Below, one piece after another: positions 1 through 64,000 of a stretch of DNA of 64,000 bases. Where the stretch lies: the NCBI GenBank assembly GCA_011050675.1, contig DRFI01000020.1, positions 1 to 64,000 of the forward strand, in the 5' to 3' direction. The notes below the pieces were generated by a model that saw nothing but the letters and a program-made list of their open reading frames with translations, was not told the origin of the DNA and did not search any database. How positions within the stretch are numbered: position 1 is the stretch's first letter; every line of letters begins with the position of its first letter. Position numbers and translations under genes: made by a program. Source of the DNA: Maribacter sp. (GTDB lineage: Bacteria > Bacteroidota > Bacteroidia > Flavobacteriales > Flavobacteriaceae).

Positions 1-203
1 GAACTGAACGTGATTTAAGTAGTAAAAGAGAGCCAATTATCAATGTTGTCGAAGTCTAAAGCTTCACCGTGTATAGTAACCTTAATTCTCTCTTTTGTTC
101 TTTCTTGTTATAGCAACAATTTACTGAGAATCAAACTTAAGACGTATATAAAAAATTGCTGGTTTTGTGCTAAAACAAAGGTCGTTGCACGTTTGCTAAG
201 TCT

Positions 204-222
204 GAATTTCCTTCGGAAATTC
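204..222. repeat. Hairpin in cassette-like spacer
   Basis: A perfect 8-bp stem (GAATTTCC / GGAAATTC) with a 3-nt loop lies in the 5' spacer before the CDF gene. No T-run follows on either strand, so it is not an obvious terminator. The next spacer carries a hairpin of the same geometry but different sequence at 1233-1251. I see no convincing complete gene between 1 and 283. Confidence 0.45.
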
Positions 223-283
223 CTCGCAATCAAACCCGCAACTTCCCATATATAAACAAGTTGAGTGCAATCGTAAAAAATGA

Positions 284-1153
284 ATGAATAACGAACAAAC
301 GGCAATACGAACAACTTATTTCAGCATAATTGGAAATACTGCTTTAGCCTTGTTAAAAGGACTTGCGGGATTTTTTGGAAATTCTTATGCTTTAATTGCA
401 GATGCTATCGAATCAACTACTGATATTTTTGCTTCATTTTTAGTTTTATTAGGTTTTAAATATGCAGAACGACCAGCAGACGAAAACCATCCTTATGGAC
501 ACGGAAAAATTGAACCATTAATTACATTTGGAGTAGTTGCTTTTCTTGTTGTTTCTGCTACCGTAATTGCATACGAAAGTATTCAAAATATTCAGACACC
601 TCATAAAATTCCGAAATCTTGGACTTTAATTGTTTTGGGTCTAATAATAATTTGGAAAGAAATATCATTTCAAATCGTAATCAAGAAAAGTAAACAAACC
701 AATAGTTCTTCACTAAAAGCAGATGCTTGGCACCATAGAAGTGATGCTATAACTTCTGTAATGGCATTTATCGGAATTTCAATAGCAATCATATTTGGAA
801 AAGGTTATGAAACTGCTGATGATTGGGCAGCATTATTTGCTTCTGCATTTATCTTTTATAATAGTTATTTAATCTTACGCCCAGCATTAGGAGAAGTTAT
901 GGACGAACAACTTTATGGCGACCTAATACTTGAAATTAGAAAAAAATCAATCGAAGTAAAAGGTGTTTTAGACACTGAGAAATGCTTTATCCGAAAATCA
1001 GGAATGAAATATCACGTTGATTTACATGCAATAGTTGACGGACAAATTTCTGTGAAAAAAGGACACGACATTTCACACCAACTGAAAGACCATTTGAGAA
1101 ATGAAGTGCCGAATTTAGGACACGTTCTCATACACATTGAACCAAATGAATAA
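284..1153 (+). CDS. Cation diffusion facilitator (CDF) family transporter
   Basis: Inner-membrane exporter of divalent cations (Zn, Mn, Fe or Co type), working by proton antiport in this family. The 289-residue length is typical. The N-terminal half has about five or six hydrophobic segments. A first metal-site motif is visible near residues 40-47 (ADAIESTTD, with Glu where many members have His), HPYGHGK lies near 69-75, and a second site HHRSDA lies near 150-155. The hydrophilic C-terminal third, containing the HVDLHAIVDG stretch, matches the cytoplasmic dimerisation domain. The start at 284 is preferred because the ATG four bases upstream runs into a stop at once. The gene stands alone between two spacers of about 225 bp. 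Metal specificity cannot be read from sequence; the Glu in the first site may favour a metal other than Zn. Confidence 0.9.
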   Translation: MNNEQTAIRTTYFSIIGNTALALLKGLAGFFGNSYALIADAIESTTDIFASFLVLLGFKYAERPADENHPYGHGKIEPLITFGVVAFLVVSATVIAYESIQNIQTPHKIPKSWTLIVLGLIIIWKEISFQIVIKKSKQTNSSSLKADAWHHRSDAITSVMAFIGISIAIIFGKGYETADDWAALFASAFIFYNSYLILRPALGEVMDEQLYGDLILEIRKKSIEVKGVLDTEKCFIRKSGMKYHVDLHAIVDGQISVKKGHDISHQLKDHLRNEVPNLGHVLIHIEPNE

Positions 1154-1232
1154 AAAAGGCAGCACACAACACGTTATTTAGCGAATAGGACGTTGGGTGG
1201 TTTACGAAAGTTCAATGCTATTTACGAACACC

Positions 1233-1255
1233 GCCAAATCGTTGATTTGGCTTTT
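1233..1255 (+). terminator. Hairpin with short T-run after CDF gene
   Basis: GCCAAATC-GTT-GATTTGGC forms a perfect 8-bp stem with a 3-nt loop and is followed by TTTT. It lies 80 bp after the CDF stop and could end that transcript. Its geometry copies the hairpin at 204-222, so it may instead be part of a repeated spacer structure. Confidence 0.4.
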
Positions 1256-1350
1256 AAGAATGAATAAATTAAAAACAAAATATAACGATTTGGCTCAGTG
1301 CAAACTTGAAAGTTTATCGCTTTCTTATACTCTACTAGCCATATACTAAT

Positions 1351-1366
1351 CGTTGCCAGTAATTAT
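1351..1366 (+). repeat. Left member of imperfect inverted repeat around the 1380 gene
   Basis: CGTTGCCAGTAATTAT lies just upstream of the lipoprotein gene. It is an imperfect reverse complement of ATAACTACGGCCAAC at 2308-2322, immediately after that gene's stop. The pair frames the gene in the way recombination sites frame a cassette. The match is short, so chance is possible. Confidence 0.35.
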
Positions 1367-1379
1367 ACCAAATTAAGTA

Positions 1380-2303
1380 ATGAAAAACAATATAATTAAA
1401 TTATTAGTACTGGTTTTTATTCTATTTTTAAGTGCATGCAAATCTGAAAAATCGAACACAAAAGAGGACAATTTATCAACTGAAGAAATTTCTTATTTTG
1501 GTCAAAAGCCGCCTGGCTTAATACCAGAAGTTTTCGCTCCAGGTAAAGTCTCTATCAACGGAAGGACTGAAAGCACCGTTTCCTTTTCTCCGAATATGAA
1601 AGAGATGTATTTTGATGCGATGCATGAAGACAGAATAGCTCAAATCTATTTCTCTAAACTTGTCAATGGCACTTGGACATCTATTAAAAAAACAAGTTTT
1701 ACAAAAGGAAATAAAAAGGAAGAATTACAACCTTTCGTCAGCCCTAATGGTAAACGAATTTATTTTGTCGCATTAGACTCTATTTTTTCAGACGAACGAA
1801 TATGGTATGTAAACCGCCTTAAGGATTCATGGAGTGAAGCCACTAAGCTGGATTCTCCTGTTAATGATGACAAAATATTCTTTCCAAATCATGCTAAAAA
1901 TGGCGGACTCTATTATTTCAATTTGTCAAAAAGAAAAACGTATTATGCTCCCCACAAAAATGGAGAATTTATAGAACCACAAGAAGTAAATATTGATATG
2001 GGTAATCATGCTTATATCTCGCCCAATGATGATTATTTATTGGTAGCAGCTCGGAATAATGAAGAAGAAAACAGAAAGGACAATGACATTTATGTTTATT
2101 TCAAGAATCAAGATAGAATGTGGTCGAATCCAATAAATCTTGGAATAGCAGTCAATACCTTGTTAAATGAAAAAGTACCAACTATCAGTCCTGACGGGAA
2201 GTATTTGTTTTTTGGTAGGGACGAAAAAGATATGGAACATGGTTTGGCAAATATCCATTGGGTAAGCACAGAGGTGATAGAAAAACTAAGACCAAAACAA
2301 TAA
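1380..2303 (+). CDS. WD40-like (PD40) beta-propeller lipoprotein
   Basis: Predicted lipoprotein of 307 residues. The leader ends in the lipobox LFLSAC, so Cys20 would be lipidated and the protein would sit in the periplasm or at the outer membrane. The body repeats the pattern of TolB/PD40 blades, each carrying a 'SPDGK.L.F' style signature: SPNMKEMYF, SPNGKRIYF, SPNDDYLLV and SPDGKYLFF. Such propellers usually bind peptides or partner proteins and have no catalytic residues. No neighbour explains the role: the gene sits alone between spacers, framed by the short inverted repeat at 1351-1366 and 2308-2322. The fold assignment is good; the function is unknown. Confidence 0.8.
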   Translation: MKNNIIKLLVLVFILFLSACKSEKSNTKEDNLSTEEISYFGQKPPGLIPEVFAPGKVSINGRTESTVSFSPNMKEMYFDAMHEDRIAQIYFSKLVNGTWTSIKKTSFTKGNKKEELQPFVSPNGKRIYFVALDSIFSDERIWYVNRLKDSWSEATKLDSPVNDDKIFFPNHAKNGGLYYFNLSKRKTYYAPHKNGEFIEPQEVNIDMGNHAYISPNDDYLLVAARNNEEENRKDNDIYVYFKNQDRMWSNPINLGIAVNTLLNEKVPTISPDGKYLFFGRDEKDMEHGLANIHWVSTEVIEKLRPKQ

Positions 2304-2307
2304 AAGA

Positions 2308-2322
2308 ATAACTACGGCCAAC
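2308..2322 (+). repeat. Right member of imperfect inverted repeat around the 1380 gene
   Basis: ATAACTACGGCCAAC follows the lipoprotein stop by four bases and is roughly the reverse complement of 1351-1366. Directly after it comes ACAACATTGTG, and similar CACAACA-type words follow the stops of the genes ending at 1153 and 2903. Confidence 0.35.
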
Positions 2323-2342
2323 AACATTGTGCTTAATTTATA

Positions 2343-2903
2343 ATGACAAGAAAGCGAAGATTTTTTTTGATGATAATTATAGTTGTAGCCGTAGTATTTC
2401 TTTTAAGAAAAAGAATCGAATGGGCTTTTTACGACTTACAAGAGTATTACAATCTTAGTAATTCCTTGGTATGGGACGAAAATCGAAAACTAAAATGGTC
2501 GGACTTTAAATACGATGCAACTAAAAAATACGCAGACAATATATACGCAAGAGTTGGTATTTCACAACGATACCATATTGCCGATAAAATAGAGTTTCAT
2601 TCCAATACTCTATTTCTGCCAGAAAAATCATTTGTGACCGACACCACAGATAGAACTTCATTGAGGATTGCTCAAGCTAGATTTGACCTATGTGAAATTT
2701 ATCGTCTCAAACTTGAAGAAAAAGTAACTAAACTTCGGAAAAACCCCAGCGAGATTACAACTGATACGCTGAAAAGATACAATGAATTATACTATGATAA
2801 GTTCGAAAAGGAATGGTCTAATTTTATGAATTTAGAATATAAAGAAGTTGACAAAGGACTTGGTGACTTGGAAGCACGAATAAAAACAGAATTAAAAAAC
2901 TAA
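2343..2903 (+). CDS. Small membrane-anchored DUF922-like protein
   Basis: 186 residues. A charged start (MTRKRR) and a hydrophobic segment near residues 7-21 suggest an N-terminal membrane anchor with the rest outside the cytoplasm. Two stretches recall DUF922 (a putative Zn-protease fold common in Bacteroidota): LKWSDFKYDA near 49-58, and IAQARFDLCEIYRLKLEEKV near 108-127, where family members usually have a HEQxHFD-type metal motif before the same helix. Here the His residues are absent, so catalysis looks unlikely. The gene lies only 39 bp after the lipoprotein gene. The family link is by eye and tentative. Confidence 0.55.
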   Translation: MTRKRRFFLMIIIVVAVVFLLRKRIEWAFYDLQEYYNLSNSLVWDENRKLKWSDFKYDATKKYADNIYARVGISQRYHIADKIEFHSNTLFLPEKSFVTDTTDRTSLRIAQARFDLCEIYRLKLEEKVTKLRKNPSEITTDTLKRYNELYYDKFEKEWSNFMNLEYKEVDKGLGDLEARIKTELKN

Positions 2904-3393
2904 GCACAACAAAACCAAAACGTAATCCGGACTTTAGGGCTTTATCGAAAGGTTTACATATTATTATAAGTTAACGAAATCTTTAAAATTTCGCTTTAAA
3001 ACAAGAAAAATGATTTTGCTACGAGTAGTGGGGCAACTGGAATTGTATATAAACACTCCCCACTAATAATCCTTACCCTTGTAAAATCTATTAACGACAA
3101 ATAAAACCCTGAAACAAAGGTCATTTTAGGGACGTAAGTCCAAAATTTTTTAGCTAAAAAAATTCTTAGATAATTCATCAAATTCTCTTTTAAAAACTAA
3201 CAACCTTTTTAACTAACTATTACAGTAATAATTCACCTCCCTAGTTGTTCTGACAATTCAAATTACTATCCAATCGTTGGGTTAATGAACTATTTCTAAA
3301 TCTAAAACTGAAATATGAAAATTGAATTTAAAAGCATTAAAATAATCTGAACACTAATTTCTTTTTTACCTAAATTGCAATAAGAATTTATTA
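2904..3393. other. Non-coding region before the tRNA-like repeat
   Basis: About 490 bp without a supported gene. It starts with a GCACAACA-type word like the other post-gene spacers. A weak hairpin (CGAAAT / ATTTCG) lies at 2975-2993. A 61-codon leftward frame at 2996-3181 shows no family features and is not called. Nothing else is recognisable. Confidence 0.5.
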
Positions 3394-3538
3394 ATAATCA
3401 GAAAACTAAAACTGCATACGTTTTTGCATACGATTTTATAATTTGATAGCGGCTGAGCCCAATAAAACCGTTGGAAATTTTCCATACGAGGAGCTCATAA
3501 CCCGAAGGTCGCTGGTTCGAGTCCAGTCCCCGCTACTA
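3394..3538 (+). repeat. tRNA-Met-like direct repeat, copy 1 (candidate attachment site)
   Basis: Aligns without gaps to 35631-35775; I count 16 mismatches in 145 bp. The first 57 bp (to GATAGCGG) differ at only two positions and include a repeated GCATACG heptamer. The last 45 bp read like the 3' half of a tRNA: an anticodon-loop-like CTCATAA, a T-arm CTGG-TTCGAGT-CCAG and an acceptor CCCCGCTA. A 5' TAGCGG at 3447-3452 can pair with CCGCTA. The D-arm and anticodon stem do not fold properly, so this is a tRNA remnant rather than a working tRNA. Such remnants typically mark integration junctions of islands. Confidence 0.75.
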
Positions 3539-3543
3539 AGTTT

Positions 3544-3573
3544 AAAGCCTCTGAAATTTCAGAGGCTTTTTTT
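3544..3573 (+). terminator. Intrinsic terminator after repeat copy 1
   Basis: AAAGCCTCTGAAA and TTTCAGAGGCTTT form a perfect 13-bp inverted repeat followed by more T. It lies six bases after the tRNA-like repeat and also faces the leftward SGNH gene ending at 3696, so it could stop transcription from both sides. Confidence 0.8.
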
Positions 3574-3695
3574 ATTCCTTACATTTTTTGCATTATAAAT
3601 GCAATTTACCAAAATAAAGTAGGCAATCAACTCTAACTCATTGGTGTTTCTGGTCTGGTCTACATATGTTTAAATATACTAAAATCTATAATTGA

Positions 3696-5459
3696 TTATT
3701 TATCTATTATAATTCTTTCTAACTGCTTTCCCAAAATCATGTAGCCTTCACGATTAGGATGTAACCCATCTGTAAATAATGAATCATTTATTATTCCATT
3801 CTTAAGCAATAATTGGTCATCTATCTTTCTAAAATCTACAGCTTCTAAAACTGCCAATTGCGCTATTTTAAGATTTAGTTCTTTTATCAGTTTTTCTTTA
3901 CCAGTTCTAGGTAATATTCCTATCATTAAAATTTTACTTTTAGGTTGACGGATTTTAATAGCTCTTATTAATGTTTCTAAACCTTTAATTATTTCAGTAT
4001 CACTATTAAAATTTATATTGTTAGTGCCAATCATTAAAATAATCTGTTCAGCCTGATAACCATCAAGTTCATCATGGTATACTCTCCACAGAACATTTTC
4101 TATTCGGTCCCAACCAAATCCAAAATTACGAACTCCTAAAGGTTTCAAAATACCATCCCAAGAATCTTGCCCTCTGGCTATAGTTGATACTGGCTCTCCT
4201 CCCCAAAAATTGATTATTGAATCTCCAAAAAGACATATTTTTGGCTCATCCACTTTATTTAGCTCAAGTATGTCTTGATGTCTTTCTTCCCATTTATAAA
4301 CATCAATATCTCTACTCTGGGTTTTAGGGGCTTTAGTACTTAAATCTCCAATCGATTCTTTTATGACCTCTCTAATTAAATCTTCGTAAACCATGGCATA
4401 TTGGACCATACCATAATCATTTGGGTGTATATGATCTACATACATATCAAAACCAAAGGCTAAATCTTGCTTTTTTAGCAGAAAAATGTTTTCTAATCCT
4501 TCTGATTTTAAGTCATTATGAGCTCTTTCTAATTCCTTATTAAGCTTTATAACTTCTTCAGCGCTTTTCTTTCTGGTCAATTCATCTGCATAACCAATAT
4601 GAGTAGTAAGGATTATAGGTACATTAAGTCTTTTTAATCTTATTTTTTTTACCGCATCTATCGTAAGTGAATATGTGTCATCTGTATTGGGATTCAAATT
4701 TGGCAAACAATCTAAAATGTACAATTTTGAATCAATTTCAGTCATTAGATCAATAACTTCCATCTCTAGTTTCCCATTTCCTGAAAAGCCAAGATTAATG
4801 ACCGGTCTTTCAAGATTTCTCTCCAATATATTAGTCCAGGCCATTCCTGGTCGTGAAGCACACGCTCCTTGACAAATAGAAGTTCCATAAGCAACTATAG
4901 GCTTCTCTTTTCTAATTGGGAGGACTTCAAAAGAGGACTTTGAATCTACGCCTATTTCTAATATCTCTACTTCATTATAAAGTGGTAAAAATAGCTGATA
5001 CTCCCTACCATATTTTTTATATGATTCAGAATCATCATCAATTCTAAATGAATAATTGCTTTTTGTTTTAATTAAATAAGAACCCCAACTACGAAGCCAT
5101 TCTCCATCAAACGTTTTACTGTATAAGTCCAAACCGCTAACTCCTGTAGCAGGCATGTGTGCCATATCGATAGCTTCCTTAAGTTGATATTTAACAAGAA
5201 TACTGTCGGCATTAGACCAAAAACGTATAGACAAACCTGCTGACTGTTTAGATAAATTCCAAACCTTTTCTCTAACAGATTCCTCTGCTCTTTCAGGAAA
5301 TCGGTGATATACAGATTTTACCTCACTGGGCCAAGCTTGACCTGAAATTACAGGAACTACACTATTGACTGGGTTCCACCATTTTATTTTCTTCTCCGAT
5401 TGGGAAAAAGAAGTATTCACAACGAATATATACAGTAATAATAGTATTGATTTTCTCAT
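3696..5459 (-). CDS. Tandem SGNH/GDSL hydrolase (two esterase domains)
   Basis: Secreted 587-residue protein with signal peptide (cleavage after NTSFSQ). Domain order: an N-terminal GxDLY-type beta domain (GVSGLDLY near 106-113); a first SGNH hydrolase with GTSICQG (Ser nucleophile, near 192), LGFSGNG and a C-terminal DHIHPND Asp/His pair (near 350); and a second GDSL domain from about 400 with FGDSI, GTNN and DGLHPN. Both domains keep nucleophile and Asp-His signatures, so both may be active. These domains remove acyl groups, for example acetyl esters, from carbohydrates. It is the last gene of the long leftward train, 53 bp after the di-haem peroxidase gene. Exact ester specificity is unknown. 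Confidence 0.88.
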   Translation of the reverse strand: MRKSILLLLYIFVVNTSFSQSEKKIKWWNPVNSVVPVISGQAWPSEVKSVYHRFPERAEESVREKVWNLSKQSAGLSIRFWSNADSILVKYQLKEAIDMAHMPATGVSGLDLYSKTFDGEWLRSWGSYLIKTKSNYSFRIDDDSESYKKYGREYQLFLPLYNEVEILEIGVDSKSSFEVLPIRKEKPIVAYGTSICQGACASRPGMAWTNILERNLERPVINLGFSGNGKLEMEVIDLMTEIDSKLYILDCLPNLNPNTDDTYSLTIDAVKKIRLKRLNVPIILTTHIGYADELTRKKSAEEVIKLNKELERAHNDLKSEGLENIFLLKKQDLAFGFDMYVDHIHPNDYGMVQYAMVYEDLIREVIKESIGDLSTKAPKTQSRDIDVYKWEERHQDILELNKVDEPKICLFGDSIINFWGGEPVSTIARGQDSWDGILKPLGVRNFGFGWDRIENVLWRVYHDELDGYQAEQIILMIGTNNINFNSDTEIIKGLETLIRAIKIRQPKSKILMIGILPRTGKEKLIKELNLKIAQLAVLEAVDFRKIDDQLLLKNGIINDSLFTDGLHPNREGYMILGKQLERIIIDK

Positions 5460-5512
5460 GATATTATAATAATTAGTTCCAATAAAAACTATTTCATTTT
5501 TAAATTATTCAG

Positions 5513-7393
5513 TTAATTCATTAAAGACGTAAACCTCTCTATATCAGTTAGCGATTCCATAAATGCAATGATATCTTTAATTTCTTGTTTTGACAGATTT
5601 AATGGAGCACTAGATAATGTTTGGTTTTCAACTGGCAGTCCCATTCCGGCACCTCCACCAAGATTGTAAAACTCTAAAACATCTTTCAAAGAAAGAAACG
5701 AACCGTTATGCATATAAGGTGCTGTTAATTCTATATTTCTAATAGAAACAGTCTTAAAAGAATTTTTAAAAAAAGGGTAGTTATCTGCTTTTAACCCATT
5801 TTTCATTCTTCCTAAATCTTCATCTAATTTTGGATTAATAGAATCAAAACCTTGTATTACACCTAAAACTTCCGATTCAGATTCTATGTAAAATGGAGGA
5901 ACAGTTCCATTAAAAATTGGTGCAAAATGGCAACTACCACAAGCACCTTTACCCATAAATAAATTAAAGCCTCTTTTAGCACTCTCTGGATATTCATTAA
6001 TCTCATTTCGCACATACTTATCAAACTGGCTATTAAATGATTTCAAAGAATTAACGTAAGCCGCAATTGCATTGCTTATAGATCGCTCATTAATATCATT
6101 TGTTACAATGCCACCGTAGGATGCTTTAAACAGTTTTTTATAATTAGAATTTTTATTCAACTTTCTAATTATAGTATCAAAATTGGTATTAAACTCTAAA
6201 TCATCGTCAATAACGTGTGTTACTTGCTTTTCTAAATTAAACTCACGCATATCCCAAAAATATCGTGTAGCGTATCCTGCGTTTATTATAGATGGCGAAT
6301 TTCTTGCAGTAAAAAGGCCTTCTTTATTTGAAACACTTTTAGGCAAACCATCAGTAAAGCCAAGGTTGGGACTATGGCAACTTAAACAAGACATTGTACT
6401 ATTCTTGGATAACTGCGTATCTTCAAACAATAACTTTCCTAATTCAATCGTCTTAGGATTATCTAATGGTAGATATACTAATTCCGAATAAAAATTAGTA
6501 CTTAAAAAATTGACATCGAAAATATTTTTTGATTGATAGTCTTGCGCATGTTTTCTATAAGGCTCTAGTTTAATATTATTTAAATTCTGAAACTCTAACA
6601 ACCCTGCATACAATGGATTAACTACTTCCTTTAAAAAAACCATTCTATCAAAGTCGTCAAAACTTATATAAGAGTTTAATAAGTTTTCCCCTTTCTCAAA
6701 GAGTTTATTGATAGTCTCGAATTTAGTTTTTGCTTTAGGATGAATATCTGCATCAAAATACATGAATGCAGTTTTCATACTATGAAGACTTATATAACTT
6801 TCTTGTATTCCATTAACAGATCCTGGTGTATCAAAACCAGTAACACCTAAAGTGAAAATTCTGACCAGTCCAGAGCGAATACTTTCAATAATTTGACTAG
6901 ACTTTAAATGAAGTGGTAAATGTATTTTTGAAACATATTCAACATGAGTTCTTAACCCTTTAGCCAATAATTTAATGTGCTGAAGTTGCTCTTTAGAAAT
7001 TTCTTCAAAAACAGCTTCATCTAATGCCTGCAAACCTGAAGGTTCAATAATATTTTCTCCTTCAAAATATTCACTTATTTTAGGTAAAGGTGCCCCATTA
7101 ATATAAGCTCCGTTATATGCAGATTGGTAATAATCAAAAATAAATTCAATTTTTTTATAAGCAAGTCTCGTTTTTTCAACTTGTCTTTTCAACTGTAACT
7201 CATCTTCGAATACTAAATTATCGGTTAGGTTTGCTAGTACTTCTACTTCATTTTTAAAATTGCGAAAATTGATTGCATATTCCTTCTCCACTTTCTCTGG
7301 AATAGTCTTAGATAAAGTAGATCTTACCTTTTTACCCGACCAGATAAAAAAACAGACAAAAACTAACCCTAATAAAATGCATGATTTTTTCAT
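5513..7393 (-). CDS. Di-haem cytochrome c peroxidase / MauG-family protein
   Basis: 626 residues with an N-terminal hydrophobic signal or anchor. The first 290 or so residues form a helical extension common in Bacteroidota members. The catalytic half has two c-type haem sites, CLSCH near residue 334 and CGSCH near 483, followed by the PYMHNGSF and LKDVLEFYN stretches characteristic of the family. Family members reduce H2O2 with electrons from small cytochromes or, as MauG-like proteins, modify partner proteins. It would act in the periplasm. It lies between the purple acid phosphatase and the SGNH esterase in one leftward train; a cytochrome-c-tailed PQQ dehydrogenase is encoded upstream in the same train and could share the electron path. 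Peroxidase versus MauG-like activity cannot be separated here. Confidence 0.88.
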   Translation of the reverse strand: MKKSCILLGLVFVCFFIWSGKKVRSTLSKTIPEKVEKEYAINFRNFKNEVEVLANLTDNLVFEDELQLKRQVEKTRLAYKKIEFIFDYYQSAYNGAYINGAPLPKISEYFEGENIIEPSGLQALDEAVFEEISKEQLQHIKLLAKGLRTHVEYVSKIHLPLHLKSSQIIESIRSGLVRIFTLGVTGFDTPGSVNGIQESYISLHSMKTAFMYFDADIHPKAKTKFETINKLFEKGENLLNSYISFDDFDRMVFLKEVVNPLYAGLLEFQNLNNIKLEPYRKHAQDYQSKNIFDVNFLSTNFYSELVYLPLDNPKTIELGKLLFEDTQLSKNSTMSCLSCHSPNLGFTDGLPKSVSNKEGLFTARNSPSIINAGYATRYFWDMREFNLEKQVTHVIDDDLEFNTNFDTIIRKLNKNSNYKKLFKASYGGIVTNDINERSISNAIAAYVNSLKSFNSQFDKYVRNEINEYPESAKRGFNLFMGKGACGSCHFAPIFNGTVPPFYIESESEVLGVIQGFDSINPKLDEDLGRMKNGLKADNYPFFKNSFKTVSIRNIELTAPYMHNGSFLSLKDVLEFYNLGGGAGMGLPVENQTLSSAPLNLSKQEIKDIIAFMESLTDIERFTSLMN

Positions 7394-7435
7394 TTTCTAG
7401 CTGGGTTATTAGTGCGATTTACAACAATTCAAAAA

Positions 7436-9082
7436 TTACTTTATAGTTACAGATTCAGTATATATTTTTTTATTTGTAGTTATCTCTACAACATATAAGC
7501 CTTTTGACATCTTACTTATTTTTATTGTGTCTTTTCTACTTCTTTTTACCAATTCACCAATGTTATTATAGAATTTCACACTCTTTAAACGTTCATTCTT
7601 ATTAACAGCTATAGTAATAAGCTTGCTATCTTCTAAATACGTAAGGATTTTACTTTCTTGACCTGATTTATTTTTAACAACATTTGGTGTTACAATACCT
7701 GTTTTGTTTATCGTAAAATAATCATCGATTTCATTATTTTCCCGTATAAACTTGACAATCAAATTTTGACCTCCTTTACCATCATCTTCTACTTCCATAA
7801 CACAAGAACCTAGCTGATTTAAGGATAGATACATAGCTTGGTGATTTAATTCCCCTCCTGATATTTGACCTGCAGAACCGGTAGTTATATAAACAGCTCC
7901 TTCCGTCGCTTCTATACTTTTTTCGTATGCACCATTGCTGTCCGTTTTTCCATCTCCATGACCTGTTGAACCGACGGTATGGCCACCTTTAGAAATTTCA
8001 TCTGGATTAAAAGTATTTGCAAAACCTTGGTGTCCGTTTAAAAAATAAGAACGCTCGTAAGAATGACTATGACCATTTAAAACTAAGTCAACCCCATTAG
8101 CTTCTAACATCGGCATAAAGTTTTCTCTCATTTCAATAGGTCTATGATCTTCATCAGAATCATGAGACCCCTTGGAATATGCTGGATGATGAAATAACGT
8201 TACAATCCAATCATTTTTAGTATTCTGAATATCTGTTAGGGCCCAATTATACATAGCCCCCCCAACTTCACGACTAGAATGATGAGAATCTAATATTATA
8301 AAATGAATGTTGGCATAATCAAAAGAATAATAGGCTTCTGTACCCGAAGCTGTACCTCCTGCTTCTCCTTCTGTAGGGAAAGTGAAAATATCATAATAAG
8401 GACCGGATTGTGTTGCAGAATCTGCTGATTGACCATCATGGTTTCCTAAGCATGACCAAGCTACAGATTTCTTGAACATATCTCCATAAACATCAAAAAA
8501 GGCATTTTGATATTCTGCATCTTTACCAGTGTTATAAGCGTTATCACCCAAAAATAACATCATGTCAGTTTTACCATTGTTTATTGGAGCGTTGGCTACA
8601 TAATCATAATAAGCATCTCGCACTTCTCTTTGACTATTGTTTGCCGTACCAGGATCGCCTAAAATCCATGCACGCACAAATTGTTTTGTTCCAATAGCAG
8701 GCGCTGTTATCACATACATATCTCCGGTAAGATCTTGAGATAAAACCCCTTTATTATTACCAATATTGAAATAGTATTTCGTATTCGGAGTTAAACCAGA
8801 TAAAGTCACTTGATGATCAGTAATCAAGGTAAGATTCTTTTCGGTCTTCGTTAATGAACTAAATAATGTACCATAATTAACAACAGATTCTGTTGCAATA
8901 TTTGTTCTCCATTTTACAATTACACTAGTTGGTGTACCACTTTGTAAGTACGGTCCTCTTTCCACATTAATAGATGTAGTACTATGTATAGAATTAACAT
9001 CTGCAGTAGCTATTGGTTCCGTTTGCGAAAATGAATATACAGTAAAAAGCATCATTACTATTTGGGTAATTTTCTTCATCAT
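7436..9082 (-). CDS. Secreted purple acid phosphatase with T9SS tail
   Basis: 548-residue metallophosphoesterase. After a signal peptide comes a fibronectin-III-like purple-acid-phosphatase N domain (VERGPYLQSGTPTSVIVKW near 40-58). The catalytic domain has the binuclear metal motifs GDPG, GDNAY, GNHDG, FHHPAYS and GHSHSYERS. The last 75 or so residues (ending KGLYVVEITTNKKIYTES) match the Por-secretion sorting domain, so export through the type IX system to the cell surface is predicted. It would release phosphate from monoesters outside the cell. It begins five bases after the TPR gene stop, indicating co-transcription. Confidence 0.9.
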   Translation of the reverse strand: MMKKITQIVMMLFTVYSFSQTEPIATADVNSIHSTTSINVERGPYLQSGTPTSVIVKWRTNIATESVVNYGTLFSSLTKTEKNLTLITDHQVTLSGLTPNTKYYFNIGNNKGVLSQDLTGDMYVITAPAIGTKQFVRAWILGDPGTANNSQREVRDAYYDYVANAPINNGKTDMMLFLGDNAYNTGKDAEYQNAFFDVYGDMFKKSVAWSCLGNHDGQSADSATQSGPYYDIFTFPTEGEAGGTASGTEAYYSFDYANIHFIILDSHHSSREVGGAMYNWALTDIQNTKNDWIVTLFHHPAYSKGSHDSDEDHRPIEMRENFMPMLEANGVDLVLNGHSHSYERSYFLNGHQGFANTFNPDEISKGGHTVGSTGHGDGKTDSNGAYEKSIEATEGAVYITTGSAGQISGGELNHQAMYLSLNQLGSCVMEVEDDGKGGQNLIVKFIRENNEIDDYFTINKTGIVTPNVVKNKSGQESKILTYLEDSKLITIAVNKNERLKSVKFYNNIGELVKRSRKDTIKISKMSKGLYVVEITTNKKIYTESVTIK

Positions 9083-9087
9083 AATGT

Positions 9088-9930
9088 CTAATTGTTAATA
9101 GTGCTTTCTAAGCTTTTAATTTGTTGTTTTAATTCCAAAATTGAATCCATATTTTTAAACTTAGCATCCAATTTCTCTATTGTAGCGGTAGCTAGTTTCA
9201 AAGATATGTTCGCATCTTTTGATTTATTAATTGATACTAAATACGCCGCTTTTTGATAATACCAGAACTCTTTTCTTTGGTATTCAAGAATAAAATAATT
9301 GTATTGTTCTATTGTTTTTTCAACTTGGCCAGAGTCTTTTAAGTACTCCAATTTTTTAACCTGAAGTGATAATGTATTTTCGCCAACTTTTGTTAATCCA
9401 AAATCTATAACATCAATTGCCTTTGAGAAATTCTTATTGTTTTCTGCCAATATGATACTAGTATATTCCAAGATGTCTTCTGGTCGAATATCAACCATAG
9501 TTTTCATAACATAATGGTAAGCGGCTATAGATTCTTTATACGCTTCTATCTTGAATAATATTTGAGCTTCAAGTTTTTTAGCTTTTACATTTATACTGTC
9601 TACTTCTAAGTAGGCAGTTATACTTGACAAAGCATTCTTGTAGTCTTCGGATAAATAATTAACCTCAGCAATTCTATACATTAAGACTTTATCTGTGTTT
9701 CCTAAAGATGTAGATCTAAGATAATCTTCCATTGCTTTATTGAATTCAACATGTTGTTGATATAAAAAACCTCTTTCGTAGTATAACTTAAAGTCATTAG
9801 GGTTTTCAACTATCTCTTTTGTTTTTTGATTTATTCGTTTAGTTAAATCTCCATGAGAAAAAACTTGAACAGATAATAAAAGAAATGTGATTATAACTAG
9901 TGCTCTATGCGTTACTGGTTTTGAAATCAT
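9088..9930 (-). CDS. Tetratricopeptide-repeat protein, exported
   Basis: 280 residues with a signal peptide (leader ending SVQVFSHG). At least three TPR-like helical pairs are visible between about residues 35 and 150, for example YERGFLYQQHVEFNKAMEDY and YRIAEVNYLSEDYKNALSSI. There are no catalytic motifs. The protein probably scaffolds or chaperones a partner in the periplasm. Only five bases separate it from the downstream phosphatase gene, so that surface enzyme is the most likely partner. Confidence 0.8.
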   Translation of the reverse strand: MISKPVTHRALVIITFLLLSVQVFSHGDLTKRINQKTKEIVENPNDFKLYYERGFLYQQHVEFNKAMEDYLRSTSLGNTDKVLMYRIAEVNYLSEDYKNALSSITAYLEVDSINVKAKKLEAQILFKIEAYKESIAAYHYVMKTMVDIRPEDILEYTSIILAENNKNFSKAIDVIDFGLTKVGENTLSLQVKKLEYLKDSGQVEKTIEQYNYFILEYQRKEFWYYQKAAYLVSINKSKDANISLKLATATIEKLDAKFKNMDSILELKQQIKSLESTINN

Positions 9931-9972
9931 TTTTTTATAAAATATTTTAATTACTTGTGTTTTGTAAGACTA

Positions 9973-11001
9973 TTACTCTCTTAATTTCTTTTGCATATCT
10001 GTAGCACTTTTAATGTGTTGCTTATGCGTTTTAAGCTCAAATTCTTCAAGGATATCTGCAACCTTAATATCAGGAGATAGGCTTTCAATTATTGACCATT
10101 CTTCTTCATCGTAATTAGTAATCTTTACTTTTCTTCCATATTTAGCATGAATAGCTTTGAATTTCTTTATGTATGGCCATGTGTGTAAAAATGCTTTATC
10201 AAGATTTAATGGCGCTATTGCCCAATACTTGTCCCAGAACCCGGTTTTTGCAACTTCATCACCAGTTACATCACATATTTTAGCTGTACCATTAATTGTA
10301 CTAGACACTACACAATATTTGTTTTGCCAAGCCCTAGTATTAATCGCTTTTCCTCCAGAATATGCGGAACAGAAAAATACAATCTCAGCTCCTTTTTCCT
10401 TCAGCTTTTCCCATCCATCATTCCATTCAAGGTCAAAGCAAATTTGCACCCCAATTGTTCCGAAATCAGTTTTAAATACTGGTGGTTCGAGTGGACCTGG
10501 TGTAATTCCCTTACCCATCTCTCCTTCAGTAGTATGTGTTTTTCGGTATTCGCCTACTATTTCTCCATCCCTATCGATAACAACAGCAGCATTATAATAC
10601 TTACCATCCTCAGTTGTATAAAGTGGGCAAATTATATATGTGTTATGCTTCTTGGCAAATTCAGAAAACTTACTAGTTATTTTCCCCAAAGGTTCTTCTG
10701 CAACTTCCGCTATCAATTTCTTTTCTGAAATATGGAAAAATGGGAAAACTTCAGGAAGACATATTAGATCAGGGTTATAGTTGACAATATCTGCCATATG
10801 ACCTAAAACTTCTTCAACCATCTCTTCATGATTAACTGCATCAATTTTTGTTAAAGTAAGAGTAGCTATCCACACTTCTCTTGGCAACTTTATAGGTAAC
10901 GAGTTTTCTTTACTATTAGAGGCTATTGCTGCCGAAGGAGCAAGTGTAATGCCTGCACCTAGGCCAAGTGCTGAGTTTCTTATAAAATTTCGTCGTTCCA
11001 T
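9973..11001 (-). CDS. Carbon-nitrogen hydrolase (nitrilase superfamily), Tat-exported
   Basis: 342 residues. The leader MERRNFIRNSALGLG has the twin-arginine pattern and ends near AIA, so a folded enzyme would reach the periplasm. The catalytic triad of the nitrilase superfamily is visible: Glu in LPEVFPF (near 84), Lys in YRKTHTTEGE (near 155) and Cys in VQICFDLEW (near 187). Members hydrolyse amides, carbamoyl groups or nitriles. In this train of an M20 hydrolase and an amidohydrolase it is the third enzyme able to cut C-N bonds, which hints at an amide-bearing substrate. A dozen GGKA-type small residues near 215 match the family's oligomer region only loosely. Confidence 0.87.
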   Translation of the reverse strand: MERRNFIRNSALGLGAGITLAPSAAIASNSKENSLPIKLPREVWIATLTLTKIDAVNHEEMVEEVLGHMADIVNYNPDLICLPEVFPFFHISEKKLIAEVAEEPLGKITSKFSEFAKKHNTYIICPLYTTEDGKYYNAAVVIDRDGEIVGEYRKTHTTEGEMGKGITPGPLEPPVFKTDFGTIGVQICFDLEWNDGWEKLKEKGAEIVFFCSAYSGGKAINTRAWQNKYCVVSSTINGTAKICDVTGDEVAKTGFWDKYWAIAPLNLDKAFLHTWPYIKKFKAIHAKYGRKVKITNYDEEEWSIIESLSPDIKVADILEEFELKTHKQHIKSATDMQKKLRE

Positions 11002-11041
11002 ATGTTTTATTTGAAGTTGTTAAGAAATCATGTTTACCGAA

Positions 11042-12712
11042 TTAATAACTTTCTATTGCTCCTATATCAGGTGCATGTCCTTTATATAATAAACTTACCG
11101 GTGCTTTATCTTTCCATTGTATCGCGTTCTCTAAAATCATATAACCCGTGTCATAATCAATACTTTTTATCTGAACTTCATTATCCCCAACACGAATAAT
11201 ATCTCCTTCAACAATACTAAAGCCATCAGTAAAGAAATAAGGATCCTTGACTTTCAAGACAATGCTTGTATCACCTGCACCAATTGCATAGGTCAAAAAT
11301 GCACCTGCATCTATACAAGTACTATCTTCTGACAATCTATAATCGTCTTTCACAATATGTTTTAGGTTGGGATTTTTAATTTTAAATAGCGGATTTCCTT
11401 GAATATTATTCTGAATATAATCTGGATATGTTTGTTCAAATGCATTTAAAGTAAACCCTTTATCTTCCTTTCCTATAAAAAATACCTCTTCATCTTTATT
11501 ACTCTGAGCTGTTATGTTATTATTATAAAAACGGGTTTCGCTGGGATTGCTAGAGGAGCTAAAAGCAACTTGAACACTTGGTACATCTCTTTTTGTATGT
11601 GCATCCTTAAATATTCTATTTGCATAAAATATATTATTCATGAAGATATTATTGTAAAATTCAGTGTGTAAGTTATGTGACACCTTAACTCCCGGTCCAC
11701 TGCCATAGCGTCCTTTTCCTCCATTGGAATAGACCGTGTTATTGTAAAAACGGTTACTATAATTGAAGGCTGCTTCTGGAGAATCATCGCCACCGCCAAC
11801 CTTACCATATCCACAAATATCCATACCACCTTCACAGCCTGCGAAAATATTATTTCGCATTATACATTTTACCCCTGCAAATTGTACTCCCCAACTTGCC
11901 GGTGGTTCTTTACCTTTGTAAAGTCCTTCTCTGTGTGAATTTGGTCCAAACAGATTATTTTCAATAAGAATATGTTCGCTCTTTCTGTAGGGAGCAGACC
12001 ATTCTCTGTCACGTGTAGCAAATATCTCAAGTAACTTTTGGTTTGGATTAATCAATATATTGTTCCGAATGGCTGAATCATGAACACCCATAAAGACTAG
12101 ACAGGTATGAGATGCCGTATCAAAAGTATTACCCTCTATTAGATGAAAACTACCCCCTTGAATAGAAAGTAGGTCGGTTCCATTTTTTACTATATTATTT
12201 TTAAAAAGAAAATAATCGCCCATGTCTTTCAACTGACAAGATTCCCACATTGTACTGTTTTCAAATTCACAGTTTTCAACCTTAATATGCGATGAAGCTT
12301 TTATGGACATAAATTGAGGGCAATCCTTAAATATTAATCCGTCTATTGCAATGTATTCCTTTTGGTCAATCCAAATGGCTGGAGCTAACAGATCCCCTGT
12401 AAACTGTACTACTTCGTTTTCATAATTTTTAAATACAATGTAATTGTTTTCCTCACCTGAATATTGAGGACTAAGTTGTTCGTTAAATATGCCCTCCCGA
12501 ATCAACACCTGAGTACCTGCCGTGGCAGCATTGGCAGCCGATTCTAATGTCTTATACGCATTTCCATCAGATCCATTACAGTTACGATTAGAAACAGAGT
12601 AATTACCCTTACAGTCAGCTGCTAATAATGAATCCACATAAACTACTTGCGCATACGAATGCATGCTGCTTATTAGCGCAAAAAAAAGTAGTATTAAATA
12701 AGAATTTTTCAT
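11042..12712 (-). CDS. Secreted right-handed parallel beta-helix protein
   Basis: 556 residues with a signal peptide ending HSYAQ. Many short turns of the type 'IENNLF', 'IRNNILIN', 'FYNNTVY' and 'FYNNNIT' repeat between about 120 and 400, typical of PbH1 beta-helices. This fold houses polysaccharide lyases, epimerases and some hydrolases. The N-terminal stretch (YKTLESAANAATAGTQVLI) is the usual entry to such a helix. I see no PL6-type Lys/Arg signature like that of the alginate lyases at 55318 and 61800, so a lyase activity is possible but not shown. It follows the M20 gene in the train. Confidence 0.75.
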   Translation of the reverse strand: MKNSYLILLFFALISSMHSYAQVVYVDSLLAADCKGNYSVSNRNCNGSDGNAYKTLESAANAATAGTQVLIREGIFNEQLSPQYSGEENNYIVFKNYENEVVQFTGDLLAPAIWIDQKEYIAIDGLIFKDCPQFMSIKASSHIKVENCEFENSTMWESCQLKDMGDYFLFKNNIVKNGTDLLSIQGGSFHLIEGNTFDTASHTCLVFMGVHDSAIRNNILINPNQKLLEIFATRDREWSAPYRKSEHILIENNLFGPNSHREGLYKGKEPPASWGVQFAGVKCIMRNNIFAGCEGGMDICGYGKVGGGDDSPEAAFNYSNRFYNNTVYSNGGKGRYGSGPGVKVSHNLHTEFYNNIFMNNIFYANRIFKDAHTKRDVPSVQVAFSSSSNPSETRFYNNNITAQSNKDEEVFFIGKEDKGFTLNAFEQTYPDYIQNNIQGNPLFKIKNPNLKHIVKDDYRLSEDSTCIDAGAFLTYAIGAGDTSIVLKVKDPYFFTDGFSIVEGDIIRVGDNEVQIKSIDYDTGYMILENAIQWKDKAPVSLLYKGHAPDIGAIESY

Positions 12713-12783
12713 TTATTTTACAAATAATGCTTTAATAAATAAGACATCGCTCTTCGTTGATACAATCAAAAGAAAAGGATTAC

Positions 12784-13911
12784 TTATTGAGTGATGGCGT
12801 TTTTCTTTAAAAGTATATTGGTATAAATCTCTACCACTTTCTCTATCTTATCTATATAGCAAAACTCATCTGTTTGATGAGCCATTTCTGGTTGACCCGG
12901 ACCTAAAATAACCGTTGGTATACCTCCATATGCACCTTGTAGTACAGAGCCGTCAGTGAGATAGGGCAATGCTTTAGGATAGCCGGGAGTATTCTCTGAA
13001 ATACCACAAGCATTATATACCCTTTGAACAAAAGGATCTTTTTCTTCAGTGGAAACTGCTATTAAATCTGTTAAGGTTTCAATCGACACTTCTTTTCCTA
13101 GTTCGTTTTTAATTTTAGCTAAAAGCTTATCGTGATCTACCTTAGTTGTAGTTCTAGCATCTATGGTGAATTCAGCATAATCTGGTACCGAATTAATGTT
13201 TTGCCCACCAAAAACCTTTCCTACATTCACGGTAGGTAAACCAAGCAAATCATCCTCTTCAACTTCAAAATCAAATTGCTCAATTTTTGAAATAGCCTTG
13301 GCTGCTTTATAAATTGCATTTTCTCCTAAATGTGGCATAGAGGAATGAGCCGTGACCCCAGAAAATGAAAGATTGAGATAAAGTCCGCCTTTGTGACCAA
13401 TTGCCGGAATATTAGCAGTTGGTTCGCCAACCACAATACCACTTGCCTTACCTAGTCTGGGATATGTTTTTATTAAATCTTTAGCGCCTTGGCAACCCAA
13501 TTCTTCACCTGCTGTTAATACCAACCTCACACCACCTTCAGGAGACCCTAATGAGAAAGCATTTATCGCAGCTATAACCATAGCAGCAACTCCGCTTTTC
13601 ATATCACTTGATCCCCGTCCATATAATTTTCCGTTCTTCTCTTCTCCTCCAAAAGGATCTACTGACCATTTTTCAGCACCCAAAGGAACAGTATCAAAAT
13701 GCCCTGTAAAAACTATGGGTAAAACAGTCTCTGAAAATCCTTTTCCTGCAATTACATGTATTCGTTTACCTTCAAAAGGCACATGTTCGACATCAAAACC
13801 ATTTTCCTCCAATAATCCCCCAACATATTTAGCCGCAAAATACTCGTTGCCCGGAGGGTTAACGGTATCCATAGCTATGAGTCTTTTTGTAAGATCTAAA
13901 ACGTTAATCAT
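12784..13911 (-). CDS. M20-family amidohydrolase (ArgE/DapE/ACY1-like)
   Basis: 375-residue cytosolic enzyme, no leader. Zn-ligand motifs of the M20 family are present: GHFDTVP near 71, GRGSSDMKSG near 95 with the bridging Asp, the catalytic EE in TAGEELGCQGA near 135, GEPT near 160 and a C-terminal His in MAHQTDEF. A lid/dimerisation insert (residues about 175-285) is of normal size. Members cleave N-acyl or peptide bonds, for example N-acetylornithine or N-succinyl-diaminopimelate. The position inside a glycan-uptake train suggests an N-acyl catabolite. A 222-bp gap separates it from the upstream FAD oxidoreductase gene, so it may have its own promoter. Confidence 0.9.
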   Translation of the reverse strand: MINVLDLTKRLIAMDTVNPPGNEYFAAKYVGGLLEENGFDVEHVPFEGKRIHVIAGKGFSETVLPIVFTGHFDTVPLGAEKWSVDPFGGEEKNGKLYGRGSSDMKSGVAAMVIAAINAFSLGSPEGGVRLVLTAGEELGCQGAKDLIKTYPRLGKASGIVVGEPTANIPAIGHKGGLYLNLSFSGVTAHSSMPHLGENAIYKAAKAISKIEQFDFEVEEDDLLGLPTVNVGKVFGGQNINSVPDYAEFTIDARTTTKVDHDKLLAKIKNELGKEVSIETLTDLIAVSTEEKDPFVQRVYNACGISENTPGYPKALPYLTDGSVLQGAYGGIPTVILGPGQPEMAHQTDEFCYIDKIEKVVEIYTNILLKKNAITQ

Positions 13912-14133
13912 AATTTGAAATCTTTTTAATTTTTAATATAGCCCCTGATCAAACACATTATATAACTAGTACTGCCTAATAAAATACCTACAATCAACTA
14001 TTACATAGGATTCGTTCTCATCTAACGATTAGCGTTACTAATAACTATACAAAGTAAATATTTGAATTAATGGTTTTCTTTTATGCTATGAATTATTTGT
14101 GTTTTTGACAATACTGTATCGGTATATGCTTAT

Positions 14134-15831
14134 TTACTCTAACCTTTGACCATCTTTGAGTAATTTCTCTCTCAAATTAGAATAAGGTACCTCTTGAACA
14201 TTTAAATTCGCATCTATAGCAAGTGAGGCTGCCGTGGCCGCTGATTGTCCAAGAACCATAAAAACCGGTTCCATTCGTATCGACCCAAAGGCAATGTGCG
14301 TAGAACTAACACATACAGGGACAATAAGATTAGTACATTCCTCTTTTCTTGGCACTATAGATCTATAACTAATAGGATAGGGTTCAAAGCCATGAGCCTC
14401 AACGTTCCCTTCATTTTGCACATAGCCATTGGCGTCGACATAACGCTGTACATTATGCGAATCCATACCATAAGCAGCCATACCAATTGCGTCCTCGGCT
14501 ACTACTAAGGCCTCACAATTTTGTTGAGTCATTACATAGTCACTCATCATTCTTCTTGCTTCCCGAATATAGAGTTGTTGTTGCCAACCGTCAGGTCTTT
14601 CAAATTCGTCTCTAGAAGTCCCCCATTTTGATGCTTCCTCTCGTACAATCTCAGGTACCCTCGGATGGTTAGCCAAGGTCCACATCAAACCCATTTGATA
14701 ATTCCTGTGATCTTCGATAATCTTTTCGCGTTCTGCATAAGTGGCCTCTGGGTAATCATAATTCTTGCCAATAAAGTCTGTAGAAAATCCAAATTTATTG
14801 TTAGTATCCGTTTTCCGATTTGGCATGCTACTATTTATCCAAGGCAACAATGTTTTGCTATTCCTGTACATTTCTGTTACAAGGCCTTTTCTAGCTTCAT
14901 AATTACGGAAAAGCAACTCATAATTAATCTCATCATAATCATAAGGCTTTTGGAAAGGAATACGATTTTCGGGATTATCTGTTAGACACATCCTAAAACA
15001 ATAGGCCTGTATTTTGTTATCAGCTTCCCCTTCTAGTCCCGGTTTGTCATTAACATTTGGTAAAAGACCACTCGTTGGATCTCCCTTTTGCAAGTACGGA
15101 TCAACGCCCGGAATGAGGTTATGGTTAAATGCATTTATGGAAACAATACCGGTCAAAGACCTATTTATACTATTGGCCTGTACCCCATTTAAGGTTTCAC
15201 CATATTCATCGTTAGCTTCACGACCGATGGCATAGGATATTCCAGCTGATGCCATTAAATCTCCCTCATAAGTTGCATCCAAATAAACTTTTCCAATAAA
15301 TATTTTACCACTTTCCATGGTAATCGACTCAATTTTTCCATTTATCTTTTTGACACCAGAACTTCTGTTTAGCCTTTCGTTATAGACAATTTTAATCTTC
15401 TCCTTATCTATCATAGTCTTATATACAGAGAGGGCTGCGGAAGGTTCAAATGTCCACATAGATGCTTCTCCTTCATTTGTTCGAGTTTGCCCACCATCTA
15501 TATAATCTGAGCTTTTCTCCCATTTCCAATTACCCGGATCATCGTAATATTTTTTGATATTTTCGTAAAACTCTCTAGAAATTCCACCAATGGCCTGCTT
15601 ATTTCCTATATCGGTCTGTCCCAAACCCCCAGTGGTTAATCCGCCTATTCGATTGGTGGGTTCTATAAGCACTACGGACTTACCCAATCTACTGCTTTGA
15701 AGAGCTGCAGCAACTCCTGCAGAAGTTCCTCCATATATAACTACATCAAATTTGGTAACGTTAGTTGTTTTACTTGACTGTCCATTTGACGAAAAACAAA
15801 ATAAAAACATAAGACACAGCTTAAAAATCAT
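14134..15831 (-). CDS. FAD-dependent oxidoreductase (FAD_oxidored family), exported
   Basis: About 565 residues. The dinucleotide-binding start [20 protein letters not shown] and the following [14 protein letters not shown] are hallmarks of the PF12831-type family often found in glycan loci. A frame open to 15885 adds 18 residues, but the start at 15831 gives a clean signal peptide ([17 protein letters not shown]), so I prefer it. The protein would act in the periplasm, probably oxidising or isomerising a sugar derivative; the true substrate of this family is mostly unknown. It lies 78 to 132 bp after the GH109-like gene's stop, in the same leftward order. Confidence 0.85.
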
Positions 15832-15963
15832 TTTTGGTATTAAAAATTCCCTCACACATAATTTATTAACACTCATAATCATCAATTTTATCTTTTACAC
15901 TCTGTTTTTTAAGTCCTTATTCTCTGGCTCATCAATTAAAATGTTCATACAGAAAGGTAATCA

Positions 15964-17376
15964 CTAACTAATTATCCCTAAAGGTTGAGTTGTTTTCCAA
16001 TTTCCTCTTGTAAAGTCAGGAAACTCCTGTGGGGCACCGTTTTGTGCAACAGAAGCTTCACTTAACGCACCTACCGAACTCCAGTAACAACCTTCATAAA
16101 CGTTCTGATCTAAAGGTTCACCATTTCTTAAACACTCAATAATGCGATATCTCATTATAAAGTCCATTCCACCATGACCTCCCATTTTCTTTGCTAATTC
16201 TCCCAAACGTAAGTATAATGGATGCTCATACTTTTCAAAAATCTTTTGTAATTGCTCACCTTCTGCATATTCGTGGTGATTTTCAGGACCACCTTCTACG
16301 CCACCTTCTAAGGCAACACGAGTTGGGAAACCAGTAAGGGTTCCTTTTGTTCCTTGAATTAAGTTATGTCTCGTATAGGGTCTAGGGCTAGTTTCGTCCC
16401 ACTGAACCATAATTGTTCTACCTAAATTTGTTTTAATGATTGATGTATTTATATCTCCACCCTTAAAGTCTAATTTGTTCCATTTATGGTCAGGAGGAAA
16501 GTTATTAGCGGCATATAAATTTCTTCCTTTTCCTGGAGAAGAAAATGAGTTAATGAATTTGAAGTTATCTTCTCCCCTTGCCAAATTCATATATTGTGCA
16601 ACTGGTCCCAAACCATGTGTTGGATAAAGATTACCATCGCGGTTTGCATATTCATATGTTCGCCAAGAACCAGTACCACGTTCTACATCGTTCATCTGAA
16701 ATCTTAATTCATGTATATAGGCAGCCTCCCCATGAAGTAATTCTCCAATTACACCCTTTCTACACATGTTCAAATAGAGTAGTTCTTCTCTATTATAATT
16801 GACATTTTCCATCATCATACAATGCTTCTGGGTTTTCTCAGAAGTATCAACTATCTCCCACATTTCTTCTAAAGTCAAAGCAAGGGGAACTTCCACAAAA
16901 ACGTGTGCTCCGCTTTTCATAGCTTCAATAGCCATCGGTGCATGTAAAGACCATGGAGTACAAACGAAAACTGCATCTGGTTTCTCCTTTTTTAGCATTT
17001 TTTTCCAATCGTTTTCACCATCGGTATATAAAGTAATATCCTTATGTCGGGTTCCTGCACCATTCTCTCTACATGCTTTCGCAGATCTTTCTGCCAAATC
17101 TTTATATAAATCACTAATAGCAACTACCTCTGTTCCTTCAATAGCGGAAATTTGCTGTACATGTCCTGCTCCACGATCACCTACACCTATAAAAGCACAC
17201 CTAACCGTATCTAATTTTGGAGCTGAAAAACCACCCATATAAGTTGCTCCAGGTTTTGAAGCCGGTATACTGTTTAAATTATTGCCAAGAATTGAATTTG
17301 ACCATGCCGTGGCTGTTGCTAAACCCATGCCTGCAATGGATGTTTTTTTTATAAAATTTCTTCTATTCGAATTCAT
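15964..17376 (-). CDS. Gfo/Idh/MocA-family protein, GH109-like, Tat-exported
   Basis: 470 residues. The leader SNRRNFIKKTS is twin-arginine type. A Rossmann motif CAFIGVGDRGAGHVQ near 59-73 binds NAD. The residues GGHGGMDF (near 400), LDQNVYEGCYWSSV and GAPQEFPDFTRGNW match the GH109 branch (alpha-N-acetylgalactosaminidase type), where NAD stays bound and the hydride is returned in a glycoside-cleaving cycle. The EVPLAL stretch (near 155) holds the usual Lys/Glu region of Gfo proteins. Close by are FAD- and PQQ-dependent sugar oxidoreductases. GH109 is likely but a simple periplasmic dehydrogenase is not excluded. Confidence 0.82.
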   Translation of the reverse strand: MNSNRRNFIKKTSIAGMGLATATAWSNSILGNNLNSIPASKPGATYMGGFSAPKLDTVRCAFIGVGDRGAGHVQQISAIEGTEVVAISDLYKDLAERSAKACRENGAGTRHKDITLYTDGENDWKKMLKKEKPDAVFVCTPWSLHAPMAIEAMKSGAHVFVEVPLALTLEEMWEIVDTSEKTQKHCMMMENVNYNREELLYLNMCRKGVIGELLHGEAAYIHELRFQMNDVERGTGSWRTYEYANRDGNLYPTHGLGPVAQYMNLARGEDNFKFINSFSSPGKGRNLYAANNFPPDHKWNKLDFKGGDINTSIIKTNLGRTIMVQWDETSPRPYTRHNLIQGTKGTLTGFPTRVALEGGVEGGPENHHEYAEGEQLQKIFEKYEHPLYLRLGELAKKMGGHGGMDFIMRYRIIECLRNGEPLDQNVYEGCYWSSVGALSEASVAQNGAPQEFPDFTRGNWKTTQPLGIIS

Positions 17377-17427
17377 GATATATGTTTTATATATTAAATA
17401 TTTTATTTCTAACTAGTTTAGTATTAG

Positions 17428-19050
17428 CTAATTTTGAAGTAGCTCTTTATACTTTACAACTTCATCTTCCGTAATACTTGGGTGACCGTTACCGAATGAT
17501 GCCCTCACATAACTAAGTACATCTGCCAATTCTTTATCTGTAAGAAACTTAAAACTGGGCATGTCTTGATTATATGTTTTTCCTTGAACTACTAGCGGAC
17601 CAGACACCCCTTCAATTACACTTTTCATGAACCTTTCCTTATCGCCAACACCTTCTGTTTTTGATAATGGAGGAAAAAAACCGTCACTACCAGACCCATC
17701 GGCTTTATGGCAAGAGGCACAAAATTTTTGATAAACAGCCATACCCGCACCTGCAATACCATTTGCCATACCATCATTATCAACAGGTGTCTGTTTTTCT
17801 GTCATCTCTATCAAACTATTTTTTAAATCGTCGCTTGCCTGACGAATTCTAATTATTCGATCATCATCTATCATTGGTAATTTAGCATCACTATAAAACT
17901 CAGGATTGGCTTTTGGATGCCAGTCTTTATTGCTTGTACATAAATAAATATCCCCATTAGGTGCAACGATAACATCTCTTATTCTTCCAAACTGTCTATT
18001 GAAGGCCACGCTCTCCCCTTCCACCTTTGTTCCATCCGAAGAAAGCTTTAAAACCCTTAGGCTTGTACCCTTTAAAGAACCTACTAGAATGCTGTTAGTC
18101 CACTCTGGAATTTTACTGGAGCCGAAATAAGCAATACCCGAAGGTGCAATGGTCGGGGTCCATTCTTTTATAGGCTCTACTATAATAGAATCTTTACAGT
18201 ATGCTAATTCATAAGGCTCATTACAAAAGCCCGTAACATCTGGCCAACCGTAATTACCATTTGCTTTTATAATATTCAATTCATCATCATTAGCTTCGCC
18301 ATGCTCTGAACTATATAATATGTTATTTGCCATCACTAAGCCTTGTACATTTCTATGACCTCTAGAATAAACAGGACTACCTTTTATAGGATTATCGATG
18401 GGTATGGAACCATCAAGGTTTAATCTTAAAATTTTCCCTGATATTACGGAAGTATTCTGAGCTAATCTTTTCTTTCCGGCATCACCAAGGCACAAGAAAA
18501 TTTTATCATCGGGAGAAATCACAATTCTACTTCCATTATGATAGCTTCGTCCAGGAATATCCTCTAACAATATTTTAGGGGTTTCTAACTTTTCATCTTT
18601 ATAAGTATACCTAACTAATTTAGACCGTATCTCATCATTTTTTGAATATGTATAATGCAAAAAAATATAAGGATGCTTTTCCATATCTGGGTGCACTGCA
18701 AAACCTAATAAGCCATAAGATTTCTTGACTAAAACATCATCTAATTTTAAAAGGTTTTTAATTTCACCAGTATCCGTATTCAATTGATTAACTGTTCCTT
18801 TTATTTCTGTAAACCATAAGATATTACTGTCCTCTCCTCCCCAACAAAGATCCCAAGGATAATCTAAATCTGTTGCAACAACAGAAACTGCCAATTGAGA
18901 CGTCTCTAAAGTTTTTTTAAATAAATGCTTTTGATAAGATGTGTCTTCACCTGATTTTTTATTAGAATCAGCACAGGAAAAATTCAATACTATTAGCAAC
19001 AAAAAACATGTGTTTAAAGCTACTGCAGTAATACTTCGTTTTAAATTCAT
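17428..19050 (-). CDS. PQQ-dependent sugar dehydrogenase fused to cytochrome c, lipoprotein
   Basis: About 540 residues. The leader ends in LNFSC, a lipobox, so the protein is probably tethered in the periplasm. Residues about 50-420 match the soluble-glucose-dehydrogenase beta-propeller (AVSVVATDLDYPWDLCW, GRSYHNGSRIVI, GHRNVQGLV, SSEHGEANDDELN). The C-terminal 100 residues are a class I cytochrome c with CASCH near residue 447 and a Met in DMPSFKFL. Sugar oxidised at the propeller would pass electrons to the haem and then to the respiratory chain. A longer start at 19086 would abut the GNAT stop; the start used here follows an AAAAGA stretch and gives a normal lipoprotein leader. Confidence 0.9.
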   Translation of the reverse strand: MNLKRSITAVALNTCFLLLIVLNFSCADSNKKSGEDTSYQKHLFKKTLETSQLAVSVVATDLDYPWDLCWGGEDSNILWFTEIKGTVNQLNTDTGEIKNLLKLDDVLVKKSYGLLGFAVHPDMEKHPYIFLHYTYSKNDEIRSKLVRYTYKDEKLETPKILLEDIPGRSYHNGSRIVISPDDKIFLCLGDAGKKRLAQNTSVISGKILRLNLDGSIPIDNPIKGSPVYSRGHRNVQGLVMANNILYSSEHGEANDDELNIIKANGNYGWPDVTGFCNEPYELAYCKDSIIVEPIKEWTPTIAPSGIAYFGSSKIPEWTNSILVGSLKGTSLRVLKLSSDGTKVEGESVAFNRQFGRIRDVIVAPNGDIYLCTSNKDWHPKANPEFYSDAKLPMIDDDRIIRIRQASDDLKNSLIEMTEKQTPVDNDGMANGIAGAGMAVYQKFCASCHKADGSGSDGFFPPLSKTEGVGDKERFMKSVIEGVSGPLVVQGKTYNQDMPSFKFLTDKELADVLSYVRASFGNGHPSITEDEVVKYKELLQN

Positions 19051-19086
19051 TCTTTTATTATTAATATTAAGCGGCTTAAAAACCAA

Positions 19087-19956
19087 TTACCCCAACTCTG
19101 GACCCGCAATTAAAAACTGTTTATCAACTAACCCTGCAAACGAATTGTTTTTCAAATACATTCTTACAAATGACCTTTGAAAGGAGAAACCTAGGCTAGC
19201 TAGTCGCTCTTTAAATTTGAACTGATCATGCAAAACATCGATAACTATAGATTGACCTACGTTATTTTCAAGTATAATCTCAATAAGGTTTAAAGCATCA
19301 TCGACGGTTTCTGCCATAAGTGGACCTAGTTGAAAATAATTACGTCCAGGTCGTACGAAAACATACCCTACGATACATTCATTTCTAATAAGACACCATG
19401 CTTTATTTTTTTTCTTTAAAAAATTGAATAAATCAATTCTGTTGGCTCCAAAAAATTTCATATCAAGTTTAGATAACTCTACCAAATCATTTTCTGATAT
19501 TACTCTAACAGTATCTCTACTCCTATTATTTATAATTGAATTAAAGGGGGTAGTTACCATTCGATCAATTTCCAATTCTTCTTGAAAACCTAATTTTTTA
19601 TACACTGGAATACCTGCAGCAGTCGCATCTAATTTTATTGATTTACAACCTTCTAATTTTTCAATAATGATATTTAAAAGACTTTTACTTACTCCCAAAC
19701 CTCGAAAGGCTTTAGACACCAGCATCATCCCAATCCATGCAACATCATTTTTATAATTTATAGCTGTTACTGTACCTATTATTGCAGTTTTATATGTTGC
19801 CACAAGACATAAATTGGAGTTCAGTTCTAAAAACATTTGCCAATCTACCTGGGTCTGATTCCAATTTTCTGCAAGAACCAATTGCATTGCTCCAGGTATA
19901 TCTGTGGCAACCATTTGTCTGACAATAATATTTTTTGGTGCAATTTCCATATTCAC
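19087..19956 (-). CDS. GNAT acetyltransferase with two GNAT-like halves
   Basis: 289-residue cytosolic protein. The N-terminal half (about 8-140) has the acetyl-CoA loop pattern SKAFRGLGVSKSLL. The C-terminal half (about 150-280) has a degenerate GNAT_C-like region (GYVFVRPGRNYFQLGPLMAE), as in tandem GNAT proteins of the Acetyltransf_18 type. It starts three bases after the DapA-family gene stop, so the two are certainly co-transcribed, and its acyl acceptor may be a metabolite made or used by that aldolase. Substrate unknown. Confidence 0.85.
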   Translation of the reverse strand: MNMEIAPKNIIVRQMVATDIPGAMQLVLAENWNQTQVDWQMFLELNSNLCLVATYKTAIIGTVTAINYKNDVAWIGMMLVSKAFRGLGVSKSLLNIIIEKLEGCKSIKLDATAAGIPVYKKLGFQEELEIDRMVTTPFNSIINNRSRDTVRVISENDLVELSKLDMKFFGANRIDLFNFLKKKNKAWCLIRNECIVGYVFVRPGRNYFQLGPLMAETVDDALNLIEIILENNVGQSIVIDVLHDQFKFKERLASLGFSFQRSFVRMYLKNNSFAGLVDKQFLIAGPELG

Positions 19957-19959
19957 TTA

Positions 19960-21027
19960 TTATTTAAGCCAAGCTTCTAGATTCCCTGCTATAAAATTAT
20001 CATCATTAAGTTCTGGATAAGCCATATAAACCCTATCTATTTCTGCTTTTTGCAATGGACTTAAATGATCATTTTCATCCAAGGTCCAAGTACCCTCCAA
20101 AAGCCCTTGTCTTCTTAAAACTTCATGTAGACCCACAATACAACCTTTGAAATTATTTGCAGCATCAAAGAATGCAGCATTACTATCTGTAATTTTAGCT
20201 GCCATGGTTAACATTTTAATCGAATCTGTAGAATAAGACCCTTTCTTGATATTTTCCAAAAGAGTAACAGCTTCCTTTGCCCAAACGGACCAATGTCCTA
20301 ACAAGCCCCCTACGATTCTCTTCTTTATGATTTCACCATTTGATTGAACTTCAAACTCAGTCATTAAATCAACCAAAATATTATCATCATTACCAGTATA
20401 TAAAGCTATTTGGTCTGCCCGACCAGACTCTACAACAGCACGTACTACATCGAATGTTTGATATCTATTGAAAGGAGCCATTTTAATTGCGACTACGTTC
20501 TCAATTTGTGCAAACTCTAACCAAAAATCAAAATCTAGATAACGACCACCAACAGCAGTTTGCATATAGAAACCTATTATCGGTATCACTTTAGACACCT
20601 CTCTACAGTGATTCAACAAATCTTTATTAGATGCATTTGGCAATGAAGCCAGACTTAACAAAACAGCTTGATACCCTAGATTAGATGCTAACTGAGCTTC
20701 TTGCAAAGCTTGATTAGTATTACCCATTACACCTGCAATACGAAGAATGGTTCTATTTGTTTTTGATGTATAATTATCCATTTCCTCTTTAGCCAATTCT
20801 AATACGGGCTTAAAAAGATTTATATATGGCTTTCTAATTTCAAATTGGGTTGTATGAACTCCTACTGCTAAACCTCCGACGCCTGCATCTAAATAATATT
20901 TTGATAATGCTCTTTGCCTTTTCTCATCTAACTTTCTATCTTGATTTAATGCCAAAGGGTGTGCTGGAATTACCGTACCCTCATGAAGTAATTCTTTTGC
21001 TTTTGGGGATAATTTATTTATGCTCAT
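19960..21027 (-). CDS. DapA-family (dihydrodipicolinate synthase / aldolase) protein
   Basis: 355 residues, somewhat longer than the usual 290-310 of the family. GVGGLAVGVHTTQ near 50 corresponds to the conserved GTTGE-type phosphate/pyruvate loop, and the Schiff-base Lys is in NVVAIKMAPF (near 182). Class I aldolases of this family make or break a bond to pyruvate, as in N-acetylneuraminate lyase, KDG aldolase or related enzymes. In a catabolic train it would cleave a keto-acid sugar. The extra C-terminal segment (LEGTWTLDENDHLSPLQ) is common in uncharacterised DapA-like proteins. It is coupled to the GNAT gene downstream (3 bp) and lies 130 bp after the epimerase-like gene. Confidence 0.88.
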   Translation of the reverse strand: MSINKLSPKAKELLHEGTVIPAHPLALNQDRKLDEKRQRALSKYYLDAGVGGLAVGVHTTQFEIRKPYINLFKPVLELAKEEMDNYTSKTNRTILRIAGVMGNTNQALQEAQLASNLGYQAVLLSLASLPNASNKDLLNHCREVSKVIPIIGFYMQTAVGGRYLDFDFWLEFAQIENVVAIKMAPFNRYQTFDVVRAVVESGRADQIALYTGNDDNILVDLMTEFEVQSNGEIIKKRIVGGLLGHWSVWAKEAVTLLENIKKGSYSTDSIKMLTMAAKITDSNAAFFDAANNFKGCIVGLHEVLRRQGLLEGTWTLDENDHLSPLQKAEIDRVYMAYPELNDDNFIAGNLEAWLK

Positions 21028-21157
21028 ATGTACTCATTAATATTAATAACCGTTTTTTGATTCACCGGTATTAGCAACATGTATGCTCTTTTTAAATCGA
21101 TTCTACAAAGACTTGGACCTATAGATTTACACTCATCTAAAAAGTCATTTAGAAGTC

Positions 21158-22198
21158 TTAATACTTTCCGTCTTTAACTTCAAAATGTGTTGGCTTTCCA
21201 TGAACAGACTTCCCTGCCTTTACCCAATCAGCAGTCCATTTAATTACCTCATCTGTAGAAACTTCTGGGCTACCCATTTCTTTTGTGATCAATGATGAAT
21301 TTGAAAGAAGAGCTACGTCGTCTTCCTCTCCTGTAACAACCACTTCTTCGCCCATTAGTTCTCCAAATTTAACAGCTACATCTTTTACCGAAATTGTTTC
21401 CAATCCGGTTATATTCAATATTTTAGCTGGACTTTCACACATTAATAATGACCTTAATATAAATGCATTAGCATCGCCTTGCCAAATAACATTGGCGTAG
21501 CCCATAGTAACATCTACTGGTTTATTATTCTTAACTTTTAAGGCTATATCTACTAAAACTCCATACCTCATTTCAACAGCATAATTAAGCCTGATTAATG
21601 AAATTGGCGTCTTGTTTTCCATACTTCCATATTGAAACAGACGTTCTCTTCCTAAACATGATTGTGCATATTCGCCAACAGGTAATGCCTGGTCTGATTC
21701 TAAAGAACCTCCAGAATTCACATCTACCAAAGGATAAACACAGCCTGTGGAGAGAGCCACGATACGCGATTTTTTAAACTGCTCAACCACTAATCCTGGA
21801 ATAAAAGAATTCATAATCCAAGTGTAGGGTTCGTTACCCTGTGTGCCGAATTTTGTTCCTGCCAAATAAATTACATTTTCAACATCTGGCAGACTTTTTA
21901 TAAAATCTTGGTTAACAAGATCACCAGCGATCGTTTCAATACCAAGAGATTCTAAATAATCTTTATTTGCTGCTTGACTAAATCGAGAAACCCCAATTAT
22001 TCTCTTTTTTACACCCGCCATATCGCAGGCCCTTTTAGCCATATGTGCCATAGAAATACCCATTTTTCCAGAAACACCTAAGAAGATAATATCCCCTTTA
22101 AGTTCTTTCATCATATTTACTACAGGTAACGTTGGTCTAGATATAGCTTCTTCCAATTCTTCTTCGTTCTTAAAAACCTCTGGATATGTCTTTTTCAT
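21158..22198 (-). CDS. Extended-SDR (NAD-dependent epimerase/dehydratase-like) protein with altered active site
   Basis: 346 residues, cytosolic. The Rossmann start IIFLGVSGKMGISMAHMA (near 35-52) fits NAD binding, and the ALSTGCVYP stretch supplies the catalytic Ser/Thr region. The catalytic Tyr is in GEYAQSCLGRE as Tyr177, but the Lys expected four residues later is Cys181 (codon TGT at 21656-21658). The rest of the YxxxK helix is retained. The C-terminal half looks like a substrate-binding domain of the usual size. Loss of Lys should weaken normal epimerase or dehydratase chemistry, so the reaction is uncertain. It lies 42 bp after the NRAMP-like gene. Confidence 0.85.
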   Translation of the reverse strand: MKKTYPEVFKNEEELEEAISRPTLPVVNMMKELKGDIIFLGVSGKMGISMAHMAKRACDMAGVKKRIIGVSRFSQAANKDYLESLGIETIAGDLVNQDFIKSLPDVENVIYLAGTKFGTQGNEPYTWIMNSFIPGLVVEQFKKSRIVALSTGCVYPLVDVNSGGSLESDQALPVGEYAQSCLGRERLFQYGSMENKTPISLIRLNYAVEMRYGVLVDIALKVKNNKPVDVTMGYANVIWQGDANAFILRSLLMCESPAKILNITGLETISVKDVAVKFGELMGEEVVVTGEEDDVALLSNSSLITKEMGSPEVSTDEVIKWTADWVKAGKSVHGKPTHFEVKDGKY

Positions 22199-22240
22199 CG
22201 TTCTTTATTATAAATTATTTCGTTTAAATCTTACAGCTCA

Positions 22241-23461
22241 TTAAATTGTCAAATACCCAATTAGTTTTCCGTACATGAAATAGACTAGAGCACTAATTAG
22301 AATAAAACCTATAACAGCCATAATATTTTGTAGAATACTATTCCTATACTTGCCCATTATCGACTTACTATTAAGTACCAAAAACAAACCAATAGCAATA
22401 AGTGGTACACCTAGTATAGAAGATGCTTGGGCCATTATTAAGGCATATATTACATTACCTTTAAAGAATACGGCAATGACCATACCTGCCAATAATATTA
22501 TAGCTGTAAATACTTTAGGCATCTTTTCGTTCATAGAACTACCTAAGCCCATGCTATCTGCAAGTAATCCACCACCAGTAACCGAATTAACAACAAGTGA
22601 GGAAAAGGCTGCTGCCATAAAGCCAAAACCAAATATATATTTAGCGAAACTGCCTAATAACATTTCTAGTTGAATAGCCATATCTGCGGCAGAGTTCACT
22701 GAGATTCCTTTAGGTTTTAATGTGGCTGCCGCTGTAACTATAACCAGTGTCGATATTAAAGCAAGTAGAAATACACCTATTTTAGTATCTCTTATACTTT
22801 TATGCATATCTGCTAATTTCCAACCTTTACCTTGTACAAGGTATGCTTGAAAAAATGCATTATGTAATACAAATGTCGTCCCTACCAAGGCCGCTATTTC
22901 ATTAAAATCCCTACCAGAAACTGCACTTGGTATAAAGCCTATAGCGGCAGCTTCTAGATCTGGTCTTATAAAAATAAGGTTGATAATAAATGCTAATATT
23001 AAGATGATTACCATAACCATCATTATTTGTTCAAGTGCTTTATATAGGTTTTTAGTAAAAAACACTAGCACAATTGCCAAAGGCGTAAATATTAGCGGCC
23101 AAATAGCTTCGTTAATACCAGTTAGAGTTTTCATCCCCATTCCTACCCCAAGGTTATTACCGAACTGAAAACTTAGCGCAGCTAAAAATGAACATACCCC
23201 AATAGCAATTGAGAACCATTTACCATATTTTTCAGCTATTGTCTTTAATAACGACTTTTCATGCAAAACACCATAACGTACACTCATTGTAGTATAGACA
23301 CTCATAGAAACTGCCCCTAATGCAATAACCCACAATAATGAATAACCATGTGTGGCTCCTATTTTAGAAGAAACCGTTATACTACCAGGACCTAAAACTA
23401 CCGCTGCTATTATAAACCCAGGACCTAAAGCTTTAAAGAAATTTTGAATTTTAGATTTCAT
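22241..23461 (-). CDS. NRAMP-superfamily permease lacking the metal-site motif
   Basis: 406 residues with about eleven hydrophobic segments, normal for NRAMP. The first segment reads GPGFIIAAVVLGPGSI: the canonical DPGN that binds Mn or Fe is GPGS here (residues 24-27). In segment 6, where metal transporters have ATVMPH, this protein has TTFVLH, so the Met ligand is gone. A normal Mn/Fe role is therefore unlikely. The start overlaps the upstream lipoprotein stop in ATGA, giving translational coupling, and the downstream gene is the epimerase-like protein 42 bp on. A role in importing a sugar or organic acid made by this locus is an inference from context and from a similar gene in the alginate locus (60506). 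Confidence 0.85.
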   Translation of the reverse strand: MKSKIQNFFKALGPGFIIAAVVLGPGSITVSSKIGATHGYSLLWVIALGAVSMSVYTTMSVRYGVLHEKSLLKTIAEKYGKWFSIAIGVCSFLAALSFQFGNNLGVGMGMKTLTGINEAIWPLIFTPLAIVLVFFTKNLYKALEQIMMVMVIILILAFIINLIFIRPDLEAAAIGFIPSAVSGRDFNEIAALVGTTFVLHNAFFQAYLVQGKGWKLADMHKSIRDTKIGVFLLALISTLVIVTAAATLKPKGISVNSAADMAIQLEMLLGSFAKYIFGFGFMAAAFSSLVVNSVTGGGLLADSMGLGSSMNEKMPKVFTAIILLAGMVIAVFFKGNVIYALIMAQASSILGVPLIAIGLFLVLNSKSIMGKYRNSILQNIMAVIGFILISALVYFMYGKLIGYLTI

Positions 23462-24717
23462 ATAGATGGTTTGTATTGCACAATAACAGGATTAGACAAT
23501 TGGTTGTAAAGCGTCTGTATTTCTTTGGATGGATTTGTGTTATCAACCTTGAAAATTGAATACACATTATCTTCAAAATATCTACTCCCTTTTGGCACTT
23601 TTAATTCTCCACTATCTACAAACCTTCTGTCCCAATACCTCCCTTCATTATAAGAGTAGGATATTTTGGTTTGAGCGTCCGTCATTGGTGACATACCACC
23701 ATCTAAGTTTTTATAATCAAACCGAAGACGAAGACTTCCAAAACCATAATTAGTACTATCATTATAAAAACCAAACCAATTCGCATCTGCATCAATTGGA
23801 TGCTTACGAAGTTCTTTAACTGTATAATGAGAAATTAACGGAGGTTTATCATACAAGATTACTGTCTTTACTTTTCCATCCTTAAGCGGCGTAAATGCAT
23901 GGGTGAAAAATTTATTCATTGTCATTTCATCGTTTCTTAACATGGTCACCGTTAAACTATCTATCATTGTCATTTCTGAAGAAAACCGAAAGAATGGTAG
24001 ACCTGCATAAAACTTGTATTCTCCTTTAAGTTGAATTTCTTCATAACCTTTAACTTTCCCTGAGCGATATACCGAAATAACATAGGGGCCTTTGTCTATA
24101 TGAATCGAATCAAATTCATGTAAATGTGCCATTGTTTTATACTCCTCATTTTTCTTTTGAAAACTAGGGGACCAATGCATTTTAATATCTGGTCGTTCTA
24201 ATTTTATTCCATCATATTCTTTTAAAGAAATGGAAGTAATTTGCCCTGGGGCCAATGGTATATTTTTTGAAGATCTTTTAGCTGTTAAATCTGCCTTATA
24301 GAATTCATTTTCTACAAAAAGATTTAACCACTCACCTTCTGCTTTCAAATCCGTAAGAGTCTCTTCATCTTTTTGAACAACAACCTGATATATATTGGTT
24401 TCATTTGATTGAATATGTATCGGAAATAAACAGCGAACGAGGTTAGAATCTAGTACTACTTCTGACGCATTTAAAATCTGCCCTTTTACTAAATTGCCAT
24501 CATTAGTATCTTTTAAAAAAATAGCATTATTCTTAAGTTGATGTGTAACTATTGGTATTTTCACCTCTACATATTCCAAACCACGAGCCATACCTATCGG
24601 TTCTGTAATGGTTAGAGAACCTATAACACCATCATCTTTACAAGAAAAAAGCATTAATAGAAAAGCGCCTATTAAAATGTAACCACATGTGGTGAAAAAA
24701 ATAATTCTTGATTTCAT
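23458..24717 (-). CDS. Unrecognised exported lipoprotein
   Basis: 419 residues. The leader is followed by LFSC and an acidic +2/+3 region (KDD), so it is a lipoprotein. I do not recognise a family. The N-terminal 130 residues are rich in beta strands (EYVEVKIPIV, GNLVKGQILNASEVVLDSN), and the C-terminal part has aromatic-rich strands (GLPFFRFSSEM, DANWFGFYND, EGRYWDRRFV) as seen in carbohydrate-binding or mutarotase-like beta folds; a PcRGLX/YetA-like barrel is one possibility but unproven. It is translationally coupled to the NRAMP-like permease through a 4-bp overlap, which suggests the two act on the same compound. The upstream amidohydrolase gene is 247 bp away. Confidence 0.7.
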   Translation of the reverse strand: MKSRIIFFTTCGYILIGAFLLMLFSCKDDGVIGSLTITEPIGMARGLEYVEVKIPIVTHQLKNNAIFLKDTNDGNLVKGQILNASEVVLDSNLVRCLFPIHIQSNETNIYQVVVQKDEETLTDLKAEGEWLNLFVENEFYKADLTAKRSSKNIPLAPGQITSISLKEYDGIKLERPDIKMHWSPSFQKKNEEYKTMAHLHEFDSIHIDKGPYVISVYRSGKVKGYEEIQLKGEYKFYAGLPFFRFSSEMTMIDSLTVTMLRNDEMTMNKFFTHAFTPLKDGKVKTVILYDKPPLISHYTVKELRKHPIDADANWFGFYNDSTNYGFGSLRLRFDYKNLDGGMSPMTDAQTKISYSYNEGRYWDRRFVDSGELKVPKGSRYFEDNVYSIFKVDNTNPSKEIQTLYNQLSNPVIVQYKPSI

Positions 24718-24964
24718 TTCTTTGTGTCTTATTATTTAAAGCCAAACTAAATTTCACCAACCTTTTCTATCAATATTCTCCTAAACCTTTATAAACAAAG
24801 GGGTAGAAAGAATTTTACACTAAAAAAATCAATTACAACCAGTCACTAAATAGTCACTACTAAAATCTTAGAAGATTTAGCTGCCAACATAAATAGTATG
24901 TGCTCATTATGGATAAAATCAATTATAATAAACCAATCTTGACTATACTGTCAACAGATTGGTA

Positions 24965-26278
24965 TTACTCAAGCCAGATGCCATTTAACATTACCCTTTC
25001 AATGTTATACATATCTCGTATATTTTCAGTGGGATTACCACTAATCAAAAGTAAATCTGCTTGTTTGCCTTTTTCAATACTACCAAGGCGATGGTCTATT
25101 TTTAAAAACTTAGCATTCTCTAGAGTAGATGCCTTCATAATTGCACCATTGCCCATACCCGTCTTAGAAAGCAAATCCATTTCATGTTGATATGACCAGC
25201 CCTTTTTAGCATATGGCACCCATGGTCCATGAGAACCAACTGCAATTCTCACATTAGCTTTAGCACATCTACCAATAAACTCAGTCATATGCTGAAATGC
25301 AATCAATGCAGTACTATCTGTCTTATCTCCCTCAATTATATACTCGTAAGGTCCTAAAGTTGGTGTTAAGAAAGTTTGTTTTTCTTCTAAAAACTTAATC
25401 AAGGAATCTGCCCTTTTACTATTTACATCAATGTCTTTCCACATTTCTAATCGTCCAGAAATTCGCGACTTATTATCCGCCATCATTTTTTGACGAAACT
25501 CTTCTGCTTTTCTTTTAGATACCAATGCTGTTCCAAGTGATGTTACATGTTCAACCCCATCTAAGCCAGCCAAAATTGCTTGTCTTACATCTGTAATTTC
25601 TAAATGGGCAGTAACTGGCAATCCTTTGGCATGAGCTATATCAGTCACTTCTTTAATTAAACCAAGAGGTAAATTTTGATAAATTTTAATAGCCGAAACA
25701 TTCTGACTAAAAAGATAATCCATAGCCTCTTTAACTTCGGCTTTATCTCTAACCATATAAGAGTCTTTAGGCCATGATGGTGGCGGCATGTCTATATGTG
25801 GTCCTGTTAAAAATAGTCTAGGAAGTGGGTCTCCTGTTTCTCTTTCAAAATCAAAAGCTTCTATCCATTGTCCTGGGTCCCTTACTGAAGTGACACCATT
25901 ACGAACAAATTTGGTAGGAAAATGTTTAACATGATCATAGTGAAAATGGGCATCAACTAAGCCAGGCATAAGAGTAAGACCATTTCCTTCAATTACCTCA
26001 GCATTTTCTGGAATATCAATTTCTCCTTTTAGACCTACCTTATCTATTAAACCATTTCGAACTATAACAGTAGAATTTTCAATAGTAGATTCGCTTAATC
26101 CATCAAAAAGTGATACTCCAACGATTGCATATATATTATCGCCTAAAGGAATCTCCTCATGATTTACCTCTACCGGGAAAAATTGTATTTCTTTTTCAGA
26201 ACCTTGTTCTTGCAAATTCTCTTTACAAGAAAAAAAGACTATTACAATTGATAGATATAATAAGCTATACTTCTTCAT
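24965..26278 (-). CDS. Exported metal-dependent amidohydrolase, lipoprotein
   Basis: 437 residues with lipobox VFFSC. The fold is the imidazolonepropionase-like amidohydrolase barrel: GLVDAHFHYDH (HxH metal pair near 110), PVTAHLEITD and GVEHVTSLG supply two further His, and the C-terminal SIEKGKQADLLLI is the usual beta-sandwich return. At the place where members normally have GTD with the catalytic Asp, this one reads AVGSHGPW, so the Asp may be replaced by His or lie elsewhere. Members cleave C-N bonds in cyclic amides, prolidase-type peptides or ureas. It follows SusD by 114 bp and is likely part of the same locus. Confidence 0.86.
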   Translation of the reverse strand: MKKYSLLYLSIVIVFFSCKENLQEQGSEKEIQFFPVEVNHEEIPLGDNIYAIVGVSLFDGLSESTIENSTVIVRNGLIDKVGLKGEIDIPENAEVIEGNGLTLMPGLVDAHFHYDHVKHFPTKFVRNGVTSVRDPGQWIEAFDFERETGDPLPRLFLTGPHIDMPPPSWPKDSYMVRDKAEVKEAMDYLFSQNVSAIKIYQNLPLGLIKEVTDIAHAKGLPVTAHLEITDVRQAILAGLDGVEHVTSLGTALVSKRKAEEFRQKMMADNKSRISGRLEMWKDIDVNSKRADSLIKFLEEKQTFLTPTLGPYEYIIEGDKTDSTALIAFQHMTEFIGRCAKANVRIAVGSHGPWVPYAKKGWSYQHEMDLLSKTGMGNGAIMKASTLENAKFLKIDHRLGSIEKGKQADLLLISGNPTENIRDMYNIERVMLNGIWLE

Positions 26279-26392
26279 TTTAGTTTTGTTTAATGATACA
26301 AAACCAGTAACTCTAAAATTTATTTATGTTCATTGGTATAAAGGCATTCTTCCGAAGAATGAATGCCCATATACAACTAAACTAACAAACTC

Positions 26393-27940
26393 TTAGTAAC
26401 CTGGATTCTGAACGAAATTCTGATTCTTGTCTATTTCTCCCTGTGGTATTGGCCACAAATATCTAAACTCACTAAAATTTGATTGAGGTTCTAATCCTGA
26501 TGGACCAAAAACTTCGCTTCCTAAATCCCTACGTACAATATCATACCATCTTTTAAATTCAAACGCTAATTCAATACGTCTTTCCTCTAAAATTATAGTT
26601 CGCAAATTATCACTACCTGTTGCGATAACATCTTCAGGATAAATGGACGGAGCGTAACTGTCATAACCACTACCATAAAAATCAATAGTTCCTGCATTTC
26701 TAGCACGACCTCTAATTTGATTTACATAACCTATAGCTTCGGAAGCAAAGCCTAATTCATTGGCAGATTCCGCTGCAATAAGTAAAACTTCGGCATACCT
26801 AAAAGCTGCGTGATCAAAATCAGATCTCCAACCAGCAGTTGTTCTTCCTTCACCTGGAAATCTATTAAACTTTGCTATATGAGGTCTAGCTACCTCGAAT
26901 TCAGAAAATGGTCTAACAATATCTGTATCATCAGCCAATATCAATGAATCGGCCATACTAACTTTTAGTCTATAGTCATTGGCATCCCAATTATTGTAAA
27001 CATTAATATGAGGCACTAGCATACTCCAACCTCTAATAGGTTTTACACCACCTTCAACACCGTTAAAAGGCCCAATTTTATTATCATTTTCATAAGTAAT
27101 AGGGTTTGGATTCTCACCAGTTTGATTGCCCGTAAAATCTATAGAAAAGATATACTCTTGAGAAGCCCATTGTTCACTTTCTCTAAACACATCTTGAAAA
27201 TCATCTGCCAATGCGTAATTTAATGCCCCTGCATTATCTACCACCCATTTTGCTTTATCATACGAATTTTGCCAATCTTCTCTAGTCATATAAACAGAAG
27301 CTAAATAAGAAGCTGCTGTTCCCTTTGAAGGTCTTGATCTTACACTACCGCGTGGCTCCATTTCTAAATTATCAAAAGCAAATGTCAAATCTTCTATAAT
27401 TTTCACATATACTTCTTCTGAATTAGATTGTTCTATGCTTAATGGGTCAGCGATATCAGGGCTATCAATGTATGGTACATTACCATAAATTCTTACTAAA
27501 TGGTAATACAAGAAACCTCTAACAAACCTTGCCTCACCTTCTGCAAATTTTTTGTCTTGCTCATCAATATCATCACCTAAAAGACTTATACCATCAATAG
27601 CAGTATTCGCAGTGGCAATAGTTTGATATGCCGTAGCCCAAAAATCCCTTACAAATGAATTTGTAGGAGTAACTAAGAAAGGACTAAACTCAGTATAATC
27701 ACTAAACTCAAGTCCATTATCAACCATATCGCTTGACAGTTGTAAAGGGGTAGTAAGCCCACTTCCGTAAAAATTTCCAGATGCCATTAAGCCGTAGGTA
27801 CCATCTGTCATCGCATTGACATCATCTATAGTATTAAAAAAACCTCCTGGACTCAATGTCCCTATCGGTTCTTCATCTAATTCTGCACAGCCAACAAATG
27901 TCAAAATAGCTAGTGCAGAAAATTTTATTATATTCTTCAT
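26393..27940 (-). CDS. SusD/RagB-family surface glycan-binding lipoprotein
   Basis: 515 residues. The leader ends TFVGC, the lipobox. The body has the SusD TPR-rich helical pattern: FFNTIDDVNAMTDGTYGLM near the start, EARFVRGFLYYHLVRIYGN near 140 and AAESANELGFASEAIGYVNQIRGRA near 380. The C-terminus is RYLWPIPQGEIDKNQNFVQNPGY in spirit, ending with the family's NPGY. It binds ligand on the outer surface and hands it to the SusC partner 27 bp upstream. Ligand cannot be read from sequence. Confidence 0.94.
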   Translation of the reverse strand: MKNIIKFSALAILTFVGCAELDEEPIGTLSPGGFFNTIDDVNAMTDGTYGLMASGNFYGSGLTTPLQLSSDMVDNGLEFSDYTEFSPFLVTPTNSFVRDFWATAYQTIATANTAIDGISLLGDDIDEQDKKFAEGEARFVRGFLYYHLVRIYGNVPYIDSPDIADPLSIEQSNSEEVYVKIIEDLTFAFDNLEMEPRGSVRSRPSKGTAASYLASVYMTREDWQNSYDKAKWVVDNAGALNYALADDFQDVFRESEQWASQEYIFSIDFTGNQTGENPNPITYENDNKIGPFNGVEGGVKPIRGWSMLVPHINVYNNWDANDYRLKVSMADSLILADDTDIVRPFSEFEVARPHIAKFNRFPGEGRTTAGWRSDFDHAAFRYAEVLLIAAESANELGFASEAIGYVNQIRGRARNAGTIDFYGSGYDSYAPSIYPEDVIATGSDNLRTIILEERRIELAFEFKRWYDIVRRDLGSEVFGPSGLEPQSNFSEFRYLWPIPQGEIDKNQNFVQNPGY

Positions 27941-27967
27941 AATTATATTTTTATTTATTGTTGATTA

Positions 27968-30900
27968 CTAAAATCCGATGCTCAGTCCTAAAGTGTAAGA
28001 CTTCACATTTGGATAACTACCATAATCCAGTCCAAGATTACTACTTGAATTACTATAAGATACTTCTGGATCAACGCCTTTATAATCTGTGAATGTGATT
28101 AAGTTTTGACCACTTACATATAGTCTAGCTGATGATAATTTAATTTTTGACAATAATGATTCAGGAAAATTATAACCTAAAGAAATGTTTTTTACTCTGA
28201 TATAGCTACTATCATCTATCCATCTGTCAGACGTTACATAACTTCTACTAATTCGAGCCTGTGGTATATCTGTATTAGTATTGGTTGGAGTCCATCTATT
28301 AAGTGCCTCTGTAGTAACATTGGTTCTGCCATTTAAAGCTCCTAATTCCATAAGGGTATAATTCATCATTTCACCACCTTCTGATCCCTGAACGAAAATA
28401 TTAAGACTTAGATTTTTATAGCTAAAATCATTGTTCCAACCCCAAGTAAAATCTGGATGTGGATTTCCAATAACACTACGATCATCATCTGTTAATGCTC
28501 CATCTCCATTAAGGTCTTTGAACTTTTCACCACCAACATCTTCTCCTCCTTCAAGTATAATATCGTCCGCCTGTACAACACCATCATAAACATATCCCCA
28601 AAACTGTCCTACAGATAAGCCTTCTCTCAATATTTGAGTATTCCCTCCTCCTGCTAATGGTGATGATGAATAGTATATATCATTTCCTTCGGTATCGTTA
28701 TCAACTAGTTTAATAATCTCATTATCATTAAATGAAATATTTGCAAAAGTTTTCCATTTAAAATCGCCTTGAAAAATAGCTGCATTTACTGCAAATTCAA
28801 ATCCTTTATTTTGTACCGTACCAATATTTTGTAGCTGTGTTTCAAACCCTGTATAATTTGGAGTAGGAACATTAAACAAAAGGTCGTTTGTCTCCATTAT
28901 GTAGTAATCGGCAGTGAAACCAAATCTATTTCCTAAAATACCAAAGTCCAAACCAATATTTGTTTGTGTTGTAGTTTCCCAAGTTAGGTCGTTATTAGAA
29001 ATCGTTGAAGGTCGTAAAGCTGTTACCGCATTACCTTGTACTGTCGTGAATACATCTGTAAATGAGGCTAAAGATTGATAAGGACTAATAGCCTGGTTAC
29101 CAACTTGACCATAACTTGTACGAAGTTTTAGTAAACTAATAGTATTAGAATCGACTAGAAATTCTTCATCAGAAATTTTCCAACCAAAGGCAGCAGAAGG
29201 AAAAAATCCATATTTTTTATTTTCTGCGAATACAGAAGCTCCTTCGTAACGACCAGTAAACGTAAATAAATACTTATCGTTCAAGGTATAATTCAATCTA
29301 CCGAAGAATGCTTCAAAAGTAGATTTTGTCAATTCTGAATCAACAGATGCCGCATTTGTACCTGCACCTAAATTCCAAAATGAAAAAGAATCAGAAATAA
29401 AACCTGAAGTTATAGTAGATGAAATTTCGGTTCTATCTTTTTGATAAGAATAACCTGCCATTAAAGAGATATCGTGGATATCAGCAAACACCTTAGAATA
29501 GTTTAAATAATTCTCATTGATTAAACTTGTATTTCTATAATTAATAAAGGTTGCTTCACCACCAGTACCATTACCACGTTCTAAAGTTGTTGGGTAATAC
29601 TGACCTGTTCTTGATCCATTCGCTTTGACACCTAACGTCGACTTAAATTTTAAGCCATCAGCAATACCAATTTCAGCATATACATTACCTTGAAATAAAT
29701 CGCTAATAACTTCATTCTGGTACTCAGTAGCCATGGCATATGGATTATCAATAGGATAACCAACCACACTCAACGAATAAACGCCATTTTCATCAACTAG
29801 ACCTTGAGTAGGAGAGAATTTATAAGCTCCCGAAACAACTCCTGTTTGAGATGCATCACCACCTTCTTGAGTTCTAACTCCATTTCTATTAGTTCTACGT
29901 GCGAAAAGACTTGACCCTATATTTACTGACTCAGATACTTTTAAATCTAAATTAGAAGTTATAGAATATCTCTTATAATCAGAATCTTTAATTACACCCT
30001 GTTGGTCAAAAATTGCACCTGATAAATAATAGCTTAATTTATCTGTACCTCCAGACACTGATAATTGATAATTTTGAACATCACCCGGTCTATAAATTTC
30101 ATCTTGCCAGTCTGTACCAGCACCAGTTAGTTCTGGAACAAAATCTGGATATAGTTCTTGAATATAGCTGGTAAACTGATCAGCATTTAGTAAATCTAAA
30201 TTATTGATTTCTGTCTGAGAGGAGTAAGAAGATGAAAAACTAAATTGTGGTTTGCCTTCCGTTCCTCTTTTAGTAGTTACAATAACAACTCCATTTGCAC
30301 CTCTAGCTCCATAAATAGCTGTTGATGAAGCATCTTTAAGAATCTCCATAGATTTAATATCTTCAGGTGGAGGCATTATACCGCCAATAAACCCGTCAAC
30401 AACGATTAATGGATCATTGCCCGCATTAATAGAAGTATTACCACGAATTTGGATACTATAATCTGATCCAGGAGCACCATTTGTAGATTGTACAGTAACA
30501 CCTGCCGCTCTACCTTGTAATGCTTGAGTTGCATCTATCACAGGAAAAGCCACTAAATCTTCTGAACTTACAGATGATACAGAACCCGTCAAATCACTTT
30601 TCTTTACACTTCCATACCCTACAACAACAACTTCATCTAACCCAGCAGCATCTTCCTCTAGTTTAACCGAAATATTAGTTTGCCCATCTATTGATACTTC
30701 ACGTGTAGAGAACCCTAAATAAGAAATCACTAAAACTCCTTTTTCATCTTGAACCTCTAAGGAAAATTTACCGTCAAAATCTGTTTGTGTTCCGTTGGTA
30801 GTTCCTTTTTCAACAATACTTGCGCCTGGTAATGGCTGGTCTTTAGAATCGAGCACTGTCCCTTCAATTAAAGTCTGTTGAATAGAAATAACCGCGCTAA

Positions 30901-31291
30901 CTTTTAAATCTTTTACAGGTACTACCGGTGCTTTCTTCACCAAATAAACTCGCCTGTCATTAATGTTATATGTGGACTTGCTATCTTTAAATATGTTCTT
31001 TAAGATGGCATCTATTCCTTCATTTTTAACTTTAATAGATATAGTTCTATTTAAATCTACATCCTCTATTTTATATACAAACTGAAATTCAGTTGTACTT
31101 TCAATCTCATCTAAGAGATTACCAATAGAAACATTGTTAAACTCTAAAGTTATTTTCGTGCGTTGTGCATAGCTATCATTGGCATGAAGACTAAAAAAAG
31201 TAACCAATATAAGCAGCGTACTTAATTTCATTTTTAAGTTATAAGAAGATAAAGGATATCGCCTTCTTGAGTAATTAAGAAGTTTTTTCAT
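27968..31291 (-). CDS. SusC-family TonB-dependent transporter with STN signalling domain
   Basis: 1107 residues. After a signal sequence (SLHANDSYAQ) comes an STN domain (about 45-120, FNNVSIGNLLDEIE and VEDVDL-type strands), then a carboxypeptidase-D-like domain (VLDSKDQPLPGASI), the plug with VVVGYGSVKKSDLTG near 222 and AIYGARGANGVVIVTT near 325, and a long beta-barrel ending in an aromatic residue. The STN domain signals ligand occupancy to the FecR anti-sigma encoded just upstream, the classic trans-envelope relay. Transport of an oligomer with the partner SusD (27 bp downstream) is expected. A start further in (MKLSTLLILVTFF) would also give a leader. Confidence 0.94.
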   Translation of the reverse strand: MKKLLNYSRRRYPLSSYNLKMKLSTLLILVTFFSLHANDSYAQRTKITLEFNNVSIGNLLDEIESTTEFQFVYKIEDVDLNRTISIKVKNEGIDAILKNIFKDSKSTYNINDRRVYLVKKAPVVPVKDLKVSAVISIQQTLIEGTVLDSKDQPLPGASIVEKGTTNGTQTDFDGKFSLEVQDEKGVLVISYLGFSTREVSIDGQTNISVKLEEDAAGLDEVVVVGYGSVKKSDLTGSVSSVSSEDLVAFPVIDATQALQGRAAGVTVQSTNGAPGSDYSIQIRGNTSINAGNDPLIVVDGFIGGIMPPPEDIKSMEILKDASSTAIYGARGANGVVIVTTKRGTEGKPQFSFSSSYSSQTEINNLDLLNADQFTSYIQELYPDFVPELTGAGTDWQDEIYRPGDVQNYQLSVSGGTDKLSYYLSGAIFDQQGVIKDSDYKRYSITSNLDLKVSESVNIGSSLFARRTNRNGVRTQEGGDASQTGVVSGAYKFSPTQGLVDENGVYSLSVVGYPIDNPYAMATEYQNEVISDLFQGNVYAEIGIADGLKFKSTLGVKANGSRTGQYYPTTLERGNGTGGEATFINYRNTSLINENYLNYSKVFADIHDISLMAGYSYQKDRTEISSTITSGFISDSFSFWNLGAGTNAASVDSELTKSTFEAFFGRLNYTLNDKYLFTFTGRYEGASVFAENKKYGFFPSAAFGWKISDEEFLVDSNTISLLKLRTSYGQVGNQAISPYQSLASFTDVFTTVQGNAVTALRPSTISNNDLTWETTTQTNIGLDFGILGNRFGFTADYYIMETNDLLFNVPTPNYTGFETQLQNIGTVQNKGFEFAVNAAIFQGDFKWKTFANISFNDNEIIKLVDNDTEGNDIYYSSSPLAGGGNTQILREGLSVGQFWGYVYDGVVQADDIILEGGEDVGGEKFKDLNGDGALTDDDRSVIGNPHPDFTWGWNNDFSYKNLSLNIFVQGSEGGEMMNYTLMELGALNGRTNVTTEALNRWTPTNTNTDIPQARISRSYVTSDRWIDDSSYIRVKNISLGYNFPESLLSKIKLSSARLYVSGQNLITFTDYKGVDPEVSYSNSSSNLGLDYGSYPNVKSYTLGLSIGF

Positions 31292-31340
31292 ACTTTTAAG
31301 GTGTTAAAATGTGGTTGTTATTATGATAATCACTAGTACT

Positions 31341-31372
31341 AAATCGGGAGATGTTCGAGCATTTTCCGATTT
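31341..31372. other. Hairpin between FecR and SusC genes
   Basis: AAATCGG (31341-31347) and CCGATTT (31366-31372) pair, with an inner ATG/CAT step. On the + strand a T-run follows, but no rightward gene ends here; on the - strand it lies in the FecR-SusC intergenic RNA. It might partly separate the regulator and transporter transcripts. Confidence 0.35.
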
Positions 31373-31483
31373 TTTTGTCCGTTTCGACAAGTTGTAGTCA
31401 GTAATTATTTTCTTGGTATTCTTTTTTAGACTGTACTTTTTAGTTCACTAGCATCTGTTTTAAATATTTATAATTATTATTTT

Positions 31484-32602
31484 TCAATCAATTACTACTT
31501 TGCCATCATCCATAATCTTATAATTTAGACCATAGTTAAATTTTAATTCTTCAAGAACTTTCTCTATAGGTTGGTCCCCGAAATTAGCATTGAATTTTTT
31601 GGCGGATAAAACTCTATTCTTATTAACAATAGAAACATTATAATGTCTTTCAAGCTTCTTCACTATGTTATCAAAGGTCATGTCTCGAAAAATAAGTTCG
31701 CCATGCATCCAAGAAGTATATATATCTGTATTGACTTGATTTTTGTCCATTTTGCCATTTATCTTGCCAAAACTACCTTTATAACCAGGTTCTAATAAAA
31801 TTGCATCTTGAACCCCATTCTCTTTTAAACTACTAGACATACTTACAGAGCCTTCTATAAGTACAACTTCTGTAATTTCATCTTCCGGATATGTTGAAAT
31901 ATTAAATTGTGTCCCCAATACCCGAACATTTAACTCCCCAGCATTTACTATAAATGGGTGTGCCGAATCTTTTGCTACGTTCAAGTATGCTTCTCCCGAA
32001 ATAAAAACATTTCTATCTTGACCCTTCAAAAACTTTACTGGGTATTTTAACGATGACCCTGCATTAAGTGTAGCAATTGTACCGTCAGAAAGTTTCAATT
32101 CAAATTTTCTACCAAATGGAACATTTAGTGTATTAAAAACAATCTCTTCGACATGACTATCTTCCGAATAAACTAATTGATTCCCATTTTGCTGTCCCAA
32201 TACAACACCCGATTTATCGGTAACTTTAACAGTTCCGTTTTCTTCAATGACTTTTAAACTCCCATCTTCAAGTTCAAGTGTAATGGCATTCTCTGGAATA
32301 TTATATGGAGTCGAAGGTTTAGTATCAAAAATATTATATGATAATATCCCAATAAAGATAGCTGCAGTAGTTGCTAATATTTTCCATGTATTTGTTTTAC
32401 CAGTTTTCAAATCACTTTGAACACTTATACCTTCCCACAAAGAATCTTTGATTTCCTTTTTACGAGAATCATTCTTAAAATGTAAATCTTTATTAGCTGA
32501 AGAAACTTCTTCATTAAATTTATTAAGGAGCTTATTCTCTTCCTCAGAAATTGAACCATCTAAGTATTTTTCCAATAACTCACGAAATTCGTGTTCACGC
32601 AT
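31484..32602 (-). CDS. FecR-family anti-sigma factor
   Basis: 372 residues. A cytoplasmic N-terminal part (about 1-80, ELLEKYLDGSISEEENKLL) that binds sigma is followed by one membrane segment (ILATTAAIFIGILSYNIF, near 90-107). The periplasmic part has the FecR domain (VPFGRKFELKLSDGTIATLNAGSSLKYP near 155-185) and a C-terminal DUF4974 secretin-like domain (FRDMTFDNIVKKLERHYNVSI). It relays the SusC STN signal to the sigma factor encoded 149 bp upstream. Order sigma-FecR-SusC-SusD is the standard arrangement. Confidence 0.93.
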   Translation of the reverse strand: MREHEFRELLEKYLDGSISEEENKLLNKFNEEVSSANKDLHFKNDSRKKEIKDSLWEGISVQSDLKTGKTNTWKILATTAAIFIGILSYNIFDTKPSTPYNIPENAITLELEDGSLKVIEENGTVKVTDKSGVVLGQQNGNQLVYSEDSHVEEIVFNTLNVPFGRKFELKLSDGTIATLNAGSSLKYPVKFLKGQDRNVFISGEAYLNVAKDSAHPFIVNAGELNVRVLGTQFNISTYPEDEITEVVLIEGSVSMSSSLKENGVQDAILLEPGYKGSFGKINGKMDKNQVNTDIYTSWMHGELIFRDMTFDNIVKKLERHYNVSIVNKNRVLSAKKFNANFGDQPIEKVLEELKFNYGLNYKIMDDGKVVID

Positions 32603-32751
32603 ATTTATATCTCTATAATTATATGAACCAAATAAGTCATCTAACTCACATCAATAAATTGATTTTAACATTTTATTAACGTTTTTGATTTAAATAGCGT
32701 CACCCGATTTTATTTATAAAATCTTATTTAGCCATATTTAAAGTGAAAGGT

Positions 32752-33333
32752 TTAATTAAAAAAGAAGAAGATTATTACGGGTAATTTATGTAGAACACCT
32801 AGATTTCTTCTGATTGATTTAAGCGCTAAGGATACTTGATTTTCAACAGACCGCTTAGATATACCTAATTGTGAAGCAATTTCTTCATTCGTATTATTTT
32901 CAACTCTGCTTAATTGATAAACTTCTTGACATCGTGGAGATAATTCTTTTAAAGAATTAGTTATGACAATATTAGTTTCTTCTAAATCGTATTGATTTTC
33001 AATTTCTGGTTTACAAAACTTTAATGAATCAATTACATTGAGTTGCACTGTATTGAATTTATTATCCCTTAAGTATTTAAAACAACCGTAACTAACAGCT
33101 TTAAATATGTAGGCTTCAAAATCCTTTATTTCTCTACTTTCTCTACTTTTCCATAATTCTATCCAAATATCTTGAACAATATCCTTAGCCACATCTCCAT
33201 CAAAAAGAATGCTTTTAGCTTTCAGAAACATAGATTCCCAATACATCTCAAACAGTTTTTGAAACGCCTTTCGGTTACCGTTTCTATACTGAGAAAGAAG
33301 CAATTCGTTCGTGTAAGCTTTTTCTTTCGACAT
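32752..33333 (-). CDS. ECF sigma-70 factor (FecI/SusC-linked type)
   Basis: 193 residues. Region 2 is seen in LFEMYWESMFLKAKSILFD and AKDIVQDIWIELWKSR (near 28-75), and region 4 in LSPRCQEVYQLSRVENN and EIASQLGISKRSVENQVSLAL (near 133-172). It would direct RNA polymerase to the SusC/SusD promoters when released by FecR. It is the first leftward gene of the locus, facing away from the GH31 gene across a 627-bp AT-rich gap. Confidence 0.93.
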   Translation of the reverse strand: MSKEKAYTNELLLSQYRNGNRKAFQKLFEMYWESMFLKAKSILFDGDVAKDIVQDIWIELWKSRESREIKDFEAYIFKAVSYGCFKYLRDNKFNTVQLNVIDSLKFCKPEIENQYDLEETNIVITNSLKELSPRCQEVYQLSRVENNTNEEIASQLGISKRSVENQVSLALKSIRRNLGVLHKLPVIIFFFFN

Positions 33334-33960
33334 TGTAATCGACTATTCAATTATGAACTTTGATAGATTATAAATGTATAAAAAAAATACATTACACAGT
33401 CTTTCTCATTAGTTCATTTGAGTGAACAAAACACAGTAAAGAGCTGAAATGTACAGTGAACAAGGTTAGTTGAAGTTCATAAATAAAATAGAATTATTGC
33501 ATTTGCTCCCTTTACAATTAAACTCACATAACACTACTTTAAATAATTGTATTACAGGTAATTGAAAAATATTCATTTATAAAGAAAACAAATTACATAT
33601 AACTTGAAACAGCATGTATATAAATGTTAAAATCAATCCATTTAAAACATATGTAAGTAAAGTAAACTTCACAATAACTTAATATTGATTAAAAATTTAG
33701 CCATATAAGATGCCTAGTGAGTATTTTATCAATCCTTAACTTTTCAAAATAATTAGAAATACATACCCTTCTATACTTTGAAAAGAATTTAACAGCTATA
33801 TAAGAATATTAATAAAATGTTAAACTCAATTTATTAATGTGAGTTAGAAATACCAGTGAAAGTAATGTAGATAGTTGAATAAATTTTTTATTACTATACT
33901 ACCTATTTAGAACAAACAAAACCATAATAAACTTTTTTTACACAAATTCTACCGGAAAAA
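33334..33960. other. Divergent intergenic region, sigma factor / GH31
   Basis: 627 bp, very AT-rich, without a supported gene. It must carry the promoters for the leftward sigma-FecR genes and the rightward GH31 gene. TATACTTTG at 33772-33780 resembles, but does not match, the TAnnTTTG box, and no exact box was found on either strand. The long distance to the GH31 start leaves room for a leader or a small RNA, for which I see no clear structure. Confidence 0.45.
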
Positions 33961-35583
33961 ATGAGAAGAGCTATTTTAATTTCGCTGATATTAACAACTG
34001 TTTTTAATGCTTATTCTCAAAATGATGAAAAAATAGAGATTACAATACTAGAAAATGAATATTGGTGGGGTGGGTTAAGTGCTATTGGTCATAATACACC
34101 TTATGATGCAAATACAACTGAAAGCCATGACCTTTGGGGTGATAATAAAGGAAATCAAGCGCAGCCGTTATTGTTATCTAGCAAGGGTAGGTATGTTTGG
34201 AGTGAATCTCCAATAAAATATTCTTTTGAAAACGGACATATTACCGTTACCACTAGAGAAGGTGAAATTAAATATGGAACTGCTGGTAAAAATTTGCGAG
34301 ATTCTTATAATTATGCAGTAACCAATTTTTTCCCTCCTAACGGAAAAATTCCAGAGGAACTATTGTTTACAAAACCCCAATACAATACTTGGATTGAGCT
34401 AACTTATAATCAAAACGAAGAAGATATTTTAAAATATGCCCAGTCAATCATTGATAAAGGGTATCCGCCTGGAGTATTAATGATAGATGATAACTGGCAA
34501 GAGAATTATGGTACTTGGGAGTTTTCTCCTCGTAGGTTTAAAGACCCTAAAAAAATGGTTGAAAAGCTACATGCAATGGGTTTTAAAGTTATGCTGTGGA
34601 TATGTCCTTTTGTAAGTGCAGACACCGAAGTTTTTAGACAATTGGAAAAAGAAAAATTATTATTACTAGATGCAGATAAGACTCAAGATGTACTGTGGGC
34701 TAATACCAAAAATAAAGCTGCAATATTTAGATGGTGGAATGGTGCAAGTGCTTGTTTAGACTTAAGTAACCCAAAGACTCAAGAATGGTTCGAAAAAAAG
34801 TTAAATTATTTAATGGATCAATATGGAGTAGATGGGTTTAAATTTGATGCTGGTGATGCAGATTTTTACACCAATGATATTGTTTCATACGCTCCTAATA
34901 CCAATCCAAATGACCATACTACCTATTTTGCCCAACTAGGTCTAAAGTACCCTCTGAATGAATATAGAGCATCGTGGAAAATGGCAGGTTTGCCTTTGGC
35001 ACAGCGGCTACGTGATAAACACCACTCTTGGGATGATTTAGAAAAATTAGTTCCAGATTTGATGTCTCAAAGTATTATGGGATATGCATATACTTGCCCA
35101 GATATGATTGGTGGTGGAGAACACCAATCTTTTGAGAATTCAACAACAATTGATGAGGAGTTGGTAGTTCGTTCTGCCCAGGTTCATGCGCTAATGCCTA
35201 TGATGCAATTCTCTGTAGCTCCTTGGCGTGTACTCTCTAAAGAAAACAATCAATTATGTCTTGAGGCAGCATTATTACACACAAACATGGGTGAATTATT
35301 TTTAGATTTAGCAAAGGAAGCATCTAAAACAGGAGAACCAATAGTTAAACCTATGAGTTTGGCCTACCCCGATAGTGGTTACGAAATGATTAAAGATCAA
35401 TTCATGCTTGGAGACGAAATATTAGTTACTCCAGTAGTTAAAAAAGGGGAACGTAGACGTAAAGTAGTTTTACCAAAAGGGAAGTGGAGAGATGAGAAAA
35501 ACAAAACCTTTAGAGGAGGAAGAACCATTGAGATCGAGGTTCCTTTGAGCCGTTTACCCTACTTCACTAAAGTCAAAAAATAA
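33961..35583 (+). CDS. GH31-family glycoside hydrolase, secreted
   Basis: 540 residues with signal peptide ending FNAYSQ. The barrel shows the GH31 marks: VLMIDDNWQENYGTW (near 175), VMLWICPFVS, DGFKFDAGDADF with catalytic nucleophile Asp296, and the presumed acid/base Asp381 in CPDMIGGGE. Unlike typical alpha-glucosidases it lacks a long N-terminal domain; the IDDNWQ...WICPFV pattern resembles the short MYORG-like branch, where alpha-galactosidase-type activity is known for one member. It would cleave an alpha-linked terminal sugar in the periplasm. It is transcribed away from the ECF-sigma genes and ends 47 bp before repeat copy 2. Confidence 0.87.
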   Translation: MRRAILISLILTTVFNAYSQNDEKIEITILENEYWWGGLSAIGHNTPYDANTTESHDLWGDNKGNQAQPLLLSSKGRYVWSESPIKYSFENGHITVTTREGEIKYGTAGKNLRDSYNYAVTNFFPPNGKIPEELLFTKPQYNTWIELTYNQNEEDILKYAQSIIDKGYPPGVLMIDDNWQENYGTWEFSPRRFKDPKKMVEKLHAMGFKVMLWICPFVSADTEVFRQLEKEKLLLLDADKTQDVLWANTKNKAAIFRWWNGASACLDLSNPKTQEWFEKKLNYLMDQYGVDGFKFDAGDADFYTNDIVSYAPNTNPNDHTTYFAQLGLKYPLNEYRASWKMAGLPLAQRLRDKHHSWDDLEKLVPDLMSQSIMGYAYTCPDMIGGGEHQSFENSTTIDEELVVRSAQVHALMPMMQFSVAPWRVLSKENNQLCLEAALLHTNMGELFLDLAKEASKTGEPIVKPMSLAYPDSGYEMIKDQFMLGDEILVTPVVKKGERRRKVVLPKGKWRDEKNKTFRGGRTIEIEVPLSRLPYFTKVKK

Positions 35584-35630
35584 TATTGAATTTGAATGAT
35601 TTTTCTCTTAATTACTTTTATAATATATTG

Positions 35631-35775
35631 ATAATCAAAAAACTAAAACTGCATACGTTTTTGAATACGATTTTATAATTTGATAGCGGCTGAGCTCAAT
35701 AAAACTGCAGAAAATTTTCCTGATTAGGAGCTTATAAACAGAAGGTCGCTGGATCGAGTCCAGTCCTCGCTACTA
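35631..35775 (+). repeat. tRNA-Met-like direct repeat, copy 2 (candidate attachment site)
   Basis: Gap-free partner of 3394-3538, 32,237 bp away in the same orientation. It is slightly more decayed in the tRNA part: CTTATAA replaces the CTCATAA loop, and GGATCGAG replaces GGTTCGAG in the T-arm. The GCATACG heptamer is kept once and changed once to GAATACG. Another TGCATACGATTTA word lies about 80 bp downstream (35855-35867). The copy follows the GH31 stop by 47 bp, so the repeats bracket the whole sigma/FecR locus. The surrounding gap 35584-35968 holds no supported gene. Confidence 0.75.
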
Positions 35776-35777
35776 GA

Positions 35778-35812
35778 AAAAAGACTCCTGAGAAATCAAG
35801 AGCCTTTTTTTT
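35778..35812 (+). terminator. Imperfect terminator hairpin after repeat copy 2
   Basis: GACTCCTGA and TCAAGAGCC pair at seven of nine positions around GAAA and are followed by a run of nine T. It occupies the same place relative to the tRNA-like repeat as the perfect hairpin after copy 1, though the stem sequence differs. It could also end the GH31 transcript. Confidence 0.6.
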
Positions 35813-35968
35813 TATTGCCTAATTTTAGAGAGATAATCACCTTTTAATACTAAGATGCATACGATTTATCTGAAAAGAGACACTTTTCTTCCCGAAAGTA
35901 TTTTCTTCAAATGGCGATTTACAAAAACGCTGGTATGTTTATTTCTCTTTTCATTTTGCAAAGAATCT

Positions 35969-37474
35969 TTAACGAACCCATAGCACTCTGTTTCCTTTAA
36001 CGTTCAATTGTAATTTCTCATTTTTGGCTTGGATCTTAATCAAATAAGCTTTTTTATCTAAGTTATTTGGAATTTCGATGCGCCATAAGTGTTTACTTAC
36101 TACTTTAGGTTTTGGGTTTTTCGACAACTTTTGCCCTTCATATCTTCCTAATTCCTGAAGGGTGTAAAAACGAACTAGTTCTGGAGATACCCCTTTATAC
36201 TTTTGCATAGGTAGCCATTCGTTTTCCTTAAAACTTATCATCACCTCTGTGTCATTATCGGCAGCAAAAACATTAGCGTATACGTAAGAATGATTAAGCA
36301 CATTCAAAGCTGTGTCCCACTCATTTGTTTCGGGCACCCATATATTCATTTGTTTGTTATCATTGGCACCAGACACCTTGTAACTAAGATTGTGTTCATT
36401 TCCATTCACCTGCATATTCCAATACCCTTTGGGTGTGCCGTCGTCCATCATAGCAAAAGGAATTCCTCTAATATCATGTGGTCCTTGCCACCAGGATCCA
36501 CATACCGCACCACTAATTAATTCGTGAATTGGCGGAAGATCTTTCCTCTCGTGATACATATGATACTGGGTATGAGTGTGTCCAGATGCTATAAATACAT
36601 CTTGAAAAGATTTTAAACTGTGGACTAATTCATCACTATTTACAACCTCTTCTAAAGGGATATGCATAAAGATTTTTATAGCTTTATGTGCCTTATTCTT
36701 ATGTTGTATTACATTTTTAATGAATGTCAGTTGGTTTTCATCTATCCTACCTTCATAACCCCTATTCTCTTTTGGGTAAATATTATTCAACACAAGAAAA
36801 AGTTCATTTCCATACTCAAATGCATAGTAAGAAGGTCCGAAGATTTTCTCATAACTTTCATCACGACGTTCCAAAGTTTCTTCCTTAAAATCTAAATCGT
36901 GATTCCCAATCACATAAAAAATAGGCGACCCAACTAAACCAAGAGTTTCGGACAAGGGTTCAAAAATTTCAAGATTATCAAAAGAAAGATCTCCTAGAGG
37001 AACAATAAAATCGGGTTTAGTGTCGACCAATTCTTCGGTTACCAATTTACCAACATGATAAATATCGTCCATTACATCTACTTGTACATCACCAAGCAAT
37101 GCCACATTAAAATCATCATTTTCAACATTTTCGTATAAAGGAAAATTATGCTTTTGACGTCTTTTACCTGAAAATGCTTGCACATAAAATTGCACCTTGT
37201 TTGTAGAATCCAATTTAGAAATATACCCCGTTGGTTTTACAATAAAAACAAGATTGTCCTTAATCGTAGAAATTTTATATTCTCCTTTTTCATTTGTGGA
37301 GACTACATCTCTTCCATTACTCACTAAAACATTTGGTAGTTTTCTTTCTTCGCCATCAAACAGACCATTATTATTGCCATCAACAAAAACAACACCCTCA
37401 AAACTATGTTGTGCATTGGCTTTCGAAATAAACAACAATACAAATAGCAATACAAAATATTTCATATTATTCAT
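35969..37474 (-). CDS. Calcineurin-like phosphoesterase with N- and C-terminal MetallophosN/C-type domains
   Basis: About 501 residues with signal peptide ending ISKANAQ. An N-terminal beta domain (EGVVFVDGNNNGLFDGEERKL, with Ca-binding-like spacing) precedes the catalytic domain: LLGDVQVD, PLGDLSFDN, GNHD near 205, MHIPLEE and SGHTHTQ near 310. The C-terminal 150 residues match the beta-rich tail of the family. The starts at 37474 or 37465 are better than 37516 because they place the leader at the N-terminus. It would hydrolyse phosphomono- or diesters in the periplasm. It lies downstream of the GDPD-alkaline phosphatase fusion in the same direction. Confidence 0.9.
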   Translation of the reverse strand: MNNMKYFVLLFVLLFISKANAQHSFEGVVFVDGNNNGLFDGEERKLPNVLVSNGRDVVSTNEKGEYKISTIKDNLVFIVKPTGYISKLDSTNKVQFYVQAFSGKRRQKHNFPLYENVENDDFNVALLGDVQVDVMDDIYHVGKLVTEELVDTKPDFIVPLGDLSFDNLEIFEPLSETLGLVGSPIFYVIGNHDLDFKEETLERRDESYEKIFGPSYYAFEYGNELFLVLNNIYPKENRGYEGRIDENQLTFIKNVIQHKNKAHKAIKIFMHIPLEEVVNSDELVHSLKSFQDVFIASGHTHTQYHMYHERKDLPPIHELISGAVCGSWWQGPHDIRGIPFAMMDDGTPKGYWNMQVNGNEHNLSYKVSGANDNKQMNIWVPETNEWDTALNVLNHSYVYANVFAADNDTEVMISFKENEWLPMQKYKGVSPELVRFYTLQELGRYEGQKLSKNPKPKVVSKHLWRIEIPNNLDKKAYLIKIQAKNEKLQLNVKGNRVLWVR

Positions 37475-37645
37475 TTTCAGAATCGAGCAACTTTGATATT
37501 TTCTAAATTTCCACAAGTCGTCAATATAAAGACTTCCATTTTTAAGAGTAGACGACGCTAATTACATTTATCATCCTGTCTAAAAAAAACACACTGTCTT
37601 TGCCGTGGGCAACCATGACCTTATTGTAGGTTATATAACTTACTA

Positions 37646-39448
37646 TTACTCCTTCAAATCAAGTACTTTCAATATTTTACCAAACAAATCACTATTCTTA
37701 TACACACCTTGAAATTCTTGTGAATGAGGACCATAGGCAAATATAGGGACCATAGTCGCGGTATGATCATGGGTAGTAAAGTCGCCTTCTATTATTCCTT
37801 TTTCTAAATTCCCCTGTGGAATACTGAAACCTGATGTTTCATGATCTGCGGTAACAATAACCAATGTGTTTCCCATTTTATCAGCATATTTAACTGCCTC
37901 CGTTATTGCTCTATCGAAATCTATTCCTTCTGAAACTATTCCCGAAACATTATTGGTATGTCCGTAGTTATCAATTTGAGCACCCTCGACCATTAAGAAA
38001 AATGGCTTGTTCTTAGAACTCAAGAACTGTATACCATTTTTAGTAGCTTCAGCCAATACGCTACCTCTACCGTTTAAAACACTAGGCACTTCCTTTTCAG
38101 ATATAAAAAAACCTACTTTATCACTTTTACTAGAACCTATAGCATCCACCTTATCCAACATATCATAACCAACAACCGTTTCTTCTCCTTGAAAATCTTC
38201 TGATCCGCCGCCAACAAACAAAGAAAGCTTGCTTTTCGATAGATCTCCTGCTATTTCTCTTACATCAGATCTATCTTTTTGATGAGCATAAAACGAACCT
38301 GGGGTTGCTCCTGTCATTCTATCTGAAGTAATGCATCCGGAAACATAATTGTACTCTGATAGCAACTCTGAATAGTTTACTAATGGTTGTTGTAATGTAT
38401 CTACACCTATAGCACGATTATATGTTCGTTCCCCTGTAGCAAGTGCTGTGCCAGCAGCTGCCGAATCTGTCGTAAAATCATCAGCTGACTGGGTGGTTAT
38501 AAAACCAATACTTTGCATTTGCGTCAAAGTCAAATCTCCACCGTTAGCAAGAAGTGATGAGGAAATCTGGGACAAACCATTACCGTCGCCTATGAGTAAA
38601 ATAACATTCTTAATAGGCATATTCTTTTTATCACTAGAAAAAGTTGGTGTATATACCTCAGAGAAGATTTCGTTAGTATACATACGGTTTTCTAAATCTT
38701 TAAGATAAGCAGCCGATGCATACGTTTTATCTGTATTAATGAAATCCATATTTAATTCCTTAAATACTTTCCAAGCAGTTTTACTATCTGGGGCTCCCCA
38801 AAACCTAAAAGGTTTCCCTAAAGAATGCACACTGTCGATTACCGTTTTTACTTTTTTATAATCACTGGCGGTTAACCTTCCCTTTCCATTCCATTCTGAA
38901 AAATCATTGAAATTCAAGCTCACCAATGCTATTTTTTCCCAAGTCTTTTCATTATCCGAAATTTCTAAGGTCTGATGATCGAATGTTATATAATCGGCAT
39001 AGTTGGCATAATCTTTTTCATCTGGTCTATTTCCTGAAATTACTATTGAAATCTTTTCATTGTGAATGACATCTGGATATTTTTCTAAAATAGAAATAAG
39101 TTTATCCAATGTTTTATAAGGCTCCGATTTAATGTCAATAAGCAATTGTATTTCTTGTTGATTCCCTAATTCAAGTTCAATTATTTTCTGAATAGGTTGA
39201 AGATATAAAGCCTGAAAAGTGCGTTCTATTATAATATCTGACTCACTATGTGTGGCATACAAAGTTTTGTTTTTGTAAAAAACATCAACTTCAATCGATT
39301 CCAATTCATTGGCATATGCGCTCCAGAAAGGTACAGTTTGTAGATAATCATTATGTGAATGTATTTTATAATGGTTCCCTTGCTGAGCGTGCACAAATTG
39401 TGTAGCTATTAATAAAGGGCATATAATAAAGAAAAAACTTCTAATCAT
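37646..39448 (-). CDS. GDPD/PI-PLC-like domain fused to alkaline phosphatase
   Basis: 600 residues with signal peptide ending QFVHAQ. Residues about 25-245 resemble a glycerophosphodiesterase/PI-PLC barrel: HSHNDY with HxH near 30, SIEVDVFY with acidic metal residues, and LLIDIKSEP. From about 278 to the end is an alkaline phosphatase: NVILLIGDGNGLSQ for the first metal site, TTDSAAAGTALATG with the nucleophilic Ser near 328, VEGAQIDNYGH near 485 and VTADHETSGF near 530. One polypeptide could open a phosphodiester and then remove the phosphate. It follows SusD by 91 bp. Confidence 0.9.
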   Translation of the reverse strand: MIRSFFFIICPLLIATQFVHAQQGNHYKIHSHNDYLQTVPFWSAYANELESIEVDVFYKNKTLYATHSESDIIIERTFQALYLQPIQKIIELELGNQQEIQLLIDIKSEPYKTLDKLISILEKYPDVIHNEKISIVISGNRPDEKDYANYADYITFDHQTLEISDNEKTWEKIALVSLNFNDFSEWNGKGRLTASDYKKVKTVIDSVHSLGKPFRFWGAPDSKTAWKVFKELNMDFINTDKTYASAAYLKDLENRMYTNEIFSEVYTPTFSSDKKNMPIKNVILLIGDGNGLSQISSSLLANGGDLTLTQMQSIGFITTQSADDFTTDSAAAGTALATGERTYNRAIGVDTLQQPLVNYSELLSEYNYVSGCITSDRMTGATPGSFYAHQKDRSDVREIAGDLSKSKLSLFVGGGSEDFQGEETVVGYDMLDKVDAIGSSKSDKVGFFISEKEVPSVLNGRGSVLAEATKNGIQFLSSKNKPFFLMVEGAQIDNYGHTNNVSGIVSEGIDFDRAITEAVKYADKMGNTLVIVTADHETSGFSIPQGNLEKGIIEGDFTTHDHTATMVPIFAYGPHSQEFQGVYKNSDLFGKILKVLDLKE

Positions 39449-39539
39449 TTTCGGATATTAAAAAAAAGGTGCTAAACCATTACGGTGTCACACCTTTTCT
39501 GTGAATGAAAACTAACTCAAACTAATAATTTAAATACTA

Positions 39540-41129
39540 CTACCATCCTGTGTTTTGCAGAATTCCAGAAGATTCTATAGATTCATTTGGAATAGGCCAA
39601 ACATGCATTGTAGCAGGGTTGAATTGTGGCCTCGCAGGCCATATTTCTTCAACGGTAAAGGGGGAATCTGGATCAGCCTTATCAGCGTGTATTCTTCCAT
39701 AAATAGGTTCTGAGTAAATAGCATCGGCATCTCCCCATCGTACAAGGTCAAAATGCCTATTGGCAAATTCACCGGCTAGTTCAACTCTTCTCTCTTGTTT
39801 TAAATCATCCATGGTCGCCCCAGTTATGGGTAACAAACCTGCCCTATTACGAACAGCGTTTAAAGGAGCATCTCCATTTTGACCTTGCATAATCAAAGCT
39901 TCTGATTTTATCAAAAGTATTTCGGCATATCTAAGAATAGGAACATTATATAATGTCGTTGGATTATCACCATTCGCATTTACGGTTACACCTATAGGAT
40001 TCTCACTTTGATATTCATACATATACTTGTTCCACTGAAATCCTGATTGGGAATTTTCTGAAGCATATCTTCTAGTTTCACCAAAAAACTCAAACTCGTC
40101 CCCAAACTTTAACATGGTTACCTCACGTCTAACATCTCCATCTTCAAAAGCTTCATAAAGACCTAATGAAGGATGGTAATAACCCCAACCATTATATAGC
40201 CCCCATCCTTTGTTCTCTAATACAACACCAGGTAATTTGCTACCGTCCTCAATACCCGAATCAACAGACCAAATATATTCGCTTGTCCAGTTATTTAAGT
40301 GACTGTGTAATTCTCTAAAATCAAGTTCAGGATTATCTGTATCAATCAATGCTCTACCAGAACCAGAGTTGGTTACGGCATCTGCAGCTGTAACTGCATC
40401 TGCATATTTGGAAGCATCGTATTGTGCCCAATAAATATATGTTTTAGCAATATATGCCAATGCGGCATCTTTATGTGCTCTACCATAATCCTCACCATTT
40501 AATTCTGTAATCAATGGTAAAAGTTCAGCTGCACTATTAAGATCTTCAATTATTTGTGCATAGTTTTCAACTACGCTTGTTGGTCTAGAATAACTACCAG
40601 CTTCATCATTATAATTTTCTTCAGTTAAGATTGGCACTCCTCCATTGGTTCCATTATCACCATAGTGATATGCTAAATAGTGGTAGTGAAAAGCTCTCAT
40701 GAAATACGCTTCACCCAAAAGTCTGTCTTTTAAAGATTCTGAAATATCCATTCCAGGTACATTCACCAAAACATCATTCGCTCTTCGAATAACCTTATAG
40801 CACTGCGCATACATCCATTTTAAAGAACTTTCATCACCAGTTAAATTAAAATTCTTTGCATTATCCGCATCTGCCTTAATTCGTCCAGTAACCATATCAT
40901 CTGAAGCATTTACGTACCAGTAAAAACCTCTAGAAAACATATCTTCATCTTTCATATAGTAATACATACTATTCGTTGACTCTATGGCATCTTGCTCTGT
41001 CTTCCAGAAGTTTTCGTAAGAACTACTACCTAGTGGTTCTAAATTTGTAAAATCATCTGAACAAGAAACTGGCCCTAAAAAGATCACAACCATGGTGACC
41101 ATAATTATTTTTGCAATTTTATTTTTCAT
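39540..41129 (-). CDS. SusD/RagB-family lipoprotein of the phosphatase locus
   Basis: 529 residues with lipobox GPVSC and a TNLEPLGSSSYENFWKTEQDA start typical of the family. Helical TPR-like parts are clear: GEAYFMRAFHYHYLAYHYG near 137 and AEILLIKSEALIMQ near 410. The C-terminus MHVWPIPNESIESSGILQNTGW has the usual WPIP and final N-x-G-aromatic pattern. It is only 20 bp after its SusC partner. Ligand unknown; the two phosphatases downstream suggest a phosphorylated compound. Confidence 0.94.
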   Translation of the reverse strand: MKNKIAKIIMVTMVVIFLGPVSCSDDFTNLEPLGSSSYENFWKTEQDAIESTNSMYYYMKDEDMFSRGFYWYVNASDDMVTGRIKADADNAKNFNLTGDESSLKWMYAQCYKVIRRANDVLVNVPGMDISESLKDRLLGEAYFMRAFHYHYLAYHYGDNGTNGGVPILTEENYNDEAGSYSRPTSVVENYAQIIEDLNSAAELLPLITELNGEDYGRAHKDAALAYIAKTYIYWAQYDASKYADAVTAADAVTNSGSGRALIDTDNPELDFRELHSHLNNWTSEYIWSVDSGIEDGSKLPGVVLENKGWGLYNGWGYYHPSLGLYEAFEDGDVRREVTMLKFGDEFEFFGETRRYASENSQSGFQWNKYMYEYQSENPIGVTVNANGDNPTTLYNVPILRYAEILLIKSEALIMQGQNGDAPLNAVRNRAGLLPITGATMDDLKQERRVELAGEFANRHFDLVRWGDADAIYSEPIYGRIHADKADPDSPFTVEEIWPARPQFNPATMHVWPIPNESIESSGILQNTGW

Positions 41130-41149
41130 TATAAATATTTTAGAATTGA

Positions 41150-44100
41150 TTATAGTTTTAATGATAGTCCTGCAGATATCGTTCTTGATAAAGGATATTG
41201 GGCAACATCTAGACCTATTCCACCTACTTCTGGATCAATACCCGTATAATCTGTAATTGTAAATAAATTCTCTGCGGATACGTAAACACGTAAAGAAGAT
41301 CCATTTAACAAACTATCCATTACATAATTCGGAAAAGAATAACCAAAGGTTACATTCTTAAATCTCAAATAAGAAGCGTCTTCCAAGTACCAAGTTGACT
41401 GTGTACCAAAGTTGTTATTGTTATCTGTCGTTGATATTCTTGGAATACCTGTATTTGTGTTTGAAGCTGTCCAAGCATCTAATACTCTACTATCTAAATT
41501 GTAGCCCTGTAAAGATGCATTGTAAGCCGCATATTTATAACCATTAAATGCTTCAACACCAGCTACACCTTGTAGAATTAGACTCGCATCAAACCCTTTG
41601 TAATTAGCACTGAAATTAAAGCTATATGTAAGGTCTGGTTGGTAGCTTCCGTGATATACCCTATCGTCATTATCAATATCTCCATCATTATCCGTATCCT
41701 GAAATTTAAGATCACCAGGAACTGCATTCGGCTGTATAAGTACACCATCATTAGCGTAATTATTTATTTCTGCCTGCGATTGAAAAACACTTACATAAGG
41801 CACTAAGTAATGCGAACGCAAAGCTTCACCCACTGTAGAACGATAAGGTCTTAAAGCATCTCTTACTTGGTAGTCATCGTGTGATACAAAGTCAATACCA
41901 CTATTGTTATAACCATCTAGGTTTTCAAGTGTATTTTCTAACATTGCGGCATTAGCCCTAACAGTATAATTGAATTCACCAATTTTGTCGCTGTAAGCTA
42001 AAGAAAGTTCAACACCTACATTCTTAACTTCTCCACCATTAACAAATGGTGCATCTGTACCTTGGTGCTTATCTTCTAAACCTTCTAAAATCATATCGAA
42101 AGTCGTTTTTTGAAAATAATCGAAGGTTACAGATAGCCTATTGTCAAATGCCATAGCATCAACACCTATATCAATAGATTCAGATGTTTCCCAAATTAAG
42201 TCAGGATTAGATTGTTGTCTTGCATACACACCTTTATCATTACTTAATCCATCTTCACCAATAATTAAAGTCTGTGACCCTAATGGTACATCAAAAGAAT
42301 AATAACCAACAGAATTTATATTACCAATCTGACCCCAAGAAGCTCTAAATTTTAAATCATTGATTTTATCAACCTTGAAGAAGTTTTCATCTGAAATTCT
42401 CCAACCCACTGAAACTGCCGGAAAAATATCTGATTGATTGTCTAACGCTAATCGAGAAGTTTCATCTCTACGAACACTAGCAGTGGCAAAATATTTATTA
42501 TCATAGTTATACGTAACCCTTCCGATTGCAGAAGTTAAAGCATCCTCGTAAACATCGGTAACAGGTTCTTTCTGATCAGCTGCATTTGATAAATACTGAT
42601 TAAAAGGTTCTTCACTACTGAAAATTTCTGCCCTTTGGGTCAATGATTCATAATTGGTAAACTGACTTGAGTAAATAGCCGTAACATCTAAATTATGATT
42701 TCCAAAAGACTTGGCATATGTTAATTGATTATCCCAAACTCTTCTATTAGTTGTGCTATTACTCTGGGTCAATGAATTAGTTAAATTGGTTCTTCCTAAT
42801 TCTGGAACACGAGGTACAAATGATTTATATTCATTGTGACTTGTACTATGCGCGAAACTTGTTCTAAATTTTAGCCCTTCAATAATTTCATAATCCAAAT
42901 AAACTTGAGCATTAATAAAATTAGTAGGACTGGTAGTCGTAGGACGTAATAAAAGTGCAACAGGGTTGTAAACATCACCATATGCACCTGCAAATTGCGA
43001 AAGATCAAAAGGTACAACTCCATGAAATAAGCCGTTTTCATCGCGAACTGGTGCCGCAGATGGAAAGTAAAGCGCATTCATAATAGTACCAGAATAACCA
43101 CTACTTGTATTTGTACCTACTGCTTCTGTAATCGAGTAGTATACATTTTCGCCAATAGTAACTTTATCCGAAAGACTTAAGTCTGATTTAAGACGAAAAG
43201 AATAACGATCAGATTTTGTTCCTACAAGTACACCTTCTTTGCTGTTATACCCAAAAGATGTCATGTAATTAACATTATCCGTAGCTCCGCTAATATTAAT
43301 ATTTGTATTAACTAAAGCAGCAGATCTAAATATTTCATCCATCCAATTGGTTCTTGTTGTTTGACCCCAAGGATTTTGTGCGGCATCATGTGCTGCTTGT
43401 GGAGACGTACCACCATTGGCAGCTGCAAGATTATAAACACTTGCTTGTTGTTCTGCATTCAAAGGTGTAGGTAAGCCTTCTGCGCTTTGAATACCACCAT
43501 AAAGGTCTAAGCTAATTCTAGGTTTTCCTTTTTTACCTTTCTTGGTTTGAATTACAATTACACCAGAAGCTGCTTGAGCACCATATATTGCTGCAGCTGC
43601 AGCATCTTTCAACACAGATACCGAAGCAATATCTTGTGGGTTAATAGCTGGTCCGTAATAAGGAACCCCATCAACTACAGTTAGCGGAGATTCATTCGAT
43701 ATTGAACCGTACCCTCTTATTACTATTTGACCACTACTAGTTGGGTCTCCTCCTTGTTGCATTACTGTAACCCCAGCAACATTTCCTTGCAAGAAATCTG
43801 TAAATGAAGAAACTGGTCGACTGGCAATCGTTTCTATTCCATCTACCTGCGAAATAGAAGATGTAATATCTCCTTTTCTTGCTGTACCATACCCAATCAA
43901 AACAACCTCATCGAGACTGTTAGCTTGCTCATCTAACTCAATTTGCAAGGTTTGATTTCCCGAGTAAGAAACTTCAACCGAGCCAAACCCAATTGAAGAC
44001 ACGACTAAGGTTCCTTCAGATTCATTAAGTTCAATACTAAAAACACCATCAAAATCAGTGGCAACTCCATTCGCTGTTTCTCCATTAGGAATAATAGATG

Positions 44101-44218
44101 CTGCCGGAAGAGGCATACCATCTACCTTAGAAACAACCGTGCCCTGTACAATGGTTTGCGCAAATACACTTGATAGTGCGCAAACACATAAAACTAAGAA
44201 TACGTAATACTTTTTCAT
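41150..44218 (-). CDS. SusC-family TonB-dependent transporter, no STN domain
   Basis: 1022 residues. The signal peptide ends SSVFAQ, followed directly by the carboxypeptidase-D-like domain (VQGTVVSKVDGMPLPAASI), the plug with VVLIGYGTARKGDI near 105 and AAIYGAQAASGVIVIQT near 208, and the barrel. The lack of an STN domain fits control by the HTCS-like protein upstream rather than by sigma/FecR. The start lies 27 bp after a TATTTTTG box. Confidence 0.94.
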   Translation of the reverse strand: MKKYYVFLVLCVCALSSVFAQTIVQGTVVSKVDGMPLPAASIIPNGETANGVATDFDGVFSIELNESEGTLVVSSIGFGSVEVSYSGNQTLQIELDEQANSLDEVVLIGYGTARKGDITSSISQVDGIETIASRPVSSFTDFLQGNVAGVTVMQQGGDPTSSGQIVIRGYGSISNESPLTVVDGVPYYGPAINPQDIASVSVLKDAAAAAIYGAQAASGVIVIQTKKGKKGKPRISLDLYGGIQSAEGLPTPLNAEQQASVYNLAAANGGTSPQAAHDAAQNPWGQTTRTNWMDEIFRSAALVNTNINISGATDNVNYMTSFGYNSKEGVLVGTKSDRYSFRLKSDLSLSDKVTIGENVYYSITEAVGTNTSSGYSGTIMNALYFPSAAPVRDENGLFHGVVPFDLSQFAGAYGDVYNPVALLLRPTTTSPTNFINAQVYLDYEIIEGLKFRTSFAHSTSHNEYKSFVPRVPELGRTNLTNSLTQSNSTTNRRVWDNQLTYAKSFGNHNLDVTAIYSSQFTNYESLTQRAEIFSSEEPFNQYLSNAADQKEPVTDVYEDALTSAIGRVTYNYDNKYFATASVRRDETSRLALDNQSDIFPAVSVGWRISDENFFKVDKINDLKFRASWGQIGNINSVGYYSFDVPLGSQTLIIGEDGLSNDKGVYARQQSNPDLIWETSESIDIGVDAMAFDNRLSVTFDYFQKTTFDMILEGLEDKHQGTDAPFVNGGEVKNVGVELSLAYSDKIGEFNYTVRANAAMLENTLENLDGYNNSGIDFVSHDDYQVRDALRPYRSTVGEALRSHYLVPYVSVFQSQAEINNYANDGVLIQPNAVPGDLKFQDTDNDGDIDNDDRVYHGSYQPDLTYSFNFSANYKGFDASLILQGVAGVEAFNGYKYAAYNASLQGYNLDSRVLDAWTASNTNTGIPRISTTDNNNNFGTQSTWYLEDASYLRFKNVTFGYSFPNYVMDSLLNGSSLRVYVSAENLFTITDYTGIDPEVGGIGLDVAQYPLSRTISAGLSLKL

Positions 44219-44244
44219 TTAAAATTTTGGTTATTGGTTGAGTC

Positions 44245-44252
44245 CAAAAATA
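44245..44252 (-). promoter_or_regulatory. Candidate -7 box for the SusC/SusD/phosphatase operon
   Basis: On the - strand TATTTTTG fits the Bacteroidota TAnnTTTG -7 element and lies 27 bp upstream of the SusC start. A CTG stands 19 bp upstream in place of TTG, and an exact TTTGA stands further out at 26 bp. A weak -33 is what one expects for an activator-dependent promoter. Confidence 0.4.
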
Positions 44253-44391
44253 GTCAAGCAACTAAATTTTGCAGGGGTCAAATAAACCAAAAAGGTGCAT
44301 AAATCTTTCACTTAGGGTTCTGTTTTGAACAGAATTAGTGGATATACTTTTCAATCAACAATAAGCTGTTTCAAGTGAAACACCATTAATA

Positions 44392-47300
44392 TTAGGCATC
44401 TTCGAGCCTTTCTCTAAATTGCTTTGGACTGCAGCCAATATTCTTTTTAAATAGCCTACTAAAGTACTTTGGATCGTTAAATCCGCATTCTCGACTCACT
44501 TCAGTTATGTTTAGTGCTTTATTTTTTAATAAATATTGCGCTTTTTGTAATCTTAGATCAATAATTACATCTAAAGGAGACTGCCCTAACACCTCTTTGA
44601 ACATTCTATATCCTTTAATTTTAGAAACAAAAAGCATTTTTGCCAACTTATCAACGTTGAAGGAATGGTCCCCTATATTCTTATGAATAATACTTATTGC
44701 CTTTTTTATCGATTTCTCATTAGAAGATAGTAGTTTATCATCATTAGAAAAAGAACTATTATAAAGTAGTTGTTTCGATTTGTCGCTTAAAAATTCTCTC
44801 CGACTCGTAATCAGCTTTGAGAACTTTTTCTGTATAAAAACTTTACTTGCGGGTAATTGAATAATAGTATCTACACCTAACTCAATAGTTTGCTCACGTA
44901 AAAAATAATCGATTTCTTCAGATATATATATTAAAGGAAGTGTTGTTTGAGAACCATCATTTTTTATAGCATTGCACAACTGAATAAGACTTTCATTAAT
45001 TGGTGTATTATAAACCACTAGCCCATGTAAGTTTACTTGTTTAATAGCAGATAAAGCTTCGTCTATAGCATTCTCAAATAATAATGTATTGTTCGGATGT
45101 TCTAACAATTGCTTCGCCGGTACAAAATCATTCTTTTCGCAAAAAACAAGAATATTATTTTTATTTGAAGGCAACTTTTTATCAAGACCAATATGTTTCC
45201 ATGATACATGCTCTACCCCACCTCCCTTAGTGTCAATTAATTTTATAGGTAATTGTAATTCTAAAGACAATGCCTTTTCATGATCTATGTTCAATTGCCC
45301 GTTCATGGCTGTTACCAATGTATTTACCGCTCTAAAATATGGGCTATAATGTTCAATATTGAAAAAATTATCTTTAAAAATCTTACTATCAGAACTTATG
45401 TTCATAAAAAACATTCCTTCACTATTCTCTAAAACAACTTTTAAAGAACTATTTGTAAGTGCATACTTAATGATGACATTAAATAAGTATTTAAAAAGTA
45501 ATTTAAACCTAAGAACATCCATCTCAACCAATGCATCTGATAAGTCAAGTGTATAATCTAAATGCAATTTCGATTTTGATGATTGCACTTTCAGGTTTTC
45601 GATTAGAGGTTTTATAGTTGATTTTAAATTAATAATAGATTTATTGATGGCTCCAACTTCTTTAATATGCCCCAAGTAATCCCACTCCATTAATAAGTTT
45701 AACAATTCCCCAGAATGTGTTGAAATATCTTTCTTTAATAGGGACTGATTTTCCAATTGATCTGCACTTGTAATAATCTTAATTATTGGTTCTTTGAACT
45801 CAGATAAGACGAATGCCTTAAACTTATCAATTTCAAAATCTTCATTTTTAAGCTGCTGGTACAAGTTTAAAAGTTCTTCCTTTTGCCTACCTACCTCTTT
45901 ATTTTTTTTGTCAAGTTTCTGATTTGTTTCTTCTAAATTTTGCTTTTGATCATTAATTATCTTCGTTCTTCCAACAATTCTCTGCTCGAGTATTTTTCGA
46001 TTTTGAACTATACTTCTGTTTCTTAAGAAGTACAAATAACTTAGACCAACAAAGAGGGATACCAAAAACAAAGAAATAAACCACCCTGTTAAATAGAATG
46101 GCTTATTTATAATAATGTTAAACGTTTTAGCAAGCGCATCATTAGAATCAAGAGAATTCTTAATAGCTAAATTATAATGTCCATATGGCAAATTAGAATA
46201 ATAGACAGGGCTCTCATCAAATACATGCCAATTAGAATCGAAACCAGATAATTTATATAAGATTTTATTATCAGTATTCTTAGTATAGGATACAGAAGAT
46301 ACTTCGAACTTTAATCCATTATCAGAATAGTCTTTCGTGATTTCCCCTGTAAAATTTCTTTTATCATCGACAGAAACTATAAGTCTAGGAAGCTCCTTAA
46401 CGAAATCAATAGTCATCGGAGAGAAATAATTTAACCCATTTATACCACCAAAATATAGATATCCGTATAAATCTTGATAATAGCTGCCTTCTGAAAATTC
46501 AGCAGCTTGCCAACCTTCATCAGAGTTTAAGCTTGAAACTGAATAGTTGTTTCTATCTACAGCAGCTATTCCTTTTGTAGTACTTACCCAAACCTTATCA
46601 CTGTGTAGTGTTAGACTATACACCAAATGACTTGGGAGTCCATTATTTTCTGCGATGTTTTTTATAAGACCTTTTTCCTTATCAAATACACTTATCCCTT
46701 CTGAACTGGCAATCCAATAATATCCTGTTTTACCATCTTTAAAAGCACTATACGTATTATCGCTAAGTATACCATCTTTCTTATTAATACCTGAGATACT
46801 ACCTGTTATAGAATTTAAAATAATTACGCCGCCTTCTTCAATTGAAAGAATAGCTTCATCTTCATAAATAAATACTTTTCTAATATTTAAATCGTCTAAT
46901 TTACCTTGACCATTAAAAGTTGTAAACTCCCCCATTTCTAAATCAAATTTGGCGAGACCACCCCAGCAGGCTATCCAAAGTTGTTTTTCGTGGTCTTCAA
47001 ACATCGAATAATTTCTATTATTCGGAAAATTCTCAAAATCGGCTGCGTTAAAAAAGGTTTTTTTACCATTTTTAACTCGAACCACACCTGCATACGTACC
47101 CGCCCAAACCGAGCCGTCTGAAGAGGTAAACAGGCTTCGCAATCTATTCCAATCTTCATTTCCTGATAGAATGGAAAGATCATGTTTCAAATAACTTTTT
47201 GTTGCAGGATCATAATTAAAAAGACCTTGTGTGTAATAACCAATCCAAATGTTATTATTTAAATCCTTGGTAATAGCCCTAACCGTTTCATACGGTAAAT

Positions 47301-48138
47301 TAGGACACTTAACAGGGTGAGGAGTTATTACACCTATATTTTCAGACCCCCGATATGCCATACTCAACCCGCCATCTTTATGACCTAACCATACGTTTCC
47401 GAAATCATCTTGATATATTTTTTCTATTTCATTACTAGTGAAACTGTATTTAGAATAAAGATCATGTTCGTAATGTTCGATGTTTTCATTATGGATATTT
47501 TCACTATTCTTTCGAATAATAAATAAGCCATTATTTTGAGTAGCATACCAAATGCTACCATCATGGTCTCTCATTGACTCATTAATTGAAAGGTCAGGGA
47601 ATTTGGAGAGTAAAATGTTGTTAAGCGTACTCTTGTCATTTCTATAAGAATCAACATTCTCTTTTTTAACAAAGTGTTCATCTTCCAAATGATATGCTTC
47701 ATCGTCATTGATCTCAAGAATCAATTCGCCATTTTTAGTTAACCTGAATTCTCTTGGCTGTTCCTTTAAAGGATAGTTTTTAAACTTACCATCGCCCAAA
47801 TACCTACTAACAGATTTGTTGTCGGTTAAAAGCCACATAGTTCCAGCGTTATCTTTAATAAGTCTGGTAACTACATTACCGGCGATAGACGCAGAATCTT
47901 CCTGAATATGTTTAAATACTACAAAATCATGTCCATCATATAAATTCAGTCCATCCCATGTTGCAATCCATAATACCCCATCTGTATTGCTGATAATATC
48001 ATTTACCGAGTTATTGGACAAACCTTCATTGGTAGTCAAGGTTTTAAATTTTACTTTTTGACCAAAGACGGAAGAGCATATCAATGTCATTATTAAAAAC
48101 AACACTTGTCTAGGGGGACTAAAATTTATTGATATCAC
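44392..48138 (-). CDS. HTCS-like sensor-regulator with degenerate kinase and receiver
   Basis: 1248 residues. After a signal sequence (SSVFGQ) come Reg_prop propeller repeats of 'DGVLWIATWDGLNLYD' type (about 30-600), a Y_Y_Y domain, one membrane segment near 700 (GWFISLFLVSLFVGLSYLYF), a coiled coil, then a kinase-like part and a receiver-like part, and finally an AraC-type HTH (LAKMLFVSKIKGYRMFKEV ... CGFNDPKYFSRLFKKNIG). In the H-box the motif reads LSEFKEP, with Ser779 where His is expected. The receiver core reads LVVYNTPI, with Asn1044 in place of Asp. Ligand sensing may be direct, without phosphotransfer. It sits 173 bp from the SusC gene it probably controls. Confidence 0.88.
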   Translation of the reverse strand: MISINFSPPRQVLFLIMTLICSSVFGQKVKFKTLTTNEGLSNNSVNDIISNTDGVLWIATWDGLNLYDGHDFVVFKHIQEDSASIAGNVVTRLIKDNAGTMWLLTDNKSVSRYLGDGKFKNYPLKEQPREFRLTKNGELILEINDDEAYHLEDEHFVKKENVDSYRNDKSTLNNILLSKFPDLSINESMRDHDGSIWYATQNNGLFIIRKNSENIHNENIEHYEHDLYSKYSFTSNEIEKIYQDDFGNVWLGHKDGGLSMAYRGSENIGVITPHPVKCPNLPYETVRAITKDLNNNIWIGYYTQGLFNYDPATKSYLKHDLSILSGNEDWNRLRSLFTSSDGSVWAGTYAGVVRVKNGKKTFFNAADFENFPNNRNYSMFEDHEKQLWIACWGGLAKFDLEMGEFTTFNGQGKLDDLNIRKVFIYEDEAILSIEEGGVIILNSITGSISGINKKDGILSDNTYSAFKDGKTGYYWIASSEGISVFDKEKGLIKNIAENNGLPSHLVYSLTLHSDKVWVSTTKGIAAVDRNNYSVSSLNSDEGWQAAEFSEGSYYQDLYGYLYFGGINGLNYFSPMTIDFVKELPRLIVSVDDKRNFTGEITKDYSDNGLKFEVSSVSYTKNTDNKILYKLSGFDSNWHVFDESPVYYSNLPYGHYNLAIKNSLDSNDALAKTFNIIINKPFYLTGWFISLFLVSLFVGLSYLYFLRNRSIVQNRKILEQRIVGRTKIINDQKQNLEETNQKLDKKNKEVGRQKEELLNLYQQLKNEDFEIDKFKAFVLSEFKEPIIKIITSADQLENQSLLKKDISTHSGELLNLLMEWDYLGHIKEVGAINKSIINLKSTIKPLIENLKVQSSKSKLHLDYTLDLSDALVEMDVLRFKLLFKYLFNVIIKYALTNSSLKVVLENSEGMFFMNISSDSKIFKDNFFNIEHYSPYFRAVNTLVTAMNGQLNIDHEKALSLELQLPIKLIDTKGGGVEHVSWKHIGLDKKLPSNKNNILVFCEKNDFVPAKQLLEHPNNTLLFENAIDEALSAIKQVNLHGLVVYNTPINESLIQLCNAIKNDGSQTTLPLIYISEEIDYFLREQTIELGVDTIIQLPASKVFIQKKFSKLITSRREFLSDKSKQLLYNSSFSNDDKLLSSNEKSIKKAISIIHKNIGDHSFNVDKLAKMLFVSKIKGYRMFKEVLGQSPLDVIIDLRLQKAQYLLKNKALNITEVSRECGFNDPKYFSRLFKKNIGCSPKQFRERLEDA

Positions 48139-48324
48139 TTAACTTAAATTTTATCCTAAAATACAGAATTAATATAGGAAGTCTACAATCTAAACAATAG
48201 CTGTTTTCTGTATCTAGTTTTAAGAGTCAACTATCTTTGAAAACGATTTGTTTACAGAATAAAACCTTTTTCATTTATCCATATACTTAGTTCAATTTGT
48301 GCTTTTTCATAAAAATCAAAGCAT

Positions 48325-50622
48325 TTAATTTTCTCTAAATATTTTAAACACTAAGTCTTTGGTTAGTGGTTGCCCTTTAGCTTTTACTCGAATTTCATCA
48401 AAACTAAATCTAAAATCACAACCTGCTTTGTATTCACTGCAACCATAAGCTGTTTTTCCTTTTAGAATAGTCCCTTTGTTGCATTTCGGACAAGTATTAT
48501 CTTCAGAAGTACTTTTTACTTGAGCTTTACTTTTTTTAGGTTCTAGCTTGAGCTTGAAATTTTCATCAAACCTAATCAACCCTTCAACTGAAGCATCATT
48601 AATTTTAAAGCCTTTTAAATTTACCGTTGACCCTTTCTGAAACAGCCTAATAAATTGTTTTTCTGAAATGGTTTTACTTTCAAATTTAAATGGCATTACA
48701 AAATCGCAAGTCTTATTGAACTCCGAACAACCATAGGCTGTTTTCCCTTTACGTATAGTTCCTTCTTTACATTTAGGGCAATTCTCAGATGTTAACCCTT
48801 CAGATTTCTTAGTCGTTTTTTTCTTAGGTGTTGTAGCTGGTTTATTATTTACCGCCGAAATATTCGCCTTTTTAGTTTCACTTCGCACTTCGTAAACCAA
48901 ATGATCTACCATTTGCTTCATCTGCTTAATAAAACTACCTGCACTAAAGGTTCCTTTTTCAATATCTTTTAATTGCTTCTCCCATTTACCGGTTAGCTCG
49001 GCAGATTTTAGCATTTCATTTTGAATAGTATCAATCAATTGAATACCTGTAACCGTTGGGATTACTTGCTTTTTATTTCGCTTTATATATTTTCTTCGAA
49101 ACAATGTTTCAATAATATTGGCACGTGTAGAAGGTCGACCTATACCATTTTCTTTCATTATTTCACGAAGTTCGTCGTCATCAACCTGTTTTCCTGCCGT
49201 TTCCATTGCACGCAATAACGAGGCTTCTGTGTATTGATTTGGTGGCTTCGTTTGCTTTTCAATAAACGAAGGTTCGTGAGGTCCCTTTTCCCCTTTCTGG
49301 AAAGTCGGCAATATTCCGGGTTCTTTAGATGTATTATTCGGTGTTTCGAAAACAACTCGCCATCCTTTTTCTAAAATTTCTTTTCCTGTCGCCTTAAACT
49401 TTACTTTCTCTGCCTTACCAATTACAGTAGTGTTCGAAACTTTACAATCTGGATAAAAAACAGCTATAAATCGGCGTACAATTATATCGTAAACCTGCTG
49501 CTGGTTGTATTGTAAGTTTATTTGTTGACCAGTTGGTATAATAGCATGGTGATCCGTAACCTTACTGTCATCAAAAACCTTTTTAGTTTTCTTTAATTTC
49601 TTACCATGAAGAGGCTGCGTTAAACTATCATACTTAGTTAAGTTCTTTAGTATTCCTGGAACTTTTGGATATACATCATTAGGTAAAAAAGTGGTATCTA
49701 CTCTTGGGTAAGTAACTACTTTTTGCTCATATAATTTCTGAACTATCTTTAAAGTTTCGTCTGCACTGAAACCGAACTTTGTGTTACAATAGACTTGTAA
49801 ACCTGTTAAATCAAATAGCTTAGGTGCGTATTCATTACCTGCCTTTTTTGTAGTGGAAACAATTTCAAAATCATGCTCTTTTACGATAGAAGCTAATTTC
49901 TCTCCATCTTCCATTTTAAGAAAACGACCTTCTTCGTAGCTAAATAGCGTCTCGCGATAAAGCGTTTGTAATTCCCAATACGGCTGTGGTTTAAAATTTT
50001 CTATCTCCTTAAACCGGTTAACCAACATAGCCAATGTAGGTGTTTGCACACGACCAACAGATAACATTTGTTTGTAGCCACCATGTTTTAAAGTGTATAA
50101 TCGTGTTGCATTCATTCCTAAAAGCCAATCTCCAATAGCTCTAGAAAAACCTGCGTAATATAAATTGTCGTAATCTTCAGATGGTTTTAAGTTTTTGAAA
50201 CCTTCTTTTATGGCTTCGGTTGTAAGTGAAGAAATCCAAAGTCTTTCAACTTTCCCTTTATAATTGGCTTGATTTAATACCCAACGCTGTATCAACTCTC
50301 CTTCTTGGCCAGCATCCCCGCAGTTTATAACGACATCAGCTTTATCGAATAATTGCTTAATAATTTTAAACTGTTTCTTTATGCCAGAATCTTTAGAAAC
50401 TTTAGTTTCAAAGCGTTCTGGCAGCATTGGTAAATTGTTTAAATCCCAACTTTTCCAATGTGGCTTGTAATCGTTTGGCTCTTTTAATGTACAAAGATGT
50501 CCAAAAGTATACGTTACCGCATAACCATTGCCTTCATAATAGCCGTCACGTTTGGTATTAGCCCCTAGAACGGAAGCAATTTCTCTTGCTACAGATGGTT
50601 TTTCAGCAATACAGACTTTCAT
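48325..50622 (-). CDS. topB: DNA topoisomerase III (type IA)
   Basis: 765 residues. The N-terminal Toprim domain (KVCIAEKPSVAREIASVLG ... CGDAGQEGELIQRW) and the catalytic core with the active Tyr in VVTYPRVDTTFL (near 310) are intact. SVGRVQTPTLAMLV and ENGIGRPSTRANIIETL are further signature stretches. The C-terminus has two copies of a four-Cys zinc ribbon, CPKC...GCSEFNKTC near 625 and CPKC...GCSEYKAGC near 720. The enzyme passes single strands to decatenate DNA. It stands alone with no mobile-element genes nearby, so it is probably the chromosomal copy. Confidence 0.94.
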   Translation of the reverse strand: MKVCIAEKPSVAREIASVLGANTKRDGYYEGNGYAVTYTFGHLCTLKEPNDYKPHWKSWDLNNLPMLPERFETKVSKDSGIKKQFKIIKQLFDKADVVINCGDAGQEGELIQRWVLNQANYKGKVERLWISSLTTEAIKEGFKNLKPSEDYDNLYYAGFSRAIGDWLLGMNATRLYTLKHGGYKQMLSVGRVQTPTLAMLVNRFKEIENFKPQPYWELQTLYRETLFSYEEGRFLKMEDGEKLASIVKEHDFEIVSTTKKAGNEYAPKLFDLTGLQVYCNTKFGFSADETLKIVQKLYEQKVVTYPRVDTTFLPNDVYPKVPGILKNLTKYDSLTQPLHGKKLKKTKKVFDDSKVTDHHAIIPTGQQINLQYNQQQVYDIIVRRFIAVFYPDCKVSNTTVIGKAEKVKFKATGKEILEKGWRVVFETPNNTSKEPGILPTFQKGEKGPHEPSFIEKQTKPPNQYTEASLLRAMETAGKQVDDDELREIMKENGIGRPSTRANIIETLFRRKYIKRNKKQVIPTVTGIQLIDTIQNEMLKSAELTGKWEKQLKDIEKGTFSAGSFIKQMKQMVDHLVYEVRSETKKANISAVNNKPATTPKKKTTKKSEGLTSENCPKCKEGTIRKGKTAYGCSEFNKTCDFVMPFKFESKTISEKQFIRLFQKGSTVNLKGFKINDASVEGLIRFDENFKLKLEPKKSKAQVKSTSEDNTCPKCNKGTILKGKTAYGCSEYKAGCDFRFSFDEIRVKAKGQPLTKDLVFKIFREN

Positions 50623-50844
50623 TTTATGAATTGAAAACTAACTATTAGCTTAATTTTTTTATTTGAACAGATATAGATATTGTTTGCATTAGCCCATTGC
50701 TAATACAAACACCGTAAAAATACAGTTCTGAAGATTTCGATTTAGTTTATTTAGCAAAAAATAATTAAGATGCTAAAGAGCATCCGCAAGACACCCTTAA
50801 CAAATAGTGCTATGGTTTCTTACTTTCTGGGTATATCTATTAAT

Positions 50845-51285
50845 CTAATACGTTAAAGTATTGTATCCATTAGCTTGTAATTGAAGTACCCGTACCGAAG
50901 CTGTTGGGGTTACAGTGAGACCATCAAAAAGCGTCTCTTCGGCTACACCTAATTTTTCCATGGCAACACTACATACGCTTACCTTGACCTTTCCTTTATA
51001 TTTTTGAAAAAACTCTTCTAATTCAGAATCTTTGACCAACTGTGTCACCACCTTTCCTTTTACCACAATTTCGTAATCCTCTATTAAGACACCATTTTCA
51101 ATAAGTAAATCGTACATACTTAACACTCCCCTAAAATGCTTTTCTGTAGTAAGTACAAAAGCATACTTAGGTGTTTTTTGTAAATCTGTAACTGCTTGTT
51201 GATCTAATTTTTTCTGCCCTTGAACTTCTGCAGAAGCAGTAATCATTACCATAATGACTAAAAGTGTTCGAAAAATATTGTTCAT
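50845..51285 (-). CDS. DsrE/DsrF-like exported small protein
   Basis: 146 residues with a leader ending SAEVQG. The core has DsrE-like alternation of strands and helices: KYAFVLTTEKHF, YEIVVKGKVVTQLV, VKVSVCSVAMEKLGV with a single Cys near 106, and a C-terminal RVLQLQANGYNTLTY as in periplasmic DsrE-family proteins. Members bind or relay sulfur or act as redox accessories; the role of exported forms is unknown. It stands alone downstream of a 317-bp gap. Confidence 0.8.
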   Translation of the reverse strand: MNNIFRTLLVIMVMITASAEVQGQKKLDQQAVTDLQKTPKYAFVLTTEKHFRGVLSMYDLLIENGVLIEDYEIVVKGKVVTQLVKDSELEEFFQKYKGKVKVSVCSVAMEKLGVAEETLFDGLTVTPTASVRVLQLQANGYNTLTY

Positions 51286-51602
51286 GACTTCTATTTTAAA
51301 GTGTATAATTTAAATAAAAATACAGAATTAAAATGCCATTTCTAATTTACACTTTGTGAAAAACTAGAACTCCATTTAATTCACTAACACTGTAATGCAA
51401 AATGACTATTGAGCAAATAAGAAAAAGACCAAAAATACCTGTATAAAAAGAGAAGTAGCATCTAGATTCATTGACCAAAAATTCTTTAAAACAACACCCA
51501 ATACTATGAATGTATTAGCATCTATTCTACTAAAAAAAACAAGAAATCAATTAAAATTATACAATTAACACCTTTCCATAATACTTAAAATAAGTTTGTT
51601 AA
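51286..51602. other. Intergenic region between DsrE-like and BLUF genes
   Basis: 317 bp without a supported gene. It should contain the promoter of the leftward DsrE-like gene and the end of the leftward BLUF transcript. I see no clear terminator hairpin, promoter box or repeat. Confidence 0.4.
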
Positions 51603-52049
51603 CTAACTAAAATTCTCATGCCCTAATTTATTAAGTAGATTTTTCGCTGCCAGCCAAAACCTTTTAGAAGTTGGATTGGGAATAACCGACATTTCAGGAA
51701 TTTCAAATTCCGGACTAACCATTAATTTAATATATTGAAAAGCTTCATTTGGAAGATCGTCTGACAGGTAAGCCATGCTCCAAGTATCGAATTCTCTAGA
51801 ATATATATTGCCTTTAGAAAGTAGAATCACCTCATAATGACGCGGATCTATTCTAATTTTTTCAAATAACGCCAAAATTATTTCAGCTTCACCTTCCAAA
51901 TATTGTATAAAAAAACCTTCATGATATATCAGACAACCGGTTATATCATACTTACTATTGAAATCTCTTGACTCATTTAAAATATCATCAACTTGCGCGG
52001 ACGAAATGGTATTGGCTGTGGATCTATACACAAGATTGTACATATACAT
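51603..52049 (-). CDS. Stand-alone BLUF-domain blue-light sensor
   Basis: 148 residues made of one BLUF domain plus a C-terminal helical cap. All the flavin-site residues appear: Tyr8 in LVYRSTA, Asn31, Gln49 in FFIQYLEG, and Trp90 and Met92 in TWSMAY. The protein should bind FAD and shift its hydrogen bonding on blue-light absorption. With no output domain fused, it must signal through a partner protein. It diverges from the small lipoprotein gene at 52278 across 228 bp. The start at the second Met (residue 3) is an alternative. Confidence 0.93.
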   Translation of the reverse strand: MYMYNLVYRSTANTISSAQVDDILNESRDFNSKYDITGCLIYHEGFFIQYLEGEAEIILALFEKIRIDPRHYEVILLSKGNIYSREFDTWSMAYLSDDLPNEAFQYIKLMVSPEFEIPEMSVIPNPTSKRFWLAAKNLLNKLGHENFS

Positions 52050-52277
52050 CTAAGAATTAGCAACTGTTGAATAAAATCATAATTTACCAACTTTCAACGA
52101 ATAACACCTCCTTAAAACGTATTATTTTTCCTACACACTTATTTTAATAATTGCATTTCATTTAAAATGATTATAAAATCCAACAATTCAATCTGACGGG
52201 TTAATTTTAAATTTAATAGCGACTATTGAAACCCATTTTTAAATATAATTTCCAACGGAATTTTAAACTTAGAAATT

Positions 52278-52742
52278 ATGAAAAATAAAATATTAGCAAC
52301 TTTAGCACTTACGGTAGTTTTAGCCTCTTGCTCAGGCACTAAAAAAACAACTTCAAATAATACCAAAGACAATACTGTCGTTTCCGTAGAAAAGGAAAAT
52401 ACTCAAAATAGCGAAACAACTTCACAAGTACCTGAAACTTCTACACTACCCAATATTGCAGTACAAGCAAGTGGTTCTACAGGAGCTATGAGTAATAGTA
52501 TGGCAAAGCTTAAAGGAAAAAGTATTGATAAAGAAGCCAATCAAATGTATACAGCTCTTGAAATGAGCGAAGAACAAATTACCACATATAATTCGGCAAT
52601 GAATCAATTTAAAACTAGACAAGCTAATATGCCAAGTGGTGAGATGTTAGGTAGTATCGAAAGTGAACGAACACGACAATTAGAAAGTATTTTATCTAGC
52701 GCTCAATTTGCTAAATACGAAAAATGGCAAGCAGATAATTAA
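52278..52742 (+). CDS. Small lipoprotein of unknown function
   Basis: 154 residues with lipobox VLASC followed by a Ser/Thr/Asn-rich linker (about 20-70), then a helical C-terminal part (EMSEEQITTYNSAMNQFKTR and ESERTRQLESILSSAQFAKY). The last pattern resembles the helical-repeat ends of periplasmic proteins of the Spy/CpxP or LTXXQ type, where a 'L...Q...Y' helix closes the fold. No catalytic residues. Expected location: inner face of the outer membrane. Confidence 0.75.
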   Translation: MKNKILATLALTVVLASCSGTKKTTSNNTKDNTVVSVEKENTQNSETTSQVPETSTLPNIAVQASGSTGAMSNSMAKLKGKSIDKEANQMYTALEMSEEQITTYNSAMNQFKTRQANMPSGEMLGSIESERTRQLESILSSAQFAKYEKWQADN

Positions 52743-52875
52743 TAGAAACGCATTTTAGACCTAGCTCTAAAACTTATGGTTTAATTACTTATCGAATCAA
52801 TTCTAAAAGGTATTCAACTAACATACCGCTAATACCTCTTGTACTTTTACGGTATAATATTTAAAGAACATAACA

Positions 52876-53385
52876 ATGATAAAACCCACATCTCAAGTAC
52901 CTGAATTAAAATTACCCCTGATAAACGATACACAATGGAGTTTATATGATCAAGACAGTACTTCATTTACCATGCTAGTTTTCTATCGTGGTCTGCACTG
53001 CCCTGTTTGTAGAAAATATTTAGAATCTTTAACCAAAAAACTAAAAGATTTTAGTGGTCGAGGAGTTCACTTAATAGCTATTAGTAGTGACAGCGAAGAA
53101 AGGGCGAAAAAAGCTGGGGAAGAATGGAATATTCCTGAACTTCCTGTTGGATATAATTTACCTATTGAAACTGCAAGAGAATGGGGATTATACGTATCTA
53201 AAAAAACGTCTGAAAAAGAACCAGATATATTTTCAGAACCCGGATTATTCTTGATTAGACCTGATAATACGCTTTATGCCAGCTCAATTCAAACTATGCC
53301 TTTTGCAAGACCAGATTGGGACGATATTTTAAATGCTATTGATTATGTAACTAAAAATGATTACCCTGCTAGAGGCGGTGAGTAA
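52876..53385 (+). CDS. Peroxiredoxin-like (AhpC/TSA) protein
   Basis: 169 residues, no leader, so cytosolic. A thioredoxin-fold start with FYRGLHCPVCRKYL gives a CxxC at Cys42 and Cys45. ELPVGYNLPIETAREWGLYVS and PGLFLIRPDNTLYASSIQT complete the redoxin pattern. It probably reduces peroxides or disulfides. It lies 133 bp after the small lipoprotein gene and ends before a strong hairpin. Confidence 0.88.
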   Translation: MIKPTSQVPELKLPLINDTQWSLYDQDSTSFTMLVFYRGLHCPVCRKYLESLTKKLKDFSGRGVHLIAISSDSEERAKKAGEEWNIPELPVGYNLPIETAREWGLYVSKKTSEKEPDIFSEPGLFLIRPDNTLYASSIQTMPFARPDWDDILNAIDYVTKNDYPARGGE

Positions 53386-53420
53386 TCTAACATTTACTCA
53401 AAATATCAGATTAAAACCAA

Positions 53421-53460
53421 AAAAAGTGATTTGTTCATATCTTTGAACAAATCACTTTTT
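53421..53460. terminator. Strong bidirectional terminator
   Basis: A perfect 17-bp inverted repeat (53421-53437 and 53444-53460) around a 6-nt loop, with AAAAA at its left edge and TTTTT at its right. It lies between the convergent peroxiredoxin-like and RraA-like genes and should stop both transcripts. It separates the housekeeping segment from the alginate locus. Confidence 0.93.
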
Positions 53461-53495
53461 TATATTATACTTACTTTTTAACTAGAGCAGATAAT

Positions 53496-54212
53496 TTAAT
53501 TTTTATCTGACTTCCATTTTTCGAACATTAATCTTATTTCTTCATCTACCATTGGGTATAAGCCTATAATCGCTTTACCGCCCTGTACTTTTTCGAGAAC
53601 AAAATCTTCATATAAAGTCATTTGAATACATTCATCTGCAACCTCATCTGCCAAATGTGCCGGTATTACCATTACCCCATCATCATCACCAATTATTACA
53701 TCTCCTGGAAAAACGGCTACATCTCCGCAACCAATTGGATCATTAATTGCAATTGCTTGATGCAATGTAAGATTAGTAGGTGCGGTAGGTCTATTATGAT
53801 AGGATGAAAAATCTAAATCAGCTATTTCTGCAGAATCCCGAAAACCACCATCTGTAATAATACCAGATGCTCCACGTACCATTAAACGTGTAACTAAGAT
53901 TGATCCTGCCGAGGCTGCTCTTGCATTTTGGCGACTGTCAATAACCAATACAGCTCCTTCTGGGCATTCTTCTACAGCTACTCTCTGTAAATGCTTAGGG
54001 TCCCTAAAAACGTCTATTGGATTTAAATCTTCTCTAGCAGGTATGTAGCGCAATGTATAAGCCTCACCCACCATTGTAGGCCTTCCCAATTTCAATGGTT
54101 TTACATTCTGTATGAATTGATTTTTTAATCCTTTTTTAAAAAGGCATGTAGCAACAGTTGCCGTACTTACTTTTTTTAATTTTTCTTTGGTAGAAGTTGA
54201 TAATTTAGTCAT
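53496..54212 (-). CDS. RraA-family protein (HMG/ketoacid aldolase-like)
   Basis: 238 residues. The family marks are KVSTATVATCLFKKG at the start, VIDSRQNARAASAGSILVTR near 95, GIITDGGFRDSAEI near 125 with the metal/substrate Arg-Asp, and a closing VIIGDDDGVMVIPAHLADEV. RraA relatives include RNase E regulators and metal-dependent aldolases that cleave hydroxy-keto acids to pyruvate. Next to alginate lyases an aldolase-like action on a keto-uronate is more plausible than RNase control. A start at 54278 would run 44 bp into the upstream gene; the one at 54212 leaves 22 bp. Confidence 0.86.
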   Translation of the reverse strand: MTKLSTSTKEKLKKVSTATVATCLFKKGLKNQFIQNVKPLKLGRPTMVGEAYTLRYIPAREDLNPIDVFRDPKHLQRVAVEECPEGAVLVIDSRQNARAASAGSILVTRLMVRGASGIITDGGFRDSAEIADLDFSSYHNRPTAPTNLTLHQAIAINDPIGCGDVAVFPGDVIIGDDDGVMVIPAHLADEVADECIQMTLYEDFVLEKVQGGKAIIGLYPMVDEEIRLMFEKWKSDKN

Positions 54213-54234
54213 GATATCTTTTCTATAGTTTATC

Positions 54235-55203
54235 TTATTCCGCTCTTTGCCATGCTTCTTTAATGAAAAGCAAATCATGTTTCATTTTGGCAAAAATCTC
54301 CTTTTTATCCATGGTAATTTCTGTTGCTCCATGTTCTGCCCCACCAAGGTCATATTCTAAGTGTAACGATATTGGCACATTGATTTTATATTTTTTAAGT
54401 AGCGAAAAATACTTATCAAACTCAACCACGCCTTCACCTAACGGAGTATTAATAGGTTCGTATTTTCCATTTTTATAACCCCACTTAAAATCTTTTATAA
54501 CTATCGATTTGATAAGTGGCTCTATACGACGTAAATCTAATTCCCAACTTTTTCCACCTTCTACTACAGCATGCCGAATATCATATTGACATCCCATATA
54601 ACTATCATCTGCCTTTGATAAAATTGTAGGCAAATCCCAAATAGGTGCTCCAACATGATTACCGGCATGGTTTTGATAACAACCGATTAATCCTAGTTTT
54701 TTATTCACCTCCCCAAGTTCTGCTGCTTGCTCTGCGAAAATAGCCTGACTCTCTACTATTGATATATCTTCTGGGTAAGTTAGCCAACCTGTGCGGTAGT
54801 GACTGAAACCTGTTTTACTTGCCGCCCCTAGAACGCTCTGTTCAGTTTCATTAGAAACATCCCAAACGTTTGTCGTCAACATTTGTGGTTTTAGCCCATA
54901 CTTCTTCATTGCTTCTACTGCCTTTGGCAAATCTTCTGTCACTTTCTCTGGTAGCACATGACCTTTTGGGCGAACGGTTAAATCCAGCCCATTAAAACCA
55001 ATATCAGCAGCGGCGGCACACATTTCATTATAATCTAAAAATTGTAGATGCTTAGAGAATAAATTCACCTCGATATCATTTTCAAAAACTACAGAAGATG
55101 CCAAAAGAGGACTACTTATTTGCAGTAATGATATGCCCGCCAATGCAGTAGCAGATTTCTTTGTAAAGTCTCTCCTCGATATCCCTTTATTCTCATTTCT
55201 CAT
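54235..55203 (-). CDS. Sugar phosphate isomerase/epimerase-like TIM barrel, Tat-exported
   Basis: 322 residues. The leader ISRRDFTKKSATALAG is a textbook twin-arginine motif. The body is a xylose-isomerase-like barrel: FNGLDLTVRPKGHVLPEKV near 70, GCYQNHAGNHVGAP near 178, QYDIRHAVVEGG near 205, VIKDFKWGYK near 235 and SLHLEYDLGGAEHG near 282 supply Glu, Asp and His for a metal site. Export suggests isomerisation of free sugar or uronate in the periplasm. It is the first gene of a leftward pair with the RraA-like gene, diverging from the alginate lyases. Confidence 0.87.
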   Translation of the reverse strand: MRNENKGISRRDFTKKSATALAGISLLQISSPLLASSVVFENDIEVNLFSKHLQFLDYNEMCAAAADIGFNGLDLTVRPKGHVLPEKVTEDLPKAVEAMKKYGLKPQMLTTNVWDVSNETEQSVLGAASKTGFSHYRTGWLTYPEDISIVESQAIFAEQAAELGEVNKKLGLIGCYQNHAGNHVGAPIWDLPTILSKADDSYMGCQYDIRHAVVEGGKSWELDLRRIEPLIKSIVIKDFKWGYKNGKYEPINTPLGEGVVEFDKYFSLLKKYKINVPISLHLEYDLGGAEHGATEITMDKKEIFAKMKHDLLFIKEAWQRAE

Positions 55204-55249
55204 TTTAACGAACTTAAAATTGTTTTAAAGGTAGATTTTATGTTAAAAA

Positions 55250-55280
55250 TTTGGATGTCTTACAAATATATGTATTTTTG
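55250..55280 (+). promoter_or_regulatory. Promoter of the alginate lyase operon
   Basis: TTTG (55250-55253) and TATTTTTG (55273-55280) are separated by 19 bp, an exact match to the Flavobacteriia TTG-N17-23-TAnnTTTG promoter. Transcription would begin about 55287, some 30 bp upstream of the ATG at 55318. This rules out the longer reading frame that opens at 55240, upstream of the promoter. Confidence 0.7.
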
Positions 55281-55289
55281 GTCAACCAA
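55263..55289 (-). promoter_or_regulatory. Divergent promoter of the isomerase/RraA genes
   Basis: On the - strand TATATTTG (55270-55263) fits TAnnTTTG, with TTG (55289-55287) 16 bp upstream, one base short of the usual spacing. It interleaves with the opposite promoter, so the two likely compete or share control. Confidence 0.45.
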
Positions 55290-55301
55290 ACTGGTTAACC
55301 A
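55279..55301. promoter_or_regulatory. Double palindromic operator in the alginate control region
   Basis: TGGTCAACCA (55279-55288) and the perfect palindrome TGGTTAACCA (55292-55301) stand 13 bp apart, centre to centre, on the edge of the + promoter's -7 box and across the - promoter's -33. A GntR/FadR-type repressor would fit the TGGT...ACCA form; no such gene is in the window. Confidence 0.6.
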
Positions 55302-55317
55302 ATATTATCAAGTTCAA

Positions 55318-57639
55318 ATGAAAAATAAATTCTTATTCAAGGCATTTTTATTGATCATATTTATCTCAACGATATCTTGGGTAGATAAAGACAAGAGTGA
55401 TATTTTAGTTCATAATATCACTGAATTTGACAACGCAGTTTCTACTGCCGAGCCTGGCACCGTAATTGTCTTGGCCAACGGAGTATGGAATAATGTTCAG
55501 TTAAAATTTACAGGAGAAGGTATCGAGAGTGCTCCAATTACTGTAAAAGCAGAAACACCGGGCAAAGTATTTATTGAAGGGATTTCAAATTTAGAAATTG
55601 CTGGAAATTATTTAATTGTCGATGGACTGTATTTTAGGAATGGTTATACACCAACTGAAAATGTAATCGCTTTTAGAACAAGTAAAGAAAATGTAGCTAA
55701 CTACTCTAGGGTTACAAATTGTGTGATTCTAGATTACAATCAGCAACAAAGAGATAAGGATGATCTCTGGGTTCAGTTTTATGGTACTCACAATACATTA
55801 GACCACTGTTATATTGCAGGCAAAACCAATGGAGGTCCAACAGTTAGGGTAGATCTAAAAGGAAATCAAAGCATTAGAAATTATCATCAAATAGTAGATA
55901 ATCATTTTGGACCTAGACCTAGAAAAGGTGGTGCTAGAGGAGAAACTATTCAACTAGGTAGTAGCTTTACATCTATGTCGCCAAGTAATACAACTATCGC
56001 CAATAATTTATTTGAAGAATGTAACGGGGAAGTTGAGATTATTTCTAGCAAGACAAATTTTAATGAAATTAGAAATAATGTATTCTATAAAAGTGAAGGC
56101 TCTGTTGTAACACGTCATGGTAATTATGCCGTTATAGATGGTAATTATTTTATTGGCGATGGTACAAATAAAAACTACGGTGGAATAAGACTTGTAAACA
56201 CAGGGCATTGGGTTATTAATAATTACTTCTATAAAATTATTGGCGAAAACTTTAGAAGTCCATTAGCTGTAATGAACGGAATTCCTAAATCGCCATTAAA
56301 TAGGTACAACCAAGTTACCGATGTTGTGGTTGCATACAACACGTATGTAGATTGTAAATCGCCTTGGCAATTTGGAGTGGGTACAAACATTGAACAAAAA
56401 GATGTCCTTCCAGAATCAGAAATACGCTCAGCTAGAGCACTTAGAACAGAAGTTGCCAATAATATTATCTACAATAGTACAGGTGATAAAAATGTAATTA
56501 TTGAACATGATAAGGCTGATGGAGTTAAATTCGAAAGCAACATTATTAATAATCAAGGTGTAGCTTTTGGTGATACAACAAGGATTAAGGCTAGTGAATT
56601 TGAATTGACAAAAGTTGGTGAGTATGTCTATCTACCTAAACTAACCAGTGAATTTGATATTTATCAAGGTTTTGGTTTTAAAACAATTACCAAAGATCTT
56701 TTTGGGAATTCTAGAGAAAACAAAAATTCAATTGGAGCTGCGGTTCAAGGTGAATTCAATGACACAAATATTTTAGATAAAACCAAATATGGAGCTGACT
56801 GGTATTCTAATATTGTAAAAACTACAACTCCTAATATCATAGAAGTTTCCAAAGCTAAAGGAGAATTAGCAGCTAAAATAGCTGCTGCTAAAGCAGGAGA
56901 TATTATCTCTTTAAAACCAGGTAAATACAAAGTATCAAAATCGATACTAATCAACAAAACAATTACAATTCAATCTAAAGAAAACGAAAAAGCTGAAATC
57001 GTTTTTACAGGTGCTGATAATACACCTCTATTTGAATTGAATCCTTATGGGGTTTTAAACATTAAGAATGTATCACTTACAGGTAACGGTAAACAAAAGG
57101 CATTTTCGAACCTAAAGGAAAATATGTCGAACCAATACGGGCTGACTGTTACCGGTTGCGATATCAACAATTTCGATTATGTACTAAAGGCGTATAAACA
57201 AACATTTGCCCAAGAGATTACTTTTAAAGATACTGCAATTGCCGATTGTGAAAACGGTATTGAATTATCTGAAGAAACAAATGATAAAGGAGATTACAAC
57301 GTAGAGTACTTAACAATTGAAAACTGTACGTTCACAAACGTTAACCAAAATGTGATCGATTATTATAGAGGTGGATATGATGAATCAACAATTGGAGGAA
57401 ACTTAATGGTAACAAACTCCAGTTTTTCAAATTGTGGGTCGAAGGAAGAAAACGGAATTTTGTTAAACACTAGAGGTATTGTAAACGTTGATATTTCAAA
57501 TAATACTTTTAAAAATAACAATGTAAAATTAGTGGCATTACTTTGGGGAGCAAAGAATAATTCACATGCCAATAATGAAATTACAAACTCAGGTCAGATT
57601 AAGGTAGAAGAAAATCTTAAGATGAAATTAATGTACTAA
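55318..57639 (+). CDS. PL6-family alginate lyase, exported
   Basis: 773 residues with a hydrophobic N-terminal signal or anchor (FLFKAFLLIIFISTISW). The beta-helix begins at about 35 and has the PL6 signature FGPRPRKGGARGETIQLG near 195. The catalytic pair appears as Lys245 (in ISSKTN) and Arg266 (in VTRHGN), 21 residues apart as in chondroitinase B; a Ca-binding Glu pair is in NGEVEI. From about 520 on, a second beta-helix region (LKPGKYKVSKSILINKTI) forms the C-terminal domain of longer PL6 enzymes. It cuts alginate by beta-elimination. The start at 55318 is set by the promoter and the leader. Confidence 0.92.
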   Translation: MKNKFLFKAFLLIIFISTISWVDKDKSDILVHNITEFDNAVSTAEPGTVIVLANGVWNNVQLKFTGEGIESAPITVKAETPGKVFIEGISNLEIAGNYLIVDGLYFRNGYTPTENVIAFRTSKENVANYSRVTNCVILDYNQQQRDKDDLWVQFYGTHNTLDHCYIAGKTNGGPTVRVDLKGNQSIRNYHQIVDNHFGPRPRKGGARGETIQLGSSFTSMSPSNTTIANNLFEECNGEVEIISSKTNFNEIRNNVFYKSEGSVVTRHGNYAVIDGNYFIGDGTNKNYGGIRLVNTGHWVINNYFYKIIGENFRSPLAVMNGIPKSPLNRYNQVTDVVVAYNTYVDCKSPWQFGVGTNIEQKDVLPESEIRSARALRTEVANNIIYNSTGDKNVIIEHDKADGVKFESNIINNQGVAFGDTTRIKASEFELTKVGEYVYLPKLTSEFDIYQGFGFKTITKDLFGNSRENKNSIGAAVQGEFNDTNILDKTKYGADWYSNIVKTTTPNIIEVSKAKGELAAKIAAAKAGDIISLKPGKYKVSKSILINKTITIQSKENEKAEIVFTGADNTPLFELNPYGVLNIKNVSLTGNGKQKAFSNLKENMSNQYGLTVTGCDINNFDYVLKAYKQTFAQEITFKDTAIADCENGIELSEETNDKGDYNVEYLTIENCTFTNVNQNVIDYYRGGYDESTIGGNLMVTNSSFSNCGSKEENGILLNTRGIVNVDISNNTFKNNNVKLVALLWGAKNNSHANNEITNSGQIKVEENLKMKLMY

Positions 57640-57753
57640 TTCAAAAGATAAACCACTACCCTAAAACTCATTTGTTTTCATATTTTGAAGTAAAACAGTT
57701 TTCAGACAAAGAGAAATAGTTTGTAAATGATTTTTGAATAGCAAATTAAAAGA

Positions 57754-59994
57754 ATGTATACAAAAAAAATCAACTGGGCGATAATAACTATCACATGCTT
57801 ATTTATAAGTATTTTCCCTATAATTATTCAAGCTCAAGAACATCCTAACCTTATTTTAACAAAGGCTGGGGTAGAAAAAATTAGAGCACAACTAGGTAAT
57901 GTTCCTTTATTCGATGCATCTCTTCAAAATTTAAAAGAAGAAGTAGACGCAGAAATGGCTTCGGGTATAGATACTCCTATTCCAAAAGATTATTCTGGTG
58001 GCTACACACATGCACGTCATAAGCGTAACATGGTAGTGATGCAACAAGCTGGTATTTTATATCAAATATTGGATGATGAAAAATATGCGAAGTATGTAAA
58101 AGACATGCTAATGCAATATGAAGGAATGTATAAAACATTACCGTTGCATCCAAAAACAAGATCTTATGCTAGAGGTAAATTGTTTTGGCAATGTCTAAAT
58201 GATTCTAACTGGTTGGTTTATGTTAGCCAGGCATACGATTGCATTTTTAACTACTTAAGTAAGGACGAAAGAAAAAAATTAGAAAAAAATCTTTTTAAGC
58301 CATTTGCGGATCATATTTCAGTTGACAGTCCGCAGTTTTACCAAAGAGTGCACAACCATAGTACATGGGGTAATGCAGCTGTTGGCATGATCGGTTTGGT
58401 AATGAATGACAAAGAGTTGATTGATCGCGCCCTCTATGGTATAAAAGGTGTTAATTTAGATAAAACGGCCAAAGATGATGATGGAGGTTTCTTAAATAAA
58501 GATGGAAAAGCAGGGTTTTTAGCGAATATTGAAGAACCATTTTCACCTGATGGATATTATAATGAAGGTCCATATTACCAACGTTATGCGATGTATCCAT
58601 TTTTGATTTTTGCTGAAGGATTACATAACGTAAAACCTGAATTAAAAATATTCGAATACAAAGATGGTGTCCTTTTAAAATCAATTAATGCACTTATTAA
58701 TTTATCTGATGCTGATGGCGATTTCTTTCCTCTTAACGACGGACAAAAAGGAATGTCTTATTATAACGATGCTTTAGTTACAGCTGTAGATATTTCTTAT
58801 CATTTCGGGAACCAAGACCCAGGCTTATTAAGCATCGCAAAAAAACAAAATAAAGTCTTGTTAGACGATTCTGGCTTGGCAGTTGCGCTTGGAATTAAAA
58901 ATGGCGAAGCAAAACCATTCGACAAAAAATCCATCAACTTATCTGACGGACCAGAAGGTACCCAAGGTGGCGTCGGTATTTTACGAAGTGACGACTTAGA
59001 ACTTGTTTTTAAATATGCCTCTCAAGGATCAAGTCATGGTCATTATGATAAGTTGTCCTATTCATTCTACGATAATGGTGACGAAGTACTTCAAGATTAT
59101 GGTTTAGCACGTTTTGTAAATATTGAGCAAAAAGGTGGCGGTAATTATTTAAAGGAGAATAAAACTTGGGCGAAACAAACCATTGCTCATAATACACTAG
59201 TACAGAACGAGAAGTCTCACTATCAGGGCAAATATGATATTGGAAGCAAGTACCATCCAGATTTATATCTTTTTGATGATTCTAATGCCGCTGTACAAAT
59301 AGTTAGTGCAATAGAGACTAATGCGTATCCTGGAACAGAGATGCACAGAACAATGGCTATTATTAAAGATGATGCATTTGAAAAGCCTTTCACGCTTGAT
59401 ATTCTACGAGTTAAGTCTGATAGTACAAATCAGTACGATTTGCCCTTTTATTTTATGGGTCAAGTATTGAACACAAATTTTGAATACGAAGTTCCGAAAA
59501 CATTAGATCTTTTAGGCACTGATAACGGCTATCAACATTTATGGTCAGAGGGCTGTGGAAGTACAACAGAAGAAAACACTAAATTAAGCTGGTTAGATAA
59601 AGGAAAGTTCTATACGTTAACATCTGCAACTTCAAAAAATGACGAACTACGGTTTGTAAGAATAGGAGCCAATGACCCTGAATTTAATTTAAGAAGAGAG
59701 GCTGGCTTTATTATTCGTAGAAAGGATTCTAAAAACACCCTATTCGTTTCAGCGATAGAAGCACATGGCAGCTATAGTCCAATCTCAGAATCTGCAGTGA
59801 ACTCTAAAAGCAACATTACAGAGTTAAATGTGGTTTTAGATACTGTAGATTACACAGCTATTTCAATTACTACCGTAAATGGAAATAATAAGTTGTTTAT
59901 TCTAGCAAATACAAATGCTTCAAAAGAAGCGAAACATACTTTAAAAATAAACGATAAGGACTACACTTGGACGGGTTCTTATTATTACAATTAA
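57754..59994 (+). CDS. PL17-family oligoalginate lyase
   Basis: 746 residues with signal peptide ending IIQAQ. An N-terminal alpha/alpha toroid (about 25-370) precedes a beta-sandwich heparinase-II/III-like domain. Catalytic residues match the PL17 scheme: Asn201 and His202 in RVHNHSTWG, Tyr274 or Tyr275 in EGPYYQRY, and the His pair 428/430 in SSHGHYDKLSY. The enzyme removes unsaturated monouronate (DEH) from alginate oligomer ends, most likely in the periplasm. It lies 114 bp after the PL6 gene and 23 bp before the KdgF gene, in one rightward operon. Confidence 0.93.
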   Translation: MYTKKINWAIITITCLFISIFPIIIQAQEHPNLILTKAGVEKIRAQLGNVPLFDASLQNLKEEVDAEMASGIDTPIPKDYSGGYTHARHKRNMVVMQQAGILYQILDDEKYAKYVKDMLMQYEGMYKTLPLHPKTRSYARGKLFWQCLNDSNWLVYVSQAYDCIFNYLSKDERKKLEKNLFKPFADHISVDSPQFYQRVHNHSTWGNAAVGMIGLVMNDKELIDRALYGIKGVNLDKTAKDDDGGFLNKDGKAGFLANIEEPFSPDGYYNEGPYYQRYAMYPFLIFAEGLHNVKPELKIFEYKDGVLLKSINALINLSDADGDFFPLNDGQKGMSYYNDALVTAVDISYHFGNQDPGLLSIAKKQNKVLLDDSGLAVALGIKNGEAKPFDKKSINLSDGPEGTQGGVGILRSDDLELVFKYASQGSSHGHYDKLSYSFYDNGDEVLQDYGLARFVNIEQKGGGNYLKENKTWAKQTIAHNTLVQNEKSHYQGKYDIGSKYHPDLYLFDDSNAAVQIVSAIETNAYPGTEMHRTMAIIKDDAFEKPFTLDILRVKSDSTNQYDLPFYFMGQVLNTNFEYEVPKTLDLLGTDNGYQHLWSEGCGSTTEENTKLSWLDKGKFYTLTSATSKNDELRFVRIGANDPEFNLRREAGFIIRRKDSKNTLFVSAIEAHGSYSPISESAVNSKSNITELNVVLDTVDYTAISITTVNGNNKLFILANTNASKEAKHTLKINDKDYTWTGSYYYN

Positions 59995-60017
59995 ACTAAT
60001 ATTAAAACAATAAAAAA

Positions 60018-60392
60018 ATGAAGCGATTTAGTGAAAAGTACGTCATTTCAAAAGATATGGAATGGGAAAAACTTGGTGGAGGAGTATCACGAAAGTTTTT
60101 AGGTTTCGATAATCAAATCATGATGGTGAAAGTGAAATTTGACAAAGGAGCATTAGGCGCACCACATCAACATTTTCATACACAAGCTACCTATTGTGTT
60201 TCAGGTAAATTTGAATTTGAAATTGATGGCGTTAAGAAAATTGTAGAAGCTGGTGATGGAGTTTATATCGAACCTAACCTATTGCACAGTGCAGTTTGCT
60301 TAGAGGAAGGTATGCTAATTGACACCTTTAGTCCTGTAAGAGAAGATTTCTTGAGCGGAGGTGCAGTATCTTATTTCGGAGATAAAGAATAA
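60018..60392 (+). CDS. kdgF: KdgF-like cupin, unsaturated uronate ring opener
   Basis: 124 residues, a single cupin domain without a leader. The metal ligands of the KdgF type are visible: His50 and His52 in APHQHFH, Gln56 and His90 in PNLLHSAV. KdgF opens 4,5-unsaturated monouronates from alginate or pectin to the linear keto sugar, speeding entry to the DEH/KDG route. It follows PL17, the enzyme that makes its substrate, by 23 bp. The lack of a leader places it in the cytosol, implying that the uronate is imported before this step. Confidence 0.9.
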   Translation: MKRFSEKYVISKDMEWEKLGGGVSRKFLGFDNQIMMVKVKFDKGALGAPHQHFHTQATYCVSGKFEFEIDGVKKIVEAGDGVYIEPNLLHSAVCLEEGMLIDTFSPVREDFLSGGAVSYFGDKE

Positions 60393-60505
60393 AAAATCAA
60401 TGGCCATTACAAGAAATTTTAATGGATGGAAATATTCTTATTCGAAAAGATTTCATGAAGTAAATATTATTTTTTAATCACATTTTAAATGCTGGACCAA
60501 TAATT

Positions 60506-61759
60506 ATGACAACGGAAAATATATCCCTTATAGGAAAGTTTAAAAGGAGTCTTAAAAATTTTGGTCCAGCATTTTTTATTATTGGTTACGTTGTAGGTAC
60601 CGGTAGTGTAACCTCTATGGTAGTTTCTGGAGCTAAATATGGACTTAGCCTTTCATGGGCACTACTGCTCTCTTGTTTTTTTACATACTTCTTACTAATA
60701 TCAATTAGTAAATTGACCATCGTTTCTGGAGATACGCTAATGCTGAATTTTAAAAAAGCATTTGGGAAACCGCTCACTATTTTTATTATTACCGCATTAC
60801 TCGTGTCAATAGTTTCTTCATGCATAGGTGTAATGGGTGTTGTTGCCGAAGTAACTATGGAATGGATTTCAGTAAAAACTTCCATTTCATTTCTTAACGG
60901 TCCTATTGTTTCTATCTTTTTTATCGCATTACTTATTGGTCTTTTTTGGACGGGTAAACACGAAAATTTTATAAAGGCAATGAGTATTATGGTTGGCTTT
61001 ATGGCTCTGGCTTTTATTATTACCAGTTTTATGGTGGTAAAGGAAGCAGGCACTTCAATTATCGAGTTCTTTCCTGAATTACCTAAAGGCGATAACAACG
61101 GATTAGTAATTGCAGGTATTGTAGGTACTACTATGGCAGGTGTTTGTTTAGCTTCTAGAAGTATTTTGGTTCAAGAACAAAACTGGGGTTTAAAAGATTT
61201 GAAAACAGAAAACAAAGATGCCATGTCTTCAATGGTAATGACGTTTTTAATTAGTCTAGCCATAATGATCAGTGCAACTGGTACACTTTACTTTAAAGGT
61301 GCTCCTGTAGATGATGCTACAGATATGATGCATGCTTTAGGACCATGGGCAGGAGATTTTGCCCTTACCCTTTTTACCTTGGGAATTATTGGTGCAGGAC
61401 TATCGTCAATCTTTCCTAATCTATTACTATTTCCATGGTTGGTCGCAGACTATACAGGCACTGAGCGCGACATGAAAAAGCCACTTTACAAGGGTATCGT
61501 TGTTTTAGTAGCACTTTCTGGTTTAATCGTTCCTATTCTAGGAGGAAAACCAGTTTGGATCCTAATTGCTTCTCAAGCATTGAGTCCGTTCGTAATGCCT
61601 TTAATTACACTCTTTCTACTTATCCTTCTAAACAAAGAGAGCATTATGAAAGAACATAAAATAGGTCTTTGGATGAACCTAGCTTTAGGTGCTACTTTTA
61701 TTTTCAACTGCTATATGCTATACGTTGCCTTAAACGGATTTATTGATTTTATTCAATAA
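60506..61759 (+). CDS. NRAMP-superfamily permease of the alginate operon, no metal motif
   Basis: 417 residues with about eleven membrane segments. The first segment reads FGPAFFIIGYVVGTGSV, with GTGS (31-34) in place of DPGN. In segment 6 the region GTTMAGVCLASRSIL has no MPH. All direct Mn/Fe ligands of the NRAMP family are therefore missing. It is 113 bp after kdgF and 40 bp before the second PL6 gene, on the same strand. As the only inner-membrane carrier in this locus, a role in bringing in DEH or short uronates is a strong inference, but direct evidence is lacking. It is only moderately like the other NRAMP-like protein at 22241. Confidence 0.85.
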   Translation: MTTENISLIGKFKRSLKNFGPAFFIIGYVVGTGSVTSMVVSGAKYGLSLSWALLLSCFFTYFLLISISKLTIVSGDTLMLNFKKAFGKPLTIFIITALLVSIVSSCIGVMGVVAEVTMEWISVKTSISFLNGPIVSIFFIALLIGLFWTGKHENFIKAMSIMVGFMALAFIITSFMVVKEAGTSIIEFFPELPKGDNNGLVIAGIVGTTMAGVCLASRSILVQEQNWGLKDLKTENKDAMSSMVMTFLISLAIMISATGTLYFKGAPVDDATDMMHALGPWAGDFALTLFTLGIIGAGLSSIFPNLLLFPWLVADYTGTERDMKKPLYKGIVVLVALSGLIVPILGGKPVWILIASQALSPFVMPLITLFLLILLNKESIMKEHKIGLWMNLALGATFIFNCYMLYVALNGFIDFIQ

Positions 61760-61799
61760 ACTATAAGTCGAAAGCTTATCGATATAATGAATTGTTTTT

Positions 61800-64000
61800 A
61801 TGAAAAAAATATTACTAGTCATTACCTCGCTATTTCTAATGGCTTCCTGCGAAGAAAACAATTCTAAAAAAAGCATCTATGTTAAAGACATAGCTGAACT
61901 AAATCAAGCTATAAAACAAGCCGTACCTGGAGATGACATTATACTATCTAATGGAATTTGGAATAATACAGCTATTAAATTCTACGGTAAAGGCACAAAA
62001 GAACAGCCAATTAGTATAAGTGCAGAAACACCTGGAAAAGTATATTTAGAAGGCAATTCTTATCTAAAATTAGGTGGAGAACATTTAACCGTAAAAGGAT
62101 TGTACTTTAAAAACGGATACGCCCCCGAAAGTTCCATTATTCGTTTTATGATCAATGAAGATAGCGTTGCCAATAACTGCAGGATTACAAATACAGTTAT
62201 AAAAGATTACACCAAGCCAAACAGATTTACAAATGACCGTTGGATAGAACTGTACGGCAAGCATAATACATTTGACCACAATTATATCTCAGGAAAATCT
62301 AATGACGGAGAAACATTAAGGGTGTTTTTTACTGGAAACCAACACATTAACAACCATCATCAAATTGTAAATAATTATTTTGGTCCACGTCCTAGAAAAG
62401 GAGGTCCTAGAGCTGAAACAATACGTATTGGCGATAGTAAAACACGTATGACACCTGGCTATGTAAATGTATCTAATAATTATTTTGAAGCTTGTAACGG
62501 CGAGGTAGAGATTATATCTGACAAGACCAATTTCAATTCTTTCAATAATAATATTTTCTACAAATCTGAAGGCTCACTTGTTCTAAGGCATAGTAGTTAT
62601 GCAACTGTAAATGGTAATATTTTTATTGGTGGTGATGAATCTGAATTTTATGGCGGAGTTAGAGTCGTAAATGCCGGACACTGGATTACCAATAATTATT
62701 TCTATAAAAGTAATGGTGAAGAATTTAGGTCTCCACTAGCCATTATGAACGGTATACCAATGACGCCATTAAATAGGTATTTACAAGTATCGGATATTGT
62801 AGTTGCCTATAATACTTGGGTAGATTGTAAATCTCCATGGCAGATAGGCATTGGTCAAAATCTAAAAAGTGCTAGCGTACTGCCTGCAAGTGAAATTCGA
62901 TCCGCACCTCCTATCCGCTCTATCATCGCAAATAATATCATCTACAATACCACAACTGATAACACCCCGGTTATTAACCATAGTGAAATGGATGGTATTT
63001 TATTTAAAAACAATGTGATAGATAATAATGGCACTCGGTATTCAGAATACGATGTTTTGAACAATGGAAAACTAAAAATGAAGAAAATCAATGATTGGCT
63101 TTATGCTCCTATAAATACTAAAGACAGCATTCTAAACTCAGTTTACAACGGGTATGATTTTGCTAAAATTGACAAGGATATTTTTGAAGCAACACGTAGT
63201 AACGAAAATGGTGTTGGAGCCATCAATCAACTTTCATCAGCTAAGAAATTTGTAATCGATAAGAAAAAGTATGGTCCAGATTGGTATACTGTTGAAGATG
63301 TAGCCTATGAGCCAAAAATAATTCAAGCTTCATCTGCCGAAGGAGAGCTCGTTAATAAAATTCTATTAGCGCATTCTGGCGATATTATTGAATTGACAGA
63401 TGCAACATACTATTTAAAATCACCGTTAATTATAGACAAGAACATTACACTTCTATCAAAAGATGCAACTACCAAGTCGCAACTTATATTTGAAAGCAAA
63501 AATGATAGTTTAGCTTTTAATATGAAACCATATGGGGCTTTAAATCTAAAACGAATAAAACTAAAAGGAGCAATTAATAAAATTGCTTTCGCTCCTTTAA
63601 AAACGAACATGTCTTCTGCCTACGATTTAAATATAGAGGATTGTGAATTAGATAATTTCGGGTTTATACTAAAAGCCTACAAAGGATCTTTCGCCAACAG
63701 TATAACATTAAATAATACTTCCTTTAAAAATTGTTTAAACGGCATAGTGCTAGCTGCCGATAAAAAAGGAGACTATAATGCAGAAATGGTACGTATAGAA
63801 AAATGTGATTTTGAAAATATATCGCAAAATGTCATACATTTCTATAGAGGTGGTTACGACGAATCTACTATTGGAGGCTATTTAACCATCCTAAATTCTA
63901 ATTTTACAAATTGTGGAAAGAATGAAAAAAGTCAAGTTTTAATAAAGACAAGAGGAATTATCAACCTCTTACTTTCTGGTAATACATTCAAAAATAATCC
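61800..64000 (+). CDS. Second PL6-family alginate lyase, lipoprotein (cut by window end)
   Basis: Opens with ATG at 61800 and remains open to the window edge (733 complete codons seen). The leader ends in LMASC, a lipobox, so unlike the first PL6 it should be lipid-anchored. FGPRPRKGGPRAETIRIG near 194 gives the family signature; the catalytic pair is Lys242 (ISDKTN) and Arg263 (VLRHSS), 21 residues apart. The C-terminal beta-helix region aligns along its length with that of the 55318 gene (YRGGYDESTIGG near 683 in both), so the two are full-length paralogues. It lies 40 bp after the NRAMP-like gene. The 3' end is beyond the window. Confidence 0.9.
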   Translation, partial: MKKILLVITSLFLMASCEENNSKKSIYVKDIAELNQAIKQAVPGDDIILSNGIWNNTAIKFYGKGTKEQPISISAETPGKVYLEGNSYLKLGGEHLTVKGLYFKNGYAPESSIIRFMINEDSVANNCRITNTVIKDYTKPNRFTNDRWIELYGKHNTFDHNYISGKSNDGETLRVFFTGNQHINNHHQIVNNYFGPRPRKGGPRAETIRIGDSKTRMTPGYVNVSNNYFEACNGEVEIISDKTNFNSFNNNIFYKSEGSLVLRHSSYATVNGNIFIGGDESEFYGGVRVVNAGHWITNNYFYKSNGEEFRSPLAIMNGIPMTPLNRYLQVSDIVVAYNTWVDCKSPWQIGIGQNLKSASVLPASEIRSAPPIRSIIANNIIYNTTTDNTPVINHSEMDGILFKNNVIDNNGTRYSEYDVLNNGKLKMKKINDWLYAPINTKDSILNSVYNGYDFAKIDKDIFEATRSNENGVGAINQLSSAKKFVIDKKKYGPDWYTVEDVAYEPKIIQASSAEGELVNKILLAHSGDIIELTDATYYLKSPLIIDKNITLLSKDATTKSQLIFESKNDSLAFNMKPYGALNLKRIKLKGAINKIAFAPLKTNMSSAYDLNIEDCELDNFGFILKAYKGSFANSITLNNTSFKNCLNGIVLAADKKGDYNAEMVRIEKCDFENISQNVIHFYRGGYDESTIGGYLTILNSNFTNCGKNEKSQVLIKTRGIINLLLSGNTFKNN

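Follow-up and report, generated by a model that had tools for sequence, protein, structure and literature searches.

The window, a stretch of 64,000 nucleotides of Maribacter sp. DNA, contains two direct repeats that were very probably left by islands inserted successively at a single initiator-type tRNA-Met gene. At least three layers, E1, E2 and E3, can be distinguished (Table 1); E2 would be a layer without an integrase end and E3 one whose integrase has decayed to about 55 codons. Tyrosine-integrase islands would insert at the anticodon-loop region of the tRNA gene, with each insertion rebuilding an intact tRNA with island DNA and displacing the old 3' half to the far end of the island. 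A later insertion at the rebuilt tRNA would repeat the process, such that islands pile up head to tail on its 3' side. The observations behind this are an intact tRNA, orientated fragments of it, an intact integrase ORF, an integrase remnant, and variation in the length of the site among relatives. A preliminary description of the window had proposed an island built by accretion through two successive insertions. The accretion is supported, with the correction that the block between the repeats is one of at least three layers.

Table 1. Features of the stack in the window
Feature	Position	Strand	Basis
E1, distal segment: cation efflux gene, PD40-repeat gene, 186-aa ORF	1..3393	+	Pfam; remainder of E1 would be C30:1-10597
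Element-derived right end of E1	3394..3492	+	GCATACG at 3414-3420 and 3426-3432 (putative arm-type sites); common to attR sites of seven other genus genomes; motif also at integrase end of E1
attR1 core, 3' half of tRNA-Met beginning at the anticodon loop	3493..3538	+	46/46 to C30:10596-10641; 44/44 in core scan
Layer E2, no integrase found	3539..35630	.	Pfam on 21 proteins, tblastn, remnant test right of core 1 (z 1.2)
SusD of E2	26393..27940	-	PF07980, PF14322
SusC-type TonB-dependent receptor of E2	27968..31291	-	PF13715, PF07715, PF00593
FecR-type anti-sigma factor, E2	31484..32602	-	PF04773, PF16344
ECF sigma factor, E2	32752..33333	-	PF08281, PF04542
Glycoside hydrolase family 31 (GH31), E2	33961..35583	+	PF01055, PF21365
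Element-derived right end of E2	35631..35729	+	GCATACG at 35651-35657, plus GAATACG
attR2 core, 3' half of tRNA-Met differing at 5 of 44 nt	35730..35775	+	39/44
Decayed N-terminus of E3 integrase (about residues 1-55, two frames)	35815..35966	+	Two tblastn matches (E 2e-7, E 1e-3); nucleotide alignment scores z 32 relative to 300 shuffles
E3 cargo: two phosphatase-type genes, SusD, SusC, hybrid AraC-type regulator	35969..48138	-	Pfam; 35949-48205 is 95.4% identical to G033
E3/right-flank junction, att site not recognisable	48139..48324	.	Possible integrase-start trace z 3.4, one of three control stretches 3.2; attR intact at the corresponding position of G033
DNA topoisomerase III (topB), bordering the stack on its right	48325..50622	-	NCBIfam TIGR01056

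The repeats and the tRNA-Met gene

A search of the whole genome (31 contigs) aligned the copies at 3394-3538 and 35631-35775 over 145 bp with no gaps and 16 mismatches (89%, E 4e-49), exactly as first counted. The 145-bp query found these two full copies and one perfect match of 46 bp on contig C30, and none besides. Dozens of copies across the genome, which the preliminary description had named as evidence against its reading, are therefore not present; a dispersed repeat family was rejected because the genome has two full copies only. The 46-bp match is the 3' half of an intact tRNA-Met gene with anticodon CAT (ARAGORN), and its anticodon stem, GGG/CCC, presumably marks the initiator type. 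A Met-tRNA with the same 3' end, as had been anticipated, therefore exists in this genome, with an intact integrase ORF behind it.

Each repeat does end in a tRNA 3' half. The last 44 nt match the tRNA-Met of the same genome at 44/44 positions in copy 1 and 39/44 in copy 2, and the 30 nt preceding each core match the tRNA 5' half at 6/30 and 3/30 positions, respectively. ARAGORN calls no tRNA gene in the window and Rfam has no match there at gathering score, so the repeats are tRNA fragments. At a loose Rfam threshold, the 3 kb around copy 1 contained just two sub-threshold matches, both non-tRNA. These same results tell against the repeats being transcribed tRNA-like regulatory RNAs with their own promoter, hairpin and T-run, to which the islands would be incidental. 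This is very improbable, even though a hairpin and T-run are found behind each copy and the fold scores z -4.3 (copy 1) and -1.7 (copy 2) against shuffles, since the fold without the hairpin is unremarkable (z -1.7 and -0.7). The cores also track the tRNA of their own genome and adjoin integrases or integrase remnants in several genomes.

The window has 10 occurrences of GCATACG, where 2.4 would be expected. This heptamer had been described as common to both repeats, which holds in that copy 1 has it twice and copy 2 a single time; the second heptamer of copy 2 is GAATACG. The start region of the C30 integrase ORF has GAATACG twice and GCATACG once. Several elements carry the same short motif at both ends, this being GCATACG in the window type and TACAACAT, TAAAACAT or a CGTAC-like motif in others. 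We take such paired end motifs to resemble arm-type integrase sites, and the heptamers are best interpreted as putative arm-type sites, which would bind the integrase. The repeats are very probably the attR ends of layers E1 and E2, distal to the tRNA, each consisting of an element-derived end with putative integrase arm sites and then a displaced tRNA 3' half.

The layers and their cargo

Directly 3' of the C30 tRNA-Met is a tyrosine integrase ORF of 439 aa, with Pfam matches to the phage-integrase SAM domain, above cut-off, and to the catalytic domain, below cut-off. It also has a XerA-type NCBIfam match, far below the NCBIfam cut-off. This E1 integrase may be active. The tRNA and integrase point towards position 1 of C30, and position 1 of the window is the first base of contig C20. 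With these orientations, C30 reversed followed by C20 would give tRNA, integrase, E1, copy 1, E2, copy 2, dead integrase and E3. An overlap between the ends of C30 and C20 was sought and not found, so we infer this join. Compared with the criteria for tRNA-gene islands, E1 has an intact target tRNA at one end with a tyrosine integrase beside it. Its displaced tRNA fragment (46/46, 3493-3538) sits on a contig other than that of the tRNA, and the order and orientation of the fragment relative to the tRNA would be those seen in 24/24 relatives. Relaxase or conjugation genes were not found by Pfam in 10 of the 13 C30 ORFs before the tRNA or in 40 of the 49 window ORFs, E1 being incomplete, with a gap in its sequence.

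E2 was first described as a glycan-type locus with no integrase, and both parts of this are borne out. SusC, SusD, FecR, ECF and GH31 genes are present, as is a GH109-type domain (Pfam, 21 E2 proteins). Adjacent SusC and SusD genes, the criterion for a polysaccharide utilization locus (PUL), are found in E2 and likewise in E3. None of the 21 E2 proteins is an integrase by Pfam, and tblastn of the C30 integrase against the window gave no match better than E 1 except that at 35815-35966. To the right of copy 1, at the left end of E2, no integrase remnant is detectable (z 1.2) and no arm motifs are detectable, the core alone being kept. In terms of the criteria for a CIME, E2 has no integration genes and keeps attR2 with arm motifs, with only a core on the left side. 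The lack of an integrase and of left arm motifs makes E2 a decayed layer. It would once have had an integrase of its own and inserted by it, and the lack of integration genes would reflect loss rather than original absence. An FAD oxidoreductase gene is located in E2 at 14134-15885. GC content does not set the block apart, at 33.9% in E2, 34.3% in E3 and 34.5-36.2% elsewhere.

E3 extends from 35776 to about 48.2 kb and is the second SusC/SusD block. The integrase N-terminus remnant to the right of copy 2 indicates that copy 2 precedes the dead start of another element. At the far end of E3, where an att site would be expected, none is recognisable in the window, which counts against the accretion reading; the window has only the possible integrase-start trace given in Table 1 there, and in G033 no integrase trace is found before topB (z 1.0 and 1.5).

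The site in related genomes

The repeat was searched in 60 genomes, these being the source genome (G000) and 59 relatives, and matched in 58 of them, mostly at the tRNA itself. Matches over most of the 145 bp are present in seven other genomes of the genus (G001, G004, G019, G023 twice, G025, G027 and G033 twice), and a 111-bp stretch is matched in G036, a relative at the family level. Half cores were then counted by a scan of stretches around tRNAs and cores in 33 of the 36 genus genomes, with at least 33 matches to the 44-nt core required. The scan excluded G009, G024, G034 and some weak or contig-edge repeat matches, and the degraded att sites of G019 and G027 fall below its threshold and are uncounted. 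It identified 27 half cores in 19 genomes. All 20 of those on the same contig as a full tRNA (14 genomes) are downstream of it on the tRNA strand. Two or more half cores in tandem are found in 7/36 genomes (G000, G005, G013, G018, G023, G025 and G033).

Direct repeats alone would be compatible with segmental duplication or homologous recombination without an integrase. This origin is nevertheless highly unlikely, since the similarity to the tRNA starts at the anticodon loop in 25/27 half cores, with [AG]CTCATAA at the start of all except one in G007 and copy 2 of the window. The same core is found joined to element ends that are unrelated, and an integrase or its remnant lies to the right of several cores; in G025, a core is followed directly by a 96% identical integrase inside the stack. 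Where the tRNA of a genome is unlike that of G000, 8/8 half cores resemble the resident tRNA more than that of G000 (G007 has two full tRNAs, and the one at 2648068 was used). G004 has the tRNA, integrase, about 38.5 kb, one attR and then topB. Strains with one copy had been proposed as a check; G004 has one attR and other cargo, and G012 and G032 have a match at the tRNA only.

Elements with different end motifs occur at the same tRNA, which is thus a common target for islands of distinct end types. In G005, the tRNA is followed by three half cores, and the end motifs differ between successive layers. The arm families (A to E) were assigned by eye from the very data being compared, so the shared 7-mer counts are descriptive only: at least one 7-mer is shared in 50/50 pairs within families (mean 10.6) and in 103/146 between families (mean 1.3). 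Sharing is low for window E2 (0), G033 E2 (1), the first G005 layer (1), G011 (2) and two G023 pairs (3 each), none of which amounts to an arm motif.

G033, a one-contig genome, carries the same stack: tRNA, an 87% identical integrase, an att site, E2-like blocks, an E3-like block and an att site with a 44/44 core. Identity to the window is 76% over 3726-5459, 90% over 5541-13939, 89% over 15964-35647 and 95.4% for the E3 block. About 2 kb with the FAD oxidoreductase gene is missing from the G033 copy. The E2/E3 junction of G033 retains fragments of the repeat start and tRNA end and a weak integrase-start match, with the middle deleted (core z 11, integrase start z 4.5). Different remnants at an orthologous junction show that the same junction decayed differently in the two lineages. 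The preliminary description had held that the same block without any repeat would go against its reading, and on this point G033, where the block is present and the second repeat is reduced to an eroded remnant, counts against it. A simple clock, in which cores farther from the tRNA are more decayed, agrees with the window (44/44, then 39/44) and not with G033; it was dropped as a rule because the middle junction of G033 is eroded while the outer core is 44/44.

Between G000 and G033, two core-genome stretches are 82–83% identical and the left flank 84%. The layers are more alike than this (E2 about 89–90%, E3 95%), which suggests that E2, and especially E3, may have been exchanged once the two species had separated. 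Of the 36 genus genomes, only G000 and G033 have close relatives of the SusD proteins of E2 (94%) and E3 (99%); the E2 SusD has relatives of 40–45% in nine more.

This bears on a different history, in which E2 and E3 arrived pre-stacked as one composite and copy 2 is an internal fossil att site rather than a record of local insertion. The two SusD genes have their close relatives in the same 2/36 genomes at the same site, both layers exceed the two core-genome stretches in identity, the two genomes have an orthologous, decayed E2/E3 junction, and the G033 pair is flanked by two att sites with 44/44 cores. Set against this are the unequal divergence of E2 and E3 and the left part of E2 at only about 76%, which suggest separate exchanges or recombination, and a left end of E2 without arm motifs in both genomes (no shared 7-mers in one and one in the other). 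A composite arrival is on balance unlikely, while far more plausible than duplication or a regulatory RNA. The greater likeness of E3 than of E2 between G000 and G033 is at odds with a simple history in which the inside layer is the younger, and counts against the main reading of successive local insertions.

The right border of the site was placed using a gene conserved in the genus. topB was dropped as the ancestral border since it is present in only 18/36 genus genomes, and an hmgA-like gene (homogentisate dioxygenase domain matches), with one match in 36/36, was taken as the anchor. On a shared contig, the anchor is downstream of the tRNA, on the opposite strand and in the same order in 24/24 genomes measured, at a distance of 6.9 to 247 kb (median 98 kb). 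The remaining genus genomes are seven with tRNA and anchor on different contigs, G000 included, and five without a placed full tRNA. G012 and G032, with about 7 kb between tRNA and anchor and no repeat match but the tRNA, were used as unoccupied sites. On the other side of the tRNA are a sodium:alanine symporter gene and an Era-like GTPase gene. In four genomes topB is no more than 250 bp from the tRNA (G015 and G026) or from an att site (G004 and G016). The G015 site is not virgin, since the start of a decayed integrase (z 26) lies between tRNA and topB.

SusD matches are concentrated in the tRNA-to-anchor interval, with 15/87 inside it against 2.5 expected by length in seven genomes (Poisson 6e-8), a comparison in which genome sizes are rounded and orthologous loci are counted more than once and so are not independent. 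The sum leaves out G000, whose interval spans two contigs; G000 has 3/18 on C20 before the anchor. The site would thus offer marine glycan degraders a concrete route for gaining loci, at a single tRNA gene whose conserved flanks are 6.9 to 247 kb apart within one genus. The layers, with their decaying tRNA fragments and integrases, would record past insertions.

Known elements and the spread of integrase and cargo

The mechanism is a known one, that of tDNA islands and CIME-like decay, and it is the site, the cargo and the depth of layering that are new. Among its 3919 islands, the Islander collection has 125 tandems with at least two members and 4 with at least three (PMC4383910). Its islands resemble those here in the regenerated tRNA, the 3' fragment in the same orientation, the adjoining tyrosine integrase, the crossover in the anticodon region and the tandem arrays. 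They differ in that each member of an Islander tandem needs an integrase, whereas none was found in E2 and E3 has a remnant only. Accretion of ICE, IME and CIME is described in a review (PMC5704250). The integrase-less layers here would be like CIMEs in being kept between att sites and accreted to another element, and decayed elements in tandem are also described. Unlike the cases there, no transfer genes were seen in any layer (E1 being incomplete), the E2 left core has no recognisable arms and the cargo is for glycan uptake. The same review lists Bacteroidota IMEs at tRNAs, NBU1 at tRNA-Leu and NBU2 at tRNA-Ser (PMC5704250). These also have tyrosine integrases acting at tRNA 3' ends, but the tRNA target is another one and no relaxase was seen here in the ORFs scanned. 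In gut Bacteroidetes, mobile elements carrying SusC/SusD loci have been described (PMC6907783). The likeness to those cases is in the SusC/SusD loci borne by mobile elements; the differences are the marine genus, the stacking at one tRNA gene and layers partly without an integrase. No paper on islands at a Maribacter tRNA-fMet or on stacked SusCD islands was found in mostly multi-term searches of mainly non-subscription literature, which is weak evidence of novelty.

A tentative extension of successive insertion, less likely than not, is that the initiator tRNA-Met of Maribacter-type bacteria may be a shared landing site for several integrase types with different arm motifs, and that glycan-uptake layers which lost their own integrase may travel along with it and later be remobilised as composites, using the att sites of adjacent layers. 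Such layers would be a testable case for movement in trans.

The cargo itself is not bound to the element. In a sample of 397 family genomes, G269, from another genus, was the only one besides the source genome to have a relative of one E2 protein (84%), and most E2 genes are present there at 75–80% within about 34 kb. That locus has no tRNA in 80 kb and no integrase match, and the only att match in G269 is at the tRNA on another contig. Most E2 genes thus occur there without island features nearby, which counts against the island reading in that the gene set is not defined by the island.

A relative of the integrase at E 1e-5 is present in 20/36 genus genomes, the source genome included. In the named loci found by the integrase, tRNA-Met is just upstream in 7/8, and the eighth (M. 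luteus) has a half core. The integrase module is 92% identical to that of Zobellia russellii, where it is at the identical tRNA, and the neighbouring symporter and Era-like genes are 76% identical.

Probable tRNA targets of the integrase family

Relatives (36–81% identity) of the tyrosine integrase encoded on contig C30 of the same genome adjoin, in species including M. orientalis and M. sedimenticola (loci L039, L040, L042, L043 and L044), a tRNA-Met that is 75 nt long and distinct from the one on C30; the family's range of targets therefore seems to extend beyond a single CAT-anticodon tRNA. Two complete tRNA-Met copies are present in each of three related genomes, G007, G014 and G029 (loci L074, L075, L078, L079, L092 and L099). 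In G007 and G014 the two are on the same strand and spaced approximately 168–169 kb apart, with an integrase relative of approximately 40% identity behind one of them. This may reflect an element carrying a whole tRNA copy.

Hairpins behind the tRNA cores

Most tRNA cores are followed by a hairpin with a T-run, the sequence of which varies from element to element. It is as if every island came with a terminator to serve the tRNA it rebuilds.

Candidate accessory genes and flanking genes

The 249 and 140 aa ORFs of island layer E1 are found behind the integrase in five genomes (G000, the Maribacter sp. itself, and G001, G004, G025 and G033) and have no matches in Pfam or NCBIfam; their products are candidate accessory proteins of the element. 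The second tyrosine recombinase of E1 has 95% identity to its G001 counterpart. The HipA-type and helix-turn-helix genes of G033, which carries the same E2-E3 pair of layers, are missing from the window copy. In Shewanella, a HipAB pair reportedly stabilises a composite island (PMC8978831). The lyase gene set right of topB, the DNA topoisomerase III gene, has a colinear counterpart in M. stanieri.

Coordinates of the features described above
Feature	Location	Position
Hairpin with T-run	window 3539-3575, 35776-35815; C30	right of tRNA (C30)
HipA-type and helix-turn-helix genes	G033, L056:12222-13812	immediately behind first att site (site with a displaced tRNA-Met 3' half)
tRNA-Met copies, G007	C1:2648068 and 2817339	
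tRNA-Met copies, G014	C18:17795 and 185583	
tRNA-Met copies, G029	contigs C5 and C67	
Two ORFs, 249 and 140 aa	C30, L006:8029-9238	after integrase
Second tyrosine recombinase, distinct from first	C30, L006:6365-7495	within E1
Chondroitinase B-type and heparinase/alginate lyase-type gene set	window 55240-61759	right of topB
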